Shown here: in pieces, positions 1 through 64,000 of the stretch
How the letters are laid out: each line of letters opens with the position of its first letter
How positions within the stretch are numbered: the stretch's first letter is position 1
NCBI RefSeq assembly: GCF_001413925.1
Contig: NZ_LBMJ01000001.1
Location: 186,001-250,000, forward strand
Length of the DNA stretch: 64,000 bases
Direction: 5' to 3'
Source of the DNA: Nonlabens sp. YIK11
Lineage (GTDB): Bacteria > Bacteroidota > Bacteroidia > Flavobacteriales > Flavobacteriaceae
The notes under the pieces: model-generated
The model's database searches: none
Seen by the model: the letters and a program-made list of their open reading frames with translations, nothing else
What the model was told of the DNA's origin: nothing
Position numbers and translations under genes: made by a program

Positions 1-1
1 T

Positions 2-466
2 AGCGCATTTATCCTAGGCCAAGTATCCCAAGGTATCGAGCCTATCTGGTCCAATATTTATGTGAAGGACATTGCCAAAATCAAGACCACTATCAAGAAT
101 CCATACTTAGTGGAATTGTTGGAAGAAAAGGGAATGAATACTCAAGAAGTGTGGCATGACATACGCAACCATGACGGTAGTGTGCAGCACCTGGATTTCT
201 TGACAGAGAATGAAAAAGCCGTTTTCCAGACCTACAGTGAGCTGGACCAGATGGACATCATCTATCAGGCAGCAAACCGTCAGAATCACATTGACCAAGG
301 TCAGTCCGTGAACATCATCGTTCATCCAGACATGGCTACTAAAGATGTGAACAAGATCCACATTACCGCATGGAAACTGGGATTGAAATCCCTTTATTAC
401 CAGCACAGTATGAACGCCGCGCAGAAGTTCAAGCAAAAGAAAGAATGCGTGAGCTGCGAGGCGTAA
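2..466 (+). CDS. nrdA: Ribonucleoside-diphosphate reductase, alpha subunit (C-terminal part)
   Basis: This is the 3' end of a gene that starts before the window; the frame is open from base 2. It encodes the C-terminal 154 residues of class I ribonucleotide reductase large subunit, which reduces ribonucleotides to deoxyribonucleotides. The recognisable stretches are GQVSQGIEPIWSN near the cut edge, the barrel segment around IIVHPDMATKDVNKIHITAWKLG, and the SLYYQHSMNAAQ run. The extreme C-terminus is ECVSCEA, the swinging-arm CxxC pair that re-reduces the active-site disulfide. An ATG-like start inside the window (GTG at 62) is not the real start. A hairpin terminator follows directly. Confidence 0.95.
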   Translation, partial: SAFILGQVSQGIEPIWSNIYVKDIAKIKTTIKNPYLVELLEEKGMNTQEVWHDIRNHDGSVQHLDFLTENEKAVFQTYSELDQMDIIYQAANRQNHIDQGQSVNIIVHPDMATKDVNKIHITAWKLGLKSLYYQHSMNAAQKFKQKKECVSCEA

Positions 467-475
467 TGAAAATAA

Positions 476-508
476 TAAAAAAGCACCTTTAAAAAGGTGC
501 TTTTTAAA
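476..508 (+). terminator. Rho-independent terminator after nrdA
   Basis: A perfect stem AAAAGCACCTTT / AAAGGTGCTTTT with an AA loop, flanked by A and T runs, starts about 10 nt after the nrdA stop codon. The symmetry would let it work in both directions, but no gene faces it from the right. Confidence 0.85.
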
Positions 509-652
509 AAGTTAATGAAAATAGGATAGGGATTTAGTAACCAATTCTATTGACCAGTAATCTTTAAGGTTCTAAAAACATATATAGAGCAGCAAGTCGA
601 ATTAGAATTTATCTCATTAATAAATATCTAAACATTCCAAAAGATTACTCTT

Positions 653-683
653 AAACGTCGATGTCATCAGCATCGGCGTTTTT
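653..683 (+). terminator. Orphan terminator-like hairpin
   Basis: The arms AAACGTCGATG (653-663) and CATCGGCGTTT (671-681) pair over 11 bp with one G-U pair, around a 7-nt loop, and run into TTTTT. It lies 170 nt after the nrdA terminator with no open frame between them. It could end a small RNA or be a remnant. Confidence 0.5.
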
Positions 684-1012
684 GGTTTGATAAATATAAG
701 TTTAAATGTGTGAACTTTGAAAACTAGCTGAATTTTTTTATAGGTCAATTTCTAGTGTAAATAGGAGTTCGTGATTTTTACAATTGAACTTTTCTAGGGG
801 CATGACTTCGCTCAGTGCGCCAGTCGCGCTTTTTATTTCAATCTCATACCGCGCTCGCGGCGCGTTAAAAGGATTTCCATTACTATCCCTCACGCAACAT
901 AAAAAGTTGTCATGCTGAAACATCGATCATATCCTTTAAAAAATCGCATTATAATAACTTACTAAAAGGTCATTTAAACCAAGTTTAAATTACTGAAATA
1001 GAAAAAACAGAA

Positions 1013-1037
1013 GATCCTGAAACAAGTTCAGGATGAC
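1013..1037. repeat. TCCTGAAACAAGTTCAGGA dyad repeat, copy 1
   Basis: An interspersed imperfect palindrome (GATCCTGAAAC then AAGTTCAGGATGAC). The same sequence recurs inside the DNA ligase gene (31054-31078) and, with two or three changes, at 31791-31815. Confidence 0.8.
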
Positions 1038-1134
1038 AAAAAGTTAAGGTTCTAATGATGCGTTGGTTACGCCCTAGTGATTATAATTTGATTGGTCTCG
1101 AATCTATTATCTTAAAGCGCAGCGGTCTTGGATC

Positions 1135-1707
1135 TTATTTATGTGATTTCATTTCCGCAATTTCTTCAAGTTCTGCGTACCACTTCTTACCGAATTTTCG
1201 CGTAAGCGATTCCTTCAAAAATTTATAGACAGGAACGCCCAGCTCTTCACCTAGCTCACAGGCGTCATCGCAAATTTGCCATTTATGATAATTCACCGCG
1301 GTGAAGTAAGTGTATTCCTGTAGGCGCACTGGATATAAGTGACAGGAAATAGGCTTATAAAATTGGGTAGCGCCATCACGATAAGCTGCCTCAATACCGC
1401 AAAGCGCGGTGCCATCATCTCTGAATGTGGCGTAAGCACATTCTTTATTGTTGACTAGAGGCGTTTCTAGTTCGCCATTTTCGCGCTCGATCCAGGTACC
1501 TTGGGATTCAATCGCTGTGATACCTTCTGGTCTTAGGTAAGGCTTGATCTTCTCATACTCTGCATCAAGGATGTCGAGCTCCTTTTGTTCCAGCGGTGCA
1601 CCAGCCTCGCCAGCGACGCAGCAAATGCCTTTGCAAGCTGTGAGGTTGCACACAAAATCCTTATCCAGAACATCATCAGACACGATGGTTTTCCCTAGCT
1701 GAAACAT
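1135..1707 (-). CDS. DUF3109 family cysteine-rich protein
   Basis: A 190-residue soluble protein that matches the DUF3109 family as I recall it. Cysteines are clustered as CNLTACKGICCVAG near residues 21-32 and again at NKECAY, ALCGIE, ISCHLYP and QICDDACELG, a pattern expected to bind metal, possibly an Fe-S cluster or zinc as in YkgJ-like proteins. The biochemical role is not established for the family. It stands alone on the minus strand with its own promoter element just upstream and is not coupled to trkH. Confidence 0.85.
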   Translation of the reverse strand: MFQLGKTIVSDDVLDKDFVCNLTACKGICCVAGEAGAPLEQKELDILDAEYEKIKPYLRPEGITAIESQGTWIERENGELETPLVNNKECAYATFRDDGTALCGIEAAYRDGATQFYKPISCHLYPVRLQEYTYFTAVNYHKWQICDDACELGEELGVPVYKFLKESLTRKFGKKWYAELEEIAEMKSHK

Positions 1708-1726
1708 AAATCATTTATTGAGGTTG

Positions 1727-1734
1727 CAAAGATA
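1727..1734 (-). promoter_or_regulatory. Flavobacterial -7 promoter element for DUF3109 gene
   Basis: TATCTTTG on the minus strand, 20 nt before the ATG at 1707. It fits the Bacteroidota consensus TAnnTTTG. Confidence 0.65.
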
Positions 1735-1805
1735 ACAGCTACTGGCCTACTCGCGTTAAGAAGCTAGAGAATCATTGGATAGCGTAAAATGGATAGGATC
1801 AATAT

Positions 1806-3302
1806 TTACCTATTCCTCCAGAAGAACGGAGTCAATAATATCAAAACGGTAAATAACTCCAGCCTTCCTATAAGCATTAAAAAGGCGCACCACCATTTCC
1901 CCAAATCAGGTAAACCGGCAAAGTTGTTAACGGGTGACAGATCCCCAAAAGCCGGACCTACGTTACCTAAACTACTAAGCGCTCCACCTATTGCCGTGTC
2001 AAAATCCAAACCTAAAGCCGCTAACCCAACAGAACCCACTATAAAGGAAAGCATGTACAAGATAAAGAAGCCCAGAATGTTAAATACAATGTTGTTGGAT
2101 AACGCCTTGCCGTTGTAGCGTACCGGCAAGATAGCATTGGGATGCAAGGTGCGTTTGAACTCCATGATACCATTACGTATCAAGATGATGTGTCGCATCA
2201 CCTTAATACCACCAGATGTTGATCCTGCGCTACCACCCAAAAAGAACAGCCCAAAGAACATAATGGTTAAAAATGGTGTCCACATGGTATAGTCTGCAGA
2301 TACAAATCCAGTAGTGGTGATCACCGCGAGCACTTGAAAAAAGGAATGTCTGACGGCGCTTTCCAATTCACCCCAAACCATAGGATGCGCTATAGACGAG
2401 ATTGAAACATCTGCCTGTAGGTATATTAGCAGTGCTCCAATGATAGAAAAACCTAGAACAAAGCTTGCGTACCATTTGAATTCTGTATCCCTAAAGATCT
2501 TTTTAAACTGACCCTTGAAACCAAAATAGCTCAATACAAAGTTCATCCCAGCAATAAACATAAATAGCGTAATAATCCACTGGATCCATGGATTATCATT
2601 CCAGTAGGCGATACTGGCGTTTTTTGTGGAAAAACCACCAGTAGAAAGTGTACTCATGGCGTGATTAACAGCATCAAACCATCCCATTCCCGCTACTCTA
2701 AGAAGAACGGTCTCGATCCCTGTAAAGCCAACGTAAATGAGCCAAAGACGTTTGGCAGTGTCAGTAATCCTGGGATGAAGTTTATCTGCGCTGGGACCAG
2801 GCGCCTCTGCAGCAAAAAGCTGCATACCACCTATTCCTAATAAAGGTAGGATCGCCACCGCTAGTACTATAATTCCCATTCCACCTATCCAGTGCGTGGT
2901 GCTGCGCCAGAAGAGTACACCTTTAGGCATGATCTCGATATCGTTCATGATACTCGCACCTGTAGTGGTGAAACCGCTCATGGTTTCAAAAAAAGCATCG
3001 GTATAGTTACCTATGGCACCAGTAAACAAATATGGCATGGTACCAGCAAAAGCCATAAACAACCAGCCCAAGGTAACAATGAGGTATCCTTCCTTTTTTC
3101 CCAATTCCTTGATGTGATTCCTGGTTAACAACATCATCAACGATCCTAGAGTGATCGCCACTACCGCTGCCAGCAAAATTTCCAGCGATTCATTCTCGCT
3201 GTAGTAAGCGCTAACCAGCGAACTAATGGACATAAAACCACCGTTGAAAACCAACAGTAATCCCATGATATAATTAATGATCTTGTAGTTGAGTCTTGGC
3301 AT
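1806..3302 (-). CDS. trkH: Trk-type potassium uptake protein TrkH
   Basis: A 498-residue polytopic inner-membrane protein of the TrkH/KtrB superfamily, the ion-conducting subunit of the Trk K+ uptake system. Repeated pore-loop segments are visible, for example ETMSGFTTTGAS, NHAMSTLSTGGFST, TTTGFVSADY and SSLGNVGPAFG, which contain the conserved selectivity-filter glycines. The frame is open further upstream, but the start MPRLNYK is chosen because its ATG overlaps the trkA stop codon as TAATG, giving translational coupling. TrkA upstream supplies the regulatory NAD-binding ring. An upstream reading of 16 residues would lie entirely within trkA. Confidence 0.95.
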   Translation of the reverse strand: MPRLNYKIINYIMGLLLVFNGGFMSISSLVSAYYSENESLEILLAAVVAITLGSLMMLLTRNHIKELGKKEGYLIVTLGWLFMAFAGTMPYLFTGAIGNYTDAFFETMSGFTTTGASIMNDIEIMPKGVLFWRSTTHWIGGMGIIVLAVAILPLLGIGGMQLFAAEAPGPSADKLHPRITDTAKRLWLIYVGFTGIETVLLRVAGMGWFDAVNHAMSTLSTGGFSTKNASIAYWNDNPWIQWIITLFMFIAGMNFVLSYFGFKGQFKKIFRDTEFKWYASFVLGFSIIGALLIYLQADVSISSIAHPMVWGELESAVRHSFFQVLAVITTTGFVSADYTMWTPFLTIMFFGLFFLGGSAGSTSGGIKVMRHIILIRNGIMEFKRTLHPNAILPVRYNGKALSNNIVFNILGFFILYMLSFIVGSVGLAALGLDFDTAIGGALSSLGNVGPAFGDLSPVNNFAGLPDLGKWWCAFLMLIGRLELFTVLILLTPFFWRNR

Positions 3303-4651
3303 TATTGGAACAGTTTTTCCACTTTGGAAATAGAGCGCGGCAAACAACAAACTACTACTCTATCACCTGCTTTTATAGTAAAGCTACCTAATACAATGTT
3401 TCCTTTGCCTTCACGTATGACACCACCAATGATAGCGCTACGAGGTACATTGATATCCATGATTTTCTTATTGCACAAATCGCTGTTTTCCTTCACGATG
3501 AATTCAAGCAGCTCGGCATTCATGTTGTTGAGCTTGGTCATCGCGACCACTTCTCCTTTACGTATATATCTAAATATATTGTTTGCCGCAAGAAGCTTTT
3601 TATTGATCAAGGTGTCGATCCCTATGCTATGTGACAACTGGAAGTAATCCATATTCTCCACCAGTGATATGGTCTTGCGCACGCTTTTACTTTTTGCCAT
3701 AAGGCAAGAAATAATATTGGTCTCGCTATTACCGGTAACTGCGATAAAAGCATCCATCTCGTGGATACTTTCTTCCTGCAACAATTCCACGTTGCGTCCA
3801 TCACCACTTATCACAAGAACCTCTGGTAATTTGTCCGCAAGGTCAAAGGCCTTTTCAGGATCAATTTCTACCAGTTTGACGTTCATCCCAGCAGCTGATA
3901 AATTACGGGCACTTTGCTCACCTATATTACTACCACCTAGAATCATGACATTCTTCATGGAACGTCGTGTCTTGCCAGTAAGTTTATAGAGTTCGTCCAC
4001 GCCACCAGTGGTGGTAATAAAATAAACTTGGTCGCCTTCCTTGAATTGGGTATCACCACGTGGTATCAAGGTATATTGGGTTCCAAAACGCTGTATGGCA
4101 ATAGGCATGAAGTGAACTTCAGGGAAAATCTCGCCAGCTTCCTGGACAGACTTACCTACAAATTGTGCGGTACGGCTAAGGTTCACTCCTACCATGGTGA
4201 GCGCTCCATCTTCAAACTCGTAACTGTCATTAAAGGCACTTTGATTGAGAAGCAACTCAATCTCTTTACTGGCAAGCGATTCTGGCGAAATCAGTTCGTC
4301 AATCCCAAATCCCTTAAAACCTATGGCTTGTTGCTCTTCCAGGAACTCTGTATTTGAAATTCTCGCGATGGTCCTTTTGGCTCCCAACTGCTTTGCAAGT
4401 ACTCCAATCGTAATATTGATCGCCTCACTGCTGCTTACGGCAATGACCAGATCAGCTTGACCTACATTGGAATCCTTGAGCGTTTTAATAGATGTGGCGT
4501 CACCTCTCATTGTCCTGATATCCAGATGGGTATCTGCATAATGCAGATTCTCCTTAACGGGATCTATAAGGGTGATATCCTGAGATTCATAAGAAAGCAG
4601 CTTGGCCAGATGAAATCCTACCTCGCCAGCGCCAGCTATAATGATTTTCAT
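3302..4651 (-). CDS. trkA: Trk system potassium transporter, regulatory subunit TrkA
   Basis: A 449-residue cytoplasmic peripheral protein that gates TrkH in response to NAD(H) and other nucleotides. It has two tandem RCK units: the first opens with the Rossmann motif MKIIIAGAGEVGFHLA at the N-terminus, and the second has VMILGGSNIGEQSARNL near residue 230. Each is followed by a TrkA-C domain. The start at 4651 is chosen because residues align with the family from MKIIIAGAG; the open frame extends 38 codons further through a palindromic repeat and into the ubiE promoter, which is not protein-like. It is first in a two-gene operon with trkH. Confidence 0.95.
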   Translation of the reverse strand: MKIIIAGAGEVGFHLAKLLSYESQDITLIDPVKENLHYADTHLDIRTMRGDATSIKTLKDSNVGQADLVIAVSSSEAINITIGVLAKQLGAKRTIARISNTEFLEEQQAIGFKGFGIDELISPESLASKEIELLLNQSAFNDSYEFEDGALTMVGVNLSRTAQFVGKSVQEAGEIFPEVHFMPIAIQRFGTQYTLIPRGDTQFKEGDQVYFITTTGGVDELYKLTGKTRRSMKNVMILGGSNIGEQSARNLSAAGMNVKLVEIDPEKAFDLADKLPEVLVISGDGRNVELLQEESIHEMDAFIAVTGNSETNIISCLMAKSKSVRKTISLVENMDYFQLSHSIGIDTLINKKLLAANNIFRYIRKGEVVAMTKLNNMNAELLEFIVKENSDLCNKKIMDINVPRSAIIGGVIREGKGNIVLGSFTIKAGDRVVVCCLPRSISKVEKLFQ

Positions 4652-4741
4652 AAAATCGATTCTGTGGAATTCAAATATACCAATAAGGTCATAATAAGGT
4701 AAGAAAGTCGCTCTAATATTGATGGGATGGTTGATAAATAC

Positions 4742-4755
4742 GCTTTCGCGAAAGC
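4742..4755. repeat. GCTTTCGCGAAAGC palindrome, copy 1
   Basis: A perfect 14-bp palindrome in the divergent region between trkA and ubiE, 30 nt upstream of the ubiE promoter element. First of 15 identical copies in the window. Confidence 0.95.
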
Positions 4756-4784
4756 GAAATAACAATTACCTCAACGCTCCATTG

Positions 4785-4792
4785 TATCTTTG
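4785..4792 (+). promoter_or_regulatory. Promoter element for ubiE-porT
   Basis: TATCTTTG, 16 nt before the GTG start of ubiE, fitting the flavobacterial TAnnTTTG consensus. The leader would be about 10 nt. Confidence 0.65.
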
Positions 4793-4808
4793 ACACAAAC
4801 CACAAACC

Positions 4809-5540
4809 GTGTCTGAACAAGTAAAACCAAATCAGGACGATGCCGCCGGAAAAAAGCAGCAAGTCACCAAAATGTTTGATACCATTAGCGGAGAATACGA
4901 CGGGCTGAACCGTATGATTTCTCTAGGACTGGATCAAAAATGGCGTGACAACGTCGTGGATATGGTTGCCGCGCACCAGCCTGACACAATTATGGATATC
5001 GCAACAGGAACCGGTGATCTGGTGATCAAAATGGCTGAAAAAACCAAGGCTTCCAGACTCGTAGGTCTGGATATTTCAAGCGGTATGCTTGAAGTGGGAA
5101 AAATCAAGGTGAAACAGCAACAACTGGACGATCGCATTGAAATGGTGCTGGGTGATTCTGAGAACCTGCAGTTTGAAGACCACACGTTTGACGCGATAAC
5201 CGTATCCTATGGTGTTCGTAATTTTGAGGACCTTGAAAAAGGTCTTTCTGAAATATTGCGCGTTTTAAAACCCAACGGGATCTTAGTCATTCTTGAAACC
5301 AGCGTACCTCAAAAATTTCCTTTTAAACAAGGATATTATGTGTATAGCAATTTAGTAGTGCCAACGCTGGGCAAAATTTTCTCCAAGGATCGCAAGGCAT
5401 ATGGATATCTTTCAAAAAGCGCTTCAAAATTCCCTTATGGAGAGCGTTTCAACAATATTTTAAAGAAAGTTGGGTTTAAGGATGTGGAGAGCCATTTACA
5501 GTTTCACGGCGCCTCAACCATTTACAAAGCCATTAAATAA
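4809..5540 (+). CDS. ubiE: Demethylmenaquinone methyltransferase UbiE/MenG
   Basis: A 243-residue class I SAM-dependent methyltransferase that makes menaquinone from demethylmenaquinone; Bacteroidota use menaquinone for respiration. It carries the family signature KMFDTISGEYDGLNRMISLG near the N-terminus, the SAM-binding motif DIATGTGDLVIKMA, and the downstream VSYGVRNFEDLEKGLSEILRVLKPNG block. The start is GTG at 4809, placed 16 nt after a promoter element. Only 6 nt separate its stop from porT, a gene pair that I recall as common in the phylum. Confidence 0.95.
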   Translation: MSEQVKPNQDDAAGKKQQVTKMFDTISGEYDGLNRMISLGLDQKWRDNVVDMVAAHQPDTIMDIATGTGDLVIKMAEKTKASRLVGLDISSGMLEVGKIKVKQQQLDDRIEMVLGDSENLQFEDHTFDAITVSYGVRNFEDLEKGLSEILRVLKPNGILVILETSVPQKFPFKQGYYVYSNLVVPTLGKIFSKDRKAYGYLSKSASKFPYGERFNNILKKVGFKDVESHLQFHGASTIYKAIK

Positions 5541-5546
5541 TTACCG

Positions 5547-6245
5547 TTGAGAACTACCTTTTTAATTCTTGTTTGCCTCACAGGTTCATTTGCCACTGCA
5601 CAACTTTTCACAAAGGAGCGCCTCAAAAACCGTGAGAATTTTGACAAACAGATTTTGACCTTTGGTTTTTATATGGGCCTCAACACCTACGATTACAAGT
5701 TTGACTACAACGAAATTGTAGATGAAATCCAGACCGAGACAACCGTTGGATTTAATGTAGGTGTTTTAAGCGATTTAAGAATCAATGAATATCTCAATTT
5801 GAGATTTGAACCTGGCGTTGCTTTTGTGCAACGCAATCTCATGTTCACCGATCCTTCTTTTACCGCTCCAGAGCAGCCCATAAGAGAAGTGAGTTCTACC
5901 TACATTCAATTACCCTTATTGCTCAAAGTCTCTACAAAGCGATTGAACAACTGGAAACCCTTTGTAATTGGCGGTGCTTCATATTCGCACAATCTTTCCA
6001 GTAATGAAGACAATCCTGATGACAATAGCGCTGGTCAGTTTAGGCAAACGACGGGTGTTTTCAATTATGAAATGGGATTAGGCGTGGACATTTACCTGCC
6101 TTATTTCAAATTCACACCATCCATAAGAGGTGTGTTTGCCATTAGCGATGAGCTGGTGAGAGATGAAAATCCAGACAGCCCATACACCGGTAGCGTGGAC
6201 AGCATGCTCTCAAGAGGTGTGTTTTTAAACTTTACATTCCAATAG
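5547..6245 (+). CDS. porT: PorT-family outer-membrane protein
   Basis: A 232-residue predicted outer-membrane beta-barrel. The signal peptide MRTTFLILVCLTGSFATA ends before QLFTKERL. Alternating hydrophobic strands fill the rest, and the last residue is phenylalanine-glutamine (LNFTFQ), close to an aromatic barrel end. PorT is a component of the type IX secretion system and gliding machinery of Bacteroidota, and the ubiE-porT neighbourhood supports that call. The start is a TTG, chosen because it gives an intact signal peptide 6 nt after the ubiE stop. The 3' end overlaps the convergent methylase gene by 14 bp. Confidence 0.8.
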   Translation: MRTTFLILVCLTGSFATAQLFTKERLKNRENFDKQILTFGFYMGLNTYDYKFDYNEIVDEIQTETTVGFNVGVLSDLRINEYLNLRFEPGVAFVQRNLMFTDPSFTAPEQPIREVSSTYIQLPLLLKVSTKRLNNWKPFVIGGASYSHNLSSNEDNPDDNSAGQFRQTTGVFNYEMGLGVDIYLPYFKFTPSIRGVFAISDELVRDENPDSPYTGSVDSMLSRGVFLNFTFQ

Positions 6246-6969
6246 ATCGACGCCATTCTGCTAACAGAATTCCGGTTGCGGTAGCAACATTGAGACTTTC
6301 CGTTTTATCATTTTCAGGACTATATTGAGGGATTGAAATAGCAGTACCTAAATTCAAGAGTTCTTCAGAAATTCCATGAGACTCACTTCCCATTATTAGA
6401 ATAGCATTTTTAGGCAAGCTCAAATCGTAGACACTAGTCTTACTCATAGTGGCAATCATTATAGGCAGATCGCTTTTTTGAAGGTAATCTTCTAGATCTG
6501 TATAATGGACTTGGACTCGAGCAATAGAGCCCATGGTAGCTTGAATGCATTTAGGATTGAACAAATCTACCGTTGCAGAACTACAAACCACATGCTTGAC
6601 ATTAAACCAATCTGCTAGCCGAATAATAGTTCCTAAATTACCTGGATCCTGAACATTATCCAGGGCGAGAATCAAGCCTTCATTGGGTAAACCCTGCGGC
6701 TCAGGCATTTTTACCACAGCAAGATATCCTGGCGGTGTTTTCAAATTAGAAATGGACTTCATCTCTGCTGCGGTTATGGTTTCTGGGTGAAGGTCATCCA
6801 GCTTTTGTGACTCGTTGGTAACAAAGATTTCTTCTATACTAAGTCCGGCATTTTTGAGTTCTCTTATAGATTTATAGCCTTCTACAATATATAGCCGCAG
6901 CTCATCCCGATGCTTTTTTCTTGCCAGGCTTTTGATCTGTTTAATTTTATTTTTGGTAATCATTATCAT
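6232..6969 (-). CDS. TrmH/SpoU-family RNA 2'-O-methyltransferase
   Basis: A 245-residue SPOUT methyltransferase acting on rRNA or tRNA ribose. The N-terminal part (KIKQIKSLARKKHRDELRLYIVEG) is the SpoU substrate-binding domain. The C-terminal knot carries the three SpoU motifs: LILALDNVQDPGNLGTIIRLADW (motif 1, near residue 105), ILIMGSESHGIS (motif 2) and SIPQYSPENDKTESLNVATATGILL (motif 3). The exact target nucleotide cannot be read from sequence; RlmB-like 23S methylation is the usual guess. It is divergent from the tamL-like gene with only about 21 bp between the two starts. Confidence 0.9.
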   Translation of the reverse strand: MIMITKNKIKQIKSLARKKHRDELRLYIVEGYKSIRELKNAGLSIEEIFVTNESQKLDDLHPETITAAEMKSISNLKTPPGYLAVVKMPEPQGLPNEGLILALDNVQDPGNLGTIIRLADWFNVKHVVCSSATVDLFNPKCIQATMGSIARVQVHYTDLEDYLQKSDLPIMIATMSKTSVYDLSLPKNAILIMGSESHGISEELLNLGTAISIPQYSPENDKTESLNVATATGILLAEWRRSIGM

Positions 6970-6971
6970 CG

Positions 6972-6979
6972 TATTTTTG
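6972..6979 (+). promoter_or_regulatory. Promoter element for tamL-like gene
   Basis: TATTTTTG, 11 nt before the ATG at 6991. It lies in the 21-bp space between two divergent start codons. Confidence 0.5.
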
Positions 6980-6990
6980 AGCCGCTACCT

Positions 6991-9543
6991 ATGGGAATAA
7001 AACGACTTCACGCAAAAATAGGCTTAATTGTAACGCTTATTATTTTTTCAGTATCGTGTAGTACGGTCAGAAGAGTTACCGATGGTCGTAAGCTTCTTTT
7101 AGAGAACAACATTATCGTGGATAGCCTAGCTCCCGATGATGACCGTGTGGCAAACCTACCTATACAGCAGCCCAATCAAGGCATAGGGTTTTTCCCTTTA
7201 AGGCTTCACATTTATAATCTCGCCAGACCGCACCGTGATTCCATATACCTTAAATGGATGCAAGAAAATCCCAAACAACTGGAGAGAAGAATTGATTTGT
7301 TATCTGAAAAACAAACCATACAACTGGGTGAAGGGCTGGTTGCCTTTAACCAGTGGTTGAAGCGTACAGGTCAAGCACCGGTTCTGGTGGATGAAAGAAT
7401 AAGTAAAAAATCTTCAGAGCGTCTTAGGTTATGGTATTGGAATCAAGGTTGGTTCAACACAGAAGTCGACGAAGAAACCGTTGATGCCAAAAGAGAAAAG
7501 CGAGCTCGTGTCAATTATTATGTACAACGTCACCAACCGTATATCGTTGACAGCATTAACAGCAAAATTTCTACTCCTGTTATTGACTCTTTATATGAGG
7601 CCCATAAGAACATTAGCTCACTGGAAAAAGGAAGGCAATATTACACAGGAGACATCAATGCAGAGCGTGATAGGCTTTACAAACTGTTCCGTAACAATGG
7701 CGCCATCCATATGGAAAAGGAATTTATCAAATTTGAAGGCGATACCGTTAACACAGATCATAAAGCCAATCTTACCTTAATCATCAGAGATCGCGAAATT
7801 GAAGATGCTGATTCCACGGTACGAATCCCTTTCCAACTACACAAAATAAGTCAGGTTCACATTCTTCCCGATTATCAAAGAGAACAAGACAGTATTGTAC
7901 CAGATACCGTTGATTACAAGGGTTATAAAATCATACGCAACAGCAAATTAAAATACAGCAATCGTGTATTGACAGACGCTGTTTTCTTTGAGCCAGATTT
8001 TATTTATCGAGACCTAGATAGAGACCGCACGTACAAAAGAATAACGGAACTGAATAGCTTCCTCTATCCCAGTATTACCTATGTAGAAGATCCAGCAGAT
8101 TCTACTGGAAACAACCTTATTGCAAACATTTCTCTCACTTCAAAGAAAAAGTACAACCTGGTCTTTGGTACCGAGGCTTCTCATAGTAATATCCAAACCT
8201 TCGGCGTTGGTCTCAACACTTCATTTTTAGTAAGGAATGTATTTAAAGGAAGTGAGTTATTAAGCATCACATTTAGGGGTAACATAGGTGCAAGTTCCAA
8301 CAATGCTACCGGCGATTCTAGGTTTTTTGACCTTCAGGAATTGGGAGCAGATGCCAGTCTTATATTTCCAAGGCTATTCTTTCCACTGGAAACCGATGGA
8401 GTTATTCCTAAATATATGTCTCCTGCCACCAATCTTTCCCTTGGGTTTGTTTCCCAAACCAATATTGGTCTGGACCGGCAAAGCGTGAACGGCGCTTTGA
8501 GCTATCGATGGCAGCAAACTCCTATCAAGAGTACGAGATTTGATTTGATCAACGCCCAGTATGTACGCAATCTGGATCCGCAGGATTTTTTCAATGTTTA
8601 TCGCAGCAGTTATACCAGTCTTAATGATATCGCCATGGATCTCAACATTACAGATCCTACTTATGTAAATGATGAAAATGACCTCACCGTTCCTGAAGGT
8701 ACTAACCAATTCATCAACGATGCGCTGCAAGGAAACTTCAACACCAACGCATCACAGCTAGAGGACATTAGAAATATTAATGAGCGACGTGATCGATTGG
8801 TACAGAATAATTTGATTATCGCGAGTTCCTACAACTGGATAAGAAACAACAAGCAAGGAATTTACGACGAGGACTATTCCAGGTTTAGCGTGCGTCTGGA
8901 AAGTGCAGGTAACCTGATTGCTGGAGTGTCGAGCCTGGTCAACGCAGACCGCAATGAAAATGGGAACAGACGAGTTTTTGGTGTAGAGTTTTCACAATAT
9001 TTGAAGCCCGAAATTGAATACATCAAGCACTGGGAATACGACAATAAAAACGTTTTAGCCATAAAAGCTTTGGGCGGCATCGCCGTTCCCTATGGCAATT
9101 CAGACAACATTCCTTTTATTAGATCCTTTTTTGCCGGTGGTCCCAACGACAATCGTGCCTGGCAAGCGTATGAACTAGGTCCAGGAAGCACTGGTGGGCT
9201 CAACGATTTTAATGTTGCCAATATGAAGCTCGCCTTCAACGCAGAATATAGATTCCAGCTGTTGGGAGCGTTTAAGGGCGCCATTTTTACTGATATTGGA
9301 AACATTTGGAACGTGGCAGACAGTGAGGAAGATCCTCGAGCTGTATTTAATGAGTTTCAGGATCTGGAGAATCTAGCGATAGGGTCAGGATTTGGCGTGC
9401 GATATGACTTCGGTTTTTTTGTACTGCGATTTGATATAGGATTCAAAACATACAATCCAGCGCTATCTAGGGACCGCAGATGGTTTACAGAATATAATTT
9501 TGCCAACTCTGTCCTTAACGTGGGAATCAATTATCCTTTCTAG
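6991..9543 (+). CDS. tamL: BamA/TamA-family outer-membrane lipoprotein (TamL-like)
   Basis: An 850-residue surface protein. The N-terminus is a lipoprotein signal peptide with lipobox IIFSVSC followed by STVRRVTDG, so unlike Gram-negative TamA it should be lipidated. POTRA-like domains occupy roughly residues 100-380 and a 16-strand Omp85 barrel the C-terminal half. The L6-type signature is visible as the FFAGGPNDNRAW segment near residue 710, and the protein ends in INYPF. TamL works with an inner-membrane TamB partner in outer-membrane assembly; tamB is not in the window. The start at 6991 is preferred over the longer frame because it gives the lipobox and follows a promoter element. Confidence 0.85.
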   Translation: MGIKRLHAKIGLIVTLIIFSVSCSTVRRVTDGRKLLLENNIIVDSLAPDDDRVANLPIQQPNQGIGFFPLRLHIYNLARPHRDSIYLKWMQENPKQLERRIDLLSEKQTIQLGEGLVAFNQWLKRTGQAPVLVDERISKKSSERLRLWYWNQGWFNTEVDEETVDAKREKRARVNYYVQRHQPYIVDSINSKISTPVIDSLYEAHKNISSLEKGRQYYTGDINAERDRLYKLFRNNGAIHMEKEFIKFEGDTVNTDHKANLTLIIRDREIEDADSTVRIPFQLHKISQVHILPDYQREQDSIVPDTVDYKGYKIIRNSKLKYSNRVLTDAVFFEPDFIYRDLDRDRTYKRITELNSFLYPSITYVEDPADSTGNNLIANISLTSKKKYNLVFGTEASHSNIQTFGVGLNTSFLVRNVFKGSELLSITFRGNIGASSNNATGDSRFFDLQELGADASLIFPRLFFPLETDGVIPKYMSPATNLSLGFVSQTNIGLDRQSVNGALSYRWQQTPIKSTRFDLINAQYVRNLDPQDFFNVYRSSYTSLNDIAMDLNITDPTYVNDENDLTVPEGTNQFINDALQGNFNTNASQLEDIRNINERRDRLVQNNLIIASSYNWIRNNKQGIYDEDYSRFSVRLESAGNLIAGVSSLVNADRNENGNRRVFGVEFSQYLKPEIEYIKHWEYDNKNVLAIKALGGIAVPYGNSDNIPFIRSFFAGGPNDNRAWQAYELGPGSTGGLNDFNVANMKLAFNAEYRFQLLGAFKGAIFTDIGNIWNVADSEEDPRAVFNEFQDLENLAIGSGFGVRYDFGFFVLRFDIGFKTYNPALSRDRRWFTEYNFANSVLNVGINYPF

Positions 9544-9574
9544 TTGCGAATATTCGCAGCTTTTATAATTTGCT

Positions 9575-9582
9575 TACTTTTG
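9575..9582 (+). promoter_or_regulatory. Promoter element for fbaA
   Basis: TACTTTTG, 20 nt before the fbaA ATG, fits TAnnTTTG. It also rules out the longer TTG start at 9570. Confidence 0.65.
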
Positions 9583-9602
9583 TTAGTCCAAGAAATAAAA
9601 CT

Positions 9603-10670
9603 ATGAGCCACAACATCAAACCAGGCGTTGCCACGGGCAACCAAGTTCAAGAAATATTCAATCATGCAAAAGCAAATGGCTATGCATTACCAGCGGTAAA
9701 TGTGATAGGATCCAGCTCTGTAAACGCGGTTTTGGAAACTGCTGCAGAACTTAAGTCACCCGTAATCATACAATACTCCAACGGTGGTTCTGTATTTAAC
9801 GCCGGTAAAGGCTTGAGCAACGAGAACCAGCGTGCGGCCATCTTGGGTGGTATTGCCGGTGCTAAGCATGTACACGAACTTGCAGAGGCTTACGGCGCAA
9901 CGGTAATTCTACACACAGACCACTGTGCAAAGAATTTATTGCCATGGATTGATGGTTTGCTGGATGCTAGTGAGGCACGCTTTCGCGAAAGCGGAAAAAG
10001 TTTATACTCCTCGCACATGTTAGACCTAAGTGAAGAGCCACTGGAAGAGAACATTGAGATTTGTAAAAGATACCTAGAGCGCATGTCAAAAATGGACATG
10101 ACTCTTGAAATTGAGTTAGGTATTACCGGTGGTGAAGAAGATGGTGTTGATAACAGCGATGTTGACGAGTCAAAATTATATACCCAACCAGAAGAAGTCG
10201 CTTATGCTTATGAAGAGCTAAGCAAAGTGAGTGATAAATTCACGGTGGCAGCAGCCTTTGGTAACGTTCATGGAGTTTACAAGCCAGGTAACGTAAAGCT
10301 CACTCCTAAAATCTTGAAGAACTCTCAAGAATACATCACCAAAAAATATGGTGTGGAGCACAACCACATTGACTTTGTATTTCACGGTGGTTCTGGTTCT
10401 ACTGTAGAAGAAATACGTGAAGCGATAGGCTATGGTGTGGTTAAAATGAACATTGATACAGATCTTCAATGGGCATTTGCTGACGGCATCAAAAAATATA
10501 TGGACAGCAACGACGACTTCCTAAAATCACAAATAGGAAATTCAACAGGTCCAGATTCCCCTAACAAGAAATATTACGATCCACGCAAATGGTTGCGTGT
10601 AGGAGAAGAGTCTTTCAAAGAGCGATTGAAAAAAGCCTTTGAAGATTTAAATAATGTGGGAACACTTTAA
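9603..10670 (+). CDS. fbaA: Fructose-bisphosphate aldolase, class II
   Basis: A 355-residue zinc-dependent aldolase of glycolysis and gluconeogenesis. The metal-ligand segment VILHTDHCAKNLLPWIDG near residue 105 and the VFHGGSGST phosphate-binding loop are intact, as is the C-terminal NMDT-like MNIDTDLQWAF. The residues RFRES at 126-130 are encoded by a perfect copy of the GCTTTCGCGAAAGC palindrome (9979-9992); this surface helix is variable among homologues, and its length looks unchanged. A strong hairpin follows the gene. It is monocistronic by its own promoter and that hairpin. Confidence 0.97.
   Translation: MSHNIKPGVATGNQVQEIFNHAKANGYALPAVNVIGSSSVNAVLETAAELKSPVIIQYSNGGSVFNAGKGLSNENQRAAILGGIAGAKHVHELAEAYGATVILHTDHCAKNLLPWIDGLLDASEARFRESGKSLYSSHMLDLSEEPLEENIEICKRYLERMSKMDMTLEIELGITGGEEDGVDNSDVDESKLYTQPEEVAYAYEELSKVSDKFTVAAAFGNVHGVYKPGNVKLTPKILKNSQEYITKKYGVEHNHIDFVFHGGSGSTVEEIREAIGYGVVKMNIDTDLQWAFADGIKKYMDSNDDFLKSQIGNSTGPDSPNKKYYDPRKWLRVGEESFKERLKKAFEDLNNVGTL
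9979..9992. repeat. GCTTTCGCGAAAGC palindrome, copy 2 (inside fbaA)
   Basis: A perfect copy within the fbaA coding region, read in frame as R-F-R-E-S. Confidence 0.95.
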
Positions 10671-10691
10671 GAAGAAACAAGAGTAAAAATG

Positions 10692-10723
10692 GAGTAGCGC
10701 AAGCATTAATAGTTGCGCTACTC
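10692..10723 (+). terminator. Hairpin between fbaA and accD
   Basis: The perfect 11-bp arms GAGTAGCGCAA and TTGCGCTACTC flank a 10-nt loop. The tail TATATTTTAC is T-rich rather than a clean T run, so it may be a terminator or a partial attenuator. Confidence 0.65.
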
Positions 10724-10754
10724 TATATTTTACTTCTAACTCATTACAATTCAT

Positions 10755-11615
10755 ATGGCTTGGTTTAAAAGAGAGAAAAAGGGAATTACTACACCTACTG
10801 AGGCTAAGAAAGACACGCCTAAAGGTTTATGGTATAAGTCACCTACCGGTAAAATCATAGATTCTGAACAGCTTAAAAATAACTTTTATGTGAGTCCAGA
10901 AGATGGATACCATGTTAGAATAGGCAGTAAGGAATATTTTGAAATCCTTTTTGACAACAACCAGTTCAAAGAGCTCAACCCTAACATCACCTCAAAAGAT
11001 CCATTGAAGTTTACCGATACTAAAAAGTATACGGACAGACTTGACGCTGCCCAGTCCAAGACAGGATTGAAAGATGCAGTACGTACGGCCGTAGGTAAAT
11101 CAAACGGTCATGATCTTGTGGTGGCTTGTATGGACTTTGCTTTTATTGGTGGATCCATGGGAAGCGTGGTAGGAGAAAAAATAGCTCGAGCTGCAGACCA
11201 TTCGCTTAAAAACAATATCCCATTTATGATCATCTCTAAATCTGGAGGTGCTCGTATGATGGAGGCAGCATTGTCATTGATGCAACTGGCTAAAACCAGC
11301 GCAAAACTCGCTCAGCTTTCTGATGCTGGCATACCATACATTTCATTGTGTACTGATCCAACTACTGGTGGTACAACAGCATCTTTTGCGATGTTGGGTG
11401 ACATAAACATAGGTGAACCTGGCGCATTGATTGCTTTTGCTGGACCACGTGTCGTGCGTGACACTACCGGTAAGGAATTGCCAGAAGGTTTTCAGACAGC
11501 AGAGTTCCTTTTGGAAAAAGGCTTCCTAGACTTTATCGTGCCACGTCCACAGTTAAAGAAAAAAGTAAATCAATATCTAGACTTGATCTTGAACCGAGAG
11601 ATTAAGGTGGCTTAG
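10755..11615 (+). CDS. accD: Acetyl-CoA carboxylase carboxyltransferase subunit beta
   Basis: A 286-residue subunit of the carboxyltransferase that makes malonyl-CoA for fatty-acid synthesis. The crotonase-fold core is complete ([63 protein letters not shown]). The N-terminal zinc ribbon is recognisable in outline ([29 protein letters not shown]), but the usual four cysteines are replaced by S29, a gap or T31, S47 and D50; the first cysteine in the protein is C125. I recall the same loss in other flavobacterial AccD proteins. The alpha subunit gene is not in the window. Confidence 0.95.
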
Positions 11616-11746
11616 AGAGGTTTTTAGTCGCAGCTTGCAGAAAGATGTGAAATCATTCTTATGAATTAAAAGTCACTACTGTCTTACAACGGTTGACTTA
11701 TCTTAAGTTTGATTTTCTTTTTCGGTTAACTTTTATTTTTTAAACG

Positions 11747-11754
11747 TATCTTTG
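11747..11754 (+). promoter_or_regulatory. Promoter element for rpsO
   Basis: TATCTTTG, matching TAnnTTTG, gives a leader of about 75 nt before the rpsO ATG. Confidence 0.7.
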
Positions 11755-11764
11755 CAGCCGCTAA

Positions 11765-11800
11765 GAGAATGAATCTCAAGGCATCGTCAGATCGACTGAC
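11765..11800 (+). promoter_or_regulatory. Structured rpsO leader (two small hairpins)
   Basis: The leader contains GAGA-ATGAA-TCTC (11765-11777) and GTCAG-ATCGA-CTGAC (11786-11800), each a perfect short stem with a 5-nt loop. S15 often represses its own mRNA by binding leader structures that mimic its rRNA site; this arrangement is compatible but unproven. Confidence 0.4.
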
Positions 11801-11833
11801 ATACATAATATTCATTATTCAAATAATTTTGGC

Positions 11834-12103
11834 ATGTATTTAGCACCAGAAAAAAAAGCTGAAATCTTCTCAAAGTACGGGAAATCAGCAAACGATACCG
11901 GTAACACAGACGCGCAAATCGCATTGTTTACCTACCGTATCAACCACTTGACAGAACACCTTAAGAACAACCGCCACGACTACAACACAGAGCGTAGCCT
12001 TGTGAAACTCGTAGGAAAGCGTCGCTCTCTTCTTGATTACAAAATGAAGAAAGACATTGTTGCTTATCGTGAGTTGATTAAGGAACTAGGTATTAGAAAG
12101 TAA
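11834..12103 (+). CDS. rpsO: 30S ribosomal protein S15
   Basis: An 89-residue small-subunit protein that binds 16S rRNA helix junctions early in assembly. The length is typical and the conserved core is present (GNTDAQIALFTYRINHLTEHLKNN, LVKLVGKRRSLLDY). It is followed by a strong terminator and then pnp, the same gene order as in many bacteria. Confidence 0.98.
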   Translation: MYLAPEKKAEIFSKYGKSANDTGNTDAQIALFTYRINHLTEHLKNNRHDYNTERSLVKLVGKRRSLLDYKMKKDIVAYRELIKELGIRK

Positions 12104-12109
12104 TGAACT

Positions 12110-12133
12110 GGGGACTGCGTGTCCCCTTTTTTA
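12110..12133 (+). terminator. Terminator after rpsO
   Basis: The stem GGGGAC / GTCCCC with loop TGCGT is followed by a run of T residues; it starts 7 nt after the rpsO stop codon. Confidence 0.9.
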
Positions 12134-12163
12134 TTTTATATCGCAGCAGTTCATGCTGTTTAC

Positions 12164-12177
12164 GCTTTCGCGAAAGC
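12164..12177. repeat. GCTTTCGCGAAAGC palindrome, copy 3
   Basis: Between the rpsO terminator and pnp, extended to TACGCTTTCGCGAAAGCGTA (a 20-bp perfect palindrome). It lies about 100 nt upstream of the pnp ATG. Confidence 0.95.
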
Positions 12178-12277
12178 GTAATAAAAATAATTATCGCGAC
12201 ATAACAAAAGCTGGTTTCTCAGTAAGTAAACGCCTTCTCACCACACACAACTTGAGATTAACGTTTAACAAAACAAA

Positions 12278-14524
12278 ATGAAACCACAAGTTTTTAAACA
12301 AGTGATCAAGATGGCCAATGGGCCAGATATCACTATTGAAACTGGAGCGCTTGCAAAACAAGCACATGGATCTGTTGTGATCACATGTGGTAAAGCAATG
12401 CTTCTAGGAACTGTAGTGTCCAGCTACAAATCTACTGGACTAGATTTCCTTCCACTTACCGTAGACTACCGTGAGAAATTTGCCGCAGCTGGTAAATATC
12501 CAGGTGGATTCTTTAAACGTGAAGCACGTCCCAACGATGGTGAGGTTCTTACCATGCGTCTTGTAGACCGTGTATTGCGCCCATTGTTTCCTAAGGATTA
12601 CCATGCAGAGGTACAGGTAATGATCCAACTCATGTCTCATGACGATGAGGTAATGCCAGATGCTATGGCAGGACTTGCGGCTAGTGCTGCAATTCAGCTT
12701 TCTGACCTTCCTTTTGAATGTCCCATTTCTGAAGTACGTGTGGCACGTGTTGATGGCGAGTTCGTGATCAACCCAAGCTATGCCCAACTAGAAGTAGCAG
12801 ATCTTGAAATGATGATAGGTGCGAGCGCAGACAGCGTGATGATGGTAGAAGGTGAAATGGAAGAGATCTCTGAAGAAGATATGATCGCTGCCATTAAAGC
12901 CGCTCATGAAGCTATTAAAGACCAATGTGCTGCCCAAGTTGCCCTTGCTGAGCAAGTAGGCAAAAAAGAAGTACGTGAGTACGAAGGTGAGCGCGAGGAT
13001 GCAGATATCGAGGCTAAAGTAGCAGAACTTGCCTACCAAAAAGTCTATGATGTTGCAAAACTGGGAAGTGCTAAGCACGAGCGTAGCGCGGCCTTTAGCG
13101 AGATCAAGGAAGAAATCAAGGCTCAATTCTCAGAAGAAGATCAAGAAGCAAACGGCGATTTGATCTCTAAGTATTTCAATAAGACCCACAAGAAAGCAGT
13201 ACGTGATGTATTATTGAATGAAGGTATTCGTCTAGATGGTCGTAAGACGACAGACATACGTGATATCTGGTGTGAGGTAGATTACCTTCCATCTACTCAC
13301 GGTAGTGCGATATTCTCTCGTGGAGAAACACAAGCTCTAGCCACAGTAACACTGGGAACTTCAAGAGATGCCAATATTATTGATATGGCTTCGCAAGAAG
13401 GTGAAGAGCGTTTCTACTTACACTACAATTTCCCACCATTCTCTACTGGAGAAGCTCGTCCACTACGTGGAACTTCCCGTCGTGAGATAGGACACGGTAA
13501 CTTGGCGCAACGTGCCTTGAAAAGAATGCTTCCATCAGATCTACCTTATACGGTAAGAGTGGTGTCAGAAGTTTTGGAATCTAACGGTTCTTCTTCTATG
13601 GCAACGGTTTGTGCTGGCACCATGGCATTGATGGACGCTGGTCTACCTATGAAGAAACCAGTTTCTGGTATTGCCATGGGATTGATTACAGAAGGTGATA
13701 AATATGCGGTATTGTCTGACATCCTTGGTGATGAAGATCACTTGGGTGACATGGACTTTAAAGTTACTGGTACTGCAGACGGTATCACGGCATGTCAAAT
13801 GGATATTAAGGTAAAAGGACTTTCCTATGAAATCCTAACCAATGCACTGATGCAAGCTAAAGAAGGCCGTATGCACATTCTAGGAAAGCTGACTGACACG
13901 ATTGCCGCTCCTGCTGCGGATGTGAAGCCACACGCTCCTAAGATGGAATCTATGGAGATTGAAGGTAAGTACATTGGTGCTGTGATAGGACCTGGTGGAA
14001 AAGTAATTCAAGAATTACAGAAAGAAACCGATACGGTGATCAACATCAAGGAAGAAAATGAGATGGGTATTATCGAGATCGCTGGTACAGACCGTGCCAA
14101 GATCGAGGACGCTCTTGAGCGTATCCAGAACATCATCTTTGAACCAACAGTTGGCGAGACGTACCATGTAAAAGTGGTGAAGATGTTAGACTTTGGTGCT
14201 GTGGTAGAATTCAAGCCTGGTAAAGAAACGTTACTTCATGTGAGTGAGTTTGATTACAAGCGTATTGAAGATCCTTCTACGGTACTTAAAGTAGGTGATA
14301 CTCTAGATGTAAAATACATGGGTGTTGATCCACGTACTAAGAAGCAAAAAGTTTCCCGTAAGGAAACATTACCTAAACCAGAAGGCTGGACAGAACGTCC
14401 ACCACGCAAACGTGACGACAGTCGCGGTGGCCGTGATGATCGCCGTAGTGGTGGCCGTCGCGATGACCGTAGATCTAACGATCGTCCACGTCGCAGCAAT
14501 GATGACAACAGCTCTGACGAGTAA
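12278..14524 (+). CDS. pnp: Polyribonucleotide nucleotidyltransferase (PNPase)
   Basis: A 748-residue phosphorolytic 3'-5' exoribonuclease of the degradosome type. Two RNase PH domains surround an alpha-helical linker (the catalytic second PH domain includes [23 protein letters not shown] and ends near [16 protein letters not shown]). The KH domain ([15 protein letters not shown], near residue 565) and S1 domain ([14 protein letters not shown]) follow. A low-complexity Arg/Asp/Ser-rich tail from about residue 708 (RDDRR and RRSND repeats) adds a basic-acidic disordered extension, common in Bacteroidota RNA-binding proteins. Confidence 0.98.
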
Positions 14525-14535
14525 ATAAACCAATT

Positions 14536-14565
14536 GTCACTCTGAATTTATTTCAGAGTCTATGA
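14536..14565. repeat. CTCTGAATTTATTTCAGAG dyad
   Basis: A palindrome (CTCTGAA-TTTA-TTCAGAG with flanking GTCA/TGAC) just after pnp. In layout it resembles the TCCTGAAACAAGTTCAGGA family, but the sequence differs. Confidence 0.5.
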
Positions 14566-14585
14566 CAGTTGATTATTCAAACGCA

Positions 14586-14618
14586 AAACCGCCGCTAGAA
14601 GTTCTAGCGGCGGTTTTT
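14586..14618 (+). terminator. Terminator after pnp
   Basis: The long perfect stem AACCGCCGCTAGAA / TTCTAGCGGCGGTT runs into seven T residues. Confidence 0.92.
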
Positions 14619-14684
14619 TTATTGGTGGTTTTTAGCTGTCTTGAAATGAACTCCATCCAAGGCGGGTTTGTAAAGTAATCGCTC

Positions 14685-14692
14685 TAATTTTG
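14685..14692 (+). promoter_or_regulatory. Promoter element for mscS-like gene
   Basis: TAATTTTG, 16 nt before the ATG at 14708, fits TAnnTTTG. Confidence 0.55.
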
Positions 14693-14707
14693 CCATAAAT
14701 TTTGAAG

Positions 14708-15967
14708 ATGATGATAGAATATAGAAGATTCATTTATGACTGGCTCACAGAAGACCTAGGTTGGGAAAAAAGCCTGGCAGAATTGGGTAACATTCTGGTG
14801 TTAGGATTATTATTTACCATTGTTCTATTTGCGATTTATTGGGTCACTAGACGGGCCATCATTACAGCATTCAAAGTCTTTTCAAAACGCACCGAAACTC
14901 AGTTTGATGATCTCTTGGTCAAACACGGCGCACCTCGCCTGGCCTCTTTGGTGATTCCTGTCGTTTTATTAAATAGAAGCATTCCTTACCTATTTTTTGA
15001 TTACCCAAGGTTGGAAAGTGGTTTTCAAACCTTATTGTGGGTCATTTTTGTATTCTTAATCATTTTCATTTTCAGGAGCGTTTTACGTACCGTCAACGAG
15101 TTTTTAAAACTCACTGTCCGATTCAGAGATAAACCTATAGACAGTTACATTCAGGTGATTATGTTAGTGCTTTGGGTACTGGCTTTTGCTTCAATATTAG
15201 CAATCGTGGCCAATATTGAGTTTATCAAGTTTTTCACGACGCTAGGTGCAGCATCGGCGATTTTACTGTTGATTTTTAAGGACACGATTCTGGGTTTTGT
15301 GGCTAGTATTCAAGTTTCCATCAATGATACGGTACGTATAGGTGACTGGATCACGATGGAAAAATATGGTGCCGATGGTGAGGTGTTGCAAATCAATCTC
15401 TCTACGGTCATGGTGCAAAACTTTGACAATACGATTACCAACTTACCAACTTATGCGCTCATCTCTGATGCCTATAAAAACTGGCGTGGTATGACTGACT
15501 CTGGTGGTAGGCGCATCAAAAGAGCCATCATTATCAAATCAAGGAGCATACGTTATCTAGAAAACAAGGATCTTCAAGAACTACAAAAAATAAGTCTGAT
15601 TACCGATTATCTCAAATCAAAGCAAGAAGAAATAAATACCTTTAACGAGCAGAATGCAATAGACAAAAGCGTCTTGATCAACGGTCGCAACTTGACCAAC
15701 ATAGGCGTTTTTAGAAAGTACCTTCAGGAATATGTGGGCAGCCACTCTGCCATCAATAAGGAAATGATGATCATGATCCGGCAATTGCCGCCTACTTCAC
15801 AAGGCATGCCATTAGAGATCTATGCCTTTAGCAGTGATAAACGCTGGGCTAACTATGAGTATATCATTGCAGATATTTTTGATCATGCCATGGCAGCTGT
15901 TCCCTATTTTGATCTGGAAATTTTTGAGTTTGATACTCATTTCACATCCTTGAATGCAGATTCATGA
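14708..15967 (+). CDS. MscS-family mechanosensitive ion channel
   Basis: A 419-residue membrane protein. Four hydrophobic segments occupy the first 200 residues; the last, IKFFTTLGAASAILLLIFKDTILGFVASI, is the pore-lining TM3-like helix, followed by the MscS beta domain (IQVSINDTVRIGDWITMEKYGADGEVLQINLSTV). The cytoplasmic C-terminal part is longer than in MscS of E. coli and resembles the YbdG/MscM type. It should open under membrane tension during osmotic downshock. The start is taken as the first ATG after the promoter; an upstream TTG would add two codons. Confidence 0.9.
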   Translation: MMIEYRRFIYDWLTEDLGWEKSLAELGNILVLGLLFTIVLFAIYWVTRRAIITAFKVFSKRTETQFDDLLVKHGAPRLASLVIPVVLLNRSIPYLFFDYPRLESGFQTLLWVIFVFLIIFIFRSVLRTVNEFLKLTVRFRDKPIDSYIQVIMLVLWVLAFASILAIVANIEFIKFFTTLGAASAILLLIFKDTILGFVASIQVSINDTVRIGDWITMEKYGADGEVLQINLSTVMVQNFDNTITNLPTYALISDAYKNWRGMTDSGGRRIKRAIIIKSRSIRYLENKDLQELQKISLITDYLKSKQEEINTFNEQNAIDKSVLINGRNLTNIGVFRKYLQEYVGSHSAINKEMMIMIRQLPPTSQGMPLEIYAFSSDKRWANYEYIIADIFDHAMAAVPYFDLEIFEFDTHFTSLNADS

Positions 15968-15991
15968 TTGAGTAATGATGAGTTTTTGTTC

Positions 15992-16005
15992 GCTTTCGCG
16001 AAAGC
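15992..16005. repeat. GCTTTCGCGAAAGC palindrome, copy 4
   Basis: In the 58-bp convergent gap between the MscS gene and a small membrane protein; flanked as TTCGCTTTCGCGAAAGCGAA. Confidence 0.95.
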
Positions 16006-16025
16006 GAACTCTCTTTCCAATCTTT

Positions 16026-16307
16026 TTAAAAGTGTAAATACCACCAGTAACCCACGAAACCTGTTACTATAAGTGTGGTCACTATCCTGAAGAGCAAAAG
16101 TTTGCGATGTCCCAATTTGTAGACTTCCTTAATTCGTAATAAGTCCACGACAATGAGCAAAATACCCAAAATGAGGTAAATCCATTTTTGAGTTTGGAAC
16201 GGGAACGTATCCTTGAGTACAAAAAATATCAGGATGATGAGCAAAATTACCATGGAGGCAATGTTCAACTGGTTGATGCGGGATCTGGATGCTGGTCTAG
16301 AGCTCAT
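16026..16307 (-). CDS. Small hypothetical membrane protein
   Basis: A 93-residue protein with no family I recognise. It has a short basic N-terminus (SSRPASRSR) and three hydrophobic segments: about residues 16-34, 40-56 and 70-88. The start is ATG at 16307. It lies between convergent mscS and divergent rpe. A real gene is likely given the continuous transmembrane pattern, but no function can be inferred. Confidence 0.6.
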   Translation of the reverse strand: MSSRPASRSRINQLNIASMVILLIILIFFVLKDTFPFQTQKWIYLILGILLIVVDLLRIKEVYKLGHRKLLLFRIVTTLIVTGFVGYWWYLHF

Positions 16308-16367
16308 GGAATAAATTTAATCCAAAAATTACAAGGACAGAATTCGGTAGAGGCCTTTTCAAAATTT

Positions 16368-16375
16368 TATCTTTG
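16368..16375 (+). promoter_or_regulatory. Promoter element for rpe
   Basis: TATCTTTG, 18 nt before the rpe ATG at 16394; it shows the upstream TTG at 16373 is not the start. Confidence 0.7.
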
Positions 16376-16393
16376 CAAAAAACACACCTCATC

Positions 16394-17053
16394 ATGTCAA
16401 AACTTATTGCTCCATCTGTCCTTGCTGCCGACTTTGCCAACCTTCAACGAGATTGTGAAATGTTGAATCGCAGTGACGCAGATTGGTTCCATATCGATAT
16501 CATGGATGGTGTTTTTGTACCCAACATATCTTTTGGGATGCCAGTTTTGCGCGACATTGCAAAGCACGCGACCAAAACCATCGACTGCCATCTCATGATC
16601 GTTGATCCAGATCGTTATGTAAAAGCTTTTGCAGATCTAGGTTGTGATATTCTCACGGTACATTTTGAAGCTTGCACGCACTTGCACCGCACACTCCAAA
16701 ACATCAAAGCTAATGGCATGAAAGCTGGTGTAGCGTTGAATCCGCATACGAGTGTTGATCACTTGAAGGATACAATTAAGGATATTGATCTAGTCTGTTT
16801 GATGAGCGTGAATCCTGGTTTTGGCGGACAAAGTTTTATTGAAAACACCTATGATAAGGTCAAGGAGTTGAAAGAATTGATCAAAAGTAAAGGTGCCTCA
16901 ACACTGATCGAAATCGATGGTGGCGTGACGGACCAGAATGCGAAACAACTGGTAGAAGCTGGCGCAGACGTGTTAGTCGCAGGTTCTTACGTATTCAAAT
17001 CGGCAGATCAAGAAAAGACCATCAAGGAATTGCGCGAACTGGCAAATTCCTAA
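16394..17053 (+). CDS. rpe: Ribulose-phosphate 3-epimerase
   Basis: A 219-residue TIM-barrel enzyme of the pentose phosphate pathway interconverting ribulose-5-phosphate and xylulose-5-phosphate. It shows the family signatures LIAPSVLAADFANL, HIDIMDGVFVPNISFG (metal ligands His and Asp), VDCHLMI-like IDCHLMIVDPD, LMSVNPGFGGQSF and IEIDGGVTDQNA. Length is typical. Monocistronic by its own promoter. Confidence 0.97.
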   Translation: MSKLIAPSVLAADFANLQRDCEMLNRSDADWFHIDIMDGVFVPNISFGMPVLRDIAKHATKTIDCHLMIVDPDRYVKAFADLGCDILTVHFEACTHLHRTLQNIKANGMKAGVALNPHTSVDHLKDTIKDIDLVCLMSVNPGFGGQSFIENTYDKVKELKELIKSKGASTLIEIDGGVTDQNAKQLVEAGADVLVAGSYVFKSADQEKTIKELRELANS

Positions 17054-17166
17054 GGCTCTTTAAGTGGACCTTCGAATGTGATGGGTAGACTGCAATACAT
17101 AGTAGAACAGTTGATCGTGATCTATTCAAGTTCAAACACTCCTCTGATTACTACGCTTAATCCAAT

Positions 17167-17174
17167 TATATTTG
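17167..17174 (+). promoter_or_regulatory. Promoter element for mgtE
   Basis: TATATTTG, 19 nt before the mgtE ATG. Confidence 0.65.
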
Positions 17175-17193
17175 TGGATAAGTAACTTTTTCT

Positions 17194-18543
17194 ATGCAAT
17201 TCCAACTTACAGACGATTTTATCGAGAACCTACAGCACCTCATTGAACAGAATGATGCTGAGCAGGTAAAATCGATCCTAGAAGATGTTCACTTTGCAGA
17301 CATTGCGGAGATCATTGACGATCTCAATCTGGAAGAGGCAATCTTCATTATCAAGTTACTGGATAGTGAGACGACCAGTGAGGCTTTGATGGAACTGGAC
17401 GAGGACCAGCGTGATCGAGTCCTGGGCGCCTTGTCGCCTCAAGAAATTGCCGATGAGTTGGAAGAAATGGATACTGATGATGCTGCAGATATCCTTAACG
17501 ACCTATCAGACGAGCGCGCGCAGGAAATCATAAGCGCGATGGCAGATGAGGAACATGTGGAAAACATCGTGGACCTCTTGCGTTATGATGAAAACAGCGC
17601 CGGTGGATTGATGGCCAAAGAATTGGTAAAGGTCAATGAGAACTGGACGGTTACCGGTTGCGTGAGTGAGATGCGCGCACAAGCTGAAAACGTCACCAGA
17701 GTCCACTCCATTTATGTGGTGGACAACAACCAAAAACTGAAAGGCAGACTTTCCCTAAAAGATCTACTCACCAGTGCAGAAAACACACCCATAAAAGAAG
17801 TGTACATCCCTAAAGTGGACTACGTCACCGTCAACACATCTGGTGAAGAGGTTGCACGCATCATGCGTAAGTATGACCTTGAAGCCATTCCTGTAGTAGA
17901 CGAGTTGGATCGTCTCGTTGGTCGCGTTACCATTGATGACATTGTAGATTTTATCACAGAAGAAGCAGAAAAAGATTACCAGCTCGCATCAGGTATCTCT
18001 CAAGACGTAGAGGCTAACGACAGCATCTGGGAACTGACCAGGGCGCGATTGCCGTGGTTGGTTTTGGGACTTTTTGGCGGTATAGGTGCTGCATTTATCA
18101 TGGGGCTTTTTGAGCCGCTCATGGCCCAACATGCAATTTTGTTCCTCTTTACGCCACTTATTGCCGCGATGGCCGGTAATGTAGGTGTCCAGTCCAGCGC
18201 GATTATCGTGCAGGGAATTGCTAATGATGATTTGAAGGGAAGCATCAGCAATCGATTGATTAAAGAGGTGCTGCTGGCCATGCTCAACGGTTTGATTCTG
18301 GGCATCTTGCTATTTGCATACACCTATTTTTCTAAGGGTGACCTGCTAGTATCGGTAGCCATTTCAACCGCCTTGTTTGTGGTGATCATTGTGGCTGGTC
18401 TCATAGGCACCTCGGTTCCTATTATTCTACACAAACGCGGCATTGATCCTGCACTGGCGACAGGTCCTTTTATCACGACCAGCAACGACATTTGCGGGAT
18501 TTTGATTTACTTCATGCTCGCAAAGGCGATTATAGGCATTTAG
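17194..18543 (+). CDS. mgtE: Magnesium transporter MgtE
   Basis: A 449-residue Mg2+ channel. The acidic N-domain of helical repeats (about residues 1-130, rich in Asp/Glu) senses cytoplasmic Mg2+ and leads into two CBS domains (about 140-255, including RVHSIYVVDNNQKLKGRLSLKDLL and YDLEAIPVVDELDRLVGRVTIDDIVD). Five transmembrane helices follow, with the signature PLIAAMAGNVGVQSSAIIVQG and the pore-lining TTSNDICGILIYF at the end. No M-box-like leader is seen; the 5' region is short. Confidence 0.96.
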   Translation: MQFQLTDDFIENLQHLIEQNDAEQVKSILEDVHFADIAEIIDDLNLEEAIFIIKLLDSETTSEALMELDEDQRDRVLGALSPQEIADELEEMDTDDAADILNDLSDERAQEIISAMADEEHVENIVDLLRYDENSAGGLMAKELVKVNENWTVTGCVSEMRAQAENVTRVHSIYVVDNNQKLKGRLSLKDLLTSAENTPIKEVYIPKVDYVTVNTSGEEVARIMRKYDLEAIPVVDELDRLVGRVTIDDIVDFITEEAEKDYQLASGISQDVEANDSIWELTRARLPWLVLGLFGGIGAAFIMGLFEPLMAQHAILFLFTPLIAAMAGNVGVQSSAIIVQGIANDDLKGSISNRLIKEVLLAMLNGLILGILLFAYTYFSKGDLLVSVAISTALFVVIIVAGLIGTSVPIILHKRGIDPALATGPFITTSNDICGILIYFMLAKAIIGI

Positions 18544-18570
18544 AATTCCAGGTGGTATGTTGATGAGTTC

Positions 18571-18584
18571 GCTTTCGCGAAAGC
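18571..18584. repeat. GCTTTCGCGAAAGC palindrome, copy 5
   Basis: In the intergenic region after mgtE; context GAGTTCGCTTTCGCGAAAGC. Confidence 0.95.
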
Positions 18585-18652
18585 GATATTAAATAAACGT
18601 CAACGCTGCTCCTATACTAGCTTGAAAGCTCATTTCCCACTATCTTCACTAC

Positions 18653-19129
18653 ATGAAAGCTGCAACAGCCAAAGAAATACGCGATGAACTCAAGGACCGC
18701 ACGCAAGCCGAGCTGCGCGAGATCGTATTGAGGTTGTCCCGTTTTAAAAAGGAAAACAAAGAGTTGTTGTCCTATTTGCTTTTTGAGGCGCACCATGAAG
18801 ATGAGTACATACAGACCATTAAATCGTACATCGACGAGAAGTTGCTGGAAATCAACACCAGTAATGGATATTATGCCAAAAAAGGAATACGCCGACTTCT
18901 CAAAGAGACCAAGAAATTCATAAGGTATTCTGGCCATAAAGAAACTGAGGTCGCCTTGCTGATTCATTTTTGCAAAAGCCTGCAGGAGACGCATCCTAAA
19001 TTAATGAGTAACAAAATCATTAGGGACGTTGTCAAGCGACAGATTGTGCTGGTAAAAGTTCGGATTTCTACACTTCATGAAGACCTACAATACGACTACC
19101 AGCGAGAACTTAATGACATTGACTACTAA
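18653..19129 (+). CDS. Conserved hypothetical alpha-helical protein
   Basis: A 158-residue, lysine- and glutamate-rich soluble protein with no signal peptide and no motif I recognise. The predicted structure is all alpha helix (ELKDRTQAELREIVLRLSRFKKENKELLSYLLFE and later amphipathic stretches). It ends 22 nt before the 2-hydroxyacid dehydrogenase, so they may be cotranscribed. ATG at 18653 is the only good start. Confidence 0.75.
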   Translation: MKAATAKEIRDELKDRTQAELREIVLRLSRFKKENKELLSYLLFEAHHEDEYIQTIKSYIDEKLLEINTSNGYYAKKGIRRLLKETKKFIRYSGHKETEVALLIHFCKSLQETHPKLMSNKIIRDVVKRQIVLVKVRISTLHEDLQYDYQRELNDIDY

Positions 19130-19151
19130 CAATTTTTTCTAAATTATATTC

Positions 19152-20114
19152 ATGAAAATCCTTCATTTAGACAGTAATCACAAGATTTTGGAACAAAAAC
19201 TAGCCGATGCTGGTTTTAAGAACCACCACGATTACACCTCTAACAAGGAACAAATTGAAAAAGTTATAGGTCAATATGACGGCCTGGTGGTGCGTAGTAG
19301 GTTCCCAATTGATAAGCAGTTCCTTGAGCAGTGCAGCAACTTAAAGTGCATTGGACGTGTAGGCGCTGGTCTGGAAAACATAGATCTAAAGGTTGCAGAA
19401 GAATTAGGCATTGCTTGTTTTAATGCTCCTGAAGGAAATCGCAATGCGGTAGGCGAACATGCACTAGGAATGCTGCTCTCTTTGTTTAATAAGTTGAATA
19501 AAGCAGATCAAGAAGTGCGTCAAGGTATATGGAACCGTGAAGGAAATCGCGGACTAGAATTGGACGGCAAAACGGTAGGTATCATAGGATATGGAAACAT
19601 GGGAAAAGCCTTTGCCAAAAAACTTAGAGGTTTTGATTGCTCCGTTTTATGTCATGATATTAAAGATGGTGTAGGGGATGAAAATGCCACTCAAGTTTCT
19701 CTAAGCGAGCTGCAATCTAGAGCAGACGTGCTTAGTTTACACACGCCACAAACTCCTGAAACCATTGGAATGATCAGCACTGCGTTCATCTCAGGTTTTG
19801 CTCGTCCCTTTTACCTCATCAATACAGCGAGAGGATCTGCGGTGGTGACTGAGGATCTAGTCACCGCCATGGAAAATGGTAAGGTGCTCGGTGCTGGATT
19901 GGATGTTTTGGAATATGAGAAAAGCTCTTTTGAATCGCTCTTTCGCACCCGCATGCCAGACAGGCAGGAAAGCGATATACCAAAAGCATTGAACAAATTG
20001 ATGCAAATGGAAAACGTCATTTTAAGCCCGCATGTGGCAGGTTGGACGGTAGAGTCAAAATTCAAACTGGCCGAAGTCATCGCAGATAAAATGATCCACC
20101 ACTTGAACTCATAA
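19152..20114 (+). CDS. D-2-hydroxyacid dehydrogenase (SerA-like)
   Basis: A 320-residue NAD-dependent dehydrogenase. The Rossmann motif is VGIIGYGNMGKAFAKKL (near residue 141); the catalytic Arg lies in LINTARGSAVV, Glu in the following helix, and the catalytic His in ILSPHVAGWT. The overall pattern (CIGRVGAGLENIDLKVAEELGI) is closest to 3-phosphoglycerate dehydrogenase of serine synthesis, but there is no C-terminal ACT domain and no serC neighbour. The substrate is therefore uncertain. Confidence 0.88.
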   Translation: MKILHLDSNHKILEQKLADAGFKNHHDYTSNKEQIEKVIGQYDGLVVRSRFPIDKQFLEQCSNLKCIGRVGAGLENIDLKVAEELGIACFNAPEGNRNAVGEHALGMLLSLFNKLNKADQEVRQGIWNREGNRGLELDGKTVGIIGYGNMGKAFAKKLRGFDCSVLCHDIKDGVGDENATQVSLSELQSRADVLSLHTPQTPETIGMISTAFISGFARPFYLINTARGSAVVTEDLVTAMENGKVLGAGLDVLEYEKSSFESLFRTRMPDRQESDIPKALNKLMQMENVILSPHVAGWTVESKFKLAEVIADKMIHHLNS

Positions 20115-20198
20115 AAAATAGAATCTTGGCGATCAGAAAACGAATCGTTATTTGAAAAATAAATTTATTTTTATTCCAACCAATCATAAATAGATCAC

Positions 20199-20549
20199 AT
20201 GAGTACAGAAGGTTATGATAGCACCAAAAGAAACGAGAGTTTTGAGGAAGCTAAAGAGGCTGCCAAAGAAAGCGCCAGAGAGTTCCAGCGCGGCGTTAAT
20301 GACATTGTAAACGGTCAGGAAAACAAAAAGGTTCTAGCAGGTTTGTTGGGTATCTTTTTAGGAGGACTTGGTATTCACAAGTTTATTCTTGGTTATACTA
20401 AGGAAGGCTTGATCACAATAGGCATCACCGTTATCACCTGCGGTACCATAGGGCCAGTCCTAGGTCTGATTGAAGGTATCATCTATTTGACTAAGTCTGA
20501 CGAGGAATTTTATCAAACCTACCAGGTTGGAAAAAGACCTTGGTTTTAA
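20199..20549 (+). CDS. TM2 domain-containing membrane protein
   Basis: A 116-residue protein. The N-terminal 45 residues are charged and soluble (EEAKEAAKESAREFQRG). Two transmembrane helices follow with the TM2 pattern: KKVLAGLLGIFLGGLGIHKFILGYTKEGLITI, then TCGTIGPVLGLIEGIIYLTKSDEEF. The family has no assigned function. A terminator follows. Confidence 0.85.
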   Translation: MSTEGYDSTKRNESFEEAKEAAKESAREFQRGVNDIVNGQENKKVLAGLLGIFLGGLGIHKFILGYTKEGLITIGITVITCGTIGPVLGLIEGIIYLTKSDEEFYQTYQVGKRPWF

Positions 20550-20572
20550 TCTTTATAAATTCACTTACAAAC

Positions 20573-20595
20573 AGTCGCTCTAGGGCGACTTTTTT
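20573..20595. terminator. Terminator after TM2 gene
   Basis: AGTCGC / GCGACT stem with a short loop (TCTAGG) and a TTTTTT tail; it overlaps the end of the convergent minus-strand gene. Confidence 0.75.
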
Positions 20596-21685
20596 ATTCG
20601 TCTGAGTTTGTGCTGTAATCCAATGGCAGCATGCCGCCAACGCCTAGCTGAGGCAGATATCCTGATAACATCAATTCTCTTGCAGATAGATTATTACCAA
20701 AAGAATCCACATAAATAAAGTGGTCGTACAGCGTTAAATCGGTTTGATGTCCATCGCGATCCCTAACGGAATAGTTGAGATGTCTAAAGGTTATTTTATA
20801 AAGTCCGTTTTCTTCTCGAACTCTATAATGATCTTCTGGATTCACCCGAAAGCCTTTATGATAGAGCTCAAATTTGTTTTCGCTTAATGATTTGTTGATC
20901 AAAGATCGATAGAAAAGTAGCTGTGATATTTCAAAGGCCTTCTCGCGACGCCTATTTCTCCTTCTCTCGTTGGGCTGATCCTTTTCAAGCTCCTGATAAA
21001 AAGAACTTCCCGAAACAAAAGAACTTTCAACCCTATAATTTTCCCTAGCGTGTTCTATCTCAAACTTACGCTCTATTCCTTGTGAAGGTTTGAAAAATCT
21101 AAAATTAATTTCAAATTCGATCAGATCATACTTAATGCGGTATCCCAAATGGTTATTCACGATGATGATGGGATTGCGAGAGCTGGCTGTGAGTTGTTTA
21201 GAATCTGTATTAAACCTCAATCTAACGTCTTTTAAATTGAGTATTTCAGAATCCTCGAGGCTTCTAAGGCCTAAAAAATGATCTAGAAAAAGACGTTCTT
21301 TTGTCGCACGATCCCATGGATCTGGATTAATCACCACGGCTTCCAATTCATTTTCCTGCTGTGCTAACAAAACCAGTTTTAAATCTTCTTGTAATGGATT
21401 TACAAAGGTGCGCGTCTCGTATCCCAAATAAGCGAAAACTAAAGGCGCTTTCATTTCCTTATCGTAATTAATGGAATAGCTACCATCTGGAGCAGTTACG
21501 ACGCCAGTAGAAGTCCCAGACAGATAAACGCCAACTCCCATCAAGGGCTCTTTAGTAATGGCATCTACCACTTTACCTTCTATCAGTTGCTCTTGAGCAC
21601 TGACTTGGATAATAGCGAAAAAGGAAAGGAAGAGCACCAAAATACCCTTGAGGAAAAGACTATTCTGCTGCAGAGGCATCGTCAT
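20594..21685 (-). CDS. Carboxypeptidase-regulatory-like domain protein, exported
   Basis: A 363-residue exported protein. A signal peptide (about residues 12-30, LFLSFFAIIQVSAQ) precedes a carboxypeptidase D regulatory-like Ig fold (EGKVVDAITKEPLMGVGVYLSGTSTGVVTAPDGSYSI). The remaining 250 residues are beta-rich with no barrel signature. Related proteins in Bacteroidota sit in the periplasm or outer membrane and have unknown ligands. The start overlaps the upstream acyltransferase gene by 26 bp, so the two are likely an operon. Confidence 0.75.
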   Translation of the reverse strand: MTMPLQQNSLFLKGILVLFLSFFAIIQVSAQEQLIEGKVVDAITKEPLMGVGVYLSGTSTGVVTAPDGSYSINYDKEMKAPLVFAYLGYETRTFVNPLQEDLKLVLLAQQENELEAVVINPDPWDRATKERLFLDHFLGLRSLEDSEILNLKDVRLRFNTDSKQLTASSRNPIIIVNNHLGYRIKYDLIEFEINFRFFKPSQGIERKFEIEHARENYRVESSFVSGSSFYQELEKDQPNERRRNRRREKAFEISQLLFYRSLINKSLSENKFELYHKGFRVNPEDHYRVREENGLYKITFRHLNYSVRDRDGHQTDLTLYDHFIYVDSFGNNLSARELMLSGYLPQLGVGGMLPLDYSTNSDE

Positions 21686-23489
21686 TAGATTTGAAATATT
21701 TCTCTTCCATTTCGGCTTGAAACTCTTCCATGACTGGTTTTACCGTACTCTCTGGAAGGTCTGCTATCCTAATGTACATCAACCCGTCAATCGCATTATT
21801 AAATAACGGATCTACATTAAAAGCAATAACCTTTGCGTTTTGCTTGACATACTTCTTGATCAAAACAGGTAGGCGCAATTCATTAGGCTCCAGCTCGTCT
21901 ATAAGACGATCAAATTTGTTCAAGTCAGCTTCTGAGGCATCAAAAATGAAGTCCTTATCGGCATCTTCCAGCTTAACTTTAAAGCCTTTTTTAGGCTTAA
22001 TGAACTGAGCTAGATAAGGATCATAATAATTGGACTTCATGAATTCTATCATGAGAGACTTAGAGAAATTGGAGAATTTATTACTTATGCTCACGCCACC
22101 AATAAGATACTTGTGATTTGGAAATCTTAACGTACAATGCACGATGCCTTTCCATAATAAGAATAATGGCATCGGCTTTTGCTGATATTCTGGAATGATG
22201 AAGGCACGTCCCATTTCAATACTTTGAGACATCATCTTGTGAGCATCGACATCTATGTTGAAAAGCTCATTGAGGTAAAAACCTTCAATACCATATTCCT
22301 TAAAAATCTCTTCGCCCATTCCCATGCGGTAGGCGCCGGCGATGCAATTGGCATCGCTGTCCCATAGAAACATCTGGTGGTAATATTCATCATATTTATC
22401 CAGATCAATGGACTTGTTAGTGCCTTCTCCTATCTGTCTAAAAGTGATCTCTCTCAATCTACCCAATTCACGTAAGATGTTCGGGATCTTGTCGGCCTTG
22501 GCAAGAAATACTTCGTAATTTTTAGAGATGAGTAAGCGTTTTTCATCCTTGCGCAATTGGTCTACCTCTTTGATCATTTTGGCGCTATCGCCAGTCTCTA
22601 TGATTTTTTTAGGTGGTGGTTTAGGCAGCTTTATATTTTTAGGAATATCTCTAAGCTTGACCGTTTCCTTATCGTAAGCTTTGGAGAGTAAATAGGTTTT
22701 CTTTCTCAAAAACTCTGTAAACTCATCAAGTGAAGAGTGCTCCTTTTGTGCCGCAACGTTGATTGGGTTTCCAATCCTAACAATGATGGTTCTGTTTTTT
22801 TGCGTCAATAATTCTGACGGTAATTTTGCGGTTCTAAAGGTGTCAGAAATCTTGGCCAGTCTATAAAATAATTTACTATTCTTTGCGTGAAAATAAATGG
22901 GAATCACAGGAACCTCAGCTCGCTGTATCAATTTCATAGCGGTCGGTTCCCATGGTTTGTCCACCACTAGCTTACCGTCTCGATACGTAGAAACCTCGCC
23001 AGCAGGAAAAATCCCTAAAGGCAAATCGCTTTTTAAGTGACGCATCGCCTGCATGAAACCAGCAGTTGAAGATTTGGCATCCTTGTGATCCTCAAATGGA
23101 TTTACAGGTAAAATGTATGGTTTAAGTGGCTCAATGCGGTGCAACAAAAAGTTTGCAATGATCTTAAAATCAGGTCTTCTATCCAGCAATAGCTTCAGCA
23201 ACAAAATTCCATCAACGCCGCCTAATGGGTGATTGGAAATAGTAACAAATCCGCCAGTTTTTGGAATGCGTTTTAAATCGTCCTCTGGTATTTCAAAATC
23301 AATTTTTAAATCATCCAGGATCGCATCCAGAAAAACCGTGCCTTGTTTATCCTTGTTGCGCGTGTAGATTTTGTTGAGTGTAGAAATGCGTAACAACTTC
23401 ATAAGCGACCAGCCGCCTATGCGTCCCAGCACACCATATTTATCGATATGGATTGCTTTTGCTACCTCATTTGCATTTACCAGACTCAT
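21660..23489 (-). CDS. Bifunctional PlsC/GNAT acyltransferase (aminolipid synthesis, OlsF/GlsF type)
   Basis: A 609-residue fusion. The N-terminal lysophospholipid acyltransferase domain carries the SNHPLGGVDG motif (catalytic His87 and Asp93) and FPAGEVS (Glu165). The C-terminal half matches the hemolysin-like GNAT fold (AGAYRMGMG near residue 388, SIEMGRAFIIPEYQ, LIGGVSISN). OlsF-type fusions make ornithine lipids and GlsF-type fusions make glycine lipids; the N-to-C order (PlsC first, GNAT second) fits both. Which amino acid is acylated cannot be read here. The gene has its own promoter element and runs into the next gene by 26 bp. Confidence 0.8.
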   Translation of the reverse strand: MSLVNANEVAKAIHIDKYGVLGRIGGWSLMKLLRISTLNKIYTRNKDKQGTVFLDAILDDLKIDFEIPEDDLKRIPKTGGFVTISNHPLGGVDGILLLKLLLDRRPDFKIIANFLLHRIEPLKPYILPVNPFEDHKDAKSSTAGFMQAMRHLKSDLPLGIFPAGEVSTYRDGKLVVDKPWEPTAMKLIQRAEVPVIPIYFHAKNSKLFYRLAKISDTFRTAKLPSELLTQKNRTIIVRIGNPINVAAQKEHSSLDEFTEFLRKKTYLLSKAYDKETVKLRDIPKNIKLPKPPPKKIIETGDSAKMIKEVDQLRKDEKRLLISKNYEVFLAKADKIPNILRELGRLREITFRQIGEGTNKSIDLDKYDEYYHQMFLWDSDANCIAGAYRMGMGEEIFKEYGIEGFYLNELFNIDVDAHKMMSQSIEMGRAFIIPEYQQKPMPLFLLWKGIVHCTLRFPNHKYLIGGVSISNKFSNFSKSLMIEFMKSNYYDPYLAQFIKPKKGFKVKLEDADKDFIFDASEADLNKFDRLIDELEPNELRLPVLIKKYVKQNAKVIAFNVDPLFNNAIDGLMYIRIADLPESTVKPVMEEFQAEMEEKYFKSNDDASAAE

Positions 23490-23513
23490 AAATCAATTAC
23501 CTACGTTTACCAA

Positions 23514-23521
23514 CAAATATA
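23514..23521 (-). promoter_or_regulatory. Promoter element for acyltransferase gene
   Basis: TATATTTG on the minus strand, 25 nt before the ATG at 23489. Confidence 0.6.
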
Positions 23522-23537
23522 ACACAACGACAACGCA

Positions 23538-24824
23538 TCATTCCCTGACGACCAGTTGCAGCGTTTCTTGGGTACGTTGTTTTAGCAAAACATCCTTGCC
23601 GTCTTCCATTTCCTGGATGGTATCACCGGCATAGTGGCGTATGGTATACAACGACACACCACTCACGTGACTGACCTTAAAATCCTTTTGCAGTCCATCA
23701 AGCAATTCTTCCAGCTTGGCATATTTATCTTCTACACACAGGGAAAAACTAATTGCACTGTTTTGTAAAAGTCCTACCTGTATTTTATTCTCACTAAGCT
23801 CGTCAAAAATCTTTGAGATACTCTTTTCACCTATAAAGCTGAAATCCCTAGACGCGATACGTAAAAACACCATATTCTTCCTCACGATAAAACAAGGTGT
23901 GGTAGGCACAAGGCTTTCACTGGAAGTAATGGTTGACCCATCAGCTTTAGGATCTATAAAAGACTTTACATTAAGCGGTATATTTTTCTCTTGAAGTGGC
24001 TGCAGTGTTTTAGGGTGAATAACACTGGCACCGTAAAAAGCCAACTCAATTGCCTCATCATAAGGTATTTGTTGTAACAATACGGTATCCTGAAACACAC
24101 GTGGATCTGCATTGAGAACACCTGGAACATCCTTCCAGATCGTTACCTCGCTAGCATTGAGACTATAGGCAAGAATCGCTGCCGTGTAGTCACTACCTTC
24201 ACGACCTAGGGTTGTGGTAAAGCCGTTCTCATCAGATCCTATGAATCCCTGCGTGATAAACAATTCATCACCACATTCCTTTTGGATCTGCTCCTCGGTA
24301 TGTTCCCAATCTACCGTGGCATCCCTATACTTATTATCAGTCATGATAAGTTGACGCGCGTCCTTCCAGACCACGGGAATATCGCAGGAATTCAAATAGG
24401 CGGCGACAATTTTAGTAGACATTAATTCTCCATGGCTCACGACTTGATCGTAAAGAAAACTGTAGTTGCGGCTCTTGTTGCGCAGCATTTCGCCTTTGAG
24501 TGACTCTACGATAGCTTTGAGGTCTTTTTTTATATCGCTTTCGCGAAAGCGAACTACCCAATCATCCTCAACACCATCCACGTTCTTGTCTAAGTCTTCA
24601 ATGATCTCCAAGTGTTGCTCCTGCAAATGATCAATTAGCTTGAGGTAGCTATTGTCATTGGATTCATAGCTTGCGATTACAGCCTCCAGCGCGTTTGTGG
24701 TCTTGCCCATCGCCGAAACCACGATGCCCAGATTTTGGGTTCCCATGGTTTTTAAAACCTTAGTGACGTTGCGTACTCCATCGGCATCTTTTACTGATGC
24801 GCCTCCAAATTTGTAAATTCTCAT
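23538..24824 (-). CDS. lysC: Aspartate kinase
   Basis: A 428-residue monofunctional aspartokinase, first step of lysine, threonine and methionine synthesis. The kinase domain opens with MRIYKFGGASVKDADGVRNV, then SAMGKTTNALE and TTLGREGSDYTAAILAYSL, and two ACT domains form the C-terminal 130 residues. The ATG at 24824 overlaps the TGA of the GNAT gene (ATGA), indicating coupling. Residues 92-96 (RFRES) come from a palindrome copy (24537-24550), located in a variable helix. There is no fused homoserine dehydrogenase. Confidence 0.95.
   Translation of the reverse strand: MRIYKFGGASVKDADGVRNVTKVLKTMGTQNLGIVVSAMGKTTNALEAVIASYESNDNSYLKLIDHLQEQHLEIIEDLDKNVDGVEDDWVVRFRESDIKKDLKAIVESLKGEMLRNKSRNYSFLYDQVVSHGELMSTKIVAAYLNSCDIPVVWKDARQLIMTDNKYRDATVDWEHTEEQIQKECGDELFITQGFIGSDENGFTTTLGREGSDYTAAILAYSLNASEVTIWKDVPGVLNADPRVFQDTVLLQQIPYDEAIELAFYGASVIHPKTLQPLQEKNIPLNVKSFIDPKADGSTITSSESLVPTTPCFIVRKNMVFLRIASRDFSFIGEKSISKIFDELSENKIQVGLLQNSAISFSLCVEDKYAKLEELLDGLQKDFKVSHVSGVSLYTIRHYAGDTIQEMEDGKDVLLKQRTQETLQLVVRE
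24537..24550. repeat. GCTTTCGCGAAAGC palindrome, copy 6 (inside lysC)
   Basis: In-frame copy encoding R-F-R-E-S at residues 92-96 of aspartokinase. Confidence 0.95.
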
Positions 24825-25294
24825 TTTCCTAAATATTCTGCTAGTGATGTTCCATCCATTTGCGCCAAGTGCCATCCAGGAATGATGGTGGCGCCTGTGC
24901 TTTCATAAAATTCGACCGCATTTTTGTTCCATTCCAGGACTACCCATTCCACGCGTTTGACTTTTTGTTCCTGCGCGTGAGTGAGTACGCGATCATACAA
25001 TGCCTTGCCCAGGCCTTTGCCTCGCATCTTTTCTGTAACGATCAAGTCCTCCAGGTGAATCGTTTTTCCTTTCCAGGTGGAGAACCTTGGGTAGCATAAG
25101 GCGATGCCTTCTACCTTGCCATCATACTCACCTACAAAACAAGTGAACAATGGTGGTTTTGTTGATGCGTGATATTGTAACTCTTCTACCGTCACCTCAA
25201 CGGCATCTGGTTCCTTCTCAAAAATGGCTAGTTCTGTAATAAGTTCCAGAACTCTAGGATAATCCTCACTATTTGCTGGTCGTACATGTATCAT
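24821..25294 (-). CDS. GNAT family N-acetyltransferase
   Basis: A 157-residue acetyl-CoA-dependent acyltransferase. The acetyl-CoA loop is RGKGLGKALYDRVLTHAQEQ (Q/RxxGxG/A), preceded by the beta-strand block TIHLEDLIVTEKMRG. The segment RVEWVVLEWNKNAVEFYESTGA is typical of diamine/spermidine acetyltransferase-like members. It is translationally coupled to lysC (ATGA overlap). The substrate is unknown. Confidence 0.88.
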   Translation of the reverse strand: MIHVRPANSEDYPRVLELITELAIFEKEPDAVEVTVEELQYHASTKPPLFTCFVGEYDGKVEGIALCYPRFSTWKGKTIHLEDLIVTEKMRGKGLGKALYDRVLTHAQEQKVKRVEWVVLEWNKNAVEFYESTGATIIPGWHLAQMDGTSLAEYLGK

Positions 25295-25382
25295 GACAAC
25301 AAAGAAAAGTCAAAAAATATTAGAGGCACACAACTGAAGGCAAAAAGTAGGTAACGATAACGTTATAGTTAAACCAACCCTA

Positions 25383-25390
25383 TATATTTG
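25383..25390 (+). promoter_or_regulatory. Promoter element for fbp
   Basis: TATATTTG, 17 nt before the ATG at 25408; it overlaps the GTG at 25390 and so excludes that as the start. Confidence 0.6.
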
Positions 25391-25407
25391 TGCAAACCAA
25401 AAGCTAC

Positions 25408-26418
25408 ATGGCACGTATCAACCAATCCCTAGGAGAATTTATAATTGAAAATCAGGGCGAGTTCGCTTACAGCAGCGGCGAGCTTTCAAGACTCATCAAT
25501 TCCATACGCCTTGCAGCAAAAATGGTCAACCATGAAGTTAATAAAGCCGGTCTGGTGGATATTACTGGAAGCGCTGGTGAGATCAACACTCAAGGTGAAG
25601 ATCAGCAAAAACTTGACGTATTTGCCAACAACGTTTTTATACAAACCCTAACCAATCGCGAGATCGTTTGTGGAATCGCCAGTGAAGAAAATGAAGATTT
25701 TATCACCATTTCTGGATCCAATAGTGATCACAAGAATAAGTATGTGGTGTTGATCGACCCGCTGGATGGAAGTTCCAATATTGACGTGAATGTTTCTGTA
25801 GGAACCATTTTCTCGATCTATCGCAGGGTAACGCCGTTGGGAACACCAGTACAGGTAGAAGATTTCTTACAACCTGGTAACCTGCAGGTAGCCGCAGGCT
25901 ATATTGTTTATGGTACATCCACCATGCTGGTCTACACGACTGGACATGGTGTCAATGGTTTCACACTCAACCCAGCTCTGGGCACCTATTACTTATCGCA
26001 CCCTAATATGAAGTTTCCTGAAGAAGGTCACATCTACAGTGTGAATGAAGGTAATTATGTGCATTTCCCACAAGGAATCAAGGATTATATCAAATATTGC
26101 CAGAAAGAAGAAGGCGACCGACCTTACACCAGTCGCTACATAGGTAGCCTTGTGAGTGACATACACCGTAACATGATCAAAGGCGGCATTTATATGTATC
26201 CTAAAAGTTCTAAAGCCGCCAAAGGCAAACTAAGACTGCTTTATGAATGCAACCCGATGGCTTTTATCGTAGAACAAGCAGGCGGCAAGGCCAGCGATGG
26301 TACCACACGCATCATGGAACTAAAACCTACTGAATTACACGAGCGCGTTCCCTTTATTTGTGGCAGCAAAAAAATGGTTGAAAAAGCCGAAGAATTTATC
26401 GCTAGGGCAAACAGCTAA
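25408..26418 (+). CDS. fbp: Fructose-1,6-bisphosphatase class I
   Basis: A 336-residue Mg2+-dependent phosphatase, the irreversible gluconeogenic step. The catalytic metal-site sequence [27 protein letters not shown] (near residue 113) and the substrate-binding [40 protein letters not shown] region are intact. A flanking terminator makes it monocistronic. Together with fbaA upstream it covers two central gluconeogenic steps, but the genes are 15 kb apart. Confidence 0.97.
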
Positions 26419-26430
26419 AAAATAGACTTC

Positions 26431-26470
26431 AAAAAAAGAGCTTTTCCAGATGGAAAAGCTCTTTTTTTTG
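26431..26470. terminator. Bidirectional terminator between fbp and TerB-like gene
   Basis: The 18-bp perfect stem (A-run, GAGCTTTTCCA / TGGAAAAGCTC, T-run) around a GA loop serves both convergent genes. Confidence 0.95.
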
Positions 26471-26486
26471 TTCAAGGGAAAAATTC

Positions 26487-26912
26487 CTATCTGTTTTTAT
26501 TCAAAAGATACCTGTAATCTTCCAGATTTAAGTGTCCGTTAAATATTTCAATGGAACGTTCTACAAGATATTCTGCATCTGCATCATTGTAACCTAGAGC
26601 GACCGCGTACTTGCGCAACAGTCTGTGTTCTGGTTCGTCCATTCTATGGTCTGCAAAAACAATTTTGAATAGGTCGTGCAACCACTGTATGCGTTCTTCA
26701 GTTGTATTAGGTGGTGTTACGGGATATTTGCTGGGATCCTTCATGATATCCTCAAAATCAGCGTCTGAAATGTCCAGCACACTTTTGAATCGCTGTAACA
26801 TCACTTTCTCTTCTTCCTTAATTCCTGAGGACTGTGCAAGGGACACAATTGTTGCAAAATGGCTTTTATTTCTGGCGCTTTCTCCAGATTCAAATAATGA
26901 TGAAAATGACAT
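26487..26912 (-). CDS. TerB-like protein
   Basis: A 141-residue soluble, helical protein resembling the TerB/YtfB-type tellurite-resistance fold: VMLQRFKSVLDISDADFEDI, then the acidic loop FADHRMDEPEHRLLRKYAVALGY with the conserved Asp/Glu pattern. TerB-like domains are found widely and usually have no link to tellurite; they may bind metal. No other ter gene is nearby. The start is ATG at 26912, 24 nt after a TATATTTG promoter. Confidence 0.65.
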   Translation of the reverse strand: MSFSSLFESGESARNKSHFATIVSLAQSSGIKEEEKVMLQRFKSVLDISDADFEDIMKDPSKYPVTPPNTTEERIQWLHDLFKIVFADHRMDEPEHRLLRKYAVALGYNDADAEYLVERSIEIFNGHLNLEDYRYLLNKNR

Positions 26913-26935
26913 AATTCGTTTTTGATAAGTAGGTA

Positions 26936-26943
26936 CAAATATA
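26936..26943 (-). promoter_or_regulatory. Promoter element for TerB-like gene
   Basis: TATATTTG on the minus strand, 24 nt before the ATG. Confidence 0.6.
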
Positions 26944-26970
26944 ATAATATGACGCTGCTATCAGATTTTT

Positions 26971-27909
26971 CTAGGATAGATGTTGCAGCATTTCAGCAAC
27001 TGTTTTTTCAAGATCATAGGCCGCACTCCAGTTCCAGTCGGTACGTGCCTGACGGTCATCAATGGACGATGGCCAGCTGTCGGCAATCTGCTGCCTAGAA
27101 TCTGGCTCATAAGTTATCTCAAAATCTGGTAGGTGTTTTTTAATGGAACGAGCCATTTCTTGAGGTGTAAAACTCATACCGCTTAGATTATAGCTGGATC
27201 GTTCATTAATGTTTTCTGCTGGCGCTTTCATGATATCCACCGTGGCTCTTATGGCATCTTCCATATACATCATGGGCAAAGCTGTGTCTTTTGATAAAAA
27301 ACAGGAATAAGAACCTTCTTCTATGGCTTTATGAAAAATCTCTACGGCATAATCTGTCGTGCCACCACCTGGCAAGGTCTTCCATGATATAAGTCCAGGA
27401 TAGCGTATGCTGCGCACATCAACACCATATTTACGATGATAATATTCACACCAGCGTTCACCGGTTTGTTTGCTTATGCCATAAACCGTGGTAGGCTCCA
27501 TGATGGTATGCTGTGGCGTTTGTTCTTTGGGTGTGGTAGGTCCAAAAACCGCAATACTCGATGGCCAGAACACTTTCTTGATCTTTCCTTCTTTAGCCAG
27601 ATCCAGTACGATAAACAAAGAATCCATATTGAGCTTCCAGGCTTTATCTGGAAACTTTTCGCCAGTAGCACTTAGCATCGCTGCCATAAGGTACACCTCA
27701 TTCACCTTCTGGGATTCACAAACCTGGCTTACCTTTTCCCTATCCATCGCATCCAGTATTTCAAAAGGACCAGATTGCATCAACTCTTCATTTCCTTCCC
27801 TAATATCTGCGCCTATGACGTTGTCGATTCCATAGAGGGAACGCAACTTCATGGTTAATTCAGTTCCTATCTGCCCGCAGGCACCTATGACTAGAATTTT
27901 ATTTGGCAT
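26971..27909 (-). CDS. L-threonine 3-dehydrogenase, SDR type
   Basis: A 312-residue extended short-chain dehydrogenase/reductase. The NAD-binding motif is ILVIGACGQIGTEL at the N-terminus; the catalytic YxxxK is in TTVYGISKQTGERW (near residue 144). The pattern (WPSSIAVFGPTTPKEQTPQ, IRYPGLISWKTLPGGGTTDYA) matches the epimerase-like threonine dehydrogenase described from Flavobacterium frigidimaris, which oxidises L-threonine to 2-amino-3-ketobutyrate. A 2-amino-3-ketobutyrate ligase (kbl) gene is not in the window. Own promoter element. Confidence 0.88.
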   Translation of the reverse strand: MPNKILVIGACGQIGTELTMKLRSLYGIDNVIGADIREGNEELMQSGPFEILDAMDREKVSQVCESQKVNEVYLMAAMLSATGEKFPDKAWKLNMDSLFIVLDLAKEGKIKKVFWPSSIAVFGPTTPKEQTPQHTIMEPTTVYGISKQTGERWCEYYHRKYGVDVRSIRYPGLISWKTLPGGGTTDYAVEIFHKAIEEGSYSCFLSKDTALPMMYMEDAIRATVDIMKAPAENINERSSYNLSGMSFTPQEMARSIKKHLPDFEITYEPDSRQQIADSWPSSIDDRQARTDWNWSAAYDLEKTVAEMLQHLS

Positions 27910-27928
27910 TATGCGATTAAGTTTCCTG

Positions 27929-27936
27929 CAAATATA
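27929..27936 (-). promoter_or_regulatory. Promoter element for threonine dehydrogenase gene
   Basis: TATATTTG on the minus strand, 20 nt before the ATG at 27909. Confidence 0.6.
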
Positions 27937-27987
27937 GTGGACACCTTCAAGCTATGGATAATTGGTAGCGTTGGTTATATATATTTC

Positions 27988-28001
27988 GCTTTCGCGAAAG
28001 C
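27988..28001. repeat. GCTTTCGCGAAAGC palindrome, copy 7
   Basis: In the 310-bp divergent gap; flanked TTCGCTTTCGCGAAAGCGAA. The remainder of the gap (27937-28204) shows nothing else except a 66-codon frame I do not support. Confidence 0.95.
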
Positions 28002-28204
28002 GAACTCATCAACCATCCATTTATTCTCAACAACACTGTTAAGAATCGATCTTTTGCACATGGTATTTTAATTTTGGTTATGAATGATAAAATGGGACTA
28101 CTCAAACCCGTCCGATTTTTTAAAGTGGAAACCTGTCACTATTTCCAAAAATGAGCTTTTCACTAGCCTAGAACTTACGGCAATAAAGAGGTGCTTTTTT
28201 TGTT

Positions 28205-28212
28205 TAATTTTG
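28205..28212 (+). promoter_or_regulatory. Promoter-like element for lipoprotein gene
   Basis: TAATTTTG, only 8 nt before the ATG at 28220; if real the transcript would have almost no leader. Confidence 0.35.
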
Positions 28213-28219
28213 ACTTGTT

Positions 28220-28753
28220 ATGCGTTATATCCTTTTCCTATTTTTCAGCCTCGTATTAATTTCCTGTCAGGAAGAAAAACGTGATACGGTCAAGGCAGAC
28301 AAGGTTGATGTTTCTCAAATCCAGTTCCCAAAAACCCAAGTGGCGCTCGTGGGCGAGGCACAAGGAATCGCCTCGCAATGGGAAGCCTACACGACCTTCC
28401 AAACTTCTTTTGAGAATTATGATCACAGCATAGCGTCCACGCAGCGTCTGGCAACGCTGGCCGGTAATTTGCGTTCGAACATGATACCAGAGTTTGATAG
28501 TCAACCCATACGCTCCAGAATCCTGGTACTGGAGACCAGATTGAGGCGATACGCTTCCTTTTTAGGCTACACCAGCAAATCTGCCGACGAGTACAAGGAA
28601 TATTACAGCAACATCATCGATGCACTGGACAACCTCAACGGTCAGCTCAATGAGAAGTCCTATGTCGACGATCTGGAGCAGCAGCTTATAGAAGAATTGA
28701 AGTCAGACTTGCGAGATCTTGATGGCGTTCCCAATGATTCCATCGGCTTATAA
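28220..28753 (+). CDS. Hypothetical lipoprotein
   Basis: A 177-residue predicted lipoprotein: signal peptide MRYILFLFFSLVLIS with the lipobox LISC at residue 16. The mature part is alpha-helical, charged and contains coiled-coil-like runs (STQRLATLAGNLRSNM, ETRLRRYASFLGYTSKSADEYKEYY). No family is recognised. It is 51 nt upstream of the exonuclease, so may or may not belong to that cassette. Confidence 0.7.
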   Translation: MRYILFLFFSLVLISCQEEKRDTVKADKVDVSQIQFPKTQVALVGEAQGIASQWEAYTTFQTSFENYDHSIASTQRLATLAGNLRSNMIPEFDSQPIRSRILVLETRLRRYASFLGYTSKSADEYKEYYSNIIDALDNLNGQLNEKSYVDDLEQQLIEELKSDLRDLDGVPNDSIGL

Positions 28754-28803
28754 ACTTCTCTTAAACGATCGATAATTCACTGGTAGGCGCCTAATTTTAG
28801 GCA

Positions 28804-29832
28804 ATGAGCAAGCCACTACTACAATTTACAGACAAAGGTATCTACTGCGATGCTGCAGGTGTTTATCTAGATCCATGGAAACCGGTAGACAAGGCACTTA
28901 TCACGCACGGTCATGCAGATCATAGCCGCTGGGGCCATAAAAAATACATCACGCATCACGACAATGTGCCTATTATTTCCCACAGATTGGGAGATATTAA
29001 TGTTTCTGGTGTCGCTCATGGCGAAAGCCTGCTCATCAACAACGTCAAGTTTTCATTCCATCCTGCGGGACACATTCCGGGATCTTGCCAGATAAGAGTG
29101 GAACACAAAGACGAAGTCTGGGTTTTTACCGGCGATTATAAAACGGAAGATGATGGGATTTCCACACCTTACGTTCCCATTAAGTGTGACACCTTCATAA
29201 CGGAATGCACTTTTGGGTTGCCTGCTTTTAAATGGCGACCACAAAGCGAAGTTATGCACGATGTCAACGAATGGTGCGCTCAAAATCATGCCGAAGGCAA
29301 GACCTCCATCCTATTTGCCTATTCTCTAGGCAAAGCCCAGCGACTGATCAAACATTTAGACACCAGCCAGATGAAAATATACTGTCATGGCGCGGTCTAT
29401 AAAATGACGGAAGTATTGCGCGAACTCATCGATTTCCCAGAAACTACCTTGGTTACTCGAGAAACTACCAAAGAAGAATTGAAAGGCAATATTGTGGTCG
29501 CTCCACCTAGTGCTCATGGATCTGCATGGATGCGCAAATTTGTGCCTTATGCCACGGCTAGTGCTAGCGGCTGGATGACTTTTAGAGGTGCGCGCCGCAG
29601 AAGAGCCATTGATAAAGGCTTTGTACTATCTGACCATTGCGATTGGGACGGCTTACTGGAAAGCATCGATGCCACTGGTTGCGAGAATGTGATCACCACG
29701 CATGGCTATCAGGATATTTTTGCCAGATACCTACGGGAAGAGAAAGGACTTAACGCCATTAGCGAGCGCACGCAATACGAAGGTGAAACGGTCAATGAAT
29801 CTGAACCTGAAATCGAGGTCGAAGCTGAATGA
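28804..29832 (+). CDS. Ligase-associated DNA damage response exonuclease (MBL fold)
   Basis: A 342-residue metallo-beta-lactamase-fold nuclease of the CPSF/beta-CASP-like type. Metal ligands are in ITHGHADHSRWG (HxHxDH near residue 38) and later FHPAGHIPGS, FTGDYK and SDHCDWDG. Annotation families pair this enzyme with an ATP-dependent ligase and an Lhr-like helicase, and that is the order here. The C-terminus ends in a Glu-rich run (NESEPEIEVEAE) encoded by a degenerate 6-bp repeat that continues past the stop. Confidence 0.9.
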   Translation: MSKPLLQFTDKGIYCDAAGVYLDPWKPVDKALITHGHADHSRWGHKKYITHHDNVPIISHRLGDINVSGVAHGESLLINNVKFSFHPAGHIPGSCQIRVEHKDEVWVFTGDYKTEDDGISTPYVPIKCDTFITECTFGLPAFKWRPQSEVMHDVNEWCAQNHAEGKTSILFAYSLGKAQRLIKHLDTSQMKIYCHGAVYKMTEVLRELIDFPETTLVTRETTKEELKGNIVVAPPSAHGSAWMRKFVPYATASASGWMTFRGARRRRAIDKGFVLSDHCDWDGLLESIDATGCENVITTHGYQDIFARYLREEKGLNAISERTQYEGETVNESEPEIEVEAE

Positions 29833-29976
29833 TAAATTTAAATCCAAACTTAAATTCAAATCTCAAATTAGTCGTGATATTATCTAAAACATCCAAAACC
29901 AACTTATCCAAGTTTCAAAGCGCATCGGTCACGACCAATAATTTAAGTTTTGATTTTGACTTAAGTTTAAATTTAG
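29790..29976. repeat. Degenerate hexamer-like simple repeat across exonuclease end and spacer
   Basis: Six-base-periodic sequence spans the last codons of the exonuclease (GAATCT GAACCT GAAATC GAGGTC GAAGCT) and two AT-rich blocks in the spacer (29833-29868 and 29940-29976). The two spacer blocks are roughly inverted copies of each other. Confidence 0.5.
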
Positions 29977-29980
29977 GAAC

Positions 29981-31720
29981 GTGAAACAATTCGCAGGACT
30001 CATAAGAACCATCGATGGTACCAATAAGACCACACTCAAGGTCGCTGCCTTAACCGAATATTTCAACACGGCACCTGAAGAGGATAAATTATGGACCATT
30101 GCTATTCTTTCCCATAGAAGACCCAAACGACCGGTCAACACTACGCTCATGCGGGAATGGGCTACGGACATTAGCGGTGTTCCCATGTGGTTGTTTGAAG
30201 AATCCTATCACATCGTAGGTGACCTCGCGGAAACGATCGCGCTCATCCTACCTACGACCAGCGAACCATCTGATAAATCTTTATCGCAAATCATCCATGA
30301 GTTGATTGCCTTGCGCAAAAAAACGGATGAAGAAAAGAAAGAATACCTACAGGAAAACTGGCTCAAACTGAATTATTACGAGAGGTTCGTGTTTAATAAA
30401 ATCATGACTGGTGGATTTAGAATTGGCGTCTCACAAAAATTAATGACACGTGCGCTCGCAGCATCCACAGGTATTGATCAGGATGTGTTGGCGCATAAAC
30501 TGATGGGAAGCTGGACTGGCGAAAACACTACCTTTCAAGAATTGGTTTATGAAGATAACGAGGTCGCCATGCGCGGCAAACCTTATCCGTTTTATTTGGC
30601 TTATGCGGTAGAAGGAAAAGTGGAAGAATTAGGCGAAGTGAACCAATGGAGTGCAGAACATAAATGGGACGGCATCAGATCTCAAACCATCATCAGGGCT
30701 GGCGAACTATTCGTCTGGTCACGCGGTGAGGAATTGGTTACTGATAAATATCCCGAGTTTCAAAAATTCCTCGATGTGATTCCCAACGGTACCGTTATCG
30801 ATGGTGAGATATTGCCTTATAAGGATGGCGAGATCATGAACTTCAACGACCTTCAAACCAGAATAGGTCGCAAAACGGTAGGTAAAAAATTATTAGCTGA
30901 TGTTCCAGTGGTAGTGGTCGCGTATGATTTACTGGAATGGCAAGGCAAAGACATCAGAGAATTGCCGTTTATGGAGCGCCGGAAGTTGTTGGAGGAATTG
31001 GTTAATGTGGTGCAGGACGGAACTCGCTATGAGCAATCTGGTGACAACCGGCAGATCCTGAAACAAGTTCAGGATGATAATTCCAATGTCAATTCGAGTT
31101 CGAATTCAGATTCAGCTTCAAGTTCGAGTTCAGGTTCGAGTTCGAGTTCAAGTTCAGCGGTGCCGCTACTGCTCTCAGAAACCATGAACTTCAACTCTTG
31201 GGAAGAAGTGGCTGCAGAACGTAACAAAGCAGAAGAGCGTCGCTCTGAAGGATTGATGCTCAAAAAGAAGGACAGCCCTTATCTGGTAGGTCGCAAGAAA
31301 GGCGACTGGTGGAAATGGAAGGTCGATCCATTCAGCGTTGATGCTGTATTGACTTATGCCATGCGAGGTCACGGTCGCCGAGCCAATTTATTTACCGACT
31401 ATACTTTTGGATTATGGCAGGATGGCGAATTGGTCACTTTTGCGAAAGCGTACTCTGGACTCACGGATGCCGAGTTTAGAAAAGTGGATGCTTGGATCAA
31501 GAAAAACACCTTGGAGCGTTTTGGACCCGTACGATCAGTAACGCCTCACCATGTTTTCGAAATTGCGTTTGAAGGCATTGCTCCTAGTAAACGACATAAA
31601 TCTGGTGTTGCTACAAGATTTCCACGGATTGTACGATGGAGAAAAGACAAACCCATTGAGGAAGCCAATACGCTAGATGATTTAAAGGCGTTGATACCGA
31701 CTGATGGAGAGTTTTTGTAG
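29981..31720 (+). CDS. ATP-dependent DNA ligase (repair cassette)
   Basis: A 579-residue ligase with an N-terminal DNA-binding domain (residues about 1-200), the adenylation domain with motif I EHKWDGIR (nucleophile Lys228) and the OB-fold domain (EGLMLKKKDSPYLVGRKKGDWWKWK). The start is GTG at 29981. Residues 357-392 are an in-frame insertion: RQILKQVQDD from an interspersed dyad repeat, then about 25 mostly serine residues. It falls between motif IIIa/IV and the V/VI region, so a tolerated surface loop is plausible. A degenerate palindrome copy encodes TFAKA at 486-490. Functions with the flanking nuclease and helicase in DNA repair. Confidence 0.93.
   Translation: MKQFAGLIRTIDGTNKTTLKVAALTEYFNTAPEEDKLWTIAILSHRRPKRPVNTTLMREWATDISGVPMWLFEESYHIVGDLAETIALILPTTSEPSDKSLSQIIHELIALRKKTDEEKKEYLQENWLKLNYYERFVFNKIMTGGFRIGVSQKLMTRALAASTGIDQDVLAHKLMGSWTGENTTFQELVYEDNEVAMRGKPYPFYLAYAVEGKVEELGEVNQWSAEHKWDGIRSQTIIRAGELFVWSRGEELVTDKYPEFQKFLDVIPNGTVIDGEILPYKDGEIMNFNDLQTRIGRKTVGKKLLADVPVVVVAYDLLEWQGKDIRELPFMERRKLLEELVNVVQDGTRYEQSGDNRQILKQVQDDNSNVNSSSNSDSASSSSSGSSSSSSSAVPLLLSETMNFNSWEEVAAERNKAEERRSEGLMLKKKDSPYLVGRKKGDWWKWKVDPFSVDAVLTYAMRGHGRRANLFTDYTFGLWQDGELVTFAKAYSGLTDAEFRKVDAWIKKNTLERFGPVRSVTPHHVFEIAFEGIAPSKRHKSGVATRFPRIVRWRKDKPIEEANTLDDLKALIPTDGEFL
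31054..31078. repeat. TCCTGAAACAAGTTCAGGA dyad, copy 2 (inside ligase)
   Basis: Identical to the 1013-1037 copy over 24 of 25 bases and translated in frame as Q-I-L-K-Q-V-Q-D-D. Confidence 0.9.
31089..31158. repeat. Serine-rich hexamer-like simple repeat in the ligase gene
   Basis: A GAGTTC/AAGTTC/TTCAGA-type repeat with 6-bp periodicity encoding about 25 residues that are mostly Ser (SSSNSDSASSSSS). It directly follows the dyad repeat. Confidence 0.85.
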
Positions 31721-31790
31721 TTCAAAATAAGTAATCCAGTATCGAGCGACAGTCGAGATATGGATGGTTTATGTATTAAAACAAGCAACA

Positions 31791-31815
31791 GATCCTGAAA
31801 CGGGTTCAGGATGGC
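31791..31815. repeat. TCCTGAAACGGGTTCAGGA dyad, copy 3
   Basis: A variant copy (AAACGGGTT for AAACAAGTT) in the spacer between ligase and helicase, 0.7 kb from the copy inside the ligase. Confidence 0.85.
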
Positions 31816-31848
31816 AAGAAATGCAGATCTCGTAACAAGCGCGAGGCA

Positions 31849-34308
31849 ATGATGACTAAAAAAGAACTCTTCCATATCGCCGAAGATTTTTTCCAGCAGC
31901 AAGGCTGGGAAGCGTTCCCTTTTCAGAAAAAGACCTGGGTAGCTTTTCTGGCAGGTAAGCATGGATTACTCAATGCGCCTACTGGTAGCGGGAAAACCTA
32001 TGCCTTGTGGGTCGCGATCGTTCTCAACTACATCAAGCAAAATCCGGATTACAAAAGCAAACCCAAAAAAGGCTTGAAAGCGATCTGGATCACGCCGTTG
32101 AGGTCGCTGTCCAACGAGATTGAGCAAACTTCCCAGCGTTTTGTGGATGCCATCGGTTTGCCATTTACGGTTGGGATTAGGTCTGGCGACACGTCTACTA
32201 AAGAGCGTGCGGCACAGATCAAATCCATGCCAGATCTGTTGATCACCACACCAGAAAGTCTGCATTTATTACTGGCGTCCAAGGATCATCAAAAGTTTTT
32301 TGGCAACCTCAACGCCATCGTGGTGGACGAGTGGCACGAGCTGTTGGGCACCAAACGCGGCGTGCAAATGGAACTGGGCATCTCGCGATTATTGGGCCTG
32401 AGCAAAAAACTTCGGGTTTGGGGAATTAGCGCAACGATCGGCAACCTGGAACAAGCCCGTCAAGTGTTGTTAGGTGTTGATGAAGTTCGCTTTCGCGAAA
32501 GCGTACTCATCAAAGCACAATTGAAAAAAGATATCGAGGTCAAGTCCATAATTCCGGCATCGATGGACAAGTTCCCGTGGCGCGGCCATCTGGGATTGCA
32601 CTTGATGAAAGAAGTGGTCGAGATTATTAATTCCAGTAAATCGACACTGATTTTTACCAATACACGGGCGCAATGTGAGCTGTGGTTTCAAGGCTTGATG
32701 ACCAATTTTCCCGAGCTTGCCGGCGAGGTCGCCATGCATCATGGATCGATCAATAAGGAAACGCGGATTTGGGTAGAGAATGCGATCAGGAACGAGAGTT
32801 TGAAGGCTTGTGTGTGCACCTCATCGCTGGATCTAGGTGTGGATTTTGCACCTGTGGAAACCATCATTCAAGTAGGTGGACCCAAAGGTGTTGCCCGATT
32901 TTTACAACGTGCCGGTCGTTCCGGCCACCGACCTGGCGAGACCAGCGTTATTCATTTTTTACCGACGCACGCGCTGGAATTGATCGAGGCAAGCGCGCTA
33001 CAAAAAGCCGTTTCCACTCAAGCCGTAGAAGATCGATTGCCGTACATTTTATGTTATGATGTGCTCATACAGTATTTGTGTACGCTCGCCGTTTCTGGCG
33101 GATTTTACCCTAGCGAAATCTATCCCGAAGTCAAGAATACCTTTTGCTATGCCAGCATTACCGATGAAGAATGGGACTGGTGCCTGCGCCTGATCGTTCA
33201 CGGCAGTTCATCGCTGCAATCCTATGACGAGTATAAACGTGTGACCGTAGAAACCGATGGGAAATATGTGATTACAGATCGCAAGGTTGCCATGCGTCAT
33301 CGCCTACAAATGGGAACCATCGTCACAGCGACTGATGTGACGGTAAAGTATGTGACTGGTGGTTACATAGGATCGATTGAGGAATACTTCATTAGTAAAC
33401 TTTCTCGTGGTGATGTTTTTGTTTTTGCGGGAAGAACGTTAGAATTCATTCGGTTGAAAGGAATGGTGGCGCAGGTGCGTAACTCATCTCGCAAACGGGC
33501 GCAAGTTTCCAATTGGCAAGGCAGCAAACTACCATTGAGTGCGCAACTGGGCGAACTGCTGCGTGAGGAAATGATTAATTTTCAAACCGGTAAAAAGCGT
33601 ACGCCAGAAGTCAAGGCGTTAAGAGATATTATCATACGCCAGCAGCGCGAAAGCATTATTCCGCAGCGTGATCAATTCTTGATTGAAACCTTTAAAACCC
33701 GAGAAGGCTATCATGCGGTTTTTTATCCGTTTGAAGGCCGATTTGTTCACGAGGCCATGGCCGGTGTAATTGCCTATCGCATCAGTTTATTAAAACCTAT
33801 CACGTTCTCGCTCGCGTTTAATGATTACGGCTTTGAGATCCTGAGTGATCAGGAATTTGACATGCAAGAAGTACTGGACAACAATCTACTCACACCAGAC
33901 ATGCTGTCCCAAGACCTGCAATCCAGCATGAATGCTACGGAAATGGCGCGGAGGAAATTCCGCGATATTGCGGTGATTTCTGGGCTTGTTTTTACAGGTT
34001 ACCCCAACAAATTGATCAAGACCAAGCACCTTCAAAATAGCAGCCAATTGTTGTTTGAAGTCTTTCGTGACAACGAACCCGAAAATTTGCTATTCAGACA
34101 AGCGTACACAGAAACCTTTGAACAAGCCATTGAAGAATACCGATTATTTGACGCGCTGGAGCGCATTCAAAATCAAGAAATTGTCTGGAAAGCCTGCGAG
34201 AAGCCTACGCCATTTTCGTTCCCAATTATTACAGATCGCTTACGCGAAAAATTAAGTAGCGAAAAGCTGGCAGATCGAATCAAGCGGATGCAGTTGCAAT
34301 GGGAATAA
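31849..34308 (+). CDS. Ligase-associated DEXH-box helicase (Lhr-like)
   Basis: An 819-residue superfamily 2 helicase. Walker A is LNAPTGSGKTYALW, motif II is VDEWHELLG, and the helicase C-terminal domain carries TSSLDLGVDFAPVETIIQVGGPKGVARFLQRAGRSGHRPGETS. A winged-helix/Lhr-type region completes the protein. It belongs with the MBL exonuclease and ligase in the repair cassette. A palindrome copy (32489-32502) supplies residues RFRES (214-218) in a loop after motif III. The metallophosphoesterase PdeM, usual fourth member, does not follow. Confidence 0.9.
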   Translation: MMTKKELFHIAEDFFQQQGWEAFPFQKKTWVAFLAGKHGLLNAPTGSGKTYALWVAIVLNYIKQNPDYKSKPKKGLKAIWITPLRSLSNEIEQTSQRFVDAIGLPFTVGIRSGDTSTKERAAQIKSMPDLLITTPESLHLLLASKDHQKFFGNLNAIVVDEWHELLGTKRGVQMELGISRLLGLSKKLRVWGISATIGNLEQARQVLLGVDEVRFRESVLIKAQLKKDIEVKSIIPASMDKFPWRGHLGLHLMKEVVEIINSSKSTLIFTNTRAQCELWFQGLMTNFPELAGEVAMHHGSINKETRIWVENAIRNESLKACVCTSSLDLGVDFAPVETIIQVGGPKGVARFLQRAGRSGHRPGETSVIHFLPTHALELIEASALQKAVSTQAVEDRLPYILCYDVLIQYLCTLAVSGGFYPSEIYPEVKNTFCYASITDEEWDWCLRLIVHGSSSLQSYDEYKRVTVETDGKYVITDRKVAMRHRLQMGTIVTATDVTVKYVTGGYIGSIEEYFISKLSRGDVFVFAGRTLEFIRLKGMVAQVRNSSRKRAQVSNWQGSKLPLSAQLGELLREEMINFQTGKKRTPEVKALRDIIIRQQRESIIPQRDQFLIETFKTREGYHAVFYPFEGRFVHEAMAGVIAYRISLLKPITFSLAFNDYGFEILSDQEFDMQEVLDNNLLTPDMLSQDLQSSMNATEMARRKFRDIAVISGLVFTGYPNKLIKTKHLQNSSQLLFEVFRDNEPENLLFRQAYTETFEQAIEEYRLFDALERIQNQEIVWKACEKPTPFSFPIITDRLREKLSSEKLADRIKRMQLQWE
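32489..32502. repeat. GCTTTCGCGAAAGC palindrome, copy 8 (inside helicase)
   Basis: In-frame copy encoding R-F-R-E-S (residues 214-218). Confidence 0.95.
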
Positions 34309-34316
34309 TTGAGTTA

Positions 34317-34341
34317 CCTAATTAATGTATAGTTAATTAGG
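34317..34341 (+). terminator. AT-rich inverted repeat after helicase
   Basis: The perfect 9-bp arms CCTAATTAA and TTAATTAGG surround a 7-nt loop and are followed by ATTTTG. It may be a weak terminator or a protein-binding dyad. Confidence 0.4.
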
Positions 34342-34391
34342 ATTTTGTATGAATTATCCTAGAATACATTTGGTGATAATTCTTAAACCTC

Positions 34392-35573
34392 ATGAACAGC
34401 ACTCGTCATTTCTATGCTCAATTAAAGGCAAAGAAAAAATCCCTTCAATACCTTGTTCGTCAACCTAGGAATTTTACAGCGGTTCCTGCAGACTGGCATG
34501 TCGTCGTTGCAGATGTTCAAAATAGCACGCAAGCGGTAGAAAATGGGATGCACAATAATGTTAACCTTGCAGCTACAGGCAGTGTTGTGGCCGTGCTTAA
34601 TAGTCTAAAAACAGACTTGCATAAACATGAGATTCCTTACTTTTTTGGTGGTGATGGAGTTACCTTTTTAATTCCGGACGATTATCTAGAAAAGGTCATG
34701 AGCGCTTTGGAAACCTATAAAAAACACGTTTTCAAAAACCTAAAACTCAAACTAAAGGTTGGAGCCTTATCCGTTAGGGAAATTTACCATAACAACTTAC
34801 AGATCAAAATCTTGAAGTCAAAAGTGAATCCGCATTTGACCATTCCTATTGTTTTAGGAAATGGCATCAAGTATGCCGAAAAATATATCAAGAAAGAAAT
34901 AGATCTGGCAAACGCTATTGAGGACTCCACTGCACTTATTGATTTAACCGGTATGGAGTGTCGCTGGGATCAAATCTCACCTCGTGATGAGAAAAATAAA
35001 GTGGTATGCCTGCTGGTACATTGCGAGGATGAAAGCCAGCAAGAATCTGTTTATGCAGATATTCTTGATATTATCACTTTGGTATTCGGAAGTCTTGAAG
35101 AGCGACAGCCTATAACTGTAAAAAGACTCAAGCTTAAGGCTACCATTCGCAAAATTAGAAAAGAAATGGTTGCACGAATAGGAAGAAATGATCTGACCTA
35201 TCTCGTGAAACACTGGTTGATCACCTATTTTGGCAAGTTTTACTTCGCCTATTTTAAAGAAGGAAAAGAATACCTCAATAAAGTAAGCCAGCTATCTGAC
35301 ACCATCATGTTTGACGGATCGCTCAACACCGTTATGGAAGGTGATGCAGATCAAATCGAGCGTTTGACAAACTACCTTGATTTACTGGAGCGAGAAGGCA
35401 AAATTAAGTACGGCATACATTCCACCTATGCATCAGTCATGAGTTGCTATGTTCAAGATAGAAGAGACAATCATATACATTTTGTAGATGCGACTGAAGG
35501 CGGCTACACCAGCGCAGCAGTGATCTTCAAGAGTAAGTTTGATCAAGAACTTGAGCTAGACCTTATGTATTAA
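34392..35573 (+). CDS. DUF3095 family protein (cyclase-fold-like)
   Basis: A 393-residue soluble protein of the DUF3095 family. The N-terminal half has a nucleotide-cyclase-like core: ADWHVVVADVQNSTQAVENG, then FFGGDGVTFLIPDDYL, which recalls the conserved Asp and Gly-Gly-Asp turn of class III adenylyl cyclases. The C-terminal part (about 220-390, ending in DATEGGYTSAAVIFK) is unique to the family. Enzymatic activity is not established. It follows the repair cassette after an AT-rich inverted repeat and 83 nt, so cotranscription is uncertain. Confidence 0.75.
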   Translation: MNSTRHFYAQLKAKKKSLQYLVRQPRNFTAVPADWHVVVADVQNSTQAVENGMHNNVNLAATGSVVAVLNSLKTDLHKHEIPYFFGGDGVTFLIPDDYLEKVMSALETYKKHVFKNLKLKLKVGALSVREIYHNNLQIKILKSKVNPHLTIPIVLGNGIKYAEKYIKKEIDLANAIEDSTALIDLTGMECRWDQISPRDEKNKVVCLLVHCEDESQQESVYADILDIITLVFGSLEERQPITVKRLKLKATIRKIRKEMVARIGRNDLTYLVKHWLITYFGKFYFAYFKEGKEYLNKVSQLSDTIMFDGSLNTVMEGDADQIERLTNYLDLLEREGKIKYGIHSTYASVMSCYVQDRRDNHIHFVDATEGGYTSAAVIFKSKFDQELELDLMY

Positions 35574-35654
35574 GTCATTTTTCAAATTCTTGAACATCTA
35601 CATCTCTAAGAGTTTCAAGCTGCATATCTTCATCAATACATCTGGATTTTTCCT

Positions 35655-35662
35655 TACTTTTG
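35655..35662 (+). promoter_or_regulatory. Promoter element for ileS
   Basis: TACTTTTG, 22 nt before the ileS ATG. Confidence 0.65.
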
Positions 35663-35684
35663 CCAGCCGTAAAACAGCAGTAGA

Positions 35685-38600
35685 ATGAGTACTAAATTCA
35701 AGGAATACAAAGGGTTGAACCTACCAGAAGTTGATGAACGCATCAAAGCATTTTGGAAGGAAAACGATATTTTCAATAAGTCTGTAACGACTCGTGAGGG
35801 AAATGAACCTTTTATTTTCTTTGAAGGACCACCATCTGCTAACGGCCTTCCTGGGATCCACCACGTGATGGGTCGTACCATCAAAGACCTATTTTGTCGC
35901 TTCAAGACACAACAAGGCTACCAGGTCAACCGCAAGGCTGGTTGGGATACGCACGGTCTGCCAGTGGAACTAGGCGTTGAAAAAGCACTGGGAATCACTA
36001 AGGAAGATATAGGCACTAAAATCAGTGTGGAAGAGTACAACGAGGAATGTAAAAAAGCCGTCCTCAAGTACACAGACATCTGGAGCAAACTCACAGATGA
36101 CATGGGCTACTGGGTAGATATGGAAGATCCATACATCACCTACAAGTCTAAATATATGGAGTCTGTATGGTGGTTGTTGAAAGAGATCTATTCCAAGGAT
36201 TTGATCTATAAAGGCTACACCATCCAGCCCTATTCACCAGCAGCAGGAACCGGTTTGAGCTCGCATGAGTTGAACCAGCCTGGAACCTATCAAGATGTGA
36301 CTGATACCACGGTGACCGCTCAATTTAAAGTCGTGGACCCTTCAAAATTACCGTTTGCTGCGAGCGGCGAGGTCTTTTTCCTCGCTTGGACGACCACGCC
36401 GTGGACACTGCCATCCAATGTAGCGCTTACAGTTGGTCCCAAGATCGACTACGTGCTGGTAGACACTTTCAACCAGTACACGGGCGAGCCTATGCAGGTG
36501 ATCCTTGCCGAAAAGCTCGTGAGCTACCAGTTTGGTAAAAAATACCAAAATGTGGATGATGAGTCCGCTTTCGCGAAAGCGAAACAAGCTTACCAACTTT
36601 CTGACAAGAAAATACCGTATAGAATCCTAGGGCGCTGCCAAGGAACCGATCTGGTCAACATACGCTACGAGCAATTGTTGGATTATGCTCAGCCTTATGA
36701 AAACGCACAGGATGCCTTTAGAGTCATCGCAGGTGACTTTGTAACTACAGAGGACGGAACCGGAATCGTACACACGGCACCAACCTTTGGAGCAGACGAT
36801 GCGCTGGTTTCCAGACAGGCAAACCCACCTATTCCACCACTATTGGTGCTCGATGAATATAAAAATCCAGTACCACTAGTCACCCTACAGGGAAAATTCC
36901 GTGATGAGTTGCCGTTTATAGGTGGGAAATACGTGAAGAATGAATATTTCGCAGAAGGTGAAGCACCAGAACGATCGGTAGATGTGGACATCGCGATCAA
37001 ATTAAAAGAAGACAACCGCGCCTTTAAGGTGGAGAAATACGTGCACAGTTACCCGCATTGTTGGAGAACGGACAAGCCTGTTTTATACTATCCGTTAGAT
37101 AGTTGGTTTATAAAGGTGACCGAGTTCAAGGACCGCATGCACGAGTTGAACAAGTCCATCAACTGGAAACCTAAATCTACTGGAGAAGGACGTTTTGGTA
37201 ACTGGCTCGCAAATGCAAACGATTGGAACCTTTCCAGATCTAGATTTTGGGGAATTCCATTGCCCATCTGGAGAAACGAGACCGGAACCGAAGAAAAAAT
37301 CATCGGCTCCATCGAGGAATTAGTGACTGAAATCGAGAAATCCATCGCTGCTGGTTTCATGACTGAAAATCCGTTTGCGGGATTCAAGTCTGGCGATATG
37401 AGCGATGCGAACTATGACCTAGTAGACCTGCATAAAAATGTGGTGGACGCGATTTACCTGGTTGGGCAAAACGGCGAGAAATTGACCCGAGAAGCAGACC
37501 TGATTGACGTCTGGTTTGACTCAGGTTCCATGCCCTATTCCCAGTGGCATTACCCTTTTGAGAATAAAGAAGAAGTAGAAAACCAACTGCGCAAGGCAGA
37601 TTTCATTGCCGAAGGTGTCGACCAGACACGCGGCTGGTTTTACACGCTACACGCGATCGCCACCATGATAAGCGACGATGTAGCCTATAAAAATGTAGTG
37701 AGTAACGGTCTTGTACTGGATAAGAACGGGCAAAAAATGTCCAAACGTCTAGGCAATGCCGTGGATCCTTTTGATACGCTGGGCAAATTTGGCGCAGATG
37801 CCACACGCTGGTACATGGTGAGCAATGCCAATCCTTGGGACAACCTCAAGTTTGACATTGACGGGATTACTGAGGTACAACGCAAGTTCTTTGGGACCTT
37901 GTACAACACCTACAGCTTCTTTGCTTTGTATGCAAATGTGGATGGGTTCCGCTTTCGCGAAAGCGAAATACCTCTAGCAGATCGTCCAGAAATTGATCGA
38001 TGGGTACTTTCAGAATTGAACACGCTTATCAAGGAAACGACCGCCTTTTATGAGGACTATGAACCGACCAAAGCAGCAAGAGCGATCACGACCTTTGTGA
38101 CCGAAAACCTGAGCAACTGGTACGTACGTTTGTGTAGAAGACGTTTCTGGAAAGGTGATTACCAACAAGATAAAATCGCTGCCTATCAAACCTTGTACAC
38201 TTGTTTGAAAACCGTAGCGCAGCTGGGAGCACCTATTGCACCATTCTTTATGGACCAATTATACCGCGACTTGACAAGTGTTTGTGAAGAAAATGCCGTA
38301 GAAAGTGTGCATTTGTCGAAATTTCCTACATTTGATGCAACCATCATCGATCCTGAATTGGAAGAAAAAATGCACAAAGCGCAAGTCATCTCAAGTTTGA
38401 CGCTTTCCTTACGTAAAAAGGAAAGTATCAAGGTGCGTCAACCGCTACAGCGCATTATGATTCCAGTTTTGGGAGCTCACGATAAAAAGCAGATTGAAGC
38501 CATCGCAGACCTGGTCAAAAGCGAGGTAAATGTCAAGGAAATAGAGCTCATCGATGACGCGAGCGGCATACTTGTGAAAGAGATCAAGCCTAATTTTAAG

Positions 38601-39095
38601 GCATTGGGGCCACGTTTTGGAAAAGACATGAAATTGGTCGCTGGACTGATAAATAGTTTTCAACAAGAAGACATCGCTTTGTTAGAAAAAACTGGTGAAA
38701 AATCTATTGAGGTTGATGGAAAACAAATTACTTTGGGCCTCGATGATGTAGAGATAACGTCCAAAGACATAGAAGGTTGGCTAGTTGCTAATCAGTCCGG
38801 AATAACGGTCGCTCTCGACGTATCCATCACTCCAGAACTCAAAAAAGAAGGGATTTCTAGAGAACTGGTCAATAGAATCCAAAACATCAGAAAGGATTCT
38901 GGACTAGAGGTTACGGACCGCATCAATATTGAGTTGCAATCGCAGGAAGAAATCAATGCAGCTGTTCACAGCAATGAACAGTATATCAAGGATGAGACGC
39001 TTGCAGATCGCATTGAAATTACAAACCAACTGGATAACGGTACGGAAATTGATTTTGACGAATTAAGAACGGTTATTCGAATTAAAAAGATTTAA
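35685..39095 (+). CDS. ileS: Isoleucyl-tRNA synthetase
   Basis: A 1136-residue class I synthetase of the long, eukaryote-like ileS2-related type common in Bacteroidota. It has the HIGH-equivalent GLPGIHHVMGRTIKD near residue 55, the KMSKR motif QKMSKRLGNAVDPF, and the editing CP1 domain (TTPWTLPSN). Two perfect palindrome copies lie inside: 36567-36580, read as AFAKA at 295-299 in a variable CP1 stretch, and 37951-37964, read as RFRES at 756-760 just before EIPLADRPEIDRW. It is first in an operon with a DksA-like gene (2 nt gap), a hypothetical gene and lspA. Confidence 0.97.
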   Translation: MSTKFKEYKGLNLPEVDERIKAFWKENDIFNKSVTTREGNEPFIFFEGPPSANGLPGIHHVMGRTIKDLFCRFKTQQGYQVNRKAGWDTHGLPVELGVEKALGITKEDIGTKISVEEYNEECKKAVLKYTDIWSKLTDDMGYWVDMEDPYITYKSKYMESVWWLLKEIYSKDLIYKGYTIQPYSPAAGTGLSSHELNQPGTYQDVTDTTVTAQFKVVDPSKLPFAASGEVFFLAWTTTPWTLPSNVALTVGPKIDYVLVDTFNQYTGEPMQVILAEKLVSYQFGKKYQNVDDESAFAKAKQAYQLSDKKIPYRILGRCQGTDLVNIRYEQLLDYAQPYENAQDAFRVIAGDFVTTEDGTGIVHTAPTFGADDALVSRQANPPIPPLLVLDEYKNPVPLVTLQGKFRDELPFIGGKYVKNEYFAEGEAPERSVDVDIAIKLKEDNRAFKVEKYVHSYPHCWRTDKPVLYYPLDSWFIKVTEFKDRMHELNKSINWKPKSTGEGRFGNWLANANDWNLSRSRFWGIPLPIWRNETGTEEKIIGSIEELVTEIEKSIAAGFMTENPFAGFKSGDMSDANYDLVDLHKNVVDAIYLVGQNGEKLTREADLIDVWFDSGSMPYSQWHYPFENKEEVENQLRKADFIAEGVDQTRGWFYTLHAIATMISDDVAYKNVVSNGLVLDKNGQKMSKRLGNAVDPFDTLGKFGADATRWYMVSNANPWDNLKFDIDGITEVQRKFFGTLYNTYSFFALYANVDGFRFRESEIPLADRPEIDRWVLSELNTLIKETTAFYEDYEPTKAARAITTFVTENLSNWYVRLCRRRFWKGDYQQDKIAAYQTLYTCLKTVAQLGAPIAPFFMDQLYRDLTSVCEENAVESVHLSKFPTFDATIIDPELEEKMHKAQVISSLTLSLRKKESIKVRQPLQRIMIPVLGAHDKKQIEAIADLVKSEVNVKEIELIDDASGILVKEIKPNFKALGPRFGKDMKLVAGLINSFQQEDIALLEKTGEKSIEVDGKQITLGLDDVEITSKDIEGWLVANQSGITVALDVSITPELKKEGISRELVNRIQNIRKDSGLEVTDRINIELQSQEEINAAVHSNEQYIKDETLADRIEITNQLDNGTEIDFDELRTVIRIKKI
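36567..36580. repeat. GCTTTCGCGAAAGC palindrome, copy 9 (inside ileS)
   Basis: In-frame copy encoding A-F-A-K-A at residues 295-299. Confidence 0.95.
37951..37964. repeat. GCTTTCGCGAAAGC palindrome, copy 10 (inside ileS)
   Basis: In-frame copy encoding R-F-R-E-S at residues 756-760; the second copy in the same gene, 1.4 kb from the first. Confidence 0.95.
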
Positions 39096-39097
39096 CT

Positions 39098-39487
39098 ATG
39101 AGTACATCTACAGATGAAAAAGTAAGATACAGCGACAAGGATCTAGCTCATTTCAAAGAAATAGTAAAAAACAAAATCGCCGAGGCCACTGAGCAGTACG
39201 AATTGATCAAGAGCGCCTACATGAACGATGCAGACAACGGTACTGATGATACAGCACCGCAGTTTAAAGCCTTTGATGAAGGTAGTGCCGTCATGAGTAA
39301 AGAAGCTAACGCACAGCTGGCTATACGCCAGGAGAAATTCATCCGTGACTTGAAAAATGCCTTGATTCGTATCGAGAATAAATCTTATGGTGTATGCCGT
39401 GTTACAGGAAAGCTTATCGCAAAAGCAAGACTAGAACTGGTACCTCATGCGACCTTGAGTATCGAGGCAAAGAACATGCAGGATTAA
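39098..39487 (+). CDS. DksA/TraR-family protein without a full zinc finger
   Basis: A 129-residue coiled-coil protein of the DksA/TraR family, expected to enter the RNA polymerase secondary channel. The coiled-coil hairpin spans about residues 12-95 with an acidic tip (DNGTDDTAPQ). The zinc-finger region YGVCRVTGKLIAKARLELVPHATLSIEAK retains one of four canonical cysteines (C100); T103, S121 and A124 replace the others. It starts 2 nt after ileS and precedes lspA, a gene order I recall in Bacteroidota. Confidence 0.88.
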   Translation: MSTSTDEKVRYSDKDLAHFKEIVKNKIAEATEQYELIKSAYMNDADNGTDDTAPQFKAFDEGSAVMSKEANAQLAIRQEKFIRDLKNALIRIENKSYGVCRVTGKLIAKARLELVPHATLSIEAKNMQD

Positions 39488-39494
39488 GCAACTA

Positions 39495-40118
39495 ATGAAT
39501 CTAAAGAATAGCATTGCCCATTCCTTCCTGGTATGGATGTCAATGCTATTTTTGGCATTGGGGCATTCTCAAAAACTAGAAACCTCATTTCATACTGTTG
39601 TGGTAGAGATGTCTCACTTCGTGGAGTTGAGATTGGATAGCAGCAACGAGTTAGACACCTATTCCATCAACGAAAAACAGTCTGGAGAATACAGCGATGC
39701 CGTGATATTTAAATCCTTTATTGCCAATGATACCTTGTTTTTTGAGGATGCCATGAGTCCTGTATTCGAATTGCCACAGGATAAACTAAGTGCTCATAAA
39801 ATCACGGATTCCAAAGCCAACATCAAAATTCCAAAAAATAAGTCTGTCTTGATTAGCATGGCACATACCAATGCGGAAATATCAGGAGATTACCAGCTAT
39901 TGAGAGTCAACGTAAGTAATGGTTCTGTCTGGTTAAATTCCGTTTCTGGAAACTCAGAGATTACTACCATCAATGCAAACGTTATAGGTTCTCAATTGGG
40001 AAACTACGAAGTTACCGCCAGCAGTAGAAATGGGAAGGTTTCTGCAAGTTCAAAAAAGAATCATCCAGCCTACACAATGACCGTTGAAAGCGTGAATGGT
40101 AATATAGAAATACAATGA
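39495..40118 (+). CDS. Hypothetical exported protein (DUF4097-like)
   Basis: A 207-residue secreted protein: signal peptide to about residue 24 (MSMLFLALGHS). The C-terminal half has repeating short beta strands of the type VNVSNGSVWLNSVSGNSEITTINAN and SRNGKVSASSKKNHPAYTMTVESVNGNIEI, which resemble the beta-helix pattern of DUF4097. No catalytic motif. It lies between the DksA-like gene and lspA in the same operon with 7-nt and 37-nt gaps. Confidence 0.65.
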   Translation: MNLKNSIAHSFLVWMSMLFLALGHSQKLETSFHTVVVEMSHFVELRLDSSNELDTYSINEKQSGEYSDAVIFKSFIANDTLFFEDAMSPVFELPQDKLSAHKITDSKANIKIPKNKSVLISMAHTNAEISGDYQLLRVNVSNGSVWLNSVSGNSEITTINANVIGSQLGNYEVTASSRNGKVSASSKKNHPAYTMTVESVNGNIEIQ

Positions 40119-40155
40119 CTTTTTTAAGTATATTGTACCAAAACAGTCCCTATTA

Positions 40156-40767
40156 ATGAAGTTATACAAAGCAATACTCATTATTGTTGTCGTTCTATTT
40201 ATAGATCAAGCAAGTAAGATTTATATCAAGCTTAATTATATGCTTAGGGATTCCAGAAATCCCATAGTAGATTGGGACAAATTCCAGCTTTTATTCTATG
40301 AAAACCCAGGTGCTGCTTGGGGTTTTGAACTGCCAGGAGATTATGGCAAGATCATCTTAACGGTCTTTAGAATCTTTGCTATTTGCGGCATAGGATACTG
40401 GCTATGGAAAAGTGTCAAGGAAAAAAGTCACTCCATCTTGATTGTTTGTATTGCCCTCATATTTGCTGGGGCATTTGGTAATATAATCGACAGTGTTTTT
40501 TACGGGAAAATATTTTCCAGCAGCACCAATAGTGTTGCCACATTCCTACCCGAAAATGGCGGTTATGGAACCTGGTTTCATGGAGAGGTTGTCGATATGT
40601 TATATTTCCCATTGTTTGACGGCACATGGCCAGAATGGGTACCTAGCGTTGGTGGACAACAGTTTACCTTTTTCAACGCCGTATTTAATGTGGCAGACAG
40701 TGCCATCACCATAGGCGTCATCCTGCTAATTCTCTTTAGCAAAAAGGCGTTCCCTGATAAACGTTAA
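40156..40767 (+). CDS. lspA: Lipoprotein signal peptidase (signal peptidase II)
   Basis: A 203-residue inner-membrane aspartic protease that cleaves prolipoproteins at the lipobox cysteine; many lipoproteins in this window would be its substrates. Catalytic aspartates are in GNIIDSVFYG and FNVADSAITIG. The N-terminal helix contains FIDQASKIYIK. The loop between the two aspartates is longer than in E. coli (about 65 residues), which is usual in Bacteroidota. Confidence 0.96.
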   Translation: MKLYKAILIIVVVLFIDQASKIYIKLNYMLRDSRNPIVDWDKFQLLFYENPGAAWGFELPGDYGKIILTVFRIFAICGIGYWLWKSVKEKSHSILIVCIALIFAGAFGNIIDSVFYGKIFSSSTNSVATFLPENGGYGTWFHGEVVDMLYFPLFDGTWPEWVPSVGGQQFTFFNAVFNVADSAITIGVILLILFSKKAFPDKR

Positions 40768-40781
40768 TAAGCAGAATTGAT

Positions 40782-41189
40782 CTAGTTAAGAAAGGCCTCA
40801 ACAATGGCGTCTTTAGATATAGGCTTTGTGATAAAGTTGTGCACGATATCGTGGTTTTCAGCGCGATTGACCTCTTCTGGATTTATAGTGGAACTCACGA
40901 TATTCAATTTTATATCACGCTCCAACATCTTGTCTGCATAAGGCTGAATTTCCTTTAGAAACTCCCAACCATTCATGATAGGCATATTGAGATCTAAGAG
41001 GATAATACTTGGTAAGATCTCATTAGGGTCGTCAATGGCATTTTTAAAATAATCGAGAGCCTCGCGACCGTTTTGAAAAACTAACAACTCGTTAGCAAAG
41101 GAGTTCTTTTTGATCATCATCGTTACTAAACTCACATAAAGTCGATCATCATCAATGATACAGACCTTGCTTACTAACGGTTTTTCCAT
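40782..41189 (-). CDS. Receiver-only response regulator
   Basis: A 135-residue CheY-like protein with no output domain. The acidic pair is IIDDDRLY, the phospho-acceptor Asp lies in IILLDLNMPIMNGWEFL, and the conserved Lys in FITKPISKDA. It is 2 nt downstream of the PAS histidine kinase, so the two should be a phosphotransfer pair. Its end is 14 nt from the convergent lspA. Confidence 0.93.
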   Translation of the reverse strand: MEKPLVSKVCIIDDDRLYVSLVTMMIKKNSFANELLVFQNGREALDYFKNAIDDPNEILPSIILLDLNMPIMNGWEFLKEIQPYADKMLERDIKLNIVSSTINPEEVNRAENHDIVHNFITKPISKDAIVEAFLN

Positions 41190-41191
41190 GA

Positions 41192-42286
41192 TTATAGCTT
41201 GATGGTAAATGTGGCTCCTTGATCCTTCTTGCTTTTTACCACAATATCGCCACCCATTGCCTCTACCTGATTTTTTGCCAAGAATAAGCCCAATCCTTTC
41301 GTCTTACCATCTGGATGCTCTTTATGATTTACTTTGAAAAGATTTGATCCAACGCTGGTCAAATCCATTCCTGATCCATTATCACGAACGACAAGAAGTT
41401 TTTTGTCTTTGGAAATTTTTGTGGAGATACTAAGTTTCAATGGTCTCGCCTGAGAACGATTTTCAATGGCATTAGAAATGAGCGTCACCAAGATACCGTG
41501 TAAAAACGATGGAACATATTCAATCGAATTGAAATGATCAACGTTTATTTCTACCTCAGCTTGAATTCGATGTAACTCCGTTTTATAGATTTCCAGCACT
41601 TGATTTACGATTTCGTCAATCTTGATTATGGTTCTATTGGTAGCCTGGGAATTTAAAGTAACAACCTGATTCAAATGCTTTAAGGTAGCACTTAGGTTAA
41701 GAGAAACTTCTTCTAGATACGAATAAAATACAGAGGACCTATCGTCATGTTTTATATCGTTAAAGAGTTCCAATGTAAGTTCCAGATTACTACTGTGAGA
41801 TCTTAAATTATGAGATACAATATGGGCAAAATGCAGTAGTCTCTCATTCTGCGCTTCAATCACCTTACTGTGCCTAACGACTTCTTCACGCTCTCTTACG
41901 TATTTATCTATACTGGTAAATATTCCCCTAATACCTACTATTTCATGATTGTTATTATACTTAGGCTTACCGGTAAATCGCATCCAAATTTTTTCCTTGT
42001 TGGAGGATGTCATCTGGATATCAGCTTCTAAAAACTCACCTGCTAGACAAGTCTCTAATAAGTCCTTAAAATCCTGCTTTTCAAAAAACAGCTTTGAAGC
42101 TTCGGGAATGGTTGGGTTAAGCGCATCTGGAATATCGAGAATAGACCTTCCTATGGCGTCAATAAAGAATTGATTCTCTTTAAAATTAATTGCATATACC
42201 CCAGTTTTAGTGGCTGCAGCAACTTCTTCTAGAAAATAGGCCTTGTCCTCAAGGCTAGATTTAAAATAATCAGGGTTGTCCAACAT
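41192..42286 (-). CDS. PAS-domain sensor histidine kinase, cytoplasmic
   Basis: A 364-residue kinase with no signal peptide or transmembrane helix. An N-terminal PAS-like region (about residues 15-130) precedes the dimerisation helix with HFAHIVSHNLRSHSSNLELTLELF (phospho-His in SHNLR) and the HATPase domain (LISNAIENRSQ; VVRDNGSGMDLTSVG; KGLGLFLAKNQVEAMGG). It probably senses an internal signal and hands phosphate to the receiver protein encoded next. The long upstream region before the start (42287-42400) has no clear promoter element. Confidence 0.92.
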   Translation of the reverse strand: MLDNPDYFKSSLEDKAYFLEEVAAATKTGVYAINFKENQFFIDAIGRSILDIPDALNPTIPEASKLFFEKQDFKDLLETCLAGEFLEADIQMTSSNKEKIWMRFTGKPKYNNNHEIVGIRGIFTSIDKYVREREEVVRHSKVIEAQNERLLHFAHIVSHNLRSHSSNLELTLELFNDIKHDDRSSVFYSYLEEVSLNLSATLKHLNQVVTLNSQATNRTIIKIDEIVNQVLEIYKTELHRIQAEVEINVDHFNSIEYVPSFLHGILVTLISNAIENRSQARPLKLSISTKISKDKKLLVVRDNGSGMDLTSVGSNLFKVNHKEHPDGKTKGLGLFLAKNQVEAMGGDIVVKSKKDQGATFTIKL

Positions 42287-42400
42287 CTTTTAGGGGAAGT
42301 ATGCTAGTTTAGTTTTGGGTTCAAATGTGAAAATAAACTAAAAAAATCGATTAAAGGATCATATAAATACAGTCAAAGTAAATATTTTCTGACAATTAAT

Positions 42401-42970
42401 TTAAAAAGTAATTACAGAATAAGGTGTAACTAATTGATCTATAGAAACATCTGTTTGATTAGCAAGAATTTCTTCGTCTAGAGGCTCAAAAAAAGAAACA
42501 CCGATTTTTAACGCATTTGGTCGACATTGATTTAAAAATCTATCGTAAAAGCCCTTTCCGTAGCCTATTCTGGATCCGTTATGATCTACTGCAAGAAGCG
42601 GTACGAAGATCACATCCAATTGTTTGGGATCTACTTCAAAGTCGTCTCCTTCAGGTTCTGGAATACCGTAATTGTTGTTTCTAATAACAGTTTGATCTGT
42701 CAGCAGAAAATGTCTCATCTCCATGGTTTTGAAATCGCTTCTGGACAAGACTATATTTTTATCTCTACCTTGAAGCACCTGCATAATATATTCGGTCTGC
42801 ACTTCCTTTTTGTTTTCTATAGGTAAAAACAAATGAAAATTTTTAAAGCTCCAGATATCAAGTTTCAAGATATTATTTGCAATATCCAGACTTAGCTTGT
42901 GAATGTTATCCTCACTTAGCCGTTCTCTTTTATCTTGATATTCTTTACGAAGACTTCTTTTGCTTTTCAT
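42401..42970 (-). CDS. 5-formyltetrahydrofolate cyclo-ligase
   Basis: A 189-residue ATP-dependent enzyme converting 5-formyl-THF to 5,10-methenyl-THF. It has the motif RSLRKEYQDKRERLS at the N-terminus and the ATP/folate signature RIGYGKGFYDRFLNQ near residue 138. It overlaps the upstream AstE-like gene by 26 bp, suggesting a joint transcript. Confidence 0.92.
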   Translation of the reverse strand: MKSKRSLRKEYQDKRERLSEDNIHKLSLDIANNILKLDIWSFKNFHLFLPIENKKEVQTEYIMQVLQGRDKNIVLSRSDFKTMEMRHFLLTDQTVIRNNNYGIPEPEGDDFEVDPKQLDVIFVPLLAVDHNGSRIGYGKGFYDRFLNQCRPNALKIGVSFFEPLDEEILANQTDVSIDQLVTPYSVITF

Positions 42971-43919
42971 CCTTGCTTATATGGAAAATAGCATCACCTT
43001 GATACACCAGTGGACTGTGATTCACATTGAGTATATATCCAGCATTTGGTGACTTTACCTTATGACGCATGGTACCATATGGATCTGTTATAACCGCCAA
43101 AAATTCGCCTTTTTCAACTCGTTTCCCGTGACTTACCTTAGGATGCAGCAGGCCGCTATACTTTGCTCTAAGCCAATTGGATTCCTTGATAACTATGGTA
43201 GGAAAACTAGGTTCGACCAATAGATCTGGTTGTGATAGCATTCCCAGATGATTTAGAACCCTAATCGCACCGTTCACAGCAACTCCAGTAATTCCTTTAT
43301 CGCTTTGTTGGGACTTACCACCTTCAAATAAAAGATATTTCTTACCCAGCTTACCACAACTTTCCCTAAAGGTTTTGCTTAAGTTCCTACTGTGCATCAA
43401 GAATGGCGGGTGAAAGATTTTGGCTAGTTCTAGGCTTTCCGTCTCTGACGGGTCCACTCTTATTTGGGGTGCATTGAACCGTTGCGCGCCACCCGTATGG
43501 AAATCCATAATTAGATCTACATGAGGCAAAATATTGGTAGTGACTTGATACGCAAACCTACTGGCAAGAGAGCCATTCTTAGTTCCTGGGAAAACTCTAT
43601 TTAGATCACGACCATCAGGAAATTCCCGTTGCATGTTTAGAAAGCCAAATATATTCACCACAGGCATCGCGATGATCATCCCTATTTTAGGCTTGGCCAC
43701 CTTTTTGGAGATTAATTGTCGTACTGCTTCTACACCATTGAATTCGTCACCATGCACGCCACCGGTCAATAGAACAACTGGTCCATCCTTCTTAGACCTA
43801 TGAATAATTACCGGTACATCCACTACCGTCGTAGTGTACAGCCTTGCCATGTTAAAATTGAGCGTATGACTGGTGCCTGGTTTAATGATGGTATCCAGAA
43901 TAACGATCTCCTTTTTCAT
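42945..43919 (-). CDS. Succinylglutamate desuccinylase/aspartoacylase-family protein
   Basis: A 324-residue zinc carboxypeptidase-fold hydrolase. The metal and catalytic segment is LTGGVHGDEFNGVEAVRQLI (His and Glu) with a distal DLIMDFHTGGAQRF. Members remove succinyl or aspartyl groups from amino acids. Here the gene follows RimK directly by 2 nt and is translationally linked to the next gene. Whether it opposes the ligase reaction of RimK is an inference only. Confidence 0.88.
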   Translation of the reverse strand: MKKEIVILDTIIKPGTSHTLNFNMARLYTTTVVDVPVIIHRSKKDGPVVLLTGGVHGDEFNGVEAVRQLISKKVAKPKIGMIIAMPVVNIFGFLNMQREFPDGRDLNRVFPGTKNGSLASRFAYQVTTNILPHVDLIMDFHTGGAQRFNAPQIRVDPSETESLELAKIFHPPFLMHSRNLSKTFRESCGKLGKKYLLFEGGKSQQSDKGITGVAVNGAIRVLNHLGMLSQPDLLVEPSFPTIVIKESNWLRAKYSGLLHPKVSHGKRVEKGEFLAVITDPYGTMRHKVKSPNAGYILNVNHSPLVYQGDAIFHISKDEKQKKSS

Positions 43920-43921
43920 AT

Positions 43922-44794
43922 CTAGGTACTTTTTTCTATGTATTTGATGATCTCCTTAGCGATGTTATGTTGCGTAGCCGCTTCAATGCCTTCCAATCCT
44001 GGAGAACTATTGACTTCCAGTACCAGTGGACCACGACTGCTTTGCAGTAAATCTACTCCACAAACACCTAATCCTAAAGACTTAGCCGCCGCGATAGCGG
44101 TGTATTCTTCGTCTTTGGAAAGTTTGATTTTAGTTGCCGTTCCTCCACGGTGTAGGTTGGATCTAAATTCTCCTTTTTGGGCCTGTCGTTTCATGGCGCC
44201 TACGACCTTATCTCCTACTACAAAGGCTCTAAGATCTGCACCGCCAGCTTCTTTAATAAATTCCTGTACAATCACTCTGGATTCCATGGTGTTGTAGGCT
44301 TCCATAATGGCTTCGGCACTTTCAAAATTTTCTGCGAGATTCACGCCTATTCCTTGGGTACCTTCCAGTACCTTAATGATACATGGCGGACCATCGACCA
44401 TTTCAAGAATGGTAGACGTATGTTTTCCAAAATTGGTGAATACCGTTTTAGGCATACCAACGCCAGAACTACTCAATCGCTGGAGACTTTGCAATTTATC
44501 GCGGCTGCGTACCAGTGATTGGGAGCTAACCGTAGTAAAACAGTGCATGGCCTCAAACTGCCGCACGATAGCCGTGCCGTAAAAGGTAATGCTGGCGCCT
44601 ATTCTAGGAATGATCGCGTCTGGTTTATCCAGACGGGTTCCTTTATAATAAACGGTAGGTTTTTGTTTCTCAAGTTTTATATCACACTTGAGTGGATCTA
44701 CCACTCTTACCAGGTGTCCGGCCTTAGTAGCCTCTTCCACCATGCGGGCAGTACTGTATATGTTTTTACTTCTTGAAAGTATATCAATCTTCAT
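43922..44794 (-). CDS. rimK: RimK-type ATP-grasp ligase
   Basis: A 290-residue ATP-grasp enzyme of the RimK family, which adds glutamate residues to the C-terminus of ribosomal protein S6 in E. coli. The ATP-grasp core shows PPCIIKVLEGTQGIGVNL, RVIVQEFIKEAGGADLRAFVVG and the metal-binding VLEVNSSPGLEGIEAAT. It overlaps the retropepsin-like gene by 11 bp. The real substrate in Bacteroidota is not known. Confidence 0.9.
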   Translation of the reverse strand: MKIDILSRSKNIYSTARMVEEATKAGHLVRVVDPLKCDIKLEKQKPTVYYKGTRLDKPDAIIPRIGASITFYGTAIVRQFEAMHCFTTVSSQSLVRSRDKLQSLQRLSSSGVGMPKTVFTNFGKHTSTILEMVDGPPCIIKVLEGTQGIGVNLAENFESAEAIMEAYNTMESRVIVQEFIKEAGGADLRAFVVGDKVVGAMKRQAQKGEFRSNLHRGGTATKIKLSKDEEYTAIAAAKSLGLGVCGVDLLQSSRGPLVLEVNSSPGLEGIEAATQHNIAKEIIKYIEKST

Positions 44795-45251
44795 GATTCG
44801 TCTGTAAAAATGAAATATCCTGCAGCTCAGGATCTACTATAAATTTTTTGGATAAAAACTTGCGACCCAGCAGTACGGGAAACCTCATTTCTTCCCTGTT
44901 GTTAAGCGTGAGCGATATTTTGAACAATCGGTTGAACAATCTGATGTTGGACTGCACTTCATAACGCTGGTCCAGCATACCGTTGCTACTGCGCACCGTA
45001 GTGATCTGGTAATCGTTAAACTCTATCTTTTGCCCGTGAAATTGTGGATGGGATTCATCCAGAAATATGGCACACAAGACGCCATCGTTTTCTTCAATAT
45101 CCTTGCAGTGAATGCTGGATGTGTAGGCACCAGTATCGATCTTGATATCGATATTTTCAAAGTTGAGTTTTGGAAAATCAGCCTTATCGGTGCGGCCTAT
45201 GATAATTTTATTGCTTTTGATCGCCCTCGTTTTTAGAGGCGCAATGTACAA
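44784..45251 (-). CDS. Retropepsin-like/ATP-dependent zinc protease family protein
   Basis: A 155-residue protein of the family that neighbours rimK in many genomes (PF05618 as I recall). The aspartic protease-like motif is KIDTGAYTSSIHC and a second conserved patch is FPVLLGRKFLSKKFIVD. There is no membrane segment. No ATG precedes the conserved region, so the start is taken as TTG at 45251. Genetically fused by overlap to rimK. Confidence 0.8.
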   Translation of the reverse strand: MYIAPLKTRAIKSNKIIIGRTDKADFPKLNFENIDIKIDTGAYTSSIHCKDIEENDGVLCAIFLDESHPQFHGQKIEFNDYQITTVRSSNGMLDQRYEVQSNIRLFNRLFKISLTLNNREEMRFPVLLGRKFLSKKFIVDPELQDISFLQTNHED

Positions 45252-45305
45252 AGGTTTCTTGGGTAAGATTGCCTATGTATTATTAAAAGGATGTGTTGGT
45301 ATTTC

Positions 45306-45319
45306 GCTTTCGCGAAAGC
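45306..45319. repeat. GCTTTCGCGAAAGC palindrome, copy 11
   Basis: In the gap between the retropepsin-like gene and the alpha/beta hydrolase, flanked TTCGCTTTCGCGAAAGCGAA then CTCC. Confidence 0.95.
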
Positions 45320-45359
45320 GAACTCCACTAAAAACACGATCACTTTTATATGGCATCAA

Positions 45360-46211
45360 TTACTCATTCATGAAATCGCGCACCTCTTTAAACCTATCAT
45401 TCCAAGGCCAAAACAGTTGGGACACCATGGGAATGTGGGATTTATCCAGCCATTCTATGCTGGCGCCAGGTTGATGTTCTTTCAATCCTTCCAGAAATCG
45501 CTGGTTACTGGAGATGATGGAATTGTACGTGTTGCTGCCGGCGTAGATCTTGATTCTAGGCGTTTTCTCATTGATAAAATTGATGGGTGACACTTGTTTC
45601 CAGAACTCTGGATCGCTGGTCCAAGTCGTGAGATAGTCGTCATCTGCCGTTGGAGGATGGTTTGCAAGATAAGTTGCCATGTCAAGTCCTGCAGCATCAT
45701 TGAGAATGATGCCCTGGATCGTGCCCTGCTCGATACCGTATTTGGGATTCATGGCCGCGAGCGCTACCAGATGACCACCTGCACTATGACCCGTGAGGTA
45801 GATTCTTTCTGGATCGCCGCCGTACTTAGCAATGTTATCTCGCACCCATTTGATACTTGTAGCAATTTGTGTGGTCATTTGATCCACATTGACTAGCGGA
45901 CTTTTTGTATAATCTGGTAGGACGGTGATCATATCATGTTTGGCAAAGTTTCTACCTACATAATTATACAAACCTTTCCTGCCGCTGTTCCAGTTGCCAC
46001 CATAAACGAAAATTAGAACAGGTTTGAGCGACTCTGTAACATTTTTACTGGAGAAAATATTGAGATCTGGATGGTTTGTAATACCGCTGATGCGGCTGCC
46101 ATAATCAATGTCTGTATGCTTTTTGATCGCACAGGAATTCATGCTCAAAAATAGAAAAGATAGCATGGGATAAATGATAAGGTAAACTGATTTTAATTTC
46201 ATCGTCATCAA
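45360..46211 (-). CDS. Alpha/beta hydrolase lipoprotein (esterase-like)
   Basis: A 283-residue lipoprotein: signal peptide ending at the lipobox LSMNSC (Cys27). The hydrolase fold has the oxyanion-type FVYGGNWNSG, nucleophile elbow LTGHSAGGHLVALAA (Ser in GHSAGG), the Asp region KIYAGSNTYNS, and the catalytic His in LDKSHIPM. It resembles carbohydrate acetyl-esterases or kynurenine formamidases of Bacteroidota. The substrate is unknown. Confidence 0.85.
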   Translation of the reverse strand: MMTMKLKSVYLIIYPMLSFLFLSMNSCAIKKHTDIDYGSRISGITNHPDLNIFSSKNVTESLKPVLIFVYGGNWNSGRKGLYNYVGRNFAKHDMITVLPDYTKSPLVNVDQMTTQIATSIKWVRDNIAKYGGDPERIYLTGHSAGGHLVALAAMNPKYGIEQGTIQGIILNDAAGLDMATYLANHPPTADDDYLTTWTSDPEFWKQVSPINFINEKTPRIKIYAGSNTYNSIISSNQRFLEGLKEHQPGASIEWLDKSHIPMVSQLFWPWNDRFKEVRDFMNE

Positions 46212-46341
46212 TATGTCGATAATCTACGCATTTAATCGCTGAATGGTTTTAGTTGGTTTTGTATTTTTAAAATATTATTTGGTTTTCCCTAGTTATGACG
46301 GCTTTAACGTAATGGTTGACGTTCGTCACTACTTTTACCAT

Positions 46342-47040
46342 ATGTCATTTTTAACCTCAACCTGGAGCTATCTTCCTTTTGCGAATTACAAAGTATTACC
46401 GGCACTTTTAAAGCCATATTTACCCAAAGGCACTCAACTGGACCTGCGAGGCGATCTGGCAGATATTAGTCTAGTAGGCCTGCGTTTTGAAAACACACGC
46501 ATCCTTAATTTACCTGTTCCATTTCACATCAACTTTAGCGAGATCAACTTGAGATTCTATGTGAGACAAACGGGAACCAACAGGCGAGGCGTGGTTTTCA
46601 TTAAAGAAATTGTGGACAAACCTTTAATCACGCTGGTAGCCAACAAACTCTACAATGAACGCTACGATACCATGCCGCTGGGTTTCCAGCTTGAAGCGAA
46701 TAAAGAGCTTCATCACGTGCATTATAAATGGAAGCCTAAGGACTGGCAGGAAATGGGCGTTACTTACGAACCGGCTGCCCTTTCCATTGAAGACGGCAGC
46801 AACGAGCAATTTATCTTGGAACGATACTTCGGTTATTCATCTTATGATCCACAGACCACCTATGAATATGAGGTACGACACGCCAGCTGGAAGCATTACA
46901 AAGTCACTGATCACCAGATCAACGTCAATTTTGAACAGACCTATGGTAAAGAGTTTGCCGTGTTGGACACTCTAGAACCCAATAGCGTGATGATGGCTCA
47001 CGGCTCCAGAATCTCGATTGAAAATAAACGGAAACTGTAA
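46342..47040 (+). CDS. DUF2071/YqjF-family protein
   Basis: A 232-residue soluble protein resembling the DUF2071 family (YqjF). The family block MSFLTSTWSYLPFANYKVLPALLKPYLPKGTQLDLRG starts at the chosen ATG, with LRFYVRQTGTNRRGVVFIKEIVDKPLI following. Function unknown; the fold is a divergent acetoacetate-decarboxylase-like barrel. The longer open frame begins at 46243, but its first 33 residues do not look family-like. Confidence 0.85.
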   Translation: MSFLTSTWSYLPFANYKVLPALLKPYLPKGTQLDLRGDLADISLVGLRFENTRILNLPVPFHINFSEINLRFYVRQTGTNRRGVVFIKEIVDKPLITLVANKLYNERYDTMPLGFQLEANKELHHVHYKWKPKDWQEMGVTYEPAALSIEDGSNEQFILERYFGYSSYDPQTTYEYEVRHASWKHYKVTDHQINVNFEQTYGKEFAVLDTLEPNSVMMAHGSRISIENKRKL

Positions 47041-47061
47041 ACCTAGTTCTTGAAAAAGTTC

Positions 47062-47075
47062 GCTTTCGCGAAAGC
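47062..47075. repeat. GCTTTCGCGAAAGC palindrome, copy 12
   Basis: Directly after the DUF2071 gene and before the shared terminator, in the 103-bp convergent gap. Confidence 0.95.
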
Positions 47076-47091
47076 GAAATTTCTCAAAAAC

Positions 47092-47122
47092 AAAAAGGCA
47101 ACATTTTTACATGTTGCCTTTT
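47092..47122. terminator. Bidirectional terminator
   Basis: AAAAAGGCAACAT / ATGTTGCCTTTT with loop TTTTAC, between the convergent DUF2071 and outer-membrane barrel genes. Confidence 0.9.
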
Positions 47123-47143
47123 CTATTATTAGTTATGCTACTT

Positions 47144-49900
47144 CTACAAATCGTACTTCACCTGCAGGTATACATATCTAGGTAGTACAAAGTTTTGTCT
47201 TGTACTGGAGACGATGATACCGGTACCGGCAGAAGCGCTTACGATCGCTTCTGTATTAGTCAAGTTGGTCGCTGCCAGTTTATATTCCCATTTAGAATCT
47301 GGCTTGTTGTAGTATAGGCTCGCCTCGAGGAAATCATAGTTCTGGCTGTCTAGGTCACCGCTAAATAGATTCAAATCGTACTCTGCAACTAGTTGTAACG
47401 ACTCACCTATTTGCCAGTCGGCATCTAGGGAAAATGTGTTGGTAGTAAAGTTGGTTACCTGTAATCCTTGATCAACATTCTGTAGATTGAGGCTGTAATT
47501 AAGATCAAAATTGACACCATCATCCCAATTGCTGCGTAATCCAGCAGAGTAGGTTTGGGTGAAATTCTTCAATTCCTGAACTTCACCTCTAATAAGGTTA
47601 TTGAAGGATGCGAAGTTCATGGCGGCAGAAATGCTAGCATTCACTTTTCCAAATTCACGACTAAATCTACCGTTACCGCCATAAGATTCTTGAGCAAACT
47701 GGGAATTGATAGGTCTTGAAATCTGGTTAATACCATCCAAGATAAAGTCATTTTGAATCGCATCACGCTGCTTGGTATAAGTCAAACCACCAAAAATCGT
47801 GGTGTAATTGAACATATTGAAGTTTCTATAATTCAAACGAAAGACGTCGTTTATCGCACCTTCCAGTTGATTGTTACCGCTACTCAAAGAGTTATAGTTA
47901 CCAAATACCAATGCCTCTGCATAATTGTTCACGTCAGAGAAATTCAAGGTCTCGTTGTATCTAAAGGATAAGCTTTCAGAAGACTTCAAATCATATCTAA
48001 TATCTAGATCAGGTAATATTCTGCTGGTCTTGATCTCGTTCGTGACGTTGTTTTGTTCATCAGTGGTAGTAATGTTATGATAGTTAAAACCAGGTGTGAA
48101 CGTAAATTTACCAGAGATAAGTTTGTAATGTAAGCCAGCATAAATGTCATCATAATTATAGGTGACATAATTGATCAGATCTGGATCTGTAAGATCATTT
48201 CTAGATTGATCGTCAAGAATCTGGAAAATGCTGGAGTTGTAATCCTGTTTAGCAAAAATTCCACCAACTGTTACATTGATATTACTGATTTTGTTGAGGA
48301 TGTACCAATAATCCACTTTGGCATCCAGACGGCTGGTTTGCACGAGGTTGTTTTGATTGATGTTATAGGGATCAGCTTGAGTCAATCCGAGACGACCGTT
48401 AAATGGCTCTGGATCCTGAGCATTCTGTTGATCACGAACGGCATTGTAAAACGGATCTTCTTCCTGATTGATGTAACGACTCTCTAAGGAGAAAATACTT
48501 CTATCACCAGCGGTGTAATAACCATTCAAGCTTTGATCAATCACCACAGGACGTTGAGCATCCAATTGGTCAATATTCTCTACCACGTTCTCGACGCCAC
48601 CGCCAGATACCGGCTGGATACGAGTCGAGATAAGATTTGATGTTTCCTGAATATCCGTAATGTTTACTTGTCCATTGTAATCCAGTGTAAAGTTGGCATT
48701 AGGTTTATAATCTGCACCTAACTTAAAAATAGCGAGATCATTTTCTTGAAATGACCCATTTTGGACATTCTCCTGGATACCACCATCTAGATCATCATTA
48801 GGAGCATCGTCGTATAATCTGTTTTGAACACTGTTATCATCAGTAAGTGTTTTGGAAAATATCGCAAAACCACTAATGTCTAGACTTTCACTTGCTTTAA
48901 AAGCGGCATTAAAAGCGGCAAACTTACTTTCAATATTAACTGCTTGATTTTGTCTAAATGTGGTAAATCCAGATGTGCCTACTCCAGTACCTACATCAGT
49001 TCCAGCATCGCTGGTGTTACTAAAACTTCTTCCTGTGAAACGTGAATAATCTCTAAAACTAAAAGCTGGAATACCTAGATTATTAAAGTCTGTCAAAATA
49101 TTTACCGACAAATCTGGGCTGTAGTAAAATGCCTTAGGCTTTACCTGGTAACGCACATCATCATTTCCATATCCACCAGCAGCTGTTATTTCACCAAACC
49201 AGAATTTTTCCTTTCCTTCCTTGAGTCTGATGTTGATGGCAACACGATCCTGATCATTCCCAATGCCTTTAAGCTGACTCACGTTGTTGAAGTTTTTCAA
49301 CACCTCAACTTTTGAAATAGCATCTGCTGGGATGTTTTTAGTAGCTAGTCGCGTATCGCCTTCAAAGAATTCCTTACCGTTAATAAAAACTCGTTCCACA
49401 GCCTTACCTTCTACTTGAACATCACCATCTTCATTCACTTCCATTCCAGGAAGTTTCTTTAGAACATCCTCGAGTTTTCTCTCCGTACCATTAGTAAAGC
49501 TATCACTATTGTAAACTATCGTATCTCCTTTGATGGTTACCGGCATTTCATAAACCAAGTTGATGGCGTCTAATTGATCTGCTCCATCTAGCATGATGAA
49601 GTTTTTGACCATATCTGCCTGGATCTTGCTTACCGTTTCTTCAATAGGTTTTAAGCCTAAAAAGGAAACTTTGAGTACGTAGGTACTGTCCTTTTTGAGA
49701 TTGAGAAGCTGGTACCTACCTTCAGTATTTGTAATACCAAAAGCTCCCATGGTATTATTGGAGCCATAGGCAATAATATTTGCCATAGGCACTGGTGTAC
49801 CTAGACTATCCACAACGGTACCCGTAATTTTTACTGATTGTGCTTGTGCCACTATTGCGGTAAGAAAGAGTGACACAATGAGAAGTATTATTTTATTCAT
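47144..49900 (-). CDS. Outer-membrane beta-barrel protein with CarboxypepD_reg and plug domains
   Basis: A 918-residue outer-membrane protein. The signal peptide (to about residue 20, VAQAQ) precedes a carboxypeptidase-regulatory Ig fold (ITGTVVDSLGTPVPMANIIAYG) and a plug-like domain (IKGDTIVYNSDSFTNGTERKLEDVLKKLPGMEV, with ERVFINGKEFFEGD). A large beta-barrel makes up the C-terminal 650 residues, closing with YVYLQVKYDL. It is of the OMP_b-brl_3/TonB-receptor-like kind, without a clear TonB box. Two GLPGLI genes lie just upstream and may be part of the same transcript. Confidence 0.85.
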   Translation of the reverse strand: MNKIILLIVSLFLTAIVAQAQSVKITGTVVDSLGTPVPMANIIAYGSNNTMGAFGITNTEGRYQLLNLKKDSTYVLKVSFLGLKPIEETVSKIQADMVKNFIMLDGADQLDAINLVYEMPVTIKGDTIVYNSDSFTNGTERKLEDVLKKLPGMEVNEDGDVQVEGKAVERVFINGKEFFEGDTRLATKNIPADAISKVEVLKNFNNVSQLKGIGNDQDRVAINIRLKEGKEKFWFGEITAAGGYGNDDVRYQVKPKAFYYSPDLSVNILTDFNNLGIPAFSFRDYSRFTGRSFSNTSDAGTDVGTGVGTSGFTTFRQNQAVNIESKFAAFNAAFKASESLDISGFAIFSKTLTDDNSVQNRLYDDAPNDDLDGGIQENVQNGSFQENDLAIFKLGADYKPNANFTLDYNGQVNITDIQETSNLISTRIQPVSGGGVENVVENIDQLDAQRPVVIDQSLNGYYTAGDRSIFSLESRYINQEEDPFYNAVRDQQNAQDPEPFNGRLGLTQADPYNINQNNLVQTSRLDAKVDYWYILNKISNINVTVGGIFAKQDYNSSIFQILDDQSRNDLTDPDLINYVTYNYDDIYAGLHYKLISGKFTFTPGFNYHNITTTDEQNNVTNEIKTSRILPDLDIRYDLKSSESLSFRYNETLNFSDVNNYAEALVFGNYNSLSSGNNQLEGAINDVFRLNYRNFNMFNYTTIFGGLTYTKQRDAIQNDFILDGINQISRPINSQFAQESYGGNGRFSREFGKVNASISAAMNFASFNNLIRGEVQELKNFTQTYSAGLRSNWDDGVNFDLNYSLNLQNVDQGLQVTNFTTNTFSLDADWQIGESLQLVAEYDLNLFSGDLDSQNYDFLEASLYYNKPDSKWEYKLAATNLTNTEAIVSASAGTGIIVSSTRQNFVLPRYVYLQVKYDL

Positions 49901-49982
49901 CAGTTGGTTGAATTATTTTAGATAATGAAAAGCGAGGTATGACAACCTCGCTCAACTGTTTGTAGGTTTATTTTTAATGTAC

Positions 49983-50828
49983 TTAGTTTCTACCACGACT
50001 TCTACCACGAAAACGCTGCGACATTTCTTCCATCTTTTGTTGGAAAGTGGCATTATATGCTTCCAATTTAATTTCTTCTCCTTTAGTCGCCGGCTCAATA
50101 TCGCTGCGATCTTCTGGGTTCAAAATAATTTTTGTACAAAGCATTGTTGTGTTATTCGCATTTAGCTCGAGAATAAGTCCAGGAAGTCCACCATACTCTG
50201 CAGGACCATGCTGTACTGGAATTTGAGGTGTGAACCACGCCGTTACCGTGGTATTCTCATCCTTTTCAATCATGTCTGTAAGTTTAGTCTCGCCATCTTC
50301 TTCCTTCTTCTTGTTATCGTCACGTCTTCTTCTAAAGGCGCTCATGTCCAATGCATCGTTTTTCTTAACAGCAGTGGCCTTAATGGCAGTATAGTTTCCT
50401 ATCTGGCGTGTCTCTCCAGTAATTTGCCAGTCCAACTGCGGCAAGTCATCCTTGATCAAAAAAGTCTTACCCATCATATCACGCTGCTCTGTGAACGTGT
50501 TGGATGTCATGTCCTTATACTTATCACCACCCATGGAACTTCCCATGAAATTTCCCCAGCCGCCACTTTGACCTGGTGTTGCTAGAGCCACTTCTTCTGT
50601 CCACAAAGATTCACTTCTATTGAATTTTAGGATGAACGTTTTCTCACTTGCCTTTTTGAGGTTTTCCTCGATGCGTTTGCGCTGCTCTGGACTTATGTCT
50701 CTATTGCCTTCGAGAAAGCTTTTGTCTATAGAAGCTTTTGAGAAGTATGTCGCCTCGCCATAGATATCTTGAGCAGTAGACCAAGTAGTCACGGCTATCA
50801 AAGCGACAAAAAGTATGATGTTTTTCAT
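49983..50828 (-). CDS. GLPGLI family exported protein
   Basis: A 281-residue protein with a signal peptide (to about residue 19) and the family signature AEYGGLPGLILELNANNT near residue 215. Conserved family elements include FLIKDDLPQLDWQITGETRQIGNYTAIKATAV and VTAWFTPQIPV. The C-terminus is Arg-Gly rich (RFRGRSRGRN). The family is known only from Bacteroidota and has no assigned function. It sits 82 nt upstream of the barrel gene and 165 nt downstream of another GLPGLI gene. Confidence 0.9.
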   Translation of the reverse strand: MKNIILFVALIAVTTWSTAQDIYGEATYFSKASIDKSFLEGNRDISPEQRKRIEENLKKASEKTFILKFNRSESLWTEEVALATPGQSGGWGNFMGSSMGGDKYKDMTSNTFTEQRDMMGKTFLIKDDLPQLDWQITGETRQIGNYTAIKATAVKKNDALDMSAFRRRRDDNKKKEEDGETKLTDMIEKDENTTVTAWFTPQIPVQHGPAEYGGLPGLILELNANNTTMLCTKIILNPEDRSDIEPATKGEEIKLEAYNATFQQKMEEMSQRFRGRSRGRN

Positions 50829-50993
50829 TTCTATTTTTTTGAGTTAGTAACTTATATGATGGTTAAGTTACAGTTTGCGCTTTATGACTTTAAAAAACAG
50901 ATATGGTTGCAATCGCGTTGATAGTATTAACGTTTTTATAACAATTAAGGTTAGTGATTCCTAGCTGTGAATCTATGGTGAGATAATATAGAA

Positions 50994-51884
50994 CTAGTTG
51001 CTAGTGGTTCTAGTGATAATGAAGCCTTTATTTCCATTTCGCTCCATGCGTTCTTGCATTTTCTTTTCCCTTAACTCGTCAAAATCCTTTTGATTAATTT
51101 TCTTACCAGATTTTGGTTTTTTCATATCAAGATCCTTTTCTGGATTGATCTCAATTTTTGTACATAGCAATACCGTATTAGCTTCTTGCACCTCGAGAAT
51201 TAATCCGGGAAGCCCTTGATATTCTCCTGGACCGTTGCTTATAGGGATTTCTGGAGTGTACCATGCCGTGATCGTTCTGTCTTGCTCAGGAATCATGGCT
51301 AGCAAACTACCTTGCGAGGCCTTTTCCATCTTTTCTTCCTGTTCCTTTTTTTCTTCTTCGGTAAGGACAGGTGTGTAGGTGGCTTTGTAGCAGGTATAGT
51401 TTCCTATTTTTTTAGTTTCATTGACAGGTTGCCATGCATACGATGGTATATCATCAACGATCAGAAACTCTTTTCCCATGATCTCATCTTCCTTATAATA
51501 CTTTTGCTCTTTTAAGTCTTTGTAAACGCTGCTTGTGGATCCATTGTTGACGGTAAAGCTCACGCTTATTTCACCAGCTTTTTTAGGTTTGGCAAGTTCT
51601 ACAACCTTGTTATAAGAAGATTCAGTTGGGGTGATTTCCATTACATATTCCTGCTGATTACCCTTAGACATAGCCTCTCTTAACTTGGCCATGATTTCAG
51701 AGGTTCTGGCGTCTTCGGCTTCATCCTTTGCCTCCTTTTGCTTATCCTCATCATCCTTAAGGTCAATTTTAGTTTGAACGATGTAATGTGCGATGGCCTT
51801 GAAGTTTTCTTGGGCTTGTAATGTATTCGCTTTCGCGAAAGCGATACAAACAACAATCAACGCGGTCCATTTAAAATTCTTCAT
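50994..51884 (-). CDS. GLPGLI family exported protein (palindrome in signal peptide)
   Basis: A 296-residue GLPGLI paralogue (GEYQGLPGLILEVQEANT; EFLIVDDIPSYAWQPVNETKKIGNYTCYKATY). The signal peptide is MKNFKWTALIVVCIAFAKANTLQAQ, and its hydrophobic end AFAKA (residues 15-19) is a palindrome copy (51829-51842). The protein is more charged than its neighbour (KDDEDKQKEAKDEAED). It lies first in the run of minus-strand genes facing the divergent histidine kinase gene. Confidence 0.9.
   Translation of the reverse strand: MKNFKWTALIVVCIAFAKANTLQAQENFKAIAHYIVQTKIDLKDDEDKQKEAKDEAEDARTSEIMAKLREAMSKGNQQEYVMEITPTESSYNKVVELAKPKKAGEISVSFTVNNGSTSSVYKDLKEQKYYKEDEIMGKEFLIVDDIPSYAWQPVNETKKIGNYTCYKATYTPVLTEEEKKEQEEKMEKASQGSLLAMIPEQDRTITAWYTPEIPISNGPGEYQGLPGLILEVQEANTVLLCTKIEINPEKDLDMKKPKSGKKINQKDFDELREKKMQERMERNGNKGFIITRTTSN
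51829..51842. repeat. GCTTTCGCGAAAGC palindrome, copy 13 (in signal peptide)
   Basis: In-frame copy encoding A-F-A-K-A at residues 15-19 of the GLPGLI protein, at the end of its signal-peptide hydrophobic core. Confidence 0.95.
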
Positions 51885-52004
51885 GATATATTGGTTTTGT
51901 AATTCTTTCCAAAGATGCCAAGATTGTGCGTTGAACTAGGTTAACGAGCGTTAACTAGTGTTAACCGGCTTTCCTGTAATGTTTTAAATGAGCACCTTTA
52001 CCTT

Positions 52005-53576
52005 ATGAATCATCATAAATATAGATTTTTATTAGTGCTGATAAGCGCCGTGATCCTAATAACTCTAGGTATCCAATCCTATTGGGTATTCAAAAATTAT
52101 AAGGAAAGTGAGCGTCAACTAGAACGTGATATTAGAACGTCATTTGACTTGAGCGTTGAGGATTACTACACTACCAGCGCCAAAAGAAATACCCTTAGTT
52201 TTTTTAACGAGGCCAATGAAAAATGGAGTGAAAGTGAGTTTGACTCGCTGCTGGGCAACATTACCACTTTTGCAAAAAAGGCGAAGTCTTCAAAAAAGAA
52301 CAATGTGAAAATTGACAGTATCATTCCCTCGCAAAAAGGAAATGACCGGTTGTCAAAAACTCCTGCTGAAAATAACATCAAGGCGATTACCGTATTTAAA
52401 GGTCTTGATGCAGATACTGCAGTCTACAAAAAGAATGAGGATCTAAATTTGACCAGGTTCTTTAAGTCAAAATCCAATGGTGACTCAACCTCAAACGCTA
52501 AGGTCACCAACATGAGTTTTACAGACGACTCTGAAGGCCAACTTTCTGGGCAATTAAAAGAGGTGTCTGACAAGATCATATTTTCTTTCACCACTAATGT
52601 ATTAGATCTTGAATCGCTGGACTCCTTGATGAGCGAGTCGCTCGAAAAAAATAATATCGACATTGATTATGGTTTCAAATACAATGATGGTGAAGATGAT
52701 TTTGAGGTAGGAAATATTGCAGGTTCACAGATTATGGACAGCAAGAGCCCACAACTATATAAGAATACCAATCTCAAATTGATATATCAAGGACAAGAGG
52801 CTACTCTATTCAAGCGCAACCTGGTGAGTATTTTGCTTTCCTTCATTTTGGTTTGTGGGATCATACTCTGCCTATTTTACCTATTATTCATTATTAAGAA
52901 ACAAAAACAATTAAGCCTGATCAAAAATGATTTAATATCCAACATTACCCATGAGTTTAAAACGCCTATTGCCACGGCGAGCGCTGCCCTAGAAGGCGTA
53001 CAGAATTTTACAGTCACTGGAGATACAGAAAAATCCAACCGATACCTGAACGTTGGGCGTGAGCAATTAGGGAAACTTAACCTTATGGTGGAGAAACTCT
53101 TGGAAACTGCCATGATTGACAACGAGCGACTGTCCCTTCAAAAAACGAGATTTGACCTCAAGATGTTATTGGAAGAGTCTGTCAAGCGTTTCCAGTCGCA
53201 AACTCAAAAGAATATCAAATTTGAAAGTGACACAACCCAAATAGATTTTTATGGAGACGAGTTCCATATGGAGAATGCCATCAACAACTTATTGGACAAC
53301 GCCATTAAATACGGTGGAAATAACATTACCGCCACCATATCTAAGAAAGGGCAATCCCTTATTACAAAAATCATTGATGATGGCACACAACTCAACAACA
53401 GAAATGCCAAGAATCTTTTTGAAAAATTCTACCGCGTGACAGATGGCAATAAGCATCATACTAAAGGTCACGGTATAGGTTTGTTTTACACTAAAGCCAT
53501 CATAGAGAAACACAACGGAACTATAAATCTAACCCTCAAGCCTACTACTTTCACCATAGAATTACCGCATGAATAG
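52005..53576 (+). CDS. Membrane sensor histidine kinase
   Basis: A 523-residue kinase. TM1 is about residues 8-28 and TM2 about 275-298 (ILLSFILVCGIILCLFYLLFII), enclosing a 245-residue extracytoplasmic sensor with no recognised fold. The HisKA motif is ISNITHEFKTPIATASAALEG (His in THEFKTP) and HATPase_c has NNLLDNAIKYGGNN, DDGTQLNNRNA and GHGIGLFYTKAII. It overlaps the response-regulator gene by 8 nt. It faces the GLPGLI/barrel genes across a 120-bp divergent region. Confidence 0.93.
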   Translation: MNHHKYRFLLVLISAVILITLGIQSYWVFKNYKESERQLERDIRTSFDLSVEDYYTTSAKRNTLSFFNEANEKWSESEFDSLLGNITTFAKKAKSSKKNNVKIDSIIPSQKGNDRLSKTPAENNIKAITVFKGLDADTAVYKKNEDLNLTRFFKSKSNGDSTSNAKVTNMSFTDDSEGQLSGQLKEVSDKIIFSFTTNVLDLESLDSLMSESLEKNNIDIDYGFKYNDGEDDFEVGNIAGSQIMDSKSPQLYKNTNLKLIYQGQEATLFKRNLVSILLSFILVCGIILCLFYLLFIIKKQKQLSLIKNDLISNITHEFKTPIATASAALEGVQNFTVTGDTEKSNRYLNVGREQLGKLNLMVEKLLETAMIDNERLSLQKTRFDLKMLLEESVKRFQSQTQKNIKFESDTTQIDFYGDEFHMENAINNLLDNAIKYGGNNITATISKKGQSLITKIIDDGTQLNNRNAKNLFEKFYRVTDGNKHHTKGHGIGLFYTKAIIEKHNGTINLTLKPTTFTIELPHE

Positions 53577-54258
53577 TTCAAAAATCAAAATCCTTCTCGC
53601 TGAAGATGAGCCCTCACTCGCCATGATTGTCAAGGAAAGTCTCGAAACCAGAGATTTTGACGTCACTCTTTGTGAAGATGGTCAGAAAGCCTACGACTCC
53701 TTTTTAGGCAATGATTTTGATCTATTAGTACTGGACGTTATGATGCCCTTAATGGATGGTTTTGAACTTGCGACCAAAATCAGAAAAAACAACCCGTCGA
53801 TCCCTATCGTTTTTCTAACGGCCAAGGCACAGACAGAAGATGTCCTGAAAGGTTTTCATGTAGGAGGTAATGATTATTTGAAAAAACCATTTTCTATGGA
53901 AGAATTGATTGTACGCATTCACAATCTTCTGGAACGTAAAAATGTACAGCAATCAGCTGATACATTTAGTATAGGCAGGTATCTTTTCAACTTTCCGCAG
54001 CAAAAATTAAGTTTTGAAGAGAACGAACCCGTGAAGCTTACACATAGGGAATCCCACTTGCTCTATCACCTTATACAGAATAAAAACAAGGTACTGGATC
54101 GCAGTTATATCTTACAAAAGCTTTGGGGCAGTGACGATTTTTTTACCGGCCGCAGTATGGATGTCTTTATCACAAAGTTGCGCAAGAAGCTTGCTAAAGA
54201 TGAAGCTTTGGAAATCGTGAACGTTAGAGGTTATGGTTACAAATTGCTGTGCCCATAG
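53569..54258 (+). CDS. OmpR/PhoB-type response regulator
   Basis: A 229-residue DNA-binding regulator. Receiver residues: ILLAEDEPSLA, phospho-Asp in LLVLDVMMPLMDGFEL and Lys in DYLKKPFSMEE. The C-terminal winged helix is LTHRESHLLYHLIQNKNKVLDRSYILQKLWGSDDFFTGRSMDVFITKLRKKL. The start ATG overlaps the kinase stop codon (8 nt). Targets are not visible; the divergent GLPGLI genes are candidates. Confidence 0.95.
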   Translation: MNSSKIKILLAEDEPSLAMIVKESLETRDFDVTLCEDGQKAYDSFLGNDFDLLVLDVMMPLMDGFELATKIRKNNPSIPIVFLTAKAQTEDVLKGFHVGGNDYLKKPFSMEELIVRIHNLLERKNVQQSADTFSIGRYLFNFPQQKLSFEENEPVKLTHRESHLLYHLIQNKNKVLDRSYILQKLWGSDDFFTGRSMDVFITKLRKKLAKDEALEIVNVRGYGYKLLCP

Positions 54259-54294
54259 ATATAAGCTACTTATATGATGATTGTTTCATAGTTC

Positions 54295-54308
54295 GCTTTC
54301 GCGAAAGC
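54295..54308. repeat. GCTTTCGCGAAAGC palindrome, copy 14
   Basis: Between the convergent response regulator and DUF427 genes. Confidence 0.95.
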
Positions 54309-54341
54309 GAATAAGTTAAAATCAAGTACTGAACTCCTGCT

Positions 54342-54623
54342 CTATTTAGTAACCTCAACACCTTTCCAAAACGCCACATGTCCCTCAATTTCCTTGGCGG
54401 CCATTTTAGGGTCTGGATAATACCATGCGGCATCTTTATTGGTTTTATCCTCAACCTCTAATGAATAATAGCTGGCAGTGCCTTTCCAGGGACAAGAGGT
54501 AGTTTTATCGCTGGGTTTGAAGAACTCTTGTTTTAATGAAGATTTTGGGAAATAGTGGTTGTTCTCGACCACTACGGTTGTATCACTTTCTGCTATAACC
54601 TTGTTGTTCCAGATCGCTTTCAT
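54342..54623 (-). CDS. DUF427 family protein
   Basis: A 93-residue protein with the DUF427 pattern: MKAIWNNKVIAESDTTVVVENNHYFP, then CPWKGTASYYSL and WYYPDPKMAAKEIEGHVAFWKGVEV. It is small and soluble; function unknown. It stands alone between the response regulator and the M43 protease. Confidence 0.9.
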   Translation of the reverse strand: MKAIWNNKVIAESDTTVVVENNHYFPKSSLKQEFFKPSDKTTSCPWKGTASYYSLEVEDKTNKDAAWYYPDPKMAAKEIEGHVAFWKGVEVTK

Positions 54624-54784
54624 ATTATTCCTTTTCTACTAAATTAACATCTAGAGTACGGTTCTAGCATTGATTTGTAAATCATTTAAAGAAATCAATG
54701 CAGTTTGTCGAAAACACCTACATCAATGTTAAGGATTTATTAATAATTATTTTACATTGTCGGTTCATTATAAATCTAATCTCA

Positions 54785-55804
54785 ATGAAGAAAATTATTT
54801 TATCCCTGTTTGCTACGGCGCTCCTTATCGCTTGTAGTGAAAACACAGACGTTCAAGAAGAAGTCTTGATCAACAATGACGGTGTGCAGACCGCAGAATT
54901 GCGCAAGTGTTTTGCCTCAGAAAACTTTGATAAAATGATGCTCAATCCAGAGTATCAAAAAAACGTTCAATTAATTGAAGATCAAACCCAATCATATATA
55001 GCAGATATGGAATTGCAGGCCAAAAAAGGTAAGCCAGGTGGCAAACCAAGTGGCGGTGGCGGTACTCCAGTCGGTGATAATCTAGGTGTTGTCAATATAC
55101 CAGTCTTGGTACACGTGATCTATAGCAACAACGCTGAGAATATAAGCGATGCTCAAATCAATTCACAAATTGCCGTGTTAAACCAAGACTTTAGAAAGTC
55201 AAATTCTGACGTGAATCAAGTTCCTTCTCAATTTGCTGATCTAGCTGCAGATTCTGAAGTAACCTTTACACTTGCAGGAGTTACAAGAAAAGCGTCTTCA
55301 AGAACTTCTTGGGGAACAAATAATGCTATGAAGAGTTCTGCAAATGGTGGTGTTGACGTTGTTGATCCAGCCAATTACTTAAATATCTGGGTATGTAACA
55401 TAGGTGGTGGCATTTTAGGATATGCACAATTTCCTGGTGGATCTGCAGCTACTGACGGTGTGGTAATCTCTCCACAGTATTTCGGAAACACTGGTAGTGT
55501 ATCGGCTCCATTTGATCAAGGTCGTACTGCTACTCATGAAGTAGGTCATTATTTGAACCTACGCCACATTTGGGGTGATGGAAGATGTAACCGCGATGAT
55601 TTTGTTAGCGACACGCCAACATCTGACAGAGCAAATTACGGCTGTCCTACATATCCTACAACCAATTGTAGAAGTGCAGACATGACGATGAACTACATGG
55701 ATTATACAAACGATGCTTGCATGTATATGTTTAGTTCAGGTCAAAAAGCGAGAATGAGAGCGCTATTTGCCGCTGGTGGTGCGAGAGAATCACTTATTAA
55801 ATAA
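54785..55804 (+). CDS. M43-family zinc metalloprotease, lipoprotein
   Basis: A 339-residue protein with lipobox LLIACSEN (Cys17). The zinc-binding site is HEVGHYLNLRHIWGDG (HExxHxxxxxH) near residue 250 and the Met-turn region is MTMNYMDYTNDACMYMFSSGQ. This matches pappalysin-like M43 peptidases. The true start is the ATG at 54785, which gives the signal peptide; the frame opens 29 codons further up. No C-terminal type IX sorting domain is present, so it is probably surface-anchored or periplasmic rather than released. Confidence 0.92.
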   Translation: MKKIILSLFATALLIACSENTDVQEEVLINNDGVQTAELRKCFASENFDKMMLNPEYQKNVQLIEDQTQSYIADMELQAKKGKPGGKPSGGGGTPVGDNLGVVNIPVLVHVIYSNNAENISDAQINSQIAVLNQDFRKSNSDVNQVPSQFADLAADSEVTFTLAGVTRKASSRTSWGTNNAMKSSANGGVDVVDPANYLNIWVCNIGGGILGYAQFPGGSAATDGVVISPQYFGNTGSVSAPFDQGRTATHEVGHYLNLRHIWGDGRCNRDDFVSDTPTSDRANYGCPTYPTTNCRSADMTMNYMDYTNDACMYMFSSGQKARMRALFAAGGARESLIK

Positions 55805-55824
55805 AATGAAATACCACTAAATAT

Positions 55825-55855
55825 AAAACCCGAGCCATAAGCTCGGGTTTTTTTA
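55825..55855 (+). terminator. Terminator after M43 protease
   Basis: AAACCCGAGC / GCTCGGGTTT stem with a 5-nt loop CATAA and a T run. Confidence 0.92.
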
Positions 55856-55982
55856 TAATAAAAATGAATTAATAGATGCTTCATGCAAAGTTTAGAACTA
55901 AACCAGAGAATTTTTTCAATATTAAAAGATCCTAAACAAAAAGCTTCTACTTATCAAATAAGTAAAGAATGAGCTCCTCAAA

Positions 55983-57149
55983 TTAAGGCATTCCGCAAAG
56001 GACACCACCATTACGGCTGCTACCTGCGATCACTTCAAAATCTCCAAAAATTGCACCTGGGCCAATTGGTTGAGAGCAGCTGGTGTGAATTTCTTCTACC
56101 CTACGACCATCAACCATAATATATACCTTGCTAGATAATGTTTGCTGGTTATCTTGACCTATCAATTGAATCACATCTCCTGGATCCACAGACTGATTGA
56201 ATATTTCTCCTCCACGCTGTTGTTCCACTTTAACGTCTACCGTTTGTGAACCATTGTACACTAAGCTTAAAGAGGTAACCTTTCCATCACAAGTATTGCA
56301 AGGCTCTGGTATGTCTGACTCGTCTAGGTCACAAAGTGGACCTCCATTTCTGCTTTCTCCAGCTACAATAATAAAGTCAGAAACCGCATAGCCTATCCCG
56401 ATTGGAATACTACAACTGGTATGTATTTTGGCCACCTGAGCGCCGTCGATAGACATATATATTTCTGTGCTAAGAGTTCCTTTCCTATCCGTACCATCAA
56501 TAGAGAACTGTTCTTGTGGACTTACTACTCTGTCAAAAACAATTCCACCTCTTTTTTGTTCAACGGTAATTCTAGCACTTTCAGTTCCCTCATATATAAA
56601 AGATAATGCTGTTACTTTTCCATCACAAGGACCACAAGGTATCGGCGGGTTATTCAACCCTATATTTCCTGCTGCGATGATGGTAGACATATCATCCATA
56701 CTATAGTGTGGACCTACATAATACTCATGATTCTCTGTTAAATCATAGTAGTCAGTAGAAGTGCCATCATCCTTTTTATCGAAAAAAGTTCTTCCTATTC
56801 CAGTATCTCCATCTATGGGGTTTAGAGTAATAACTCGATCACCATTATTCCCAAAAAGGCCTTCGTGAATATGGACTGGATGCATGATTCCTGGTATCGT
56901 ATTTTCTAGCTTCATGAAAGATTCCACTCCCATGATACCGGCATCTCGAATAGTTATAATACCTTGTATACCTTGTACATCGGCCTCAATGAGCTTATAG
57001 GTTACTTGATCAGCACTTTGCGGTACTACGGTAAAAAGTTGCTGAGCATTTTCTGGCGCAGTAATATCGATTCGATTTTCAAGTGAATCATCACATGAGG
57101 CTAGTAAAACCACCAATGCAGTCAATACTAGATATTTGAATTTGTTCAT
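55983..57149 (-). CDS. Lipoprotein with two tandem cysteine-paired repeats
   Basis: A 388-residue lipoprotein (lipobox LLASC, Cys19). An N-terminal part resembles CHRD domains (about residues 35-165, HPVHIHEGLFG). Two tandem copies of a roughly 105-residue module follow, beginning at CGPCDGKVTALSFIYEG (about 173) and CNTCDGKVTSLSLVYNG (about 285); each ends IHTSCSxPIGxG and SRNGGxLC. The spaced cysteines suggest disulfides outside the cell. I recognise the repeat as a Bacteroidota module but know no function. Confidence 0.75.
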   Translation of the reverse strand: MNKFKYLVLTALVVLLASCDDSLENRIDITAPENAQQLFTVVPQSADQVTYKLIEADVQGIQGIITIRDAGIMGVESFMKLENTIPGIMHPVHIHEGLFGNNGDRVITLNPIDGDTGIGRTFFDKKDDGTSTDYYDLTENHEYYVGPHYSMDDMSTIIAAGNIGLNNPPIPCGPCDGKVTALSFIYEGTESARITVEQKRGGIVFDRVVSPQEQFSIDGTDRKGTLSTEIYMSIDGAQVAKIHTSCSIPIGIGYAVSDFIIVAGESRNGGPLCDLDESDIPEPCNTCDGKVTSLSLVYNGSQTVDVKVEQQRGGEIFNQSVDPGDVIQLIGQDNQQTLSSKVYIMVDGRRVEEIHTSCSQPIGPGAIFGDFEVIAGSSRNGGVLCGMP

Positions 57150-57313
57150 AATGGGAAGTGCTATGTTTAAGAAATAAAGTTAGGTTAAGCCATCGCCAAC
57201 AAATTACCTTTTCGTCATATAGCTAATATATTAGACCAAAAATTATTTGTGTTAAACGAATGCCAACAGAACCTTGAAATTCTAAATAAGAAACGCGAAA
57301 TTATAAAGCTCTA

Positions 57314-58276
57314 TTACCTAACCTTAAAAAGGTAATCTTTAAAAAACTCTCGATCATCCTCATAAAACTGGACGATTTCTAAACCTGCCTTCTGCGCAAG
57401 CCACTCCACGATGTCATCATCATATTTTTGAGAAATTTCGGTATGAATGGTTTCCCATTTCTTAAACTCAACTTGTAGGTTTAAATGCCTTACGTCAACC
57501 GTACAAGGTTCCGTGGCGAGTAGATAGCTCTTTGCCGTTCCTGTCTGTGGATCGTATGCTTCCCAATGTTCAAAAACATCTACTGGAAAATTAGCCTGCA
57601 TTTCTTTATTGATTCGGTGCAAAAGATTTCTATTGAACTCTTGCGTGATCCCTTGGGAATCGGCATAAGCATTTTGAATAGTTAACGGATCTTTCTTTTG
57701 ATCAAACCCCATAAACAAGACATCTTTATCGCTCATGATTTCTTCTAGCTTACTTAAAAAATCAATAGCTTCTGGATGTTGAAGATTTCCTATGTTAGAT
57801 CCTAGTACAAAAATCGCTTTGGGTCTTTTATTGTACTGGGCAAGTTCTTCCAGCACCTTAAAATAAGTTCCTTGCTCACCTTGTACATCGAGGTTGGGAA
57901 ACACTTGCAATAAATCCTGTGCCAACTGATCAATTGCATTTTGGCTTATATCGATGGGTTTATATGTAAAATCAGTTTGATGATCACACAATTCCTTGAG
58001 CAACACTTTTGTTTTTTTTCCATCACCAGCACCCAACTCAATCAAATCAAAACCACCATCAATGGTTAATAGTTTACGTAAATCTGTTTTATAGGTATCT
58101 ATAATATTATACTCGGCTCCTGTGAGATAGTATTCTGGTAACTCCATGATTTGTTGAAATAGACGGTCGCCTTTATCATCATAGATATATTTAGAACTCA
58201 AGTATTTAGGAGATGAAGTCAGTCCTTTTTTGACATGGACTTCAAATTCCTTTTGAAAGGTCTCTTTTTTAGTCAT
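57314..58276 (-). CDS. egtD: L-histidine N-alpha-methyltransferase EgtD
   Basis: A 320-residue SAM-dependent methyltransferase that trimethylates histidine to hercynine. It shows YLSSKYIYDDKGDRLFQQIMELPEYYLTGAEYNI near the N-terminus and the SAM-binding LIELGAGDGKKTKVLL. The ATG at 58276 overlaps the egtB TGA (ATGA), the earlier ATG at 58312 being inside egtB. With EgtB it would make the sulfoxide precursor of ergothioneine. Confidence 0.9.
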   Translation of the reverse strand: MTKKETFQKEFEVHVKKGLTSSPKYLSSKYIYDDKGDRLFQQIMELPEYYLTGAEYNIIDTYKTDLRKLLTIDGGFDLIELGAGDGKKTKVLLKELCDHQTDFTYKPIDISQNAIDQLAQDLLQVFPNLDVQGEQGTYFKVLEELAQYNKRPKAIFVLGSNIGNLQHPEAIDFLSKLEEIMSDKDVLFMGFDQKKDPLTIQNAYADSQGITQEFNRNLLHRINKEMQANFPVDVFEHWEAYDPQTGTAKSYLLATEPCTVDVRHLNLQVEFKKWETIHTEISQKYDDDIVEWLAQKAGLEIVQFYEDDREFFKDYLFKVR

Positions 58277-59439
58277 AAAGATTGGGCTAGTCTTAAGCCT
58301 GTAAATTGCCATCTTAAATAAGGATGGAAAAAATTGCGGTAGGTAGGACGTGCATGGTTGGCCGCAGTGGCAATGGAACTACCTCTTAATACTTTTTGAT
58401 TGACCATGAATTTACCGTTGTACTCGCCTAGAGCACCATCTGGTTTCTGGTAATTGGGATAAGGTAGGTAAGCACTTTCTGTCCATTCCCATCGTTCACC
58501 CCATTTGAATTTATCTTGAGCTATTTCCCATTCAAATTCAGTAGGTAGTCTCATACCTTTCCATTGTGCAAAGGCAAAAGCTTCATAGTAGGAAATATGA
58601 GTGACGGCTGCGTTCTTGTCTATTTCTAGGGATCCCGAAAGTAAATAGTTGCTCCATGTACCATTGTCGTTAAACCAGTACATAGGTGCGCTTATGTCGT
58701 TTTTTTGAACCCAATCCCAACCTTCTGTATGCCAAAGCAAAACCTTAGTATAGCCGCCATCTTCAATAAACTGCATCCATTCTCCATTCGTCACCAGCTT
58801 ATTTGAAATAGCATATGGCTCTACAAAAACCCGATGACTAGGCAATTCATTATCATAACAAAAAGTGTCTTTGTCATGCCCTATATGATAAATCCCATCA
58901 TTTATGGGAATCATTTGTGCCGGCTGGTGCTCTACAAAAACCTCATCCTTTTGCGCGCCATAAATAGGCTGCAATGGGTTGTTGCCTAAAATGTATTTGA
59001 TATCTGTAAGCAACAATTCTTGATGTTGCTTCTCGTGATGTATCCCTATTTCTATCACCTCTAGAACCTCTGCCGCTGGCTCGCTGTACAACAACTGTAT
59101 CATTGCATTGGTGACATGAGCTCGATAGCTATAGACATCAGAAACGCTGGGACGCGATAGATTACCGCGATCTGTTCGCACGACACGTTTTCCCATGCTT
59201 TCATAGTAACTATTGAATACATAGGCGTATCGCTCGTCAAATCTTCGGTAGCCTGATAGATATTTAGTAAGTAGGAATTCCTCAAAAAACCAAGTCGTGT
59301 GTCCCAAATGCCATTTAGGTGGTGATACATCTACAATGGGCTGTACCACATAATCCTCTGTAGCCAGCGGTTTACAGATGTTTTCAGAGTCGGCTCTGGT
59401 TTGATTGAAAAGTTCGAGAAGTGGTTGATCTTGGTTCAC
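58273..59439 (-). CDS. egtB: Ergothioneine biosynthesis protein EgtB
   Basis: A 388-residue iron enzyme. The DinB-like N-terminal domain has HLGHTTWFFEEF (His47) and IHHEKQHQELL (His135 and His139), a three-His iron site; the C-terminal formylglycine-generating-like domain ends with GSSIATAANHARPTYRNFFHPYLRWQFTGLRLA. It joins a thiol donor to hercynine. Whether the donor is gamma-glutamyl-cysteine or cysteine cannot be told. No egtA, egtC or egtE is in the window. The start is GTG at 59439. Confidence 0.9.
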   Translation of the reverse strand: MNQDQPLLELFNQTRADSENICKPLATEDYVVQPIVDVSPPKWHLGHTTWFFEEFLLTKYLSGYRRFDERYAYVFNSYYESMGKRVVRTDRGNLSRPSVSDVYSYRAHVTNAMIQLLYSEPAAEVLEVIEIGIHHEKQHQELLLTDIKYILGNNPLQPIYGAQKDEVFVEHQPAQMIPINDGIYHIGHDKDTFCYDNELPSHRVFVEPYAISNKLVTNGEWMQFIEDGGYTKVLLWHTEGWDWVQKNDISAPMYWFNDNGTWSNYLLSGSLEIDKNAAVTHISYYEAFAFAQWKGMRLPTEFEWEIAQDKFKWGERWEWTESAYLPYPNYQKPDGALGEYNGKFMVNQKVLRGSSIATAANHARPTYRNFFHPYLRWQFTGLRLAQSL

Positions 59440-59443
59440 TACT

Positions 59444-59451
59444 CAAATTTA
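59444..59451 (-). promoter_or_regulatory. Promoter-like element for egtB
   Basis: TAAATTTG on the minus strand, 5 nt before the GTG. If real, the message would be nearly leaderless. Confidence 0.35.
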
Positions 59452-59555
59452 AGTGGTTTTGATTGTAAGCAGATTCCTGTTAGAGTTAACTTCTAGTTAA
59501 ACAGACCGCTGTAACCCTCGATTTTTGAAATATCAATGATATTTTTTGTGATTTC

Positions 59556-59569
59556 GCTTTCGCGAAAGC
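59556..59569. repeat. GCTTTCGCGAAAGC palindrome, copy 15
   Basis: Between egtB and thyA, flanked TTCGCTTTCGCGAAAGCGAA. Confidence 0.95.
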
Positions 59570-59599
59570 GAAACTTCAACCAAAATATTTTGAATCAAA

Positions 59600-60424
59600 T
59601 TAAACCGCCACAGCAGCCTTGATCGCAGGATAGGGATCGTAATTTTCCAAGGTAAAATCTTCGTATTTGAAATCAAATATGTCTTTGATCTCTGGATTGA
59701 GTTTCATGGTAGGCAAATCTCGTGGTGTTCTGGAGAGTTGCAGGTCAATCTGCTCGCGATGGTTGGAATAGATGTGCACGTCACCAAAAGTGTGTACAAA
59801 ATCACCGTAATCCAGCCCGCAAACCTGAGCCACCATCATGGTAAGCAAGGCGTAGCTAGCAATGTTAAAGGGAACGCCTAGAAAGACATCTGCACTGCGC
59901 TGGTAGAGCTGGCAGCTCAATTTACCATCTGCCACATAAAACTGAAAGAAGGCATGACATGGCGGTAATGCCGCCTTGCCATTGGCAACGTTTTCTGCAA
60001 AACTCTTGCTGGTATCTGGCATCACGCTGGGATTCCATGCAGTAACCATCATGCGACGGCTGTTGGGGTTGTTCTTGATGGTATGGATCACGTCTTTTAT
60101 CTGGTCAATACCTTCACTGTTCCAGTTGCGCCACTGGTGTCCATAAACAGGACCTAAATCTCCATTCTCGTCTGCCCATTCATTCCAGATACGTACGCCA
60201 TGGTCCTGCAGATATTTGATATTTGTATCTCCCTTGAGCAACCATAGCAACTCGTAAATGATGCTTTTAAGGTGTACTTTTTTTGTAGTCACTAAAGGGA
60301 ATCCTTCTTGAAGGTCAAATCGCAATTGCTGGCCAAAAACACTGCGCGTACCAGTGCCTGTGCGGTCACCCTTGTCGTTACCATTATCCAGTATATATTG
60401 TAAGAGGTCGTGATATTGCTTCAT
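59600..60424 (-). CDS. thyA: Thymidylate synthase
   Basis: A 274-residue folate-dependent enzyme making dTMP from dUMP. The catalytic cysteine is C156 in [12 protein letters not shown]; other signatures are [47 protein letters not shown] and HIYSNHREQ. Length and motifs are fully typical. A ThyA-type enzyme implies a dihydrofolate reductase elsewhere. Confidence 0.98.
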
Positions 60425-60551
60425 GAGAAATGCTTGTCTGTTTCAGCACTAAAGAAAGCGCTTCAACTAAAGTTGAAAAATAAGAAATAGAATGATGAAC
60501 CAAATTGAATAAAGAATTTGATCCAGCTAATTTTTCAACGTGTTATTAGAA

Positions 60552-60935
60552 TTAGTCTTCTTGTTCTTCAAGAAAAGATTTTGCCCAGGAAACGGCACTA
60601 TCTATAGAATTGAAGACTCCAAACGAACCAGAATACACTTCTTGCTCCTTACCAACCGATCGAACAAGTTCTTCTCTCTGGCTAGAAACCATTGCGATAG
60701 CGACCATTTTCTTAGGGTTTACCATTTTGTAAACAGAAAGATCCACCTCATGGCCAAATTCCCTGTTCGAGATGTAAACCATTTTTTTACTTCCAAAATG
60801 ATCTTTGATGGATGTCAAAATAGTCTTGGCAATAGAAGTGGTGACCATGGTATTAGGTAGGATAGTGCTAATGACATAGTTGTCATGAAACTCCATCTGG
60901 CCGAAATCAAATTTTTTTACTTCTACTTGAGACAT
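60552..60935 (-). CDS. Conserved hypothetical protein
   Basis: A 127-residue soluble protein with no domain I can name. Alternating hydrophobic strands and helices (YVISTILPNTMVTTSIAKTILTSI, KMVYISNREFGHEVDLSVYKMV, KKMVAIAMVSS, SIDSAVSWAKSFL) suggest a SpoIIAA/STAS-like alpha/beta fold, which is a guess. It ends 127 nt before thyA. ATG at 60935 gives a clean start. Confidence 0.7.
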   Translation of the reverse strand: MSQVEVKKFDFGQMEFHDNYVISTILPNTMVTTSIAKTILTSIKDHFGSKKMVYISNREFGHEVDLSVYKMVNPKKMVAIAMVSSQREELVRSVGKEQEVYSGSFGVFNSIDSAVSWAKSFLEEQED

Positions 60936-61051
60936 ATTTCTCCTTAACTAATTATTGGGTAAATGTATAACGGAATACTAAATAAAGGTTAAATAGAAAC
61001 CTATTATTTGAGATAAACTTAAAAAGCAAAGAAATATCAGTCAAGTATTGA

Positions 61052-62809
61052 CTATCCAAAAAGCATCCCTGCAATGGTTGCTGTAAGTAGCGCAGCGCAA
61101 GTACCGCCTATCAAAGCTTTTATTCCAAACTTGGCCAAAACGCCACGTTGCGATGGTGCCAGAACTCCTATTCCACCTATTTGAATACCTATCGAGGCAA
61201 AATTTGCAAACCCACAAAGAGCGTAGGTAGCAATCACTATAGATCGATAATTTACTAGAACGCCTGTATTTTTTAGGGTACTTAATGATGCATAGGCAAA
61301 GAATTCATTGAGAATTGTTTTCTCTCCTAACAGCTGCCCTACCGCAACAATGTCTTCAAACGGCACACCGATAAGCCAGGCTACAGGAGCAAATAGATTA
61401 CCCATGATGTATTGCATGGAAAAAGACTGGTATCTACCATCAGTCCATTGAACAATCTTGTCATTCAAGCCCGTAGGATCACCTATTAAATCGCCTAGCA
61501 TCCAATTCAAAACAGCCATGATCGCTGTAAATACAAGCAACATGGCACCAACGTTTACCGCTAGTTTCAATCCATCTGTCGTGCCTCGAGAGATCGCATC
61601 CAGAACATTGGATCCTATTTTTTCCTTAGAAATATCTAATTCTCTGTTGATGTCGTCTTTGTTCTCTTCTGGGAATAAGATTTTTGCAATGATGATAGCT
61701 GCTGGCGCACTCATGATGGACGCCGTCAACAAATGCTTCGTGAAAATAATTTTTTCAGCATCGCTATCGCCACCCAGAAAGGCGATGAATGCTGCAAGAA
61801 CGCCACCAGCGATGGTTGCCATACCACCAACCATAAGACAAAGCATTTCTGACTTGGTCATTTTATCCAAGTAAGGTTTTACCACTAACGGCGCTTCTGT
61901 TTGACCTATAAAAATATTAGCAGCAGCAGCTAAGGATTCAGAACCACTTAATCGCATGGTTTTACTCATAACCCATGCAAAACCGTAAACGATTTTTTGA
62001 AGGATGCCTAAATAATAAAGTAGCGATGTAAATGCCGAAAAGAATACAATGGTAGGTAGGACCTTGAAAGCAAATATGTAGCCTAGGCTAGAATTGACAT
62101 CGATCAAATCTCCAAATACAAAGTCTGCTCCAGCTTCTGAAACATTTAAAAAATCTACTACTTTATTGGAAATCCAGTCAAAAACGAATGCTACTGCTGG
62201 AACCTTCAATACCAATACTGCAAAAACCACTTGTAAGCCCAATCCAGTAGCGACCAGTTTCCAGTCGATTTTCTTTTTGTTCGCACTTAATAAAAAGCAA
62301 AGTCCGATGATAAAAACGATACCAATAAGGCCGCGGTACAAACTCGTGAACGTAAAACCAAACCCTTTGGATGGATCCACAGCAAAATCCTGCTCAACGG
62401 TATCATCTGCAGCAACCTCAAGTGGTTCCGTATTTCTGGAAAAGTCAAAAGATTCTGTATCGCTGGAATAGACCAGTAGATCATTGGTTAAGTTTTCAAC
62501 CTTGTAACGTTTTGCATTATCGTTAGGCTCTACAAAATATAGAGTCAACTCGTTCTCGTCATAAAAATAATTACCAGCTGCCTGTTGCAGGGAATCTGAT
62601 GCCAGATAATAGGTGAAATTATTTTTCCCGAATGCTACCGAATCTATCGCAGTACCCTTAAAGGTGGCAGGCTTATAATTTTGATCTGTAGTGTTGATCT
62701 TCCAGGTTCCCTCAATTGAAATCTGGTCTGTCTGCGCAGTGACGAGAGTAGAGCATAATAAAGAAACAAACAGAAAAAAGCCGGTCAGCGCAGGTTTTAA
62801 AATCTTCAT
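61052..62809 (-). CDS. Concentrative nucleoside transporter with extracytoplasmic N-terminal domain
   Basis: A 585-residue protein. The start MKILKPALTGFFLFVSLLCSTLVTAQ is chosen for its signal peptide; the frame is open 22 codons further but non-protein-like. Residues 27-150 form a lipocalin-like beta domain (EGTWKINTTDQNYKPATFKG). From about 165 the NupC/CNT fold runs, with GQTEAPLVVKPYL and the C-terminal CGFANFASIGIQIGGIGVLAP signatures. It is a sodium- or proton-coupled nucleoside importer, suitable for salvage beside thyA. Confidence 0.88.
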   Translation of the reverse strand: MKILKPALTGFFLFVSLLCSTLVTAQTDQISIEGTWKINTTDQNYKPATFKGTAIDSVAFGKNNFTYYLASDSLQQAAGNYFYDENELTLYFVEPNDNAKRYKVENLTNDLLVYSSDTESFDFSRNTEPLEVAADDTVEQDFAVDPSKGFGFTFTSLYRGLIGIVFIIGLCFLLSANKKKIDWKLVATGLGLQVVFAVLVLKVPAVAFVFDWISNKVVDFLNVSEAGADFVFGDLIDVNSSLGYIFAFKVLPTIVFFSAFTSLLYYLGILQKIVYGFAWVMSKTMRLSGSESLAAAANIFIGQTEAPLVVKPYLDKMTKSEMLCLMVGGMATIAGGVLAAFIAFLGGDSDAEKIIFTKHLLTASIMSAPAAIIIAKILFPEENKDDINRELDISKEKIGSNVLDAISRGTTDGLKLAVNVGAMLLVFTAIMAVLNWMLGDLIGDPTGLNDKIVQWTDGRYQSFSMQYIMGNLFAPVAWLIGVPFEDIVAVGQLLGEKTILNEFFAYASLSTLKNTGVLVNYRSIVIATYALCGFANFASIGIQIGGIGVLAPSQRGVLAKFGIKALIGGTCAALLTATIAGMLFG

Positions 62810-62822
62810 ATAGAATGATAGG

Positions 62823-63434
62823 TTATCTTTTTGAGATCTCATCTCTAATGCTGGCAGCCAACTCATAATTTTCATTACTCACTGCTTCCTGTAGCATTTT
62901 ATTGAGTTCGTCCATCGACAAACTGCTGTAATCGTTTTGCTCACTTATAGGTGTATTGATCAATTCTTCTATAAGCTCATCACTATCTTCATCTTCATCC
63001 ACTAAATCCTTGTCAGCTGAAATTTGCTGTTGGATTCCAGCCTCGTCCAGAATATTCTCATAGGTAAACACAGGCGCCTTGAAGCGCACTGCCAGGGCGA
63101 TGGCATCACTTGTTCTCGCATCGATAATTTCTTCAATCTTGTCCTTTTCACAAATCAAACTGCTGTAGAACACACCATCGACCAATTTATGGATGATAAC
63201 CTGCTTGACCACGATACCATAACGCTCTGCAAAACTTTTAAAAAGATCGTGGGTCAAAGGACGTGGTGGACTTATTTCCTTTTCTAGTGCTATAGCAATA
63301 CTCTGCGCTTCAAAAGCACCAATGACTATAGGCAACTGTCGATTACCACCAGATTCTTTTAGGATCAACGCATACGCACCATTTTGTGTCTGGCTATAGG
63401 AGATTCCGCGTATGTTAAGTCGTTTTAGACTCAT
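62823..63434 (-). CDS. Bifunctional nuclease family protein (DUF151) with UVR motif
   Basis: A 203-residue protein. The BFN/DUF151 domain occupies residues 1-150 (GGNRQLPIVIGAFEAQSIAIALE and IIDARTSDAIALAVRFKAPVF). A UVR-type motif follows at the C-terminus (LNKMLQEAVSNENYELAASIRDEISKR). Nuclease activity is reported for one plant member only, so the role here is uncertain. It ends 13 nt before the nucleoside transporter start and may share its mRNA. Confidence 0.85.
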   Translation of the reverse strand: MSLKRLNIRGISYSQTQNGAYALILKESGGNRQLPIVIGAFEAQSIAIALEKEISPPRPLTHDLFKSFAERYGIVVKQVIIHKLVDGVFYSSLICEKDKIEEIIDARTSDAIALAVRFKAPVFTYENILDEAGIQQQISADKDLVDEDEDSDELIEELINTPISEQNDYSSLSMDELNKMLQEAVSNENYELAASIRDEISKR

Positions 63435-63455
63435 TATTTATAAATGGACTTAAAT

Positions 63456-63503
63456 AGAAAAAGGCTGTGCAAAAATGAGCATTTTCTCATATTGCACAGC
63501 CTT
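63456..63503 (-). terminator. Terminator after etfA
   Basis: AAGGCTGTGCAA / TTGCACAGCCTT (12 bp) with an inner TGAG / CTCA stem, ending in a run of T on the minus strand. Confidence 0.85.
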
Positions 63504-63525
63504 AAATTTAATATTTCTTTAGGTA

Positions 63526-63999
63526 TTAGGCATTAGCGGCCTTAAATGCCTTCAATTTCTCAATAAGTGCAGGTACTACTTCAAAAGCATCACCAACGAC
63601 TCCATAATCTGCTGCCTTAAAGAACGGCGCTTCTGGATCTGTATTGATAACCACTTTTACTTTAGAAGAGTTGATTCCTGCTAGATGCTGGATCGCTCCA
63701 GAAATCCCTATCGCAATATATAAGTTGGAAGCTACAGGCTTACCAGTTTGTCCCACGTGTTCTCCATGTGGTCTCCATCCCATATCACTTACTGGTTTGG
63801 AACAAGCGGTGGCTGCTCCCAGAACATCTGCAAGTTCTTCAATCATTCCCCAGTTTTCTGGTCCTTTCATACCACGACCGGCACTCACTACGATCTCTGC
63901 ATCTGCAATAGTTACCTTGTCGGTAGCCTTGTCAACAGACTGCACTTCTACTTTAAAGTCATCGCCGTTCAAGGATGGTGCAAAGTCTGCTACGGTGCA
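63526..63999 (-). CDS. etfA: Electron transfer flavoprotein subunit alpha (C-terminal part)
   Basis: The gene enters from the right edge and its 3' end lies here; the frame is open to the last base. ETF alpha binds FAD and passes electrons from acyl-CoA dehydrogenases to the membrane. The FAD-binding signature is complete: [27 protein letters not shown], then [43 protein letters not shown] and [24 protein letters not shown] leucine codon (TTG) at 63972 is not the start. A terminator follows. Confidence 0.95.
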
Positions 64000-64000
64000 A

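Follow-up and report, generated by a model that had tools for sequence, protein, structure and literature searches.

A perfect palindrome spaced evenly along Nonlabens chromosomes as a possible landmark for chromosome organisation

Several short chromosome sites have a dedicated reader protein, for example parS, the Noc sites, matS and KOPS, and these sites are often palindromic. The palindrome described here, from the flavobacterial genus Nonlabens, is far commoner than parS, Noc and matS, whose copy numbers lie far below its own; it covers the whole chromosome with no ori-ter trend, and no consistent ParB paralogue goes with it. Another system, the AIMS (Architecture IMparting Sequences), rise towards the terminus. 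They are a repeated 8-bp motif, proposed to serve functional chromosome architecture and to limit foreign DNA (PMC5993296), while the present palindrome has 14-16 bp, is symmetric and lacks such a trend. HIP1 (GCGATCGC) resembles it in being one perfect palindrome iterated through a clade, with a function that is unsettled (PMC4390886). The HIP1 comparison made in the original prediction nevertheless holds as an analogy only: HIP1 has 8 bp, and here we find a unit of 14-16 bp with arms of about 25 bp, another sequence in another phylum, inner subwords near expectation, and a spacing that is strongly even in itself. With the DNA-uptake sequences (DUS/USS) of Neisseriaceae and Pasteurellaceae it has in common exact copies in the hundreds, strong conservation, a scarcity of one-mismatch forms and intergenic enrichment; it differs from them as a perfect dyad that excludes close pairs and whose tested hosts have no detected type IV pilus ATPase.

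The window, that is the whole 64-kb stretch analysed, holds the 14-mer GCTTTCGCGAAAGC at 15 places, and every one of the 15 starts originally listed proved to be an exact match:

Copy 1: 4742..4755, unstranded, 10 nt into a TrkA-type ORF as called
Copy 2: 9979..9992, unstranded, within a class-II aldolase gene
Copy 3: 12164..12177, unstranded, intergenic, PNPase ORF 100 nt downstream
Copy 4: 15992..16005, unstranded, intergenic, 20-mer
Copy 5: 18571..18584, unstranded, intergenic, 27 nt past an MgtE ORF
Copy 6: 24537..24550, unstranded, within an amino-acid-kinase gene
Copy 7: 27988..28001, unstranded, intergenic, 20-mer
Copy 8: 32489..32502, unstranded, within an Lhr-type helicase gene
Copy 9: 36567..36580, unstranded, within ileS (site 1), exact in 16/20 Nonlabens
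Copy 10: 37951..37964, unstranded, within ileS (site 2), exact in 10/20 Nonlabens
Copy 11: 45306..45319, unstranded, intergenic, 20-mer
Copy 12: 47062..47075, unstranded, intergenic, 20-mer
Copy 13: 51829..51842, unstranded, within a Porph_ging-family gene
Copy 14: 54295..54308, unstranded, intergenic, 20-mer
Copy 15: 59556..59569, unstranded, intergenic, adjoining the thymidylate synthase gene, 20-mer

No one-mismatch form of GCTTTCGCGAAAGC occurs in the 64-kb window, and a scan allowing up to two mismatches finds 17 sites, whereas shuffled sequence averages 0.24 and never exceeds 3. All 15 copies extend to the 16-mer CGCTTTCGCGAAAGCG, which is also reached by 238 of 269 copies in 1.094 Mb of the window's genome. 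That most copies reach a 20-mer was overstated, as only six of the 15 do; what actually extends the copies reaches further and is less strict, namely arms of about 25 bp on both sides of each copy, T/G-rich and C-poor, leading into the dyad on both strands. The originally noted intervals of roughly 4 kb agree with the mean of 3.9 kb between window copies. As for the division into six genic and nine intergenic copies, the ORF map gives seven in ORFs and eight between, and the earlier division is equally possible because the copy at 4742 lies only 10 nt into a TTG-started ORF. In a wider sample 64 of 99 copies are inside ORFs, where they encode the short recurrent peptides AFAKA, RFRES and LSRK, and copies are enriched between genes.

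Along the whole genome of the window there are 752 copies and none of the reversed-pattern control, a count far above expectation as had been predicted, and of 38 stretches taken from all round the chromosome 37 contain copies, so they extend beyond the region of the window. The 22 other Nonlabens genomes searched all carry the motif, with 288-857 copies each; two Flavobacteriaceae genomes of other genera, G234 and G250, have 408 and 857, and the remaining Flavobacteriaceae genomes sampled have 0-19. A 29-kb plasmid and one 20-kb prophage stretch hold no copy. Moreover, the spacing is far evener than chance. Over 440 kb the mean spacing is 3.7 kb with a CV of 0.44, compared with 1.05 for intergenic-weighted random placement, and none of 5000 simulations is as low; only two of 116 spacings fall below 1 kb where 30 are expected, and close pairs are excluded, the minimum being 361 bp. 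When spacing is measured inside 20-kb stretches, the window's genome has a CV of 0.54 (random 0.87), other Nonlabens one of 0.51 (0.86) and G250 one of 0.51 (0.88), with 0/3000 simulations as low in each case, and in G234 it is 0.54 (0.77), with 122/3000 as low for 13 spacings. Copies per 20 kb have a variance-to-mean ratio of 0.48 over 38 stretches. No significant ori-ter trend that would support a segregation role was seen (rho 0.20, p 0.23).

Both core and arms are conserved beyond background. In 18 divergent species 31 of 48 aligned copies of the window's genome are exact, compared with 1-7% of background 14-mers, a figure that covers rows L177-L194 only, L176 (G004, 5/5) being excluded as too close. 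The pooled value of 45/66 over 26 loci double-counts genomes and is hence unused, the duplicates in the helicase and conservation locus sets being L009/L181, L010/L179, L013/L182, L029/L183, L032/L191 and L035/L187. Copy 8 in the helicase gene has a counterpart at the same or a nearby offset in six of eight compared Nonlabens loci. Compared with the close species G004, four-fold sites are 0.994 identical within the core; the value drops to 0.914 at 8-37 bp, to 0.872 at 38-100 bp and to 0.834 at 2-3.5 kb. The last of these steps is equalled in strength by 10 of 400 rotations (35 of 400 when all sites are used), and recombination around the motif could produce it too. Five copies differ between these two genomes, all by single bases; in the cases observed, copies are gained and lost by base changes, and no larger repeat unit is involved. 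In fact the flanks are alike only as a compositional profile, which bears out the original view that the palindrome is neither part of a longer mobile unit nor a classical transposed repeat.

This symmetric arm profile is common to the window's genome, other Nonlabens and G250, and is weaker in G234. Mirrored arm positions show little correlation, about as much as shuffled partners at most positions; the exceptions are upward by about 3 sd at -1 and -2 in the window's genome and at -4 in other Nonlabens, and downward by about 2 sd at -6 in other Nonlabens and at -1 in G234. Such near-independence is what two half-sites of a dimeric DNA-binding protein would give, and on the same grounds we discarded the idea that selection acts on a hairpin or cruciform. 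Wrapping would predict arms in phase with the helix, and no significant phasing was seen (p 0.14 and 0.16).

We consider, with a probability of roughly 45%, that the palindrome is a chromosome landmark bound by a putative dimeric protein, most plausibly in chromosome organisation, compaction or segregation. A single sequence-specific DNA-binding protein, which is most likely homodimeric, would bind each copy and read the nearly invariant 16-bp dyad and, more loosely, the T/G-rich, C-poor DNA of about 25 bp that leads into it on each strand. Sites at intervals of about 3.7-4.3 kb could then serve as landmarks, and selection, acting both on the copies and on the distances between them, would maintain them rather than molecular drive. 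Only tentatively do we go on to suggest an undescribed chromosome-organising system, with one dimeric protein on identical 16-bp palindromes every 3.7-4.3 kb over the whole chromosome. No candidate for the reader protein was found. A ParB/Noc-type paralogue was looked for and not seen consistently: five of six Nonlabens genomes (the window's own, G000, included) have one ParB_N match, and G014 has two. Since motif-free relatives do well, the job is not a general one. Exact, selected and evenly spaced marks along an entire bacterial chromosome are unusual, and should a protein read them, they would offer a handle on chromosome partition at the scale of a few kilobases, far from the usual model organisms.

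The main rival to the landmark reading is DNA uptake, in which competent Nonlabens would prefer palindrome-bearing DNA, and uptake with recombination (molecular drive) would amass and repair the copies; we regard it as unlikely, if worth serious attention. Copy number, exactness, fairly even distribution and intergenic enrichment resemble DUS/USS (PMC2397512, PMC7811141), as may a scarcity in acquired DNA (the plasmid and the prophage stretch are free of copies, while some viral stretches have them), the ORF share of 64/99 is close to the 65% given for H. influenzae (PMC1939737), ComEC is found in 16 of 16 genomes, and the identity at four-fold sites declines away from the motif. A preference for own DNA is described for Riemerella columbina, which its authors assign to Flavobacteriaceae, although the passage concerned establishes no uptake motif (PMC7965970). 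Even spacing supports a landmark with the reservation that USS are likewise evenly distributed according to their own authors, and many close pairs are given for H. influenzae USS (PMC1939737, PMC2397512, PMC7811141), unlike the palindrome with its minimum of 361 bp. DUS/USS are moreover said to be non-palindromic in PMC1939737, as opposed to the perfect dyad here. According to PMC2397512 and PMC7811141, DUS-proximal DNA in Neisseria is more divergent, the opposite of our identity pattern, and many recent DUS reportedly arrive by recombination, whereas 5/5 differences between the window's genome and G004 are single-base. A type IV pilus/type II secretion ATPase (PF00437) exceeds the cut-off in none of eight Nonlabens genomes, nor in G234 or G250, which speaks against pilus-based uptake; over 26 genomes it does so in two (G259 and G440), and most motif-free relatives also lack it. 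Our literature search found no palindromic uptake signal in Bacteroidota hosts without this ATPase, and an uptake signal here would be just that.

A Chi-like or defence mark telling the chromosome from phage or plasmid DNA, which as a palindrome would work either way round, seems improbable to us. The absence from the plasmid and the prophage stretch, the dense and even cover of the chromosome and the T/G-rich DNA 5' of the dyad on both strands are in its favour, but known Chi sites are short and directional, and viral DNA is not free of the palindrome: among 120 IMG/VR stretches listed, some derived from one contig, at least 15 contain a copy whose flanks resemble the Nonlabens arm profile (arm score >5, random 99th percentile 1.0). 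Slightly less probable still is a HIP1-like product of a DNA methyltransferase and mismatch repair. HIP1 is likewise an iterated palindrome, and a methyltransferase model has been put forward for HIPs (PMC4390886); methylation bias, however, would explain neither the arms nor the even spacing. Outside the 14-mer TCGCGA occurs 201 times (204 expected under a maximal-order and 146 under a first-order model) and TTCGCGAA 18 times (4 and 16), near expectation with no clear short-site enrichment. Given these subwords and the strongly even spacing, a methylation site as driver is unsupported, and from the original proposal of a highly iterated palindrome for organisation, uptake or methylation the iteration stands with the first two functions live. 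We hardly believe in a remnant of a mobile palindromic repeat (REP/RAYT or the Rickettsia-type palindromic element) or a transcription terminator. The palindromic form, the intergenic enrichment, the recurrent peptides of genic copies, Y1 transposases in G002, G005, G014, G017 and G250, and an ileS site 1 loop that has four extra residues in Nonlabens relative to other genera could be so read; a terminator is however unlikely because 64/99 sampled copies are inside ORFs, and nothing is shared beyond the compositional arms. The RAYT/REP form is unsupported, with a Y1 transposase in none of the motif-rich G000, G022 and G234, and ileS site 2 has equal length in Nonlabens with and without the motif, nor does its length change against motif-free species.

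Five comparisons of Nonlabens with G250 or G234 gave no common exact site (0/2, 0/2, 0/4, 0/7 and 0/2 aligned positions); in ileS of G250, site 1 is occupied by a two-mismatch copy and the site 2 position, with a shift of one base, by a one-mismatch copy. Forms with up to two mismatches, relative to the reversed control, number 881/11 in the window's genome, 887/14 in G014, 1281/21 in G250 and 732/48 in G234, followed by 76/28 in Leeuwenhoekiella G439, 86/20 in its near relative G188, 41/5 in G120, 31/12 in G117, 24/8 in G352, 29/18 in G259, 40/26 in G440 and 21/13 in G441, and by about 1:1 in G131, G023, G245 and G390. The excess in Leeuwenhoekiella hints at a former motif lost there, but other genera show an excess too, and four near-misses in the examined Leeuwenhoekiella loci have arms unlike those of the motif, which leaves such a loss unsupported. 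The tentatively suggested chromosome-organising system may have had a single origin close to the root shared by Nonlabens, g209 and g225, with later loss in Leeuwenhoekiella. G188 has nine exact copies. In other genera the copies inspected lie mainly in a metal-efflux island, for which the mark flags DNA that probably left such motif-rich genomes.

The original prediction placed a perfect 14-mer palindrome at 15 positions of the window, where all 15 copies are indeed exact; it also held that most of them extend to a 20-mer, while only 6 of 15 do so and a 16-mer extension is found in 15 of 15. No one-mismatch form is present in the 64-kb window, which covers bases 186001-250000 of a 3.23-Mb contig, the second contig of the genome being 29 kb. 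The genome-wide count bears out the repetition with 752 copies of the 14-mer in the YIK11 genome against 0 for the reversed control. A 1.094-Mb part of this genome contains 269 exact copies and a further 31 with one mismatch, and outside the unit the inner subwords of the palindrome occur about as expected. The DNA outside ORFs amounts to 9%, yet it holds 35 of 99 sampled copies, the other 64 lying in ORFs.

The copies inside genes of the window (9979, 24537, 32489, 36567, 37951 and 51829) encode recurrent short peptides, and in the 64 sampled in-ORF copies these depend on frame, namely AFAKA in 33, RFRES in 17 and LSRK in 14. As a separate observation, window positions 28804-35573 carry a DNA-repair-like cluster of neighbouring genes, in which a protein whose metallo-beta-lactamase match is sub-threshold is joined by an ATP-dependent DNA ligase, an Lhr-type helicase and a DUF3095 protein.

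Our leading reading, with a probability of roughly 0.45, is that the palindrome serves as a chromosomal landmark for a putative dimeric reader protein, because its core is symmetric and exact, its arms are loose, the copies are kept individually and their spacing is even. A dimer of this kind would leave just such traces, with a symmetric exact core, loose and nearly independent arms, and copies that are maintained one by one at even intervals along the entire chromosome. As to the shape of the site, in YIK11, other Nonlabens and G250 (a motif-rich genome of another genus) the strand that runs into the dyad has a flank of about 25 bp that is T/G-rich and poor in C, and on the strand that leaves it G is the scarce base; the same profile is seen more weakly in G234, a second such genome (24 copies), and it is present in in-ORF (64) and between-ORF (35) copies alike. 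Since the two arms of a single copy are nearly independent, with few exceptions, the arrangement would fit two half-sites rather than pairing. No significant helical period was detected in the arms.

Along 440 kb of the YIK11 chromosome, 117 copies (one of them falling in a gap of this sequence and positioned from the genome-wide search) have a mean spacing of 3.7 kb with a CV of 0.44, whereas random placement with genic and intergenic weights matched to those of the copies gives a CV of 1.05 and in 0 of 5000 runs a value as low; spacings below 1 kb number 2 of 116 against 30 expected. In 20-kb stretches, none of 3000 simulations reaches the evenness of YIK11, of other Nonlabens or of G250, and G234, with 13 spacings, is more even than 2878 of 3000. 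Copy counts in 38 stretches, each of 20 kb, have a variance-to-mean ratio of 0.48 and correlate with G+C (rho 0.43, p 0.008); no significant trend of density with distance from dnaA was found in these 38 stretches (rho 0.20, p 0.23).

That the palindrome is instead a DNA-uptake sequence seems to us less likely, even though uptake sequences have several marks in common with it (PMC2397512, PMC7811141, PMC1939737) and are themselves called fairly even. In the motif-bearing genomes tested no T4P/T2SS ATPase (PF00437) was found, an absence shared by most of their relatives; moreover close pairs are excluded here, unlike in USS, 23% of which lie within 100 bp of another according to one of these papers. 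ComEC, present in 16 of 16 genomes tested, does not separate a landmark from an uptake signal. A ParB paralogue was tried as the reader and showed no consistent presence.

The landmark reading draws as well on the conservation of copies. A comparison of copy positions with the close species G004 finds 99 of 102 aligned copies kept, and the differences, three YIK11-only and two G004-only copies, are of one base each. Against 18 divergent species (loci L177-L194; 71-79% identity in aligned DNA) 31 of 48 aligned YIK11 copies are exact, compared with 1-7% of background 14-mers, sites and species in this figure being not independent. Four-fold site identity to G004 is 0.994 in the core (180 sites) and 0.914 at 8-37 bp (511 sites), then falls from 0.872 at 38-100 bp to 0.834 at 2-3.5 kb. 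The raised identity in the arms reads as selection on them; the slow fall beyond is weak, with rotations as strong in 10 of 400 (four-fold sites) and 35 of 400 (all sites), and could stem from recombination centred on copies or from copies sited in better-kept DNA.

In the ileS gene of 20 Nonlabens, site 1 is exact in 16, with a one-base change in 3 and a two-base change in 1; it may have arisen by insertion, since the Nonlabens loop is four residues longer than in other genera. Site 2 is exact in 10 of 20, with length equal to those without an exact copy. Site 2 stands alone in 8 species and a copy lying about 1.6 kb beyond it stands alone in 9; both occur in 2 and neither in 1, as if spacing were restored elsewhere, a pattern confounded with kinship. 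In the G250 ileS a one-mismatch palindrome occupies the Nonlabens site-2 position with a shift of one base, as though its origin were independent.

All 22 other Nonlabens genomes searched carry 288-857 copies, while the same search in 36 genomes of other genera gave 6 copies in one and 0 in 35. Among 397 Flavobacteriaceae genomes (four Nonlabens including YIK11), 80 have at least one copy, and outside Nonlabens hundreds occur only in G250 (857) and G234 (408), of two genera, the rest having 0-19; among 296 Bacteroidota genomes including YIK11, 16 have any copy, the other 15 with at most 4 each. An ileS tree of 36 rows groups Nonlabens, G250, G234, Leeuwenhoekiella and its near relative G188, with weak support (56/83), so that a single origin followed by loss in Leeuwenhoekiella would be possible. 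The Lhr-type helicase of the window has, in best segments, 98% identity to an uncultured Nonlabens and 93% to N. antarcticus.

Our searches, with most subscription journals and all preprints outside their scope, showed no published description of the motif: neither a match to the 14-, 16- and 20-mer sequences nor a paper on a highly iterated palindrome in Bacteroidetes. Nothing on it appears in the Nonlabens palindrome literature, judged by titles and abstract openings, nor in passages of the comparison papers PMC4390886, PMC7811141, PMC2397512, PMC1939737 and PMC7965970.

The 29-kb second contig holds 0 copies of the palindrome. Of 38 sampled 20-kb chromosomal stretches only L288 has none, and prophage structural genes lie at its positions 1908-18445, 4 of the 10 proteins scanned being of tail, capsid, portal and terminase type. 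Among 120 listed IMG/VR viral stretches with the 14-mer, 15 have arms resembling the Nonlabens profile (arm score above 5), including L070, L117 and L148, which counts against a clean self/foreign split; these could belong to phages, or to prophages, whose hosts bear the motif.

In 17 stretches (L195-L211) from ten low-copy Flavobacteriaceae genomes, picked for clustered copies, 27 of 42 copies lie, by reading, in peptide contexts recurring in more than one genome. The eight proteins scanned there, each with a copy, comprise efflux pumps, outer-membrane efflux proteins, metal-type P-type ATPases and FUR-family regulators. In several genera with otherwise few or no copies, the palindrome sits among genes for an RND pump, for outer-membrane efflux, for a metal P-type ATPase and of the FUR family. 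This cluster reads as a travelling metal-efflux island, whose donor would be a motif-bearing genome; it leaves 15 of the 42 copies unexplained. One of these genomes, G033, also has a 616-aa frame that contains a ParB_N domain, at a distance of about 6.5 kb from the first copy.
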